This document shows positions 1 through 30,371 of a stretch of 30,371 bases of DNA, piece by piece. The stretch is from positions 1 through 30,371 of the IMG/VR virus record IMGVR_UViG_3300025168_000413; one strand, written 5' to 3'. Source of the DNA: a virus. The notes under the pieces are model-generated. The model saw nothing but the letters and a program-made list of their open reading frames with translations. It ran no database searches and had not been told where the DNA came from. A program made the position numbers and the translations under genes. Within the stretch, counting starts at the first letter, position 1. Each line of letters begins with the position of its first letter.

Positions 1-3000
1 TTGTAAAGTGCAAGCGGTGCCAAGTTGGTAAATTGACTACCGGCATCGGGCTCAATATCGAGTATGACTTCATTCAGTATGACTTCACACCCTCTTACAT
101 CGGCCATCATAGCCTCTGCAAGTATGAGAGCATAGCCTCCTCTTGTTGACATATTTCTTTCTATAGCAATGACAGTGTTTACCTGTTGTCCTGTCAGTTC
201 AGTGACTTTTGTTCCGCTTTCGCTCGGAGCCTTAACTGCGTCACTATGGTTCAAGTGAAAGCCCTGTAACTGTTGCTTGAATACATTCGGCTGGATGATA
301 ATTTGATACGCACCTACCTCTAATGGGTCGGGGAAGTGGTTGTTCAAAGTATAGGTGTTACCTGCCTCTAAGACAAGCGTATGTCCTCCTTGAGAGTTGA
401 TAATTCCGGCGTTCGACCCTGCGCTTGCGGCAATGCCGTAGCCTTCATACTTGACTTTGGTTTCAGTGAGTAAGGTAAACGCACCACCATGTATGTCACT
501 CGGACCAAAACCAGCGGTAGCAGTGGAGAACCAAACCAGCGGGTCTCTTGTAAATCCGGAACTTGCAAGTGTTGCGGTCGATGATGTGCGTGTGCCTTCA
601 AGCGTGCCAATGTAATTGTCACTGTCCGGTTTGTAATTAGAACTCTTACAAGCCGTGTTGAGGTCGTATAGACGCTGGTAAGCAGGGTGAGCGTAGTGTC
701 CCGGCATCAGTGCCATAGTAGGTGTGACATAATGATGTCCCATTCTTGGTATAGGCATAGGTGTCATCTTTGGCTTGTTGATTTGAGTAAACGCTGTAGA
801 TGGCTCAGCCATAGCACCTGTGTTTGCAGGTAAAGCCCCATACATAGTAAACCAATCAACTGATTTCATGTCCGGACTTGCACCACTGTATTCACTTTGG
901 TCCCTTAGTCTTCTTGCCGCAAAGAGTCTTGTCGAGCCTGCTGGCATGTAATAACTTGGCACTACTTTGAGTCCTGTCTTACCAGTAACGAATGATACAA
1001 AGTCCGGACTGAAAACAACACCTGTAAACTTATTCGTGCCTATACCTGTGTAAGAAGCAATGACACCTTTATCAGTAGCAGGGTCATAGACTCTTAGGAA
1101 ATAACGCCCTCCGCTTAATTCAGTTGAGTTAGTCCAAGTGGCAGTTTCGGGAGTAGAGCCGACCGTAATTTCAGTTCCGGAATAACTTGAATATGTCAAT
1201 TCATCTACATCATGTCGATGAGTCATACTGACTCCCATTCTCGTTACATGAAACATTATGCTACGGTCATGTGGTTCATACGACGACTGCAAAGGAGCGT
1301 TATCAGTATGGTCCTCCCAGCCTACATTACTTGATGCTGGGAACTTTAATCGAGCCGCACTCTTTGTTGTAGATACATCTACAGCGTCTTGGCTGAGATG
1401 TTCCCAGCCATTGTTTTCCCAAGTAGGGAACAGTCTCGGACCTGCGTATTCATAGTCAAACATTTTGCGTATTTGACTGATGTTTTGAGCAGGGTGCTGT
1501 AGACCACCCGAACCAAACGATTCATTTTGATAAGCCTGTATTCTGTCAAAGCCCGACCTTACAACAATGTTACCGGGTATCTCATCGGGATTCGGTAATC
1601 TAATTTTGAGATTCGGGTTGACACCTGCACCGGCAAGTGCTGGAGCAAGACCTTCAATCTCTCTGTCGCTTATGTGACGGAAGTCCATAATGACGGTTCC
1701 CAAAGGACTGCCTCCTTCAAGTCGATGCTCTTGACCTGTATCGTCCATAACGCTGACGCTTTCAAACTGAATGTGTTCATTAGGAATAAGCAAAGCATTG
1801 CGGACTTCTAATGGGTGTTGTTCAGCCAGTTGAGGATGACTCAATTCCTGCGCTTGTATGATAGGGAACATAGCGGCGTTTGTTGTTTCAAACGAGAAGC
1901 GAACATTACCGAGTATTTTCTCACCCACTAATTTGTAACTGCCACCGTCTTTCCTCTTCGTCCAAGGAATCATACCCAACCCTCTCGCATTTACAGCAGG
2001 CATAGTAAGACTACCTCCGTCCATTCGTTTCCAAACGACATGCTCCGGTAAGAAGTTGCGAGCGGCACTTCTCTTGTTGTAATAATCGTAAAGTCCGTTA
2101 TGAGGCTTAGCAGTAGCCCCTGCTCCTATGTTGAGATAATCATTGCGACTGGTTACACCTATACACTCAACAGCGTAAGTTCCAGCGTCTTCGTGAAACA
2201 TCGAACCCTTGACAACTGATTCATCCCAAAACAAATCACCAGTTGGGTAATTACAAGCATTCGCTCTTACCATATCACCGCTTTGTATAGTTCTATGAAG
2301 TTGAGCGTCGGATGCCGCCGCCCCTGTATTAGGGTAACTATCAGCATCGTATGGCTGTGTATAGCCAGTGTGAACCTGCGCTTCTACATGAGGGCCAGCA
2401 GTAGCAGGACCTACATATCGACTCTTGTTGTTGACTTTATTAGTGTCCCAAGCCATTGTTCCAGCGTGCGCTATGTTGTTTGATTGCGCTACATGTAACC
2501 AGTCACCTGCGCCCGAAATACCATTAGCGTCTGCTTTTGCTATAATTGGTAATTCACCTTCGTGGCTAACAGCGACAAGGTGTCTACTGAAAAGACCTGT
2601 TACGCAGTAATCACCATAGAATGCAACGGTAGGGTTCTCTACTCCACCTGTAGGAGCATTACCAACAGTGCATGTCTCTGCCGCTCCGTAAGGATTGAAA
2701 CCCAAGAAAGAGTGCCATGCGCCCAAACCAGCAGGATGCAAGTTCGCACCTATGTCGTTTGTCGCTTCGTATGAGTTGAGATAAGAATACGCTTCTCCAT
2801 GCCAACCTACTGCACCTACCGGTTTTGTTCTGTCAACAGCATCGGTAAAGCCACTAAAGTGAACCTGTGTCATGTGGTCTCTCGCCGCACCCGAAGCGGC
2901 GTTGTTGAATCTGTGAGTGCCTGCTTTTGCCCAAATGTAAGCCTTGTAGTTACTGTCGGGTGCAATCATCTGTCGATTCTGCGGGTTTATTACATCAGTA

Positions 3001-6000
3001 ACAGCGGTGACAGAGGATATGTTGAGAGTAGCGTTTCCACCTCCACCTTCTATAACTAAACCGGTATCTGTCGCCAAATATCCGGACCCTGCTTCAAATA
3101 TAGAAACGCCTGTGACTACTCCCGAACCATTCACTACAGCGTTTACAGTAAGTCCTAATCCCGAACCACCGTTTACAGGCACTTGTATAGTAGCACCCGC
3201 TGGATAACCAGTGCCACCTGCGGTAAGTGCTATGGCACTTGGAGTGCTTGCTATGTTACTTTTACCGAGAGTAAATGTAGTGTTTGAACCTGCTATACTT
3301 TGAGAAACATAAGGCGCAAAGCCAGCAATCGTGCCGTTACTGACTCTTAACCACCCGTAATCGGGGAGAGTTGTTGCGCTACTTGTAACTCGTATAGATG
3401 CAGGTGTTCCTCCATTTTGGACAGTGTATTGGTTTACTGCCAGTTCTACCCAGCCGTATCTGTCTTGCTTATGCGCATTTTGCATGCTCGGCATAAAAGT
3501 GCCACCAATAGCCTTGAGTGGGTCAGTGCCGGGGAATGTGTTGATAGCACCGCTAAGCACTGCGCCTAATTCTTCGCTGTTTTGACAACGAGTAGCGTCA
3601 ACCAATATGACATTAGCACTCATTTTTTGGTTGTCGACATCTCGCCCTCCAGTGGTATAGTAAGTGAGATAAGCCTGTGCAAGTAAGGCTCCGGGTCTAA
3701 ATGCACTGGCGTTATGCTTAGCACCGCTACCTGTAGAAAGAAACGCACTGGCCGCATGGTTCTTTGGGTTCTTACGAAGGTGGTCGTCGAGGAAATGACC
3801 TCCGGGGTGATAACCTCCGTCCATGTGCCATATGACTGACGATTTTCTTGTTGTAGGGTAAGATGACGATTCTATGGAGTTACCACTTATGTCAGTGAAT
3901 ATATGATTAAACGGATGATAATGCTTGGGTAAACCAACTACTGTTCCAGCAGTTCCTTCAAAGAAAAATGCCGATATGTAAGTTTGACTGTAACTTCTTG
4001 AAGACGATGGCTTAACCGAAGGGAAACCCTTTGTCGGTTGCCAATTCATTACATAGTTGAATCCTTCTGCGTTATTCTTTTGAAAGAATGTAGTCATAGG
4101 TAAATGTGCCAAAGCACTACCTCTGTTGAAACCACTGTGCTCTGTGAGGTCACCATTTGCGAGTTGGTTTGGTAAGAAAGAGTCCTTACTTGCGTCCCCA
4201 CCTATGTGAATAGGAACAGCACTGTAGCCGTTACCGGCAGTCACGATGTTGGCACCTTGAGGCTCTGTGGTTGCACTGCTATGAGGGAAAGCCTGTCCCG
4301 GTCCAAATATCATGTAAGTAGTATGGTGGTTGGTATTGCTGTCATGCGTATACCTTGCGTGAGGATGTGCAAACCTTATGATGAGAGGAGACGGTATATT
4401 GGCATGAACAGAATTAGTGCCATCAGTATAATCCAAACCTGTTACTTTGCTGTTCGCACCTTTTGCCATATCAAACGGCAGTATAGCGTCTTGGTTGAAG
4501 AACGGAGGATTATTTTGCCCTCGATGCTGGTCGAGGTAAGGAGTGCCGGGGAACATAGCCATCATAGCGTTTGTATCGAGTAGTGCATAAGAGCCAGCGA
4601 GTTCTCCTACATTTTGCAAACCAGCAGAGCCTGTTGGTCCTTTGGAGTAAGGGTGCGTGTAGAAGTCGGAATAATCATTTTGAGTTCCGTCATTGATGTC
4701 TGTAACGACACCGGAGAAACCGCCACCGAAGTAAAGAGGAACATAGTGGTCGGGGCTATTTTGTCCTCCTCGGAAATACAGGAAAGGATTGCCGTTCTTA
4801 CTACCTGCTATTCTTACCCCGTCTGTCTTGATAGCAGAGTAAGGGTCGCTCAGTCCCTTGATGAGTATGTCATGCTGTGCTGGACTCGCCCAATCAGCAG
4901 AAGCACCGTTGCTGACATAAACGACAGCGGTAGTGCTGGTTGAGCCCGGTTTACTTCTTACCATAGCATAATCAGCAGAGCCATGCCAAAGCAAGAAAGG
5001 CTCTCCCCAACTATTGGCGTTATCACATGCAAGTTTACCAAGCAAAGCCCAAGACTCGTTGGAGTCAAGTTGTATCTCGGTAGAAGTCACAGCGTGCACT
5101 GATACACACGGAGAGTCTATTCTTGGGATGATATGGTCTCCAGCGACATCGGTATAGTTTTCACCTCGTAGATTACGCCTCCATATAGTGGTATCAACTG
5201 CATTGTTTTGACTGTCAACAAGTATAGGTGTGGCAGTGTTTGCATTTGAACCTCTATACTTGGTGTTGATATGCAGTAGTGTATGAGGTATGTAGCCGAT
5301 GTCGAGCCTTACTCCAGCGTCTTGGTCGGCAGTTGTCAACCCTTGAAGGTGCGTGCCGCTGTCTACAGCCTCAGTCGAAACGCCTTCAAGCAGTCCCCAG
5401 TCTTTAGAGACATCTGCTTCAAACAACTTGTTCAGCGGAATGCTTGAATCGCTTCGGACTTTAATGCGAATTGCCGTAGGACTTACGCCCCATTCACCAA
5501 GTGTCTTGCCGTCCGGTGCATACATGTGCGTGCAATCGAAACTGGTCGCCTCTATGTTGTCTTGAGAAGCCCCCTCCATATTGATAGCGTGAGCAACTGC
5601 CGCCGCCATTACTTCGTCAGTCAAAAGACAAGTGAAGTTGATTCTTGGGCTCAGTATGTGACCTGTATCACCGTCTACTATTTCTGTAGTATTGGTGACT
5701 CCGTAAAAATAATGTTTGTTGGCCGCACCTGTGTCTCCGGCTTTACCGTATTCGGAACGACTGGTATAGAAGGTAGTCATACCTTGGTCGTCACTGCCAC
5801 TGTCGTCGCTTGTTTGTAGCATACCGGACTTAGGGAATCCGAGATAGCCGAGAATGTCGGGGTGTGAAAAAGAGCCACCGTTATGATAAGGGTCAGTGAG
5901 TATGACTTCTAAGGTCGTGCCGCTAAGCGTAGCAGTAACATGCACGCCTACATGTGGGCTTGGATAAGTATTCCATAGATTACCCTTGAAAGGCTGTAAA

Positions 6001-9000
6001 GTCCCTCCTGTTAATTCACCACATACTTCTCCGTTACCGACCATGTGTGAACCGATAGTGAAACCGCCTTGAGAGACATCTCTGTCATCGAAGTGAACGA
6101 TGACTTCTTCGTCAAGCGTAGATGGGAGGTAAGTGTTGTCTCCGGAAAACTTCTTTCCGAACTGTTTGTAAAGCAAACGAATGGTATGGTTATCTCCTCT
6201 ATGGTCGGTAAACCTTAGACCATACAGAGGACTGTTACCTATGTTGTCGACTTTCATGTCTTCTTTAGGTATGTAGCCACCGGCACTACCAACAGTGGTG
6301 ACAGTCATAGCGGCATCGGCATTACTGGCACTACCGTATCGAGTTACATTGACTGTGCCATCGTTGGTAAAGCCCCATCTACTAAGGTCGGGAGACCAGC
6401 CGGGTATACCTGCTTGTGTCATACCACCAAAGTTTATTCTTGCTTTGGCCTTCGTGCCTATTCTCAAACCGTCAACCAATACAGAAGCAGGGCTTTTTGT
6501 TTCAAAGGACTCGTTGAGAAGAGTGTTTGTTGTTCTACCGGAGACAATTTCAGTATTCGCTTCGGCCAATACACTCACGCTGTCTATGGTATCTACTCCA
6601 AAGTTGAGATTATTCGTAGCCTCATCATCGGTATTTTCCGGTGGTAAGTATTCTTTGAGTGTTGTAATAGGTGCAAACGGTCGACCAAAGCGATTGATAG
6701 GCATTGGAGCGGGGTGCATGTTTTCTCCGGTTACTTCATCCGGTTGGCACCAATAGTTTCGGAAACGACCACCGTGTCCGATAAGGAACTGAGGTCGATA
6801 AGGAGTTTGAGCCCTACTGCTGTCAAGCCAAGTGCAGAAGTTTCTACCACCTGCACCCGGAACAGTAGAGTGTATGACGACGGAGAAGCCTTGGTTCCCT
6901 TCGGAATCGAGAACTACTCTACCTAAGTGCGCCCTTACATAGCCCATGTGCGTTCCTCTGTCATGGCTTGAGAACGCTTTGGTCGTGTCCCAAAACGGAG
7001 CAGGGTCATGCGTAGAAGCAGTAGCGGCAAAGTCGGCTTTTTGATGAGGCGAAGAAGGGTCGAACTTTTGATTTTCACCAAGGAACTGGTCGTTTGGACG
7101 ACGAGCGTGAGTCTTTCCATTTTTAGCACCGGCTTGGTTAATCAACCGAATAACTTCTCTTGCCGCCGATTCGATGTTTGTTACTCCGTCTTTGAGAGAT
7201 ACCTCTCCTAAATCGACACTCAGTCTTCTTACAAAGTCCATTTCAGTCCAGTGGGTCAATTCTTTCAAACGAGTATCTGTCAATGTATGTGCAGTATTAC
7301 GAATACCTTTCATGGCTAAGAAAGCAGGTATGACTCTTGTTCCGTCCGGAGTATCAAAGAAAGTTGAACGCTCTCTTACTCCATCATCTATTTGGTCATG
7401 CTTAACAAGTGCATCTCCTACATTGACAACTGCGTTGTTTGTTCTGTCGGAATAACCGTTGGCAGAGGTTTTGTCGACCCCTCCTACATCGTGTGTAGAC
7501 AAGCCACCGGAGACACTTTCGTTCCATGCGCTGTTATGTGAATAGGACGCTTCGATAAAGTCCGACTTTGTATCGGATGCCATGCTTTTACTTTGAGAAG
7601 GGAAACCTGCCGCTACATCAATGAGCGAAGCACTGTCTTCAACATTATATTTCACTATACCACTTGTAACGACAGTAGGGTCTCCACCGATAGATGCGGC
7701 GGCTGGGCTGGATTGAACTTGCATGTGAATGTCTTGAAACGCTATGAACTCTCGGTCTTGAGATACATCGTAAAGTAACACTCTTGCGAAGCCTCCTGTG
7801 CATTGATAAGGGTCAATGTAAGCGACAACAGGAGGAGTTGTAGAAAGTCCAATTGCATCGTAATTCATTTCAATAGTTTTGTTAATATGCTGAACCAAGT
7901 TTTGAGCCGTCTCTATACAACTGTCACCAATCAAAAAGTTCTCCATTGGGATGCTGTCTCTTGGATTGGCGTTGAAACTACCAACTCCTCCTGTAAAGCC
8001 TTTCCAAACTTCGGCTTCGTTAAGTGTGCCTCTGCTCTTGCAGAACAAACCTTCTATGGCATGAGGATTGGTGTAATGCATATTCATCCAAACAGTATCA
8101 CCTTGTCTTAGTCCACCTACGCAGTAAGGATGTGCCCAAGCCCTATTGAGGAATGCTTCTTTCACCTTGGGATGAACAACAGTAGTCGTAGCATACAAAT
8201 CCTCGACATATACTTCGTCACCAACTGACGGAGCAAAGCCGTTATCGGGGGTTTGGATTGTCAAAGTATTGTTCGTTCTACCGTCATAGAATCCTCTGTA
8301 AACAGTTCCGCTGGCATTTCTCCAAGCAACACGGAACTTGTAATCAGCATCATGACTGTCTTTAGGGAACAAAGAAGCATCGTCAAGAACAATAGGGAGT
8401 CCTATGACAAGTTGAGCATCTGTTCCTCCTGCGCCGTTTACTGTAACCACATCACCTATTTCATAAGCAGTTCCTGCTGTATGTATAGTAGCCGCTGTAA
8501 CAGCGTTACCGCTGACTGTGACATTGACTTTCAAACCGGAACCTTCACCACTTGCAGTGGCTATGTTCGTATGAGAGCCGTTTGTATAACCACTGCCTCC
8601 GGAAACTATGGTAACATTACTGGGTATGCCTGCGTTTACTGTTATTTTCGCTCTTGGTCGCTTTGACTGAATCTTTGGTAAATGAGGGTTAATACTTGGA
8701 CCGTCTCTCAGTTCAATTGCACTGACATACTGTCGTAGTCCATAATCGACATTACCGCCTTGAGTCATGACATTTGAACGGTCATAATAGAAAGAGCGGC
8801 GATTTTCATAACCAGCACTGATGAGACTTGGGTTGTCAGCAATACCTGTGTAATTCATGTCTTGGTAGCCCGGAGCAGGTAGAATGAATGCGCCTACTTT
8901 GATGTCTCGGAAAAAGTGCTCACTTGCGATGTGGTCGTCTCCATGAGCACCTATGACAGTGAGATAATTATCTGTAGGTGAAGCACCGGTATTCCTTGCT

Positions 9001-12000
9001 GAATAAATGACCCATTCTCCGTTTGCTAAGAAAGCCCTACGGTATCTCGCACTACCACTAAGACCTGCAACATCTACAGGTGGTGCAGAAGGTATAGGGA
9101 ACAGGCTTGCGTTTTCGACATAGATGCGATGCACTGAGGTGTCGTATGGTTGAGTAACTCTTGTCCCACTACGGTGAGTATCTGCTTGTATAGCATATGA
9201 AAACGGTCCAAAGATTTCGGGGTCTTTAGGTGCAACTGAATCTACTCTTCTACCAACAGGACTTGGTGCCCAAGAATGAGCGGTATGTGTAGCGTCTATG
9301 TGTATTTTCATACTGTTGTCCGGACCGGGGAAAATACCCTTCTCCGGCTTGTCAAAGAAGAACTCTTCAAACAAAGGAATCTCAACGAGTGCTCTCGTGC
9401 TGGCATACTGTGTGCCAAGTTGATAGTCGTGTTGGACAGTATCAAGTGTTTGAAACAATCTGTCGTTGATGGTCGTTCCATCGTTACACATTGTTTCTTC
9501 GCTGAACTTATCATCAACATGTAGAACGCTACCCGCTTCTATACCTGTAGCGGTAATCCAAGCCGCAAGCGAATCAGCCTCCGAGCCATCGGCCAAAACG
9601 AAGTCACCTGTGCCTGTTCGCCCCGTCGAGGATGTGAATGTGAAAGTAGTGCCTGTTTTACTGGTGTATAGCGCAGAAGCAAACCTCGGAGGCTCGCCGT
9701 TATTTGATGGCACTTCAAGATAAATGTAGCCAACTTTAGGGAAACAATATGTTCCCCAAGACTGTAAGTCAGTTGTTCGATTGTTAAGCGGCTTAACGAC
9801 AACAGTGCTACTGGTCGTGCTACTTACATTTGCTTGACAATCACGACGAGTGTTCCAAGCAAGCCTTGCAAGTGGACTTGGGTCATAGGTCTCCTTTGTA
9901 TTTACAGCACCTTGTCCGACACCTCCAAGTGTCATAGTAACTACAGGTGCTCCGGGCATTATCTCCTTGACAATGTGAGAGTCGGGTGCGGCTGAGCCCT
10001 TTACATACACGCTTGAAGAAGCCAAGTCACTGGTAATACCGTGTGCGTGAATAATACTTTGACCGTCATTACCGTCACTGAAAGAAAGAACTCTTGCACG
10101 AGATACAAGGCTTTCTATTGATATTCGATTTGCTTTCTCTGTAGACGAGATAACTTTACTCAACATGTTGAATCTGTTTCTGTCACTCGGTTGAATGACA
10201 AGTTGCATGGTGTTTTCGTTTGAGTTATGCTCTATGATGTCAAAGTATTCATTGACGCATGTGCTTTGGTTTGTTGTTCCTCTACCCACTATCTGTGGTT
10301 GATTGAACAGTTCTTCATTGTCGACTAAAGCAGAAGTAGTTCCGGGCGCACTCGCTATAGTTATACTTGTAGAAGTCACTGCGGTTATCGTTCCTATGTT
10401 TTTACCGTTGGCTTTGTAAACATCATTACCGACTTCAAATTGCTCAGTAGCATTAACTCCGTCAACCGTCATCGCACCAGTGGTGCTCGCTGAATAGCCG
10501 GAGCCATTGTTGACAAAAACACCTGTTCTTGGACGACTGCCATTACTTGCAGGTTGAAACCTTACATCTGCTACTTCTTGCATAGTCGAACTGCTTGTAA
10601 CATTCTTTTGAATTACAACTCTATGAAACACCGAACCCCTTGAAGACAGTTCGGAGGCGGCTAATCCAATGGCCTGTGGCGTAGTGCTCGGAGGGTCGCT
10701 TGATGTGAGAGGTAAGTAATTTTGAGGACATAAATCGTAATCGAGAACCTTCTCTCCAACCAATCCTTCGGAGTTATCACCTTCTAAATCTCCATCGGAA
10801 AACAAGGACATTTCGGGTTTATCGAAAGTTATAACCCCACCCGCTGAATAAAGTTCAAGTTCACTTGCCGACATAGCGTCACGCATAAGGTCGAGTATAG
10901 AATAATCCACACCGGCAGGACTTGCGATTATAGTGCTTACATCGGGGAGGGTTTTTGTCACCAGCAATTTAGGATGTAAGTCCAACACAGTGACAATGGC
11001 CCCTGTAGTAGCGGCGTTTACAAAAGCGGTGACAGGAGCAGTTGTAAATGTCAGTGTCTTAGCACTGTAGTTAATTTTGGCAGTTACAGTAGCAGTGGTT
11101 GTAGCCACAGTCGTTCCTATCCTAATGTTACTGGCAGGTATAACTTGACCGTCATATCCAAACGATTTGATACTTTGAAGTGTCAATACCTTGTTGCTCC
11201 CACTAATGGCACCAGTAAGTCTTGAAGTCGCACCTGTAGTGAACTCCGAGCCTTCGTAGTCCACAGCATTGTAATGGACTTGGACAAACGGAGCGTAATT
11301 GTAAGTCGCAAGGTCGGGCAAAAACAACGAGGCTATTCTGCTTTCGTTTGAAGGTATAGCGTGCCTTACATTACCTGTGGCCTCATGTGAAGGAACTGAC
11401 TTGAGAAGGAAAGGATTCGGGTTAAAGTTGGGCCCACCTATTGCGAGCATGCCTCTCTTTGCATCGGAAATGTCCGACATTCCATTTTCAACGATATTGC
11501 TGACAAAGCCACGAGATTCAGTAGATTGTATCTTTACCGGTCCGTGAGTATCATAACTTGAAATCACGCTGTTAATTGGGACAGTTGAGCGAATGTCGGA
11601 AAAGGTTGCAGGGAAAGAAGCAGTTACAATGTCACTACTCATATCCAACTTTTTCTCTACATGGTGCTCACTGGTCGGTGGTAAAGCACCCATGTAATGA
11701 TGACTCCTTACATGATTGAGAGTGTGACGACCACAGTGACCTGCGAGCAATTCATTACCCATGTTCGTAGTGCTGGCAGAGAACTTGTTGAACTCATGAC
11801 TGTCTATAGCCATGCTTTGAGAAAATACAACTCCGTGATTTTCAAAGTCACTTTCGTCAATGCAGACCTGTCCTTGTCTTTGAGAGAACTGTGTCCCACT
11901 ACCGTATGGTTGAAACGAATTACCTTTACCGGTATCAACGATACAGTCTCCTGTAATGACAACAAAACGACCTGCATCGTGAGCCATTAGCGCACCCCTT

Positions 12001-13103
12001 CGACCGTTTGAAGCGTTTGCCTCAAAGTCCAAGTGGATTGACTCTACTACCATCGTCCCTGCACTTGCATCAATGGACATAAGACGCATTCTTTCGGGTG
12101 CTTTGTTTGTAGGTTTACCAGTCGTTTGGCTGTAACCAAGTGGATTGATGAGTATGTTGTAGGGAACTTTGGGTATAGATACTGTAGAAGTTGACGAAAC
12201 TGCATAGACTTTGACTGAGTATGCCCCTCCGCTGTAAGGACTGGCTGTGAAATCAACACTGGTTAATCCGCTCTGTCCGCTTAGTTCGTCGACCAAAGCC
12301 TGTGCCGCAGTCGCTCCTATGTTGACAGTAGACGACGCTCCAGTAGATGCGCTGATAGAAGGAGTTACTGTGATTAAATCAATGGGTTCTATTGGCTCTT
12401 CAAATCGCCAAAGTGCCAATGTATTGTCACTTTTGACAGGAGCGTATTGCTGATAGCCCGATGAAAGAGCACCTCTCGACCAATGAACAGCCTCAAGTGT
12501 TCCTCTAAAGTCACCGCCTCTACCACCCAAGTAAATGTTGTTTTGTTGATTAACAAGTTCATGAGGTTCATCAAGTGTTTGAGAAACGACCAATTCTCCA
12601 TTGACAAGCAAACTGATAATTCTACCGTCGAACATAACTGTTACATTGAGTAGTTCACGGTGTCCCGAATTGAAAGCAGAGACATCATCCATCTCTTCAT
12701 CGGTTGCCAAATATCCGTCTTGAGTCGGGCTAAAGGTAGGATATGATATACCTTCATAATAAGCAAGTCTACCGTTGACTTTCATTACAGGCTTGGCTGT
12801 CGAAAGAGTATAGACTGCATCTCTACCGCTGGCAGGGTTTTTCAGCCTTACTTCAAATGTAGCGGGAGCGGGACTGCTGGGACTACCTACGGTTAATCGC
12901 ATGACATTCTCTTGTTCAAATATCACTCCTCCGCAATCGGGAATGAACCAAGTCTCCAAAGTAAAGTTACTAAGAGCAGAAGGTAGCCCTCTTCTTTCTT
13001 CTTCGTTGATACCATGGACACTTTTTAGATTAACAGGGACGAGAACGCTGTCGCTAATCCCGTTGAACTGTAATCCAAATCCGGGGTCAATCAGCAAACT
13101 CAT
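1..13103 (-). CDS. Giant virion protein, probable tail fibre/adhesin (3' end beyond window)
   Basis: A single open frame starts at ATG 13103 and runs without a stop to the left edge: at least 4,367 residues, with the C-terminus outside the window. The frame at the start and at the edge agree, and no competing frame is long. Residues about 25-240 look like a LamG/concanavalin A-like jelly roll (LETWF near the start, INNEL-type strand VNGELVVS, closing LALWRFEE). Two glycine-rich beta modules containing GGSGY or GGTGY lie near residues 1485-1568 and 3279-3364, and a small beta module shared with other virion proteins lies near 886-927. No signal peptide, membrane segment or coiled coil was noticed. 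It starts 1 nt after the stop of the preceding tail gene, with an AGGTG ribosome site inside that gene's end. Position and domains suggest a distal tail fibre or host-binding protein; most of its length is unrecognised. Being the last gene in a tail operon supports this, but the role is inferred. Confidence 0.85.
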   Translation of the reverse strand, partial: MSLLIDPGFGLQFNGISDSVLVPVNLKSVHGINEEERRGLPSALSNFTLETWFIPDCGGVIFEQENVMRLTVGSPSSPAPATFEVRLKNPASGRDAVYTLSTAKPVMKVNGRLAYYEGISYPTFSPTQDGYLATDEEMDDVSAFNSGHRELLNVTVMFDGRIISLLVNGELVVSQTLDEPHELVNQQNNIYLGGRGGDFRGTLEAVHWSRGALSSGYQQYAPVKSDNTLALWRFEEPIEPIDLITVTPSISASTGASSTVNIGATAAQALVDELSGQSGLTSVDFTASPYSGGAYSVKVYAVSSTSTVSIPKVPYNILINPLGYSQTTGKPTNKAPERMRLMSIDASAGTMVVESIHLDFEANASNGRRGALMAHDAGRFVVITGDCIVDTGKGNSFQPYGSGTQFSQRQGQVCIDESDFENHGVVFSQSMAIDSHEFNKFSASTTNMGNELLAGHCGRHTLNHVRSHHYMGALPPTSEHHVEKKLDMSSDIVTASFPATFSDIRSTVPINSVISSYDTHGPVKIQSTESRGFVSNIVENGMSDISDAKRGMLAIGGPNFNPNPFLLKSVPSHEATGNVRHAIPSNESRIASLFLPDLATYNYAPFVQVHYNAVDYEGSEFTTGATSRLTGAISGSNKVLTLQSIKSFGYDGQVIPASNIRIGTTVATTTATVTAKINYSAKTLTFTTAPVTAFVNAATTGAIVTVLDLHPKLLVTKTLPDVSTIIASPAGVDYSILDLMRDAMSASELELYSAGGVITFDKPEMSLFSDGDLEGDNSEGLVGEKVLDYDLCPQNYLPLTSSDPPSTTPQAIGLAASELSSRGSVFHRVVIQKNVTSSSTMQEVADVRFQPASNGSRPRTGVFVNNGSGYSASTTGAMTVDGVNATEQFEVGNDVYKANGKNIGTITAVTSTSITIASAPGTTSALVDNEELFNQPQIVGRGTTNQSTCVNEYFDIIEHNSNENTMQLVIQPSDRNRFNMLSKVISSTEKANRISIESLVSRARVLSFSDGNDGQSIIHAHGITSDLASSSVYVKGSAAPDSHIVKEIMPGAPVVTMTLGGVGQGAVNTKETYDPSPLARLAWNTRRDCQANVSSTTSSTVVVKPLNNRTTDLQSWGTYCFPKVGYIYLEVPSNNGEPPRFASALYTSKTGTTFTFTSSTGRTGTGDFVLADGSEADSLAAWITATGIEAGSVLHVDDKFSEETMCNDGTTINDRLFQTLDTVQHDYQLGTQYASTRALVEIPLFEEFFFDKPEKGIFPGPDNSMKIHIDATHTAHSWAPSPVGRRVDSVAPKDPEIFGPFSYAIQADTHRSGTRVTQPYDTSVHRIYVENASLFPIPSAPPVDVAGLSGSARYRRAFLANGEWVIYSARNTGASPTDNYLTVIGAHGDDHIASEHFFRDIKVGAFILPAPGYQDMNYTGIADNPSLISAGYENRRSFYYDRSNVMTQGGNVDYGLRQYVSAIELRDGPSINPHLPKIQSKRPRAKITVNAGIPSNVTIVSGGSGYTNGSHTNIATASGEGSGLKVNVTVSGNAVTAATIHTAGTAYEIGDVVTVNGAGGTDAQLVIGLPIVLDDASLFPKDSHDADYKFRVAWRNASGTVYRGFYDGRTNNTLTIQTPDNGFAPSVGDEVYVEDLYATTTVVHPKVKEAFLNRAWAHPYCVGGLRQGDTVWMNMHYTNPHAIEGLFCKSRGTLNEAEVWKGFTGGVGSFNANPRDSIPMENFLIGDSCIETAQNLVQHINKTIEMNYDAIGLSTTPPVVAYIDPYQCTGGFARVLLYDVSQDREFIAFQDIHMQVQSSPAAASIGGDPTVVTSGIVKYNVEDSASLIDVAAGFPSQSKSMASDTKSDFIEASYSHNSAWNESVSGGLSTHDVGGVDKTSANGYSDRTNNAVVNVGDALVKHDQIDDGVRERSTFFDTPDGTRVIPAFLAMKGIRNTAHTLTDTRLKELTHWTEMDFVRRLSVDLGEVSLKDGVTNIESAAREVIRLINQAGAKNGKTHARRPNDQFLGENQKFDPSSPHQKADFAATASTHDPAPFWDTTKAFSSHDRGTHMGYVRAHLGRVVLDSEGNQGFSVVIHSTVPGAGGRNFCTWLDSSRAQTPYRPQFLIGHGGRFRNYWCQPDEVTGENMHPAPMPINRFGRPFAPITTLKEYLPPENTDDEATNNLNFGVDTIDSVSVLAEANTEIVSGRTTNTLLNESFETKSPASVLVDGLRIGTKAKARINFGGMTQAGIPGWSPDLSRWGFTNDGTVNVTRYGSASNADAAMTVTTVGSAGGYIPKEDMKVDNIGNSPLYGLRFTDHRGDNHTIRLLYKQFGKKFSGDNTYLPSTLDEEVIVHFDDRDVSQGGFTIGSHMVGNGEVCGELTGGTLQPFKGNLWNTYPSPHVGVHVTATLSGTTLEVILTDPYHNGGSFSHPDILGYLGFPKSGMLQTSDDSGSDDQGMTTFYTSRSEYGKAGDTGAANKHYFYGVTNTTEIVDGDTGHILSPRINFTCLLTDEVMAAAVAHAINMEGASQDNIEATSFDCTHMYAPDGKTLGEWGVSPTAIRIKVRSDSSIPLNKLFEADVSKDWGLLEGVSTEAVDSGTHLQGLTTADQDAGVRLDIGYIPHTLLHINTKYRGSNANTATPILVDSQNNAVDTTIWRRNLRGENYTDVAGDHIIPRIDSPCVSVHAVTSTEIQLDSNESWALLGKLACDNANSWGEPFLLWHGSADYAMVRSKPGSTSTTAVVYVSNGASADWASPAQHDILIKGLSDPYSAIKTDGVRIAGSKNGNPFLYFRGGQNSPDHYVPLYFGGGFSGVVTDINDGTQNDYSDFYTHPYSKGPTGSAGLQNVGELAGSYALLDTNAMMAMFPGTPYLDQHRGQNNPPFFNQDAILPFDMAKGANSKVTGLDYTDGTNSVHANIPSPLIIRFAHPHARYTHDSNTNHHTTYMIFGPGQAFPHSSATTEPQGANIVTAGNGYSAVPIHIGGDASKDSFLPNQLANGDLTEHSGFNRGSALAHLPMTTFFQKNNAEGFNYVMNWQPTKGFPSVKPSSSRSYSQTYISAFFFEGTAGTVVGLPKHYHPFNHIFTDISGNSIESSSYPTTRKSSVIWHMDGGYHPGGHFLDDHLRKNPKNHAASAFLSTGSGAKHNASAFRPGALLAQAYLTYYTTGGRDVDNQKMSANVILVDATRCQNSEELGAVLSGAINTFPGTDPLKAIGGTFMPSMQNAHKQDRYGWVELAVNQYTVQNGGTPASIRVTSSATTLPDYGWLRVSNGTIAGFAPYVSQSIAGSNTTFTLGKSNIASTPSAIALTAGGTGYPAGATIQVPVNGGSGLGLTVNAVVNGSGVVTGVSIFEAGSGYLATDTGLVIEGGGGNATLNISSVTAVTDVINPQNRQMIAPDSNYKAYIWAKAGTHRFNNAASGAARDHMTQVHFSGFTDAVDRTKPVGAVGWHGEAYSYLNSYEATNDIGANLHPAGLGAWHSFLGFNPYGAAETCTVGNAPTGGVENPTVAFYGDYCVTGLFSRHLVAVSHEGELPIIAKADANGISGAGDWLHVAQSNNIAHAGTMAWDTNKVNNKSRYVGPATAGPHVEAQVHTGYTQPYDADSYPNTGAAASDAQLHRTIQSGDMVRANACNYPTGDLFWDESVVKGSMFHEDAGTYAVECIGVTSRNDYLNIGAGATAKPHNGLYDYYNKRSAARNFLPEHVVWKRMDGGSLTMPAVNARGLGMIPWTKRKDGGSYKLVGEKILGNVRFSFETTNAAMFPIIQAQELSHPQLAEQHPLEVRNALLIPNEHIQFESVSVMDDTGQEHRLEGGSPLGTVIMDFRHISDREIEGLAPALAGAGVNPNLKIRLPNPDEIPGNIVVRSGFDRIQAYQNESFGSGGLQHPAQNISQIRKMFDYEYAGPRLFPTWENNGWEHLSQDAVDVSTTKSAARLKFPASSNVGWEDHTDNAPLQSSYEPHDRSIMFHVTRMGVSMTHRHDVDELTYSSYSGTEITVGSTPETATWTNSTELSGGRYFLRVYDPATDKGVIASYTGIGTNKFTGVVFSPDFVSFVTGKTGLKVVPSYYMPAGSTRLFAARRLRDQSEYSGASPDMKSVDWFTMYGALPANTGAMAEPSTAFTQINKPKMTPMPIPRMGHHYVTPTMALMPGHYAHPAYQRLYDLNTACKSSNYKPDSDNYIGTLEGTRTSSTATLASSGFTRDPLVWFSTATAGFGPSDIHGGAFTLLTETKVKYEGYGIAASAGSNAGIINSQGGHTLVLEAGNTYTLNNHFPDPLEVGAYQIIIQPNVFKQQLQGFHLNHSDAVKAPSESGTKVTELTGQQVNTVIAIERNMSTRGGYALILAEAMMADVRGCEVILNEVILDIEPDAGSQFTNLAPLALY

Positions 13104-13104
13104 A

Positions 13105-15096
13105 TCAAACACCTATAACAAAGTCGGTTGCCACGAGTAGCATCGTGAACGCGTAGTAGTTGTTCCCAGCATCATATCGCACATGAAGTTTCTCCGGCAT
13201 TATCCTAATTCCGCCGTCATTACCGTGAGCCTGTGTTCCGGGGATAGTAACAAACATATCCTCAATCACATCAGCAAAGAATCCAACGACAGATTGAATC
13301 TCGTCAAACGGCGAGGCACTCAGTATTTTTTCAAAAAAACTATTCGCACCGTCATCGTCTGCATTACCTCCTTCGTCACCAGTAAGAAGGAATTGATTCA
13401 TTAACTGAGAGGCGGCTCTTGTGTTTTCATCGGATGTCTTTTGAGATTGCGGTAAACTACCGAAGGTCAAAAAGAAGTTGCGTGCTGTGCCCGTTACTCC
13501 GGAACTGGTGACAAGGCTATCATAGGGTATCTGTATACCTCGGAACATATCAATACTTTTTTCCGAATTGGAGACAAGGCCGATTAAGTCTTGAACCTTG
13601 TCACCGGCAGACCTTGCTGAGTTCACATTGCGTGAACTTGACAGTTGAAATATCTGTGGATTCAAGAGTTCGGAGAAAGCATTTGTTACCATTGTTGGAT
13701 GTTCGATTACATCATCGACATGATACACTTGCTCTATGACAACTATAGGGCCGTTCACTACGGCAATAAACGCTGTAGCGAGTGTCTTACCTGTCTCGCT
13801 TATATTTTTAGTGCTAACATTAGAGGAGAGTCCAAACGCTTCAGTGAATATCTCAGCAAGCGTAGCCGCAGGAGATTTACTATCTGTAGTCATAAGACCT
13901 TTGATAGGTATATTGACAATCGCATCGTAATTAGAAGCGTCTTGGTTTTTCCCATTTGCCCCACTTACATGGTTAAGCACTGCACGAGTCAGTGTAACTT
14001 GGTCCGAGCCACCAAGTAATGAGTGAGTTTTACTGGCATCAAATTGAAACCTTATACCAATAGGTGCTTGTCCGATTCCGGTAATCCCTAAAAGAGAATC
14101 TCTATAGCAATTTGAGCCTTTAGGGTTACGAGATGGGTCTTCTAACCAATAAGACGGAACAATTTTGATAAAGTTACCGTCTAACAAAGACTCTGTATTG
14201 TTGTTGGCTCTGTTTATGGTGAGTGTGTCGCCTTCTATTATTTGCGCTTGAGTCACTGCTTCAAGTTGTATATTGAATATGTCTTGCGTGCTACTGTCCG
14301 AAATAGAAGTGACATAACCTAATAATTCATTTCTTCTGTTAAAGCATTTAGGAAATACAAATAATTCATCATTTGCTGTTATGGAGGTGGGTAAAGCACT
14401 TGAAAAAGTTACACTGGTGTCTGTTAAGGCACTGATGTCACCTAAAAGTGTTCCAGCCGAATTGACTACTCTGTCACCGATATTCAGCCGAGCCAACGCT
14501 CCCAAATCCGGATTACTACTTATTGAACCGCTCAGCGTTGTATCTAAAGTAAGCGCACCTGTTACTCCTGCTGAGTGACCGCCTGTAAACTTCAAATCAA
14601 TGTCCATTTTAGTCGAAAGTGTGTTACTGCCACTCCAAACTAAATAATTAGGCCCTTTGACTGTCAACAGGCTTGTGGAGCCTAAAACGACACCATTAGT
14701 TGGGTTAAAAACGGGAAAGAGCGTTTCTCTGTTTTGAGTGGTGATATAAGAAGACCTTTGTAACATTATTCCGTCACAGAATGGAGCCGGTGTAAAGTTG
14801 CTAAATGGTCGGGTGGGCAACATGTTTCCGAAGTTGATGAGAGTTTTCATAGGGCTTGATGATAGAGAACTATTGGCACTGTGCTGTGTATCGACTCCGG
14901 CATCATCGGTAATAATCCCGTTCATCTCCAAAGTCACTCTTGGCGTGTTTGTATCTATAGCAAAACGCTTGAGAACATTACCGGGTGTTGGGAACGCTGA
15001 AATGTTACGGTTTACCTCCATCTCTATATTTTGAACAATCAAATCCGTTTGGATTTCACTTTGCGCTCCTGCGAGTAACCGAACCGGAATTGCCAT
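13105..15096 (-). CDS. Distal tail/baseplate-region protein, paralogue B (663 aa)
   Basis: The function is not recognised by name, but the protein is clearly a paralogue of the gene just upstream (15106-17664). The first 67 residues match in pattern (PVRL, then KRFAIDTN, then NGIITDDAG against PIRL, KRMGIDLN, QGALTDDTG). The last third matches too (GDKVQDLIG, RGIQIPYDSLVT, RNFFLTFGSLP), as does the hydrophobic end (YYAFTMLLVATDF). The centre differs: it has no LamG domain, and carries at residues 203-249 a small beta module (IGDRVVNSAGTLLGDISALT) also seen in the 192-residue head-region protein and the giant protein. The start is ATG with a strong GAGGTGA site overlapping the upstream stop codon. 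Placed between the tape-measure slot and the giant adhesin, it is probably a tail-tip or baseplate component that is co-assembled with its paralogue; this is inferred from position. Confidence 0.8.
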   Translation of the reverse strand: MAIPVRLLAGAQSEIQTDLIVQNIEMEVNRNISAFPTPGNVLKRFAIDTNTPRVTLEMNGIITDDAGVDTQHSANSSLSSSPMKTLINFGNMLPTRPFSNFTPAPFCDGIMLQRSSYITTQNRETLFPVFNPTNGVVLGSTSLLTVKGPNYLVWSGSNTLSTKMDIDLKFTGGHSAGVTGALTLDTTLSGSISSNPDLGALARLNIGDRVVNSAGTLLGDISALTDTSVTFSSALPTSITANDELFVFPKCFNRRNELLGYVTSISDSSTQDIFNIQLEAVTQAQIIEGDTLTINRANNNTESLLDGNFIKIVPSYWLEDPSRNPKGSNCYRDSLLGITGIGQAPIGIRFQFDASKTHSLLGGSDQVTLTRAVLNHVSGANGKNQDASNYDAIVNIPIKGLMTTDSKSPAATLAEIFTEAFGLSSNVSTKNISETGKTLATAFIAVVNGPIVVIEQVYHVDDVIEHPTMVTNAFSELLNPQIFQLSSSRNVNSARSAGDKVQDLIGLVSNSEKSIDMFRGIQIPYDSLVTSSGVTGTARNFFLTFGSLPQSQKTSDENTRAASQLMNQFLLTGDEGGNADDDGANSFFEKILSASPFDEIQSVVGFFADVIEDMFVTIPGTQAHGNDGGIRIMPEKLHVRYDAGNNYYAFTMLLVATDFVIGV

Positions 15097-15108
15097 ATTT
15101 TCACCTCA
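15096..15108 (-). promoter_or_regulatory. Stop codon overlapping ribosome site (paralogue A to B)
   Basis: The stop TGA of the LamG paralogue is the first part of TGAGGTGA, which is the ribosome site for ATG 15096. It suggests translational coupling, with ribosomes that stop here helping start the next gene. Confidence 0.7.
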
Positions 15109-17664
15109 TAGTATAATATCAGCGGCCATGAACCTAAGACTGAACTCATAGGCTTTATGCTCCGCTTCTCGGCTTATCACCATATCAGCAACAAGTCCAC
15201 TTATGCCGTTTTTCAAATGCCCTTCATGCGCATGAGAAAACAACCTTGAAGCGTGCTCTGTGTTGATACTTGATAATTTATCAGCAGTCAAGCCCTCAGT
15301 TGTCAAAAAGAAGTTACGCTGTGCTATGTGTGAATCCAAAGAGTTCTTACCTTTAGTGACATGAGTCAAGTAAGGTATCTGTATGCCTCGGATATAATCG
15401 CCAGTTGAGTCCTGTGGATTGATTTGATTTGCAACTAAGCCAGTTCCTGCCTTGATGAAATCACTTACGATACCTACATTTGGATTAGAAGCATAATTGT
15501 TACTGTTTGCGAGTATACCCAGTAAATCCTGCGCTTTGTCTCCGCCACTCTTTATAGGGCGACCACTGTTACTACCGGCAGTTCCACTCTTACCTCCGGA
15601 GAATCCTTGAGTAACGGGCATTTGTCCAACACCCAATGTGGTGTTGATAGTATCGGATGACTGTCCGAGAGAAGACGCAAACTGCTGTGTTATTGTCAGT
15701 CGACAGTTATGAGTATGATATGACTCACTGATAGCAGTAGAGAAAACCTTGTCCATGGTCTTATTACCGGACGCATCTACCTCTCTACCCACATCCATGT
15801 AAGAAGCAGTGATGGCCTTTGACATGAGATAAGTCAAGTATTCGTCAGTTCTTGTCAACCCTCCTCCTGTGTCACGAGCAGAGCCGTCTTCGTATGTCGG
15901 GAAACTTGGACCTACCGCCGCTTCGGGTGCGGCGAACTCGTTGAAAGTGTCAGCGTTTTGAATAGGAATTACAATCACAGGACTACCGGGCCTACCTCGC
16001 AAGTTTGTATCTGCATAATTAACAGGAGCGATGTATATTTCATCATCGTCTGCCGGACTACCCGGTGTATCATACTGAACTACTATGTTATTAGCATTCG
16101 CTGAGAGCACAGAGGCAAAAAGTAAATCCGTCCCTGCTGTATTGGTAACATAAGGACCGCTTCGCTTAAACACTATTTTTTGATACCTACTGTTCTCAGT
16201 AGGCTCAAACCATTCATGAGGATTACCGCCGGTAACTGTAATTGTATTACCGGAAACACCGTTGTTATCAACTTTCATACCTGTATTTCTTTCTACATTT
16301 AAAAAGCCAAAAGGTTCTTGCTTACTTGCAACCATCAAATCATCGAATGTAACTCTTACATGCTTCGATTGATGAGCAAAACTACCCACCCCAGCATACT
16401 CGTGAGTATAATAAAGACCTATTCCGTATTTAACAGAAAGGTAACCTTCGACTTGCTCTCTGTCATCATCACTCAATACAGAGTTGTAAATGAGAATCTC
16501 GGCTATTTGTCCGTCGAAAAAGTCACCGGACATCTCGCCTATTTTTAAGTTGGCCGAGCCATTAGGAACATAGTCTACGCTGGAGGTGTCTTGAGCCTCT
16601 TGCCTACCGTTGACAAAGAGAGTAACAGTGTCGGATTGCGAATCAGCGTCTGTGTCATCCATGACATAAGTCATTATTTGGGCTCCGGTATTGACGACAG
16701 AATTAGCCGCCGAAGTGATGCCATCGTCACCACCACCCCCTCGCCAAAAAGCAGTAGAGTATTTGACCCTCATATCCATAAAGAGAGCAAATCCTTTACC
16801 GCTTTCTATAGAACTGACTACAGTGTGGTCTCCGGCTGTAGCGTTACTCTTCGCAACACAGAAAACAGTGAACTCTTCGGAATTGAAAAATGCTGAGAAG
16901 GGAACCTCCATATCGTCATTTACACCGTCGAACTTCAAAGCGGCTGGTCCTATCCCTGCACTGGTAAATGTAGGTTGTTCGCTTGAAGTAGACTGAACAG
17001 CGTTCCTACCGTTACCACTACTGTCAGTCCAAGTGGCTACACCGCCGCCTTCTTCTATACCAGTTATCGAGTCAGCCTTAAGCCAAAGTTGTAAACCTGT
17101 CTTTACAGGATTGTCCAGCGATTGACTCGCTTCTGTCCAATATGCTACTGGTAAATCAATGTATTTTTTAGCCCAGTATTGAAGTATTCTATTGCCGAGG
17201 TCACTTGGCTCTAAAGGACTACCTCCGCTGGAGCCGCCTAAGCCTCCGGAAAAGCCACCTGTATTACCTACAGTCCCTGCTATACCAGTAGTAACACCTT
17301 GAACGGTATTACCAGCAGGCCCTGCCATGTTGAAGGATGATGCAACAGGACCAGCGTTGTTACCGCCACCTCCGCCATTAACGGGTTGACCCCAACTTAC
17401 AATCATTTGAGGTTGGTAAAAATCAAGAGTAGCAACAGCCTTTGAACTTGCAGTTTGACCTGTGTCGTCTGTAAGTGCACCTTGTATTTCAATCATAACA
17501 CTTGCTTGATTAAGGTCTATACCCATACGCTTAGCGTCGAAGAAAGGTATAGCGAAGTTACTCTGTATGCGCTCAACTACAATGTCAACACTTGTAGCAT
17601 CAAGGGAGATAGTTTCACCGTTCTCTTGAACGAGGCGAATCGGCATCATCTCCCCTGCGTCCAT
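15106..17664 (-). CDS. Distal tail/baseplate-region protein with LamG-like domain, paralogue A (about 852 aa)
   Basis: The N-terminal domain (about residues 8-72 from the longest start) and the C-terminal region (GDKAQDLLGILANS, RGIQIPYLTHVT, RNFFLTTEGLT) are shared with the next gene, marking a tandem duplication. Between them lie a glycine-rich linker at about 97-152 and a LamG/concanavalin A-like domain at about 189-420 (LQLWLKAD, TWTDSSGNGRNA, LKFDGVNDDMEV, VTLFVNGR, FFDGQIAEILIYN, VEGYLSVKYG). Such domains bind carbohydrate or protein in many phage tail proteins. ATG 17664 is chosen; a GTG at 17670 is also possible and would overlap the previous stop by 4 nt (GTGA). An AGGAG site upstream could serve either start. 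Probably a tail-tip or baseplate protein with a receptor-binding insertion. Confidence 0.8.
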   Translation of the reverse strand: MDAGEMMPIRLVQENGETISLDATSVDIVVERIQSNFAIPFFDAKRMGIDLNQASVMIEIQGALTDDTGQTASSKAVATLDFYQPQMIVSWGQPVNGGGGGNNAGPVASSFNMAGPAGNTVQGVTTGIAGTVGNTGGFSGGLGGSSGGSPLEPSDLGNRILQYWAKKYIDLPVAYWTEASQSLDNPVKTGLQLWLKADSITGIEEGGGVATWTDSSGNGRNAVQSTSSEQPTFTSAGIGPAALKFDGVNDDMEVPFSAFFNSEEFTVFCVAKSNATAGDHTVVSSIESGKGFALFMDMRVKYSTAFWRGGGGDDGITSAANSVVNTGAQIMTYVMDDTDADSQSDTVTLFVNGRQEAQDTSSVDYVPNGSANLKIGEMSGDFFDGQIAEILIYNSVLSDDDREQVEGYLSVKYGIGLYYTHEYAGVGSFAHQSKHVRVTFDDLMVASKQEPFGFLNVERNTGMKVDNNGVSGNTITVTGGNPHEWFEPTENSRYQKIVFKRSGPYVTNTAGTDLLFASVLSANANNIVVQYDTPGSPADDDEIYIAPVNYADTNLRGRPGSPVIVIPIQNADTFNEFAAPEAAVGPSFPTYEDGSARDTGGGLTRTDEYLTYLMSKAITASYMDVGREVDASGNKTMDKVFSTAISESYHTHNCRLTITQQFASSLGQSSDTINTTLGVGQMPVTQGFSGGKSGTAGSNSGRPIKSGGDKAQDLLGILANSNNYASNPNVGIVSDFIKAGTGLVANQINPQDSTGDYIRGIQIPYLTHVTKGKNSLDSHIAQRNFFLTTEGLTADKLSSINTEHASRLFSHAHEGHLKNGISGLVADMVISREAEHKAYEFSLRFMAADIIL

Positions 17665-17666
17665 AA

Positions 17667-18086
17667 TCACCCGCTCCTGTTAAATCCGCTCTGCGTGAGT
17701 GAGCCGCCCATTTTACTTCTCAATTCTTTTGTCACCATAGTGCTGATTTCTTTAGCGAGTTTTTGCTTGTCGCTTTTATCAGTCACCCCGCTGACATCTA
17801 TTCTTAAGTTGACAGTGACATTACTTTGCGAGCCTCCGCCTGCTCCGCCTGTCATCTGTGCTTGAGACACAGGCTCGCCCATCATCTGTTGAAATGGTTG
17901 AGACTTCTCCATGTTTTTGAGAGAAGCCGTTAAGTCTGTGCTGTTCACCTTCGTCATCTCCATTGACTTGCTGAACTTATCCATTTGCTGTTGCAAGGCT
18001 TTCATGTTTTCACCTGCTTCTTTGCTGTATTTTTTGAACTTCTCCATCGCTTCTACTGAGCGTGGGTCAATATCGCCGTCAATCAT
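17667..18086 (-). CDS. Short coiled-coil protein, candidate miniature tape measure or its C-terminal piece (139 aa)
   Basis: Residues 1-65 are strongly helical and charged with M, K, Q and E (AMEKFKKYSKEAGENMKALQ), followed by a Gly/Ser-rich hinge. Residues about 89-128 read NVTVNLRIDVSGVTDKSDKQ and continue with a helix; to my knowledge this resembles the last segment of long tape-measure proteins, where a short beta strand is followed by a helix. It lies exactly where a tape measure is expected, after the chaperone-like genes and before the distal tail genes, yet is far shorter than usual (commonly over 500 residues). It could be a true miniature tape measure for a very short tail, a remnant, or a separate tail chaperone. 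Start ATG 18086 has a GGAGGAG site that overlaps the end of the previous gene. Confidence 0.7.
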   Translation of the reverse strand: MIDGDIDPRSVEAMEKFKKYSKEAGENMKALQQQMDKFSKSMEMTKVNSTDLTASLKNMEKSQPFQQMMGEPVSQAQMTGGAGGGSQSNVTVNLRIDVSGVTDKSDKQKLAKEISTMVTKELRSKMGGSLTQSGFNRSG

Positions 18087-18088
18087 GA

Positions 18089-18247
18089 TTACTCCTCCAT
18101 TGGGGGCACTCGGTCATAGCCTAAGTAAACTGCGTCTTTTGGCATGTCTTCTTCGCCTTGCATAGCCTGTGCCCAGTAAAGAAGTTGCTTAGCATCGTTT
18201 ACTGACAAATCTCTCACATCCTTGATATTCATGTTGTAGTGTGTCAT
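18089..18247 (-). CDS. Small tail-assembly-region protein (52 aa)
   Basis: The open frame is short but bounded well. Its ATG overlaps the stop of the 121-residue gene in a TAATG junction, and its stop is 2 nt before the next ATG. The protein begins MTHYNMNIKDVRDLSVNDAK and ends RVPPMEE. It is predicted to be mostly helical, with no cysteine and no membrane segment. An in-frame ATG at 18262 would give 57 residues but lies inside the preceding gene. Size and position match the second half of a tail-assembly chaperone, which many siphoviruses make by frameshifting; here it is a separate overlapping gene. No specific family is recognised. Confidence 0.65.
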   Translation of the reverse strand: MTHYNMNIKDVRDLSVNDAKQLLYWAQAMQGEEDMPKDAVYLGYDRVPPMEE

Positions 18248-18612
18248 TAGAAGGTATTCCATCCCTTCTTGTTGGTAGCGAAGTCGCTGATTAACAGGCC
18301 GTCCGTGGATGAACTGTTTGATGTTCCCGACTTCGCCTCCCGAAAAACCAACCAGTCCATGATTTGAGTTGGCTGTGGTAAAAGAGATGCAAGTTGCTGA
18401 CCTTCTTCGGGATTGAGGTCTTCTATGTCTATAGAAGGCTCATAGTGAAGCCAGTTGCTAAATGCGTAACGCCAGTAGTTGGAGAAGTTCATATCGCCAT
18501 TTGCGAACAACGGTGCTATTGCTTGCACATCAAAAAATGTCAACCGTTTTGATGTGACTTGGACAGGTTTACCGTTTATGTTAATTTCATTCTTCTTCTG
18601 TTTCTCCGACAT
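18247..18612 (-). CDS. Tail assembly chaperone-like protein (121 aa)
   Basis: The protein opens with a basic segment and a short beta hairpin (INGKPVQVTSKRLTFFDVQA), followed by helices with conserved-looking aromatics (NYWRYAFSNWL) and a helix DLNPEEGQQLASLLPQ. This small, helical form sits between the tail-tube and tape-measure slots, which is the classical location of the gpG/gpGT-type tail chaperones that bind the tape measure during assembly. It overlaps the preceding 74-residue gene by 26 nt in a different frame and the next by 1 nt. No strong ribosome site precedes its ATG (only GTGAG), suggesting coupling to the upstream gene. Assignment rests on position and size, not on a firm sequence match. 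Confidence 0.6.
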   Translation of the reverse strand: MSEKQKKNEININGKPVQVTSKRLTFFDVQAIAPLFANGDMNFSNYWRYAFSNWLHYEPSIDIEDLNPEEGQQLASLLPQPTQIMDWLVFREAKSGTSNSSSTDGLLISDFATNKKGWNTF

Positions 18613-18811
18613 ACTTACTCACTTTTTTATTTGAGTCCGTTGATTCTTCAAGGAACTCGTCCGTTTGCATATGAGCGAATGGGTTATCACTGGCTCGTCC
18701 TGCTTCGGGATTGAAAAGATTATCTCCGCCTTCTTCTTCTTCTTCGGCGGCATCGTAGAGTCTATCATACACGCAGTATGGATTCAAATTGACTTTGTTT
18801 CGCATTGACAT
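18587..18811 (-). CDS. Small acidic protein, tail chaperone position (74 aa)
   Basis: A longer frame begins at GTG 18847, but ATG 18811 is preferred: a GGGGGAG ribosome site lies just upstream and begins right at the stop codon of the tail-tube gene (TAG). The protein has an acidic run of glutamates near residues 22-26, and its end is also acid-rich (YVGETEEE). It overlaps the following gene by 26 nt, in the frame that would require a +1 shift to fuse. Position suggests the first of the two tail-chaperone genes; the sequence itself is not recognised. Confidence 0.65.
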   Translation of the reverse strand: MSMRNKVNLNPYCVYDRLYDAAEEEEEGGDNLFNPEAGRASDNPFAHMQTDEFLEESTDSNKKVSKYVGETEEE

Positions 18812-18821
18812 ATGACTCCCC

Positions 18822-20909
18822 CTAACAATGATACACTGTGTCCTCACTTATGACCTTTACATTTTGAGGTTTGATTTTCATAGTAGTAAAGAGAAGCCCT
18901 TTGTCATCGGGCATAGGTATTGGTAGTTCTGTGATAAAGTAGTCATCAATAATAACACGAAGGCTTGGCGTTGTTCCACTGTCACCTGCAACTACTGGCT
19001 TAGTGAAATGAAGCATGATAGTTCCTCCTGTTGAGCCAACAGTGCCACCTCTTTCTACATGGCTTCTTAATTCATGAAACAAACTGTGGTCTGCCAGTGC
19101 GATGACTATCTCCATCTCAAACTCTTCACGACCTTCACGGATAACGCTGGCGTTCCTTGTTCCGCCGTAAGGTATTTGCTTGAGGCTGATGTTGTTTGAC
19201 GCATCTACTGTCTCTGCCACAGGGTTGCTTTGGATAGTATGAAACATCTCTACTCCTGTCTTGCCTCTCAGTTCAAAGGCACTAATGAAGGCTAAGTTTT
19301 GGTCGAATGCCGATACAGTCCCGTTGTAGAACATGAAAGGTTTCTCCGAGCCTTCTGCTATACCGCTGGCTTTTCTACCTGTCTTGGTGCTGGCAGTATT
19401 TTGAAACATTCGGTGAGCAGTGTATCGGTCACCTTTGTTACTTGACTCAAGGCGACCAGTGTCTGTATAACAAGCCAGTGCGTTAAAAACACATCTGTAT
19501 TTCAGTTCAGCATCAACAGTAGATGACATCTCCCATTCAACGACTTTGCAACCTTTGAACACTCTTGTCAACTGATTGCTATCATTTGACGAACCGGGTG
19601 ATATAGTTGATTCTCCGGTGGCATTGAAAGAGCCGACATCTCGTGTGCGCACGCTGTGTTCAAGGCTGAAACTCGGTATGGTTTCAGCAGAGAAAAGCAA
19701 GCGGCGAACAGGATTTGTAATCGTTCTTGTTGAGTTTACATTCGGACTACCATTGGACGCTGTGTCACTATATTCTCTTAGTTCAAGAGTATCGCTGGTC
19801 GTATGAGGGAACTGCCAACCGCCATCGACATAGATACGGAAACGACTACTGCCTAATCCTTCGATGGCTGATATTCTACGGCATTCGGTTGACTCTGCCC
19901 ATTCAAAGTGCTGAGCGTCACTGGTAAGGTCCGAAGTTGAAGATTCAAAAGGAAACACTTTTGGGTGCGTAGCGGCGGCTTTGTTAGGAGTTTTGTAAGT
20001 AGTTGTAGGAACGAGAGTAGTGTCTTTGAGAAGTATGTAATCCCCTACTGCGGCGGCAGTGCTTGAGCCAAAGCGAATACTGTCACTTACACTACTCGTC
20101 ACATCAAGGTGTCCTTGACCGGGCGAAACATCTGCGTAAATAGTAGGAGCAGTTGAGCCGTGTTCTTTACTACCACACTTGTCTTTACTGACAACCTCTC
20201 TACCAAGACTGTAATACAGCCAATTGGCGTTATGCATCGGCATTTCAAGCGAGCCGCCCATATGATGCACCTTACCTGTCTGTTGCACTGCTACCTGTCG
20301 ACCAAGGCCAACAACATGGTAACTATGCAAATCGACTTTGGTGTCGGGCAAGGTCATGAAACTGGCTAAACCAACGAACTGGTCGATAAGGCTGACTTCT
20401 TTTGAGGATGCGGCGGCGGCATTCATCGCTGAGTTTGCATCACCTTGTATAGTCGGCAGTCCAGTTCCATGAAGGAATATAGCGTCACCTGTCCCGCTGT
20501 CTACGGAGGTAGTAGTGGCGAGAGCAGGGACTATTTTTATTTGAGTTGACGACACACCGTCAGCGTTATTTTCTAATGTGTGGTCGACAATGGTGTATAA
20601 TCTACTCTTGAGGCTTGAAGGGTAGAATGCGGAAAAGTTATTGTTACCTGTGGATGCGGCATGAAAAGTCAGTTTTTGCCCAATGAGCATACCAAGAGGA
20701 ACTTTGAGAATAGGCTTAGTCTGCTCAAAAATGCTGGTATTACCTATAGAGGTCGTGCCTCTAAATTGAATGGTGGTGAAATCACGAGCAGAGTCAGTGG
20801 TAACTGCTCTCCAAGTTCTCGGCTGGTCGTGCTCAATGAGGACGCTTGTCTCGTGGCCCATAGTGACCTCCGAGACATCTCCCTTGTAATGCGCACCAAA
20901 TCCACTCAA
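18822..20909 (-). CDS. Probable major tail tube protein, unusually large (695 aa)
   Basis: The C-terminal half has the layout of phage tail-tube proteins: a strand-rich part (GCKVVEWEMSSTVDAELKYR), then FMFYNGTVSAFDQNLAFISA, then EGREEFEMEIVIALADHSLF and a last strand pair ending in TMKIKPQNVKVISED. Tail tubes form the stacked hexameric tube through which DNA passes. The usual length is 150-350 residues, so this one has about 350 extra residues, mostly in the first half (including a strand-rich segment around 255-395), which may decorate the tube surface. The start is TTG 20909, overlapping the previous stop by 4 nt (TTGA), with a GGAG site 9 nt upstream. It follows the terminator-like gene and precedes the chaperone genes, which supports the call. 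A sheath or other tail protein cannot be excluded. Confidence 0.6.
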   Translation of the reverse strand: MSGFGAHYKGDVSEVTMGHETSVLIEHDQPRTWRAVTTDSARDFTTIQFRGTTSIGNTSIFEQTKPILKVPLGMLIGQKLTFHAASTGNNNFSAFYPSSLKSRLYTIVDHTLENNADGVSSTQIKIVPALATTTSVDSGTGDAIFLHGTGLPTIQGDANSAMNAAAASSKEVSLIDQFVGLASFMTLPDTKVDLHSYHVVGLGRQVAVQQTGKVHHMGGSLEMPMHNANWLYYSLGREVVSKDKCGSKEHGSTAPTIYADVSPGQGHLDVTSSVSDSIRFGSSTAAAVGDYILLKDTTLVPTTTYKTPNKAAATHPKVFPFESSTSDLTSDAQHFEWAESTECRRISAIEGLGSSRFRIYVDGGWQFPHTTSDTLELREYSDTASNGSPNVNSTRTITNPVRRLLFSAETIPSFSLEHSVRTRDVGSFNATGESTISPGSSNDSNQLTRVFKGCKVVEWEMSSTVDAELKYRCVFNALACYTDTGRLESSNKGDRYTAHRMFQNTASTKTGRKASGIAEGSEKPFMFYNGTVSAFDQNLAFISAFELRGKTGVEMFHTIQSNPVAETVDASNNISLKQIPYGGTRNASVIREGREEFEMEIVIALADHSLFHELRSHVERGGTVGSTGGTIMLHFTKPVVAGDSGTTPSLRVIIDDYFITELPIPMPDDKGLLFTTMKIKPQNVKVISEDTVYHC

Positions 20910-21379
20910 GGTATCAACTCCGCAAGTATAACGACTTCAACTTGAAAGGTATGTCGGAACAACTTCTTGGTCCGGTCACTCAAGTCGGTTCTTACTTTGA
21001 GAATCATACGGTCAAAGTTTGCTCCGTCTCCCTTTCGGTTGACATGTATGATTCTACGCATTTCATTCTCCATTTTTCTCAAACGACTACGCCCTCTTGA
21101 TGTGCGCATGTCAACGGTGATGTTGACTCTCGTCGTTACAAAGTTGTAAAGCAATTCGGGGACTTCTTCGTTAAGAGCGGTCTCATAACAGAGAATGTAG
21201 TCATGACGCTGTAGGTCAAGTCTTTTTCCTCTTTCCGGCCCTTCGGAGGCAATATCTATGATAACAGGCTTAATGTTGTCTGTATTCGCCCTATTCCAAC
21301 CAAGCGCAGTTCCTGCATCAAAGTCAGCCTTGAGAATATCAATGACTGTATCAAGAGGCTCTTTCCAATCAGCCGTCAT
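20906..21379 (-). CDS. Tail terminator/neck-like protein (157 aa)
   Basis: The protein has an alpha/beta pattern common in tail-completion proteins: an N-terminal helix (EPLDTVIDILKADF), strands carrying KPVIIDIAS, a strand-helix unit with TRVNITVDMRTSRGR, then the helix RKMENEMRRIIHVNRKG, and two final strands (FRHTFQVEVVILAEL). Such proteins cap the tail tube and join it to the head connector. It starts with ATG overlapping the previous stop by 4 nt (ATGA). Placement between the adaptor gene and the tail tube is the usual one for this role. No catalytic motif is present. Name based on pattern and order, so moderate confidence. Confidence 0.55.
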   Translation of the reverse strand: MTADWKEPLDTVIDILKADFDAGTALGWNRANTDNIKPVIIDIASEGPERGKRLDLQRHDYILCYETALNEEVPELLYNFVTTRVNITVDMRTSRGRSRLRKMENEMRRIIHVNRKGDGANFDRMILKVRTDLSDRTKKLFRHTFQVEVVILAELIP

Positions 21380-22983
21380 GCGAAGACCACCACTTCCTTG
21401 TAGCGAGCGAGAATCTCCATAGCCTCTCTACGCCATAACTGTGCCTTTGAGCCGAGGTCAATGTTTTGTCCACCTTCGGGAATTAGCACTGAGCGGTCGT
21501 CAGCCATCAGTAGTTCGCTCGCTACAAGTTTAGTAGCGGCTTCTTCAATTGCCTTCTCAAGGTAACGCTCACCATAAATGTATGAGCACTTAATGGCATT
21601 CCATTCAAAGAAAGGGTATGAGTTGTTGAAGTAAATAATCCCCATCTCGGAGTCGAGCCACCAGTCACGCAGTCGTGCACTGTCTCCACTACTTGAGCCA
21701 CCTTGTAAGTCAACGACAAAGGAGTGCTGAGTGACTGTCCCACTGGACGGTAGACTGCCTCCGCTGACAACAGTGCAAGTTATGAACTTGGTATCAGTTT
21801 TGCTTTCATACCGGAAAACTTTTGTTCCGTCAGTTGCAACTCCCGACTTGGTAAAATTATTTGTCGAGTTTACGCTGATGTCATCAGTGTCTACTATACT
21901 TGCAACAGTAGCAGTTGCCAGTGTAGTTTGGTCGATAGTAATGTCGCTACTGTCAGTGACGATGGAGCATTCTTCTCCTGCTTTGACAGAGCGCATCGAG
22001 GTCACCTTGACAACACCGGTTCCGTAGTCGGAGTTGGCTGATGCAAGGAACTCGTTATGGACTGCGACATTCGATGTCGAGCCTTCTAAAGTAAAGCCAC
22101 TACCGTCCGACTTGAGAAAGTCCACACTCGTTTTGCTGACTCTATCCTCTTTATTGATGAGGTCAGCCAAGTTTTGAGCAGTTGAATTAGCATCAATCTC
22201 TCCACGCCACTTTGTTGTTCCTTCACCGGCCTCAAGCGTAGCAACGGTAGCGTTACCAAGACTAAGAAACACCTTCTTACCTGTAAGCGAGGCCACATTG
22301 TCGAACTCGATTCTCGCCTCTGCTCCACCAATCTCTCGGTAGTCGTCACCTTGCCATAGTTCGATTCTCAGTATTTGCTGAACATTACGGAAAAGCAAAG
22401 GTGCTGTCCCGACATAATCTGTATAGTATCGTCGACGGTAAGGCTTGTATGTATCGAAGTTGATGTATTCTGCTGTAACAAGGTAAGGTCTCCAAGCATT
22501 ATGAGTGATATTGTCTATACGGTCTTGTATACGGCGTATGTGGTCGTTGACGATGTTCTTTGTTACGCCACGACTCTTACCGTTGGTGAATATAGTGAGA
22601 TTCTGTATCTCTGTGTTTGCGGCAGTTGTATAACTGGCTAATGCATCATTGGTTCCAGCCGCCCCTCCGTCCAGCGTGGTTGGTAAGCGCACATATTTTG
22701 TCCCGCTTACATCCTGCACGCTTGGCGTACCAATAGTGAATGTTTCTCCTAAAGGGTAAAGGTCGCTGTAAACAAATATACTGTCTCCACTTTCAAAGCC
22801 ATGTTCCCGAAGGTCAGTACCACTGATGTAGAAGCCATTAGCGTCAGCGTTTGCCGCACCAAGGACAGGTTCGCCTGCCGCAATGCCAAGGAGTTGCGCC
22901 ACCTTGTCGCCAGTCGTATACACGACAGCAGTGGGGTCAAGAGGTCGAGTTTCGGGCTCACCGGGACTGAATACTGTTGGCAT
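21376..22983 (-). CDS. Head-tail adaptor (connector) protein with inserted beta domain (535 aa)
   Basis: Two parts are typical of head-tail adaptors: the helix-loop HIRRIQDRIDNITHNAWRPY followed by VQQILRIELWQGDDYREIGG, and near the end CSYIYGERYLEKAIEEAATK leading into LVASELL and a final helix REAMEILARYKEVVVF. These form the ring under the portal. Between them lies an added stretch of about 250 residues (roughly 220-430) that is beta-rich and Thr/Ser-rich, plus an extra N-terminal domain of about 130 residues. The usual adaptor is 100-250 residues, so this is an enlarged version. ATG 22983 has a strong AGGAGGAG site. It is followed directly by the terminator-like gene. Confidence 0.6.
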   Translation of the reverse strand: MPTVFSPGEPETRPLDPTAVVYTTGDKVAQLLGIAAGEPVLGAANADANGFYISGTDLREHGFESGDSIFVYSDLYPLGETFTIGTPSVQDVSGTKYVRLPTTLDGGAAGTNDALASYTTAANTEIQNLTIFTNGKSRGVTKNIVNDHIRRIQDRIDNITHNAWRPYLVTAEYINFDTYKPYRRRYYTDYVGTAPLLFRNVQQILRIELWQGDDYREIGGAEARIEFDNVASLTGKKVFLSLGNATVATLEAGEGTTKWRGEIDANSTAQNLADLINKEDRVSKTSVDFLKSDGSGFTLEGSTSNVAVHNEFLASANSDYGTGVVKVTSMRSVKAGEECSIVTDSSDITIDQTTLATATVASIVDTDDISVNSTNNFTKSGVATDGTKVFRYESKTDTKFITCTVVSGGSLPSSGTVTQHSFVVDLQGGSSSGDSARLRDWWLDSEMGIIYFNNSYPFFEWNAIKCSYIYGERYLEKAIEEAATKLVASELLMADDRSVLIPEGGQNIDLGSKAQLWRREAMEILARYKEVVVFA

Positions 22984-23027
22984 GACCTCTCCTCCTATTC
23001 ATCCCATGAGGGGTCTTCGTGATAACC

Positions 23028-23312
23028 CTATTGCTCTTTCTTACCGAGATTGAAGTCAACTGGCTTGTTACATGTCCTGCATGTATCGACCCAGCAAAAG
23101 TATAGCATACCGCAATTCTTACAGCGTGTACCCGAACCAATGTTCAGCACATCACCAGCGTTCTTATTGCGGTTTCTTTGTTTGACAGTGACACCCGACA
23201 GAGGTTTATCCTCGTTGGTTCTTACCGAAGCACCGTATGATTCGTTAAGACGAATGCCACGCTTTTGTAAACGCTCGATGTCATCAAGTCCGAGGCTACC
23301 GAATCCTTGCAT
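23028..23312 (-). CDS. Small zinc-ribbon protein (94 aa)
   Basis: A CxxC pair at Cys64/Cys67 (CKNC) and another at Cys78/Cys81 (CRTC), 10 residues apart, form a zinc-ribbon or treble-clef-like knuckle; Cys73 lies between. The N-terminal half is basic and probably disordered (VKQRNRNK). Zinc-ribbon proteins of this size can bind nucleic acid or act as assembly factors; the exact role is unknown. The gene lies between capsid accessory genes and the head-tail adaptor, so a role in neck assembly or DNA packaging is possible. The start ATG 23312 follows a GAGGTGA site that contains the stop codon of the preceding gene. After its stop (TAG) there is a 44-bp gap. Confidence 0.75.
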   Translation of the reverse strand: MQGFGSLGLDDIERLQKRGIRLNESYGASVRTNEDKPLSGVTVKQRNRNKNAGDVLNIGSGTRCKNCGMLYFCWVDTCRTCNKPVDFNLGKKEQ

Positions 23313-23326
23313 ACTTACTCACCTCA
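23312..23326 (-). promoter_or_regulatory. Stop codon overlapping ribosome site (72-aa gene to zinc ribbon)
   Basis: The stop TGA of the 72-residue gene lies inside TGAGGTGA, 14 nt from the ATG of the zinc-ribbon gene. Coupled translation is inferred. Confidence 0.7.
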
Positions 23327-23542
23327 AACTGTGTAGGTAAGTAAGAAGTAATGATTGCCAAGCGAAGTGAATGGTTCAATGCTGATTAAAGCAGTGGTAT
23401 TCGCCGCCGCAACTCCAAGAGCACCTGTGCCACCTGTGGCTCGGATGTCTGCTTGTATGAGTGCAGTAGCGTTTCCATTACTCATCTCTTGAGGACTGTA
23501 AGGACCGATGACTCGGTTTCCATAGCCACTAAGAACTGCCAA
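23324..23542 (-). CDS. Small hypothetical head-region protein (72 aa)
   Basis: A short Ala/Gly/Thr-rich protein with no known domain; it begins LAVLSGYGNRVIGPYSPQEM if the start is written as its codon TTG. The start TTG 23542 is chosen because the GAGGTGA site sits 6 nt upstream and overlaps the preceding stop codon; no ATG is suitably placed. The C-terminus reads LGNHYFLLTYTV and looks like beta strands. Codon pattern, tight spacing and strong ribosome site support a real gene. It may be a minor capsid or decoration protein, inferred only from location. Confidence 0.65.
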   Translation of the reverse strand: MAVLSGYGNRVIGPYSPQEMSNGNATALIQADIRATGGTGALGVAAANTTALISIEPFTSLGNHYFLLTYTV

Positions 23543-23556
23543 GGTGAATCACCTCA
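23542..23556 (-). promoter_or_regulatory. Stop codon overlapping ribosome site (192-aa to 72-aa gene)
   Basis: TGAGGTGA combines the stop of the upstream gene with the ribosome site for a TTG start 14 nt later. It fixes TTG as the start of the 72-residue gene. Confidence 0.7.
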
Positions 23557-24132
23557 GCGTTGACCGAGAATCCAAAAGCGACCTCTATCTAGGCTTACAC
23601 CAGTTAAATTATTACTGTCTTCTTTATCAATATTACGACCTGCATCAAAAATAACAAGGCTGTTGGTTTCATCAATCGAAACATCGAGAGAGTTGTTCTG
23701 TGCAGTAATAGCCGCATCAGCCAAAAGAGACATTTTAGATGCACCTAATACATGAAGTGCGTCATTGTCAGCCATTGCTTCTACTAATGGTGTGTCAATA
23801 GTAACAGCCGTAGCAGTAACAGCGGTGATTTTACCGAGTCTTGTGCCAAAAGCGTTGTAAAGAGTTTGACCGACATAAACACATGAGCGAGCATCTCCCG
23901 CTACACTACCAGTATCTACAGTCAATACTGTTTGTCCTATTGCTTCAGCAGAACCATTGTTAATAAGAAGCCCACTTGGTGCAGTAGAAGTCAAATGCCC
24001 ACCAGCGGCGAAAACAGTTGAAAGGATTCCGTCATAGGAAAACTCTGTTCCACCTTCGCTAAAAGTTCCTGTTATCATGAGCATATCGCCCATTACATGT
24101 GTTCGTGTATCTCCTGTGCTTGTTGCCGCCAT
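23554..24132 (-). CDS. Beta-rich virion protein, possible head decoration protein (192 aa)
   Basis: No named family is recognised. Residues 86-130 contain the beta module VGQTLYNAFGTRLGKITAVT followed by a Thr-rich strand and ADNDALHVL, which is repeated in pattern in the 663-residue tail protein and in the giant protein. The remainder is Gly/Thr/Ser-rich and looks like strands (MLMITGTFSEGGTEFSYDG). The ATG overlaps the preceding stop by 1 nt (TAATG), and the ribosome site AGGAGATGA is the same as that of the capsid gene. Placed four genes after the protease and before the neck genes, it may be a capsid fibre, decoration or minor head protein. Confidence 0.7.
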   Translation of the reverse strand: MAATSTGDTRTHVMGDMLMITGTFSEGGTEFSYDGILSTVFAAGGHLTSTAPSGLLINNGSAEAIGQTVLTVDTGSVAGDARSCVYVGQTLYNAFGTRLGKITAVTATAVTIDTPLVEAMADNDALHVLGASKMSLLADAAITAQNNSLDVSIDETNSLVIFDAGRNIDKEDSNNLTGVSLDRGRFWILGQR

Positions 24133-24542
24133 TATTCTTCATCTCCTGTTATTGTTGTTTGTTCTGCCTCTACCGGCTCTTCGACTGGTTCGGGCACTGC
24201 TACTGGCTCATCGACCATAGGCTTTAGAGTTTCCTCGACCATTGCCAATAGTTTTGCCTTTGTAGTGTAACCACTATACTCAACACCTCGCTCGGTCAAC
24301 CAAGCACTAATGTCTTTCTTTGTCCAGCCCGAATCCGGAATGCCGTCGTCCTTTGCATCTACTGTGACTGTCGCTTGTTCGTCGCCTTCAACAAGGAATG
24401 CTGTTGGATTGGAGCAAACTGCTACCCGATGAGTGTCCAGCCATTCTTGACTGACTTCGACGGGTTCTTTGCGAATCCAAGAGTCCTTGATGTCCGGCCT
24501 CTTTCGATAGACGGTAGGTCCCAAGTATGTTACTGTAGGCAA
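24132..24542 (-). CDS. HeH/LEM-like domain protein (136 aa)
   Basis: Residues about 67-106 form a helix-extended-loop-helix unit (GWTKKDISAWLTERGVEYSG then TTKAKLLAMVEE), typical of HeH/LEM/SAP-like DNA or protein binding modules found in many phage packaging and head-completion proteins. Residues 1-60 form a separate small beta-rich part. The tail (108-136) is rich in Pro, Glu and Val and probably disordered. The start is TTG 24542, selected by a GAGGTGA site 6 nt upstream; ATG is not available. Position after the capsid gene suggests a role like the lambda FI/packaging-assist proteins, but that is only analogy. Confidence 0.65.
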   Translation of the reverse strand: MPTVTYLGPTVYRKRPDIKDSWIRKEPVEVSQEWLDTHRVAVCSNPTAFLVEGDEQATVTVDAKDDGIPDSGWTKKDISAWLTERGVEYSGYTTKAKLLAMVEETLKPMVDEPVAVPEPVEEPVEAEQTTITGDEE

Positions 24543-24556
24543 GGTTATTCACCTCA
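24542..24556 (-). promoter_or_regulatory. Stop codon overlapping ribosome site (156-aa gene to HeH gene)
   Basis: The same TGAGGTGA arrangement leads to a TTG start 14 nt after the first base of the stop. It fixes TTG as the start of the HeH-domain gene. Confidence 0.7.
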
Positions 24557-25024
24557 GCCTACAATCATTGTCAAGTGAACAAAGTCATTTGCACCACCGA
24601 CTGTGAAGGTCAGTTCACCAGTTTCGTGGGAAACAACTGTTACTCCTGCACTTAGTGCTTCGTCAGTGTCTGTTTCGTTCACATAGTTGATAAGAGCGTA
24701 GATTCTACTAAAATCGGTGTTGTAAGCGTTGACTGCGAACTTTGCAGTTGTTGCAGTTGCTCGTGCTCTTACTGAAATCATCCGTAGACTCGACACTGGT
24801 TTGTTTGTTCCTTGGGCGTTGGTAGCCGTGAACGGGGTAAGAGAGCCCGGATAACCGGCCACTCCTGCGTCGTATGCCGCTCCCGAACCACTCAACCAAG
24901 CGGTGTTGTCTTCAAGACCAGCCGCACCGGGTGTCTTAATCGCTCCGCCTGTGTTTCCGCCCATTGGTATATCCAAGTAGGTTGTTACTGTATCAATTGC
25001 TGTATGTGCTGTTACTGTTGCCAT
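24554..25024 (-). CDS. Small virion protein following the capsid gene (156 aa)
   Basis: An Ala/Thr/Gly-rich protein with probable strands (RMISVRARATATTAKFAVNA, ELTFTVGGANDFVHLTMIVG); no known domain recognised. It is the gene immediately after the major capsid protein and carries an identical 29-bp leader with an AGGAGATGA ribosome site, suggesting similarly strong translation. High expression next to the capsid gene fits a decoration or cement protein that binds the mature capsid, but the sequence itself does not prove it. Start ATG 25024 begins MATVTAHTA, with the first two codons shared with the capsid protein start. Confidence 0.65.
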   Translation of the reverse strand: MATVTAHTAIDTVTTYLDIPMGGNTGGAIKTPGAAGLEDNTAWLSGSGAAYDAGVAGYPGSLTPFTATNAQGTNKPVSSLRMISVRARATATTAKFAVNAYNTDFSRIYALINYVNETDTDEALSAGVTVVSHETGELTFTVGGANDFVHLTMIVG

Positions 25025-25046
25025 AATTTTTCATCTCCTATATTTT
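25018..25046 (-). repeat. Duplicated capsid-gene leader, copy 2
   Basis: A 29-bp stretch identical to the leader of the capsid gene, covering an AT-rich tract, AGGAGATGA, AAAAATT and the start ATGGCAA. It supplies the ribosome site of the 156-residue gene. Beyond it both copies run into A-rich sequence that no longer matches exactly. Confidence 0.9.
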
Positions 25047-25058
25047 ATTTTTTTATCC

Positions 25059-26186
25059 TCACTTAAGGTCACGGATTGAACCTTGACCTCCAAAGAATGT
25101 TGTCCAAACTTCACCCATTGTTCGGTAAAGTCCCTCTTGTCCGAGGCGGTTGACAGCGAACGGGTCGCCAGTTTCAATTCCGCTTTCAAAGTATTGAGTT
25201 GGTTTTGCAGTAGAGAAGTATGTGTAGTCAGTGTCGAGCATGTAGATTCTGCTGATACCGTCGCTTGACATCTCCTTGGTTGGGATGATAGGAACACCGT
25301 TGTATGTTGCAACAATGAAACCAGCCTCAACACCGGGAACGCCCTTAACACCGTTGAAGGTAGGGACGACTCTCTTTTCCTCCATGAATCGCTGTTGCGA
25401 TTGTAGAAGTTGTTGAATACGCATCAAGGTATCATACCCAGTAAGCATAACTTTCGGGTTACCTCCTCTTTCCCAAACGAGACGGAAAGTCTCATCCAAG
25501 TGGTCGAGTGAAAGAGTTCTGTTGGTAGAACCACTGTCAGCAGAGTCTTCTGCGAAAGCCCATGTGTTGTCACTGCGGTTGATGGAGTAAATGTCTTCAT
25601 CGTTTGTATCGTAGTGAGTTCCGGAGGTCATGCTGTTGTTTCCAGTAGTGATTCGGTCAAGAGACTCGATGTCGTTTCCTGCAACAGTTGTAACATCAGT
25701 AGTGAGCATATCGTTGATGTGCTCTGCGTGATGCTTACCCATTTCTTCTTTCAAGACTGAGCGAATGTCGCCAAGTCCATCGTCCTTGTCGTTAAGGAAA
25801 ATTGCTGTTTCGGACATATCGAACGAGTGTGCGATTGTCTTTGGCTTTGCGGCCACATTTTGGAAGGTAGGTTTGGTGGTGTCCGGAAGAGTTCCGTTTT
25901 CTGCGATACCGCCGCCAACTGTCTTAGAAGGCTTTGCGGTGACGACACGCCATCCACTGCGGTCCCAAGGCTTCTTAGGTAGAATACTGAATGCGTTGAA
26001 CTCTTGGTTCAACTGAGACCAAACTTTGCGACCGTAAATTGCTTGGTAGGTTCCAGCGGTGGTGCTCAAGAGTGGTGCGTCTGCTTTCAATAGTTCGCTA
26101 CCACTGTAGGAGTAGCCCATCGAAGAGCCTGCACCGTAGTAGTATCGTTCCATATCGTTAATTGTTCTCATGTAATTTCTTGCCAT
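25059..26186 (-). CDS. Major capsid protein, HK97 fold (375 aa)
   Basis: This protein builds the capsid shell. It has the order expected of HK97-fold capsid proteins: N-arm; a loop region with WDRSGWRVVTAKPSKTVGGG; a spine helix (LGDIRSVLKEEMGKHHAEHI); the A-domain (LDHLDETFRLVWERGGNPK); and the closing TTFFGGQGSIRDLK. At 375 residues it is the normal size. It lies directly after the protease-scaffold gene, as in many HK97-type operons. There is no long N-terminal delta domain; a protease site near residues 30-40 (before LLSTTAGTY) is possible but unproven. The start ATG 26186 has a strong AGGAGATGA site within the duplicated leader, consistent with heavy translation. Family assignment is by fold pattern and gene order rather than a specific match. 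Confidence 0.85.
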   Translation of the reverse strand: MARNYMRTINDMERYYYGAGSSMGYSYSGSELLKADAPLLSTTAGTYQAIYGRKVWSQLNQEFNAFSILPKKPWDRSGWRVVTAKPSKTVGGGIAENGTLPDTTKPTFQNVAAKPKTIAHSFDMSETAIFLNDKDDGLGDIRSVLKEEMGKHHAEHINDMLTTDVTTVAGNDIESLDRITTGNNSMTSGTHYDTNDEDIYSINRSDNTWAFAEDSADSGSTNRTLSLDHLDETFRLVWERGGNPKVMLTGYDTLMRIQQLLQSQQRFMEEKRVVPTFNGVKGVPGVEAGFIVATYNGVPIIPTKEMSSDGISRIYMLDTDYTYFSTAKPTQYFESGIETGDPFAVNRLGQEGLYRTMGEVWTTFFGGQGSIRDLK

Positions 26187-26208
26187 AATTTTTCATCTCC
26201 TATATTTT
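26180..26208 (-). repeat. Duplicated capsid-gene leader, copy 1
   Basis: This 29-bp unit ends in the first codons of the capsid gene and contains AGGAGATGA 10 nt before ATG 26186. It is identical to the unit before the 156-residue gene, in direct orientation, 1,162 bp away. The similarity stops after the AT-rich tract. Confidence 0.9.
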
Positions 26209-26214
26209 TTTTGC

Positions 26215-27060
26215 TTATTGTTGCCAAACGCTACCTGCGAGGCGGTGAACATCGTCCCAATCCATGTTACCAAGGTCTTGGGTTGAAGGGATTGCAACAG
26301 TAGAAGCCGACTTGCGTAGTTCTACTCCTGTTGAGGCAGAGTTGCCTATGTTGTCAATTCGACCACTGAGGTCGCTCAAAGCCTTCTCAATGTTTGCAAG
26401 AGGTGTTCTTGCGTCGAAAGAAGAAGCGGCTCGGTGGTCTGCTTCTGCGGTCATCTCCTTTGAAAGTCTGTCAGCGAAGACAGAGCCAAGGTTGGATTTG
26501 AATTGTTCTTCAAGACTTGCGGCCTTGTAGACTTCGTAAGCGGCTTCAAGGTCGGATGCACTGACTGCTTCGGGAGAGAGGTAGCCTTTTGCGACTGCCT
26601 TTCCACTACCACTGTTGAGTTTGCCGATTGCACCAGTTGACGGGTTTCCGCCTTCTTGCGCTCGTCCTTTAACTTGACCGGCGAAGTAATCTGCACCGTC
26701 TCCGATTTGTTCCGGAGTGGAGCCGAGGTTTGCCTTGTTGATGTCATCGAAATGAGTGCGTGCACCGGAAATATCTACACCTTGAGATTTCAAGGTGTTT
26801 TCCATCCAGTTCAAATAATCAGTAGTGATTACATCGCTGTATTCACTCTTTGCATACATTCCTTCTTTTGCGTCTTTGTCGGCCATTTTCTCACCTTCGT
26901 CTTTTTTGTCTTCGTCGTCTTTAGACTCTTTAGGCTTGTCTTCTGCCTCGTCTTTTTTGTCTTGCATAAACGGAGGCATTTCTTTCTCCATAGTGTCAAG
27001 TCGTCCATTCAATCTGTCAAGCACTGTGGAGAGTTCTCCTAATACATTATTATCGTTCAT
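26215..27060 (-). CDS. Scaffolding protein from internal in-frame start (281 aa)
   Basis: Met180 of the protease fusion is preceded by AAGGAGG with 8 nt spacing, a better ribosome site than that of the full-length gene, and the codon ATG begins just where the protease domain ends (RILKEDTHM then NDNN). Internal scaffold starts are known in lambda (C/Nu3) and in herpesvirus protease-scaffold genes. The product would be the coiled-coil plus charged scaffold without the protease. It is inferred, not demonstrated, since both features could arise by chance in Lys-Glu codons. Confidence 0.6.
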   Translation of the reverse strand: MNDNNVLGELSTVLDRLNGRLDTMEKEMPPFMQDKKDEAEDKPKESKDDEDKKDEGEKMADKDAKEGMYAKSEYSDVITTDYLNWMENTLKSQGVDISGARTHFDDINKANLGSTPEQIGDGADYFAGQVKGRAQEGGNPSTGAIGKLNSGSGKAVAKGYLSPEAVSASDLEAAYEVYKAASLEEQFKSNLGSVFADRLSKEMTAEADHRAASSFDARTPLANIEKALSDLSGRIDNIGNSASTGVELRKSASTVAIPSTQDLGNMDWDDVHRLAGSVWQQ

Positions 27061-27597
27061 ATGTGTGTCCTCCTTCAATATACGGAATGTCGCCTCCGGG
27101 TTAATACCTTTCTCGCAAATGGTGACCTCGTGCAGTTCCAGTTTGGAGATTTCAGTGTAATCGCCGTGGCTATTATCACTCTTACGCATTCTCTTGAATG
27201 CTTGTCCTCCAATACTGAAACCTCTAAGGGCTCCTTTGCGAATCTCATTGGCTACTTCACGAGCCTTTTCGATGTCATCTCGGAGGCGAATGACAACAAA
27301 CATACCTGCGTCGTCAACTCCGGATTTCCAAACACGACCATCATTGTCCGTGTAGTTGTTAATGACTTCTCCGACTTGTATGTTAGAGTGTGCAAGTTGC
27401 ACATTACGGAAACCGTCTGCTTTCATGAATCCATCAAAAGCATCCCTTAGTGCGCCTCTTGTAATAAGGTCGCCTTGTTTGTCGACCATTTCAACTGACG
27501 CATAGCCAGCGATAACAAGGTCGTTGTCCGACTTAACAATGCTGATGTTCCCACTGTGCTCGACAGGGGATGTTCGCAGGGTAAGAGCGGAAGCCAT
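26215..27597 (-). CDS. Prohead protease fused to scaffolding domain (460 aa)
   Basis: The first ~175 residues are an HK97-type prohead serine protease (peptidase family S78-like). Visible motifs are AGYASVEMVDKQGDLITRGA, the likely catalytic His70 in NVQLAHSN, the likely nucleophile Ser128 in ALRGFSIGG, and the segment LELHEVTICEKGINPEA, where H156 or E157 may complete the active site. Residues about 180-460 form a scaffold: a coiled coil (ELSTVLDRLNGRLDTMEKEM), a highly charged Lys/Asp/Glu linker (about 208-245), and a helical C-terminus containing ALSDLSGRIDNIG. The protease cleaves scaffold and capsid proteins as the prohead matures. A strong internal start at 27060 could make scaffold alone. 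Start ATG 27597 has only a weak GAGGTC ribosome site. The capsid gene follows 28 bp later. Confidence 0.85.
   Translation of the reverse strand: MASALTLRTSPVEHSGNISIVKSDNDLVIAGYASVEMVDKQGDLITRGALRDAFDGFMKADGFRNVQLAHSNIQVGEVINNYTDNDGRVWKSGVDDAGMFVVIRLRDDIEKAREVANEIRKGALRGFSIGGQAFKRMRKSDNSHGDYTEISKLELHEVTICEKGINPEATFRILKEDTHMNDNNVLGELSTVLDRLNGRLDTMEKEMPPFMQDKKDEAEDKPKESKDDEDKKDEGEKMADKDAKEGMYAKSEYSDVITTDYLNWMENTLKSQGVDISGARTHFDDINKANLGSTPEQIGDGADYFAGQVKGRAQEGGNPSTGAIGKLNSGSGKAVAKGYLSPEAVSASDLEAAYEVYKAASLEEQFKSNLGSVFADRLSKEMTAEADHRAASSFDARTPLANIEKALSDLSGRIDNIGNSASTGVELRKSASTVAIPSTQDLGNMDWDDVHRLAGSVWQQ
27069..27074 (-). promoter_or_regulatory. Internal ribosome binding site for scaffold
   Basis: AGGAGG, the full consensus core, lies 8 nt before the in-frame ATG 27060 inside the protease gene. 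It decides the proposed scaffold start. Confidence 0.65.
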
Positions 27598-27627
27598 TGA
27601 CCTCTACACAACGGTCATACTATTTAA

Positions 27628-30371
27628 TCAAGTATGAAATACAGCCTTATCCGAATCAATCTCTAAGACCCCTTCTTTGGTAGGTATAGTCTTGCGCTTA
27701 GCAGGCTCTTCGTCATCCATTTCGGGCTCAATATCGGAGTCTTCTCCGGGTCGTTTTCTGTTGTCAAAATCCGGCATAGTCTTTGAATCATGGAGATTTG
27801 TCGGACCTGTAGGTGATTCTATAGGAGTGGCATAGTCAAAGCCCAATCCCTTAGCACCTGCATTTGATGCACCCACTGCACCTACGCTACTTTTGAGAAA
27901 CTTGTCAATGAACTGTAAGCCCTTGACAAGAACTTTTTTCTTTTCGTTTTCTTTCCACCAATCGGAGTCTTCTACTTTCTTAGGCTCAATCAAAGGTTCC
28001 GCTTCGCCCTGTGTTTCATTGACTTCTTCTTTTTCAGCAATCTCTAAACCTGCTTTGAGAAGAGCACCTGCTACAGGAGACCAATAAGAACGCTGACTTT
28101 CAGCAAGGCGAATGACATAATCACTCTTGGCTAAAGGAGAATGAACCATCCAATTTTGTCCGGATTGAGTGCACTTGTAAAGCACATCACCTTGCGGCAT
28201 AGATACACGGATGCCCGACTTCGCTCTTTGGACTTCACATAACCACTGCACATCATTTGACTTGGCAAGCATACCAAGTGTTTCTCTACTGACAAGTCCT
28301 TCGCCTTCTGCTTCTTCGATAATTTTAGAGGCTGTCAATGTGAATACGCTATCTCCGTCAGCGGATTCAACTTCACTCACATTAGCGGCATTGACCTTTA
28401 CATGGTCTCCCTCATTGAACTTTTCCGGACTGTTGAACACTACGCCTACATCCATGTATGTTTCACCTTGAGACTCTACTGCTCTGTCACCTATTCTCTC
28501 ATCTCTTGTAATAGGACCAGTTCCGAGCCTGTAAGTGTAAGGGTTACTACCTCTTCTTTCAAGCACTCTCAAAACAACATCGTTACCGGGCTTGAGAAGA
28601 ACCCACTTAGGATGACGCAATTCACCGGCCATGTAAACAGACTTTGCATCTCTAAGAAGGAGGTCTTCATACTCTTCACTTAGATTCTCAACTATACCTT
28701 TCAGCCCTTCATCGTCAGTCAGTCTCGTATCGCTGGCACTGGGAACATGTATGTTCTCAACGCCCTCCATACCTCCTCGCAGTATTTTGATTCTGTCGGA
28801 AAGAACGACACTGTGGACTTCTTTCTCAGCAAACTCTATCACATCGAAAATGTAGTAACCGTCTTCTAATTTGATAACATCAGCGTGAAAGTCCTCGTCT
28901 GTTACTTGCTTGAAGTTCTTCTCGTCTTCATCACTAAGCGTAAATGAAGAAGTTACTTCGTCATCCTCTTTCTTGACAAAGCCTCTTTCGCCCTCCGGCA
29001 TATGAGATACTATCCAATCTCCGCTGAATCCTCTTAACTCTTTGAGGTCGTCAATTTCAAAAATGCGATGCATTGGTTGAAGGAGGGGAACTTTCGGCCC
29101 CAACTCCTTACGGATTATATCCGGATTGGTGAGATTGGCTAAGTTGTCATGTGACTTAGTAGGCGACAACTTGTCGGTATTACGAGTAAGACCAATTGAG
29201 TTTGGCTTGAACTGCGGACCCATTATATCAACCCTATTGAGTCTCTCTCTATTACTTTGATGTTCGGGATGAAAGCGCATATCCATCCATGATTGAGGCA
29301 AACTCAAAGCATGCCAAAACTTCGCCAAAGGTTGAATGAGCCTTGTCTTGTTCTTTTGAGGGTCAGCAGGCGTGATGTTGACATTGCCGTTTCTTGATAT
29401 TCTGTATGTAAAGTTGGGGCTGAACTCATCTCCAAACTCATGTCGGAAACCAGTTGAGTTGTAAACACTGTGAACAGAATGAGCATCCGGACCGAACTGG
29501 TCGACAGGCACACCTGTTATCCCATGCACTTTTTGCGACACTTGTTGAGGCGGTTCAACATTTGGTAAGTCTGTCATTATCGAATTAAGTTTCTGCATAA
29601 CATTCCAGTAATCATTTTCAGCCTTATGCATACTACCACCAGTGCTTTTTGATGGCCTTGTTTCATGTATGGTCTCCCCGTTATTGTCTGTCTTTCGCTG
29701 TCGACGAGGGTCGCTGTTGTAAGCAAGGTGGTGATGAATACCAAGTTGAGAGTTTCTTTCTTTTGCCGAAGCATGACCTATGTTGTTGTAAAGACCGTTA
29801 ATCGTTTTCAAGAAGTCAGTATCTCTCGCTCCTTTTCTTAACTTAAGAGACTCAAGAGCCTTGTCTATATCGAGGTCGGGATGAAGTTGCTCAACATACT
29901 GCTTCATTGTCATGACAGACGGAGAGTATGTGGGGTCTTGTAGGAGTTGAGGTATAATGTTATTCTCAATATAATCTAAAGCGGTCTTTCTATGATACTC
30001 GTTATTCGGGTCAAGTCCAAGGCTTTCGATAAAGCCATCTCTGTCTTGCAAAGCCTGTATACCCGCTTTGTTTGAATGTCCTGCCAAAGCATGCTTTACA
30101 CCTGTGCCAATATCAACTTGGCCTTGGTGCCCGTCTTCTGTATACTGGTGACTGGCCTTTGTATGTATACCGTGTTGCTCATGAGGAACTGTGTTGAGAT
30201 AATCATTTGCCATCATAGCGAACATTCTCATGTTTGCTTCGGCAGTTTCATGGTCGAGGTCGGGATTAAAAATATGATTGTAAAGTGCAGGGTCTTCTTG
30301 AATCATACGCTGTAAGTGCGCTCCCGATTGGCTGATTGCACCTGTATCAGCACGCAGTCTGTCTTCAAGTA
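27628..30371 (-). CDS. Large protein of unknown function upstream of protease (5' end beyond window)
   Basis: The open frame continues through the right edge without a stop: 21 codons precede the first ATG (30306) and read like protein (LEDRLRADTGAISQSGAHLQ), so the gene probably starts outside the window. At least 913 residues are visible. The first ~250 residues are helical; a middle part is basic and aromatic (RLIQPLAKFWHALSLPQSWM), and then comes an acidic, strand-rich part (FAEKEVHSVVLSDRIKILRG). The last ~130 residues are charged and probably disordered. I do not recognise a portal, terminase or MuF-type motif. The gene lies where portal or head-morphogenesis genes normally stand, directly upstream of the protease, so a head-assembly role is inferred only from position. 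A 30-bp gap separates it from the protease gene. Confidence 0.75.
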   Translation of the reverse strand, partial: LEDRLRADTGAISQSGAHLQRMIQEDPALYNHIFNPDLDHETAEANMRMFAMMANDYLNTVPHEQHGIHTKASHQYTEDGHQGQVDIGTGVKHALAGHSNKAGIQALQDRDGFIESLGLDPNNEYHRKTALDYIENNIIPQLLQDPTYSPSVMTMKQYVEQLHPDLDIDKALESLKLRKGARDTDFLKTINGLYNNIGHASAKERNSQLGIHHHLAYNSDPRRQRKTDNNGETIHETRPSKSTGGSMHKAENDYWNVMQKLNSIMTDLPNVEPPQQVSQKVHGITGVPVDQFGPDAHSVHSVYNSTGFRHEFGDEFSPNFTYRISRNGNVNITPADPQKNKTRLIQPLAKFWHALSLPQSWMDMRFHPEHQSNRERLNRVDIMGPQFKPNSIGLTRNTDKLSPTKSHDNLANLTNPDIIRKELGPKVPLLQPMHRIFEIDDLKELRGFSGDWIVSHMPEGERGFVKKEDDEVTSSFTLSDEDEKNFKQVTDEDFHADVIKLEDGYYIFDVIEFAEKEVHSVVLSDRIKILRGGMEGVENIHVPSASDTRLTDDEGLKGIVENLSEEYEDLLLRDAKSVYMAGELRHPKWVLLKPGNDVVLRVLERRGSNPYTYRLGTGPITRDERIGDRAVESQGETYMDVGVVFNSPEKFNEGDHVKVNAANVSEVESADGDSVFTLTASKIIEEAEGEGLVSRETLGMLAKSNDVQWLCEVQRAKSGIRVSMPQGDVLYKCTQSGQNWMVHSPLAKSDYVIRLAESQRSYWSPVAGALLKAGLEIAEKEEVNETQGEAEPLIEPKKVEDSDWWKENEKKKVLVKGLQFIDKFLKSSVGAVGASNAGAKGLGFDYATPIESPTGPTNLHDSKTMPDFDNRKRPGEDSDIEPEMDDEEPAKRKTIPTKEGVLEIDSDKAVFHT

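Follow-up and report, generated by a model that had tools for sequence, protein, structure and literature searches.

Gene content of the window and its relatives

The window, by which we mean the whole stretch of DNA analysed, is the 30,371-base IMG/VR virus contig IMGVR_UViG_3300025168_000413 (positions 1-30371). Its gene content is structural only, and the main features are:

3..13112, minus strand: presumed giant virion or tail protein (open reading frame of at least 4370 amino acids, no stop before the window end)
15106..17670, minus strand: virion structural protein with a laminin-G-like lectin domain
25059..26186, minus strand: major capsid protein (SU10/HK97 type)
26215..27597, minus strand: prohead protease (Peptidase_S78)
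27628..30369, minus strand: large open reading frame, adjoining the protease and open at the window end, given no function

The capsid protein has more than 500 relatives in IMG/VR, the nearest of which are 95-96% identical to it. It is also about 34% identical to that of the haloarchaeal virus HVTV-1 (Haloarcula Druskaviridae), and this SU10-type capsid is one of several likenesses to that virus, the others being the genomes of 90-115 kb that the window's relatives reach and the PolB, ERCC4 and thermosome genes found between two relatives that we examined. Such sizes and genes agree with published accounts of Poseidoniales magroviruses (PMC10160649, PMC12999244), which reportedly rank among the most abundant viruses of the ocean (PMC10160649). 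On strong but indirect sequence grounds we regard the window as probably the structural-gene end of a tailed archaeal virus of magrovirus-like type, and its host is presumably a Poseidoniales (Marine Group II) archaeon. A scan of genome contigs with a viral thermosome as query returned only a magrovirus-type contig with a thermosome (L188) inside a GTDB genome labelled Maricaulis sp., a placement that is probably a misbinning.

Short words missing from the window

A first-pass annotation made from the sequence by eye had claimed that GATC, AGCT and ACGT are absent from the window and that GTAC occurs only three times. Our recount gave exactly these numbers and added two tetramers that the annotation had overlooked, CTAG and CGCG, with a single copy each. 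As a null model, synonymous codons were shuffled among the 17 main genes in 300 draws, which preserves both the proteins and the codon usage. The expected counts were 80 for GATC, 111 for AGCT, 93 for ACGT (range 73-112), 114 for GTAC, 72 for CTAG and 49 for CGCG, and the minimum reached by any of the six tetramers in any draw was 33. The observed counts of 0-3 lie so far below the expected 49-114 copies per word that codon usage alone cannot explain them. The giant open reading frame likewise lacks the avoided words. Codon choice bends around the missing words as the annotation had proposed: aspartate before C is encoded 84 times by GAC and never by GAT, which elsewhere makes up 48% of aspartate codons, while aspartate before GT is encoded 38 times by GAT and never by GAC.

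Longer words are missing as well. YCWGR, a set of eight pentamers that includes CCWGG, has no copy against about 203 expected, and GCWGC none against 53. Four asymmetric pentamers fall about 6-15 fold short of expectation in either orientation (observed/expected: CACAA 4/61, GGAAG 6/70, AAGAT 8/65, GTTAG 9/52). The window thus avoids at least eight specificities; the annotation was right to speak of several, but its figure of three or four was too low.

The annotation had also noted that CATG, TGCA and TCGA are common, and we counted 122, 127 and 105 copies. CATG, TGCA and CCGG stand at or above the codon-shuffle expectation, with TCGA somewhat below it (105 against 139), so that, as had been claimed, the avoidance is word-specific and not a shortage of palindromes in general. 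GGTAG is not avoided either (78 copies on both strands); methylation at CGCG and GGTAG has been reported for one MGIIA MAG (PMC9516812).

The few copies that remain of the otherwise missing tetramers are:

13150..13153: sole CGCG
22727, 22817 and 23128: the three GTAC
23589: sole CTAG

Four of these five exceptions fall within 863 bases, in a patch at 22727..23592, an arrangement with a chance of about 0.0005. The patch may have been imported, or may have mutated, recently.

A constant core and a changing accessory set

Four capsid-based scans yielded a comparison set of 168 non-redundant loci of at least 9 kb (2.83 Mb). The check in relatives that the annotation had proposed shows that avoidance recurs with clade-specific sets of words. 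Three words form a core: AGCT has zero copies in 162 of the 168 relatives, GATC in 161 and CCWGG in 158. Over the whole set, 436 copies of AGCT were seen where 10365 were expected, 301 of GATC where 10365 were expected and 182 of CCWGG where 4322 were expected, and all of these copies are restricted to 6, 7 and 10 viruses, respectively. In an unbiased scan of all pentamers CCWGG was the sole one to fall to 4% across the group. CATG, TGCA and GANTC reach or exceed expectation.

The other words behave differently. ACGT, CTAG, CGCG, TCGA, GTAC, GCWGC and YCWGR are each absent in only part of the set, the 11 motifs counted occur in 35 different combinations, and on a capsid tree of 114 of the viruses the accessory words switch state 3 to 15 times each. 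Even the window and its near neighbours, at 95-96% capsid protein identity, hold differing accessory sets. The annotation's reading needs amending for CCWGG, AGCT and GATC, which do not vary in the manner of ordinary restriction systems and are avoided across nearly the whole virus group.

Could a bias of codons or composition, or a sequencing artefact such as libraries cut at GATC or AGCT, have produced the pattern? There is a general depletion of some AT-rich words, and nothing more that points this way. The codon shuffle described above speaks against bias, as does the absence of the core from relatives across a GC range of 37-59%. An artefact of library preparation is difficult to reconcile with sample 3300030098, which yielded both a GATC-free, AGCT-rich locus (L047) and a GATC-rich, AGCT-free one (L064). 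We reject this explanation, to which we assign practically no probability.

Asymmetric pentamers are also near-absent in subsets of the 168 loci (CCAGA in 69, CGTCC in 28, CCCAG in 25, CAGAG in 24 and GAGAC in 22), which suggests that non-palindromic specificities are involved as well.

Methyltransferases and the return of avoided words

An m5C methyltransferase (PF00145) was found in five records (G026, G027, G055, G056 and G069), all of which hold AGCT. This makes five of nine AGCT-holding records against two of 135 AGCT-free ones, the latter being weak matches (Fisher 5e-6, not corrected for kinship), and the other four AGCT-holding records are fragments of 19-48 kb. The AGCT-linked enzymes are 92-100% alike, and their co-occurrence with the word suggests that they are specific for AGCT; one such gene lies at 17129-17911 of L092. 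Dam (PF05869) was found in three records (G023, G060 and G061), all of which hold GATC; the proportion is three of eight GATC-holding records against none of 90 GATC-free ones, two of the three (G060 and G061) having been retrieved through the Dam gene itself. The Dam gene of L081 (G023) lies at 17457-18029. Here, too, co-occurrence points to a viral Dam with GATC specificity. No Dam above the cut-off was found in the GATC-holding lineages L059/L064/L065 and L250/L252, which are partial contigs. A D12 methyltransferase occurs in one record and is not associated with any avoided word.

The clearest case of release is a pair of loci, L236 and L237, that are 90.5% identical over 20.2 kb and hold 0 and 12 copies of AGCT, respectively, with no GATC in either. 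L237 is 99.9% identical to L235, which sits in contig G056 (L307-L309), and this contig is a mosaic, its first 15 kb being AGCT-rich and including the m5C gene and the remainder AGCT-poor. Together these sequences suggest that the enzyme was recently imported and that avoidance then relaxed for AGCT alone, although a chimeric assembly of G056 is also possible. Release of AGCT together with this apparent import argues that unmethylated sites, and not methylated ones, are the liability.

This bears on the converse idea that host methylation of the sites is what harms the virus, be it through type IV restriction, the steering of mismatch repair or regulation by orphan Dam, Dcm and AGCT methylation. 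The idea has attractions: the core triad coincides with those persistent orphan methylation motifs that are most widespread among archaea (PMC10609329), phiX174 lacks GATC and thereby evades mismatch repair (PMC5014478), and Dam-methylated DNA is attacked by the Mrr of Haloferax (PMC7230728). However, a penalty on methylated sites predicts that viruses with Dam or the m5C enzyme should be the last to hold GATC or AGCT, and the opposite was found. We consider this explanation quite unlikely.

Two further observations speak to whether the avoidance is merely old and inherited, with no present selection, as the absence of the core words from nearly the whole group might be taken to imply. The window and its neighbours share only about 77% nucleotide identity although their capsid proteins are 96% identical. 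Silent sites have thus been heavily turned over and the words are still absent, which argues that selection is current. Moreover, AGCT has returned within about 10% divergence in the methyltransferase-linked lineage. An inherited relic is contradicted by these observations and is highly improbable.

The analogous prediction that viruses holding CCWGG carry a PF00145 m5C enzyme failed, with none of the 10 CCWGG-holding viruses doing so; one of them, the 110 kb record G108, has a PF01555 gene. Those holders of GATC or CCWGG that have no matching enzyme may, the 110 kb record excepted, be incomplete, and a switch to another host would explain them equally well. The anti-restriction protein ArdA was found in six of 54 relatives (G003, G008, G040, G041, G042 and G060).

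Avoidance in PolD-encoding viruses

Marine viruses with three tandem m5C methyltransferase genes are represented by L129, by a 160 kb contig (L130, L321-L326 and L404) and by a 166 kb contig (L403). L129 and L130 were retrieved as methyltransferase relatives and, not being magrovirus-like, served as an outside comparison. L404 and L403 encode the large subunit of archaeal PolD. Over the 120 kb of the 160 kb contig that were read there is no copy of ACGT, AGCT, CGCG, CTAG, GATC, GTAC, TCGA or CCWGG. The core triad is absent also from unrelated archaeal viruses that encode PolD (L130 and L403), which tends to favour a cause on the side of the host.

This finding also weighs on the proposal that nucleases with these specificities are encoded by the viruses, which would use them to degrade the DNA of the host or of rivals and, having no sites, would escape their action. 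Nucleases of the PD-(D/E)XK and restriction-enzyme-like kinds appear in the ICTV profile of a magrovirus family (PMC12999244), PDDEXK_1 and ERCC4 proteins were found in relatives, and type II nucleases are easily missed in sequence searches. Against it, the 95 proteins of two near-complete relatives gave RecB-like PDDEXK_1, ERCC4 and helicases and no type II enzyme among the best 25 of 31 Pfam and the best 25 of 56 PADLOC families. The viruses would need at least 8-10 such specificities, and the same core words are missing from the unrelated PolD viruses. A viral origin of the nucleases appears unlikely.

Interpretation

Absence beyond codon usage, recurrence with a core and a switching set, and release linked to methyltransferases together support a host defence directed against unmethylated sites. 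The ArdA genes of relatives, the loss of the triad in the PolD viruses and the CGCG methylation reported for MGIIA point in this direction too. We think it very likely that the host attacks DNA not bearing its own methylation and that the virus has erased the words at which this happens, and escape from restriction-type specificities, as the first-pass annotation had suggested, is the best reading of our data. In this mechanism the host cells would possess several methylation systems with these specificities, and sites left unmethylated would be cut or otherwise penalised. Selection at mostly synonymous sites would then remove every copy of the attacked short palindromic words. Two viral escapes would be open, deletion of the sites, as in the window, or their methylation, as in those relatives that encode Dam or the m5C enzyme linked to AGCT.

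Parts of this pattern are known from other systems. Viruses of the HF1 group of haloviruses are also archaeal and tailed, and they wholly lack CTAG and GATC, with AGCT absent in one and many 6-mer palindromes absent, which has been ascribed to host restriction and methylation (PMC7230728). Unlike these, the window avoids at least eight specificities in 30 kb, and its group shows a core common to the 168-virus set, accessory sets that switch from one close relative to the next, and release linked to methyltransferases acquired in several lineages. Under-representation of orthodox type II sites is likewise an anti-restriction strategy of prokaryotic viruses (PMC6286503), whereas here the avoidance is absolute and extends to many sites, and the counterparts of the core motifs are orphan methyltransferases, not restriction systems of patchy occurrence. 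HVTV-1 has no GATC in 50 kb, yet AGCT (75/182) and CCWGG (117/154) are retained, and it has preQ0-type genes. We found no report of site avoidance in magroviruses in the literature searched, the founding magrovirus paper lying outside it. The present group differs from these precedents in how many words are missing, in sharing a core throughout, in switching its accessory words and in the link between a word's return and the gain of a methyltransferase.

The core motifs deserve separate mention. The persistent orphan methyltransferases of archaea have the motifs CCWGG, GATC, AGCT, CGCG, GTAC and CTAG, including the pair GATC and AGCT, and they mostly have no nuclease partner (PMC10609329), a point that counts against the reading above. 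The survey deals with host genes and reports none as persistent among the 18 Thermoplasmatota covered; a viral counterpart was not seen in the passages used here. It is conceivable, and we put it forward tentatively, that CCWGG, AGCT and GATC form a conserved epigenetic self-code of marine archaea, in which the supposed orphan methyltransferases would label self, a host activity would penalise unmethylated sites, and at least two unrelated virus lineages would have erased the words or copied the methylation. The fixed core makes the role of these methyltransferases directly testable. As the hosts of magroviruses are uncultured and their defences almost unstudied, the erased words provide a readable list of specificities for each virus lineage, and these lists can be tested against host genomes and methylomes.

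Even spacing of retained GATC

In four records GATC is retained at about one-third to one-half of expectation and is evenly spaced, about every 0.7-0.9 kb. The coefficient of variation of the spacing was 0.98 at random, with no draw equally even:

G023 (L081-L086, L041): 0.51
G060 (L310-L312): 0.47
G061 (L313-L315): 0.46
G058 (L316-L317): 0.53

The first three bear Dam, and G058 lies on a separate branch. The other words tested in G023 were randomly spaced, and even spacing was not found for AGCT, CTAG, TCGA, CATG, CCGG or CCWGG. One GATC per 0.7-0.9 kb may be required, as it would be in methyl-directed repair, or sites lying close together may be penalised; a search for MutS and MutH as a cause of the regularity found neither in 23 viral records. 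Within the otherwise evenly spaced G023 genome, GATC is clustered in about 1.1 kb of L081 (3546-4629), possibly an origin-like region.

Follow-up and report, generated by a model that had tools for sequence, protein, structure and literature searches.

A single gene fills 43% of the window analysed here (13,103 of 30,371 bases; the window is an entire IMG/VR record, a linear fragment) and encodes the greater part of a giant protein of a magrovirus (order Magrovirales), presumably one of Poseidoniales. We consider it probable that this protein is an adhesion scaffold of the tail tip or baseplate carrying exchangeable host-recognition domains, because gene order, a LamG domain, tail-type modules and swapped inserts all point that way; the protein would then reside in the virion at the tail tip, bind the host through its inserts and function uncleaved. 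The features on which this reading rests are listed in Table 1.

Table 1. Features of the giant gene, its cassettes and its operon (window positions unless a relative is named)
Feature	Position	Strand	Basis or occurrence
Giant tail gene, 5' part (4,367 codons; whole gene estimated at 5,370-5,700)	1..13103	-	3' end outside record
LamG/concanavalin-like domain, residues ~6-236	12396..13088	-	Weak PF13385 match, AlphaFold2 model, VIA
Inserted GSGY beta module, residues 1498-1570	8394..8612	-	Among 29 complete relatives only in L055
Second inserted GSGY-type beta module, residues 3282-3362	3018..3260	-	5 of 29 complete relatives
Small beta module, residues ~3965-4054	942..1211	-	Only confidently folded piece of 3368-4367 model
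Two modules in relatives	~L003 4000 and 4237		L056, L063
Propeller-like insert, 280-300 residues	~L003 4500-4775
Second LamG	~L003 5303		L021, L055; same PHROG as upstream 854-aa protein
VDG module close to C-terminus			L074
663-aa tail protein directly upstream of giant gene	13105..15096	-	C-half paralogous to 854-aa protein, hhalign 99.7%
854-aa LamG-containing virion structural protein	15106..17670	-	phrog_10356, PF13385
139-aa helical protein at tape-measure position	17667..18086	-	Synteny with HVTV-1 gp131; tape-measure-like C-terminus by eye
Putative tail assembly chaperone	18247..18612	-	hhalign 54% to HVTV-1 gp129
Putative major tail protein	18822..20909	-	C-part like HVTV-1 gp128, hhalign 94.4%
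Neck/tail-terminator position	20906..21379	-	Like HVTV-1 gp127, hhalign 93.6%; phrog_19972
Connector-like protein	21376..22983	-	C-part like HVTV-1 gp125, hhalign 95.5%; phrog_17057
HK97-fold major capsid protein	25059..26186	-	32-34% identical to Druskaviridae
Prohead protease (Peptidase_S78)	26215..27597	-

An intact giant frame under purifying selection

On the minus strand one frame runs without a stop from an ATG at 13103 to base 3, at the contig edge, giving 4,367 codons and a visible product of 468.9 kDa. The first-pass annotation had described a single frame of at least 4,367 codons left unfinished at the edge, covering over 43 percent of the window and encoding more than 460 kDa, and each of these figures holds. 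We confirm that the open frame is real: the five remaining frames across the same stretch carry 115-336 stops each, and the chance of 4,367 stop-free codons at the base composition of the window is approximately 1e-104. A single base lies between the ATG and the preceding stop (TGA-T-ATG), and this ATG is a more likely start than an in-frame GTG at 13112. The 3' end cannot be read here since the window is the entire record, and the gene is truncated simply because the record ends.

Searches of IMG/VR returned 57 relatives with the N-terminal 997 residues as query, 135 with residues 3368-4367 and 372 with an alignment of the C-terminal stretch; 84,980 prokaryote genomes (GTDB) yielded neither a relative of the gene nor a provirus copy. 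Complete relatives have frames of 5,173-5,684 codons where the loci were read, and open frames of up to 6,332 codons in records searched whole; the full protein in relatives is about 5,200-5,700 amino acids long, or about 560-600 kDa. The complete copies of our first set all share the C-terminus ...LHPKG...HS(G/T)(E/D) (e.g. ...TGDHSGE-stop), and we therefore estimate that the window copy is short of about 1,005-1,331 codons. Of 29 related records, 28 carry the giant gene, and 23 of these have it as one open frame of 5,073-6,332 codons, the shorter frames in some copies being due to contig ends or to breaks (G002, G018). In the sole record without it (G026) the capsid gene lies about 10 kb from a contig end, and the giant-gene region may therefore be missing.

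Identity to the window copy is 56-79% among the 29 complete relatives, all of which are collinear with it from end to end, and nine segments of 8-14 residues do not vary. Distant copies (L225, L228, L127 and L077) cover the same span at roughly 31-62% identity in matched segments. Compared with relative L002, whose C-terminal part shows 91% identity, the window copy has a dN of 0.095 and a dS of 0.87 over 3,889 codons, with dN/dS of about 0.11 overall and 0.07-0.19 per 400-codon block; the gene is under strong purifying selection.

The virus, its probable host and the tail operon

The window virus is a magrovirus and probably stands near group A (Apasviridae). Poseidoniales, the likely hosts, are abundant uncultured ocean archaea. 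The major capsid protein aligns with those of HVTV-1 and HCTV (Druskaviridae) at 32-34% identity over 91% (hhalign 100%) and is more distant from those of the remaining archaeal viruses. By profile comparison the gene order of the window is also that of HVTV-1 (protease, capsid, gp125, gp127, gp128, gp129), such that the head-neck-tail arrangement is common to both up to the tail chaperone. The window fragment itself carries no PolB; among 12 related records tested PolB was found in 11, these being all 11 of at least 79 kb, a PF00118 chaperonin was found in 11 of the 12, and related records of 80-111 kb have both genes. In G001 they lie on the plus strand and the giant gene on the minus strand, placing the replication and morphogenesis modules on opposite strands. 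The one viral thermosome tested found its best genome matches nearly all in Poseidoniales (39-42% identity), which is supportive only, the scan patterns having been derived from the query. In its MCP, PolB, thermosome, opposite-strand modules and 80-111-kb relatives this virus resembles described magroviruses (PMC10768690, PMC12999244), and the thermosome-type chaperonin of the relatives fits clade 1 of Nishimura et al. (PMC5332604). Within Magrovirales, Apasviridae correspond to group A and Aoguangviridae to group B (PMC12999244, PMC10768690, PMC5332604), and no described magrovirus family has a cultured member (PMC10768690).

A tail role for the giant gene is favoured by synteny with HVTV-1, by translational packing, by the LamG-containing virion protein encoded upstream and by the tail-fibre family member downstream. 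The 139-aa protein at the tape-measure position gave no statistical match and is kept across relatives; the HVTV-1 tape measure has 480 aa, and if the 139-aa protein fills that role, a tail of about 20 nm is predicted. A giant gene is lacking at this place in HVTV-1, whose genes beyond the tape measure encode 151-524 aa (gp137 with weak LamG-like similarity), and hhalign of the genes around the giant gene against gp131-gp138 gave no significant match. The giant gene had been placed last in the tail operon, a position that the relatives refute, since at least three further genes follow on the same strand and our record merely ends. These are a gene of about 550 aa, for which gene order permits the guess of a baseplate hub, a second of about 118 aa and a third of 397-871 aa, the long form of which has a match to a tail-fibre PHROG. 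Beyond this tail-fibre-like gene lies a convergent chaperonin gene, and the virus-encoded thermosome may help to fold the giant protein.

Several further observations concern this region. The adjoining genes for the 854-aa and 663-aa proteins have paralogous C-halves, with LamG inserted in one of them. In some relatives, small genes of varying kind separate the giant gene from the next tail gene (L007 16000-16961, L004 16984-17397, L013 after 16102) and have a common MTPMEEAW..LK-type leader; the L004 product weakly resembles PARP/ADP-ribosyltransferase (E 0.037). Small cysteine-motif (zinc-ribbon-like) proteins are encoded in or beside the structural operon (window 23028-23312, minus strand; L003 20085-20339), and the thermosome-type chaperonin gene at L003 20794-22293 (minus strand) is convergent to the tail module with the giant gene.

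A conserved core with exchanged cassettes

The LamG-like start proposed by the first-pass annotation is borne out by structure modelling. The Pfam match of the N-terminus to PF13385 is weak (below the cut-off), and the AlphaFold2 model of residues 1-680 (pLDDT 80, pTM 0.77, 54 sequences) is mostly beta. In VIA the N-terminal domain matches the LG domain of PAPP-A with a Z of 16.6 over 193 residues (rmsd 3.0), neurexin LNS and pentraxins also being on the list, and residues ~6-236 are well modelled as a LamG/LNS/pentraxin-type jelly roll. Toxin receptor-binding domains returned by Foldseek for this model were not taken as clues to function, having the LamG-type jelly roll in common at low TM and poor rmsd. 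The whole 1-680 model matches a viral protein in BFVD (34% identity, TM 0.80), so a relative is already present in UniProt.

Nearly all of the remaining sequence is unrecognised, as had been remarked, and most of the core of about 5,000 residues falls outside Pfam and PHROG families: across the whole visible protein these searches returned only the sub-threshold LamG and two PHROG matches, both to the GSGY module. Against 50,697 phage records tblastn gave no match for residues 1-680 or the N-terminal 1,370 residues, and the other 3,000 residues matched via the GSGY module only. Profile searches of solved structures with residues 1-680 and 3368-4367 yielded nothing meaningful. The model of residues 3368-4367 failed (pLDDT 36), so that the absence of fold matches there is uninformative; its usable portion is a beta module of about 90 residues, with weak likeness (Z ~6) to modules of the lambda tail tip and other phage tails. 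By profile self-comparison, internal repeats are limited to a module of about 60 residues (L003 ~1303, 1461, 4287) and the propeller's own repeats.

Set into this core are cassettes, which we define as blocks of alignment columns present in a minority of the 29 complete copies. The 'few beta modules' noticed earlier are indeed there, namely the two GSGY modules and the module at 3965-4054. The GSGY modules match tail-fibre and baseplate-wedge PHROGs, some of the matching PHROGs being labelled 'head and packaging', and the one at 1498-1570 has tblastn matches in cyanophage. At the propeller site 62 of 84 comparable copies are empty, with a linker of 39-66 residues, and 22 are filled, 10 of them with 121-211 residues and 12 with 330-377. 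Nine of these 12 longest inserts are of one propeller type, one is of another and two are an unrelated repeat, the propeller label itself resting on a weak, sub-threshold Pfam match (E 2.4e-5) and an equally tentative likeness to WD repeats.

Exchange at this site is seen directly on comparing copies. L003 and L004 share 91.7% identity across the core and about 25% across the propeller (local alignment), the drop being confined to residues 4500-4800, whereas for L004 and L052 the figures are 57.6% (core) and 81% (propeller); in L036 and L043 (core 96.7% identical) the insert is present in L036 alone. The most natural reading of this pattern is that a domain within a conserved protein has been replaced horizontally. 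A VDG/NNGSGY beta module of about 75 aa also occurs in structural genes (window 23554-24132 and 13105-15096; L003 16888-18540) and in giant-gene inserts of L025, L059, L063 and L074, recurring across structural genes and giant-gene sites as if mobile between genes.

Proposed role, rival readings and significance

In the mechanism that we favour, one tail-tip or baseplate protein of about 560-600 kDa would serve a non-contractile-tailed magrovirus of Poseidoniales archaea, its long, non-repetitive and collinear core forming the scaffold at the tail end. On it would be displayed the N-terminal LamG lectin-type domain and, at fixed sites, small beta domains together with the other inserts (GSGY and VDG modules, beta-propeller, second LamG), which presumably bind host surface glycans or proteins. 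Gain, loss and exchange of inserts among viruses would then change binding to the host envelope with the scaffold preserved; the exchange of domains on a conserved chain is observed, and recognition by those domains is our inference. Counted against this scaffold are the lack of family matches for most of the core and the failed model of residues 3368-4367. The first-pass annotation had suggested host attachment or penetration, and attachment is the likely role given the module swapping, whereas penetration finds no support in a protein that has no transmembrane-like stretch by hydropathy and no enzyme family match in Pfam or PHROG. More tentatively, and with considerable doubt, one may picture a single largely non-repetitive chain of about 600 kDa, with undescribed folds, from which the tail-tip organelle of a short-tailed archaeal virus is mostly built. 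It would act as a breadboard whose several internal sockets accept exchangeable recognition cassettes, and the virus thermosome, encoded beside the tail module, would assist its folding.

The main rival, which we think unlikely, is a virion polyprotein translated whole and then cut, for instance by the S78 protease of the virus, into several tail or surface proteins. The great length of the mostly non-repetitive chain, a protease gene within the operon and several variable junctions would suit it, but prohead proteases usually act in head maturation, no cleavage-like motif was noticed on informal inspection, and, insert sites aside, the conserved core is not punctuated by regularly spaced, poorly conserved linkers. 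It is quite improbable that the protein instead decorates the capsid or neck, or forms a whisker there: carbohydrate-binding type folds and adhesion modules do occur in proteins that decorate phage heads, in keeping with the 'head and packaging' labels among the GSGY matches, yet the giant gene sits between the putative tape measure and the tail-fibre-like gene and is 12 kb away from that for the capsid protein.

Lower still we place a non-virion or ejected protein active inside the host, a reading that draws on the virion location being itself deduced and that is opposed by operon position, LamG and tail-type modules. That the giant protein replaces or supplements the tape measure is suggested by the shortness of the 139-aa candidate, but we give it very little weight, as the modelled residues 1-680 are beta-rich with LamG instead of forming a long helical chain, and the protein accommodates insertions of 70-370 residues with nothing else altered. 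An assembly or sequencing artefact is already refuted. Errors do occur, since the copy in L226, the only clear frame break among relatives examined, is split by a 22-nt tandem duplication (L226 10440-10640; probably an assembly error), but the same intact frame recurs in dozens of independent contigs under purifying selection.

Proteins of this kind are already known, in that giant virion proteins bearing the same GSGY beta module exist in marine T4-like and other phages (PHROGs 701, 2885, 5342 and 18802, labelled virion structural, baseplate wedge or tail fibre) and module exchange is familiar from adhesins. With profiles of 3,007-6,136 positions these PHROGs also temper the claim that such a size is rare in tailed viruses, although it is uncommon. 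The magrovirus core, however, matches none of the four profiles except through the small module, is not repetitive-looking and belongs to an archaeal virus. Phage tail fibres and adhesins carry exchangeable host-recognition modules, as at T-even fibre tips, and share with the giant protein a conserved scaffold on which recognition domains are swapped between viruses; in contrast to fibres, the cassettes here lie at several internal sites of a chain of about 5,000 residues and not at a fibre end. Magrovirus papers name a 'tail fibre protein' or 'minor tail proteins' and list Laminin_G_3 as an auxiliary gene (PMC10160649). The giant gene is not mentioned in the magrovirus literature examined, which is a partial coverage that leaves room for earlier notice, and the family appears to be undescribed.

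The giant gene takes up about 16-17 kb of a genome of roughly 100 kb. Its more than 350 related sequences may provide material for solving possibly new folds, and its swap sites point to candidate host-specific domains, so that cloned inserts could be tried as binding probes for the uncultured Poseidoniales.
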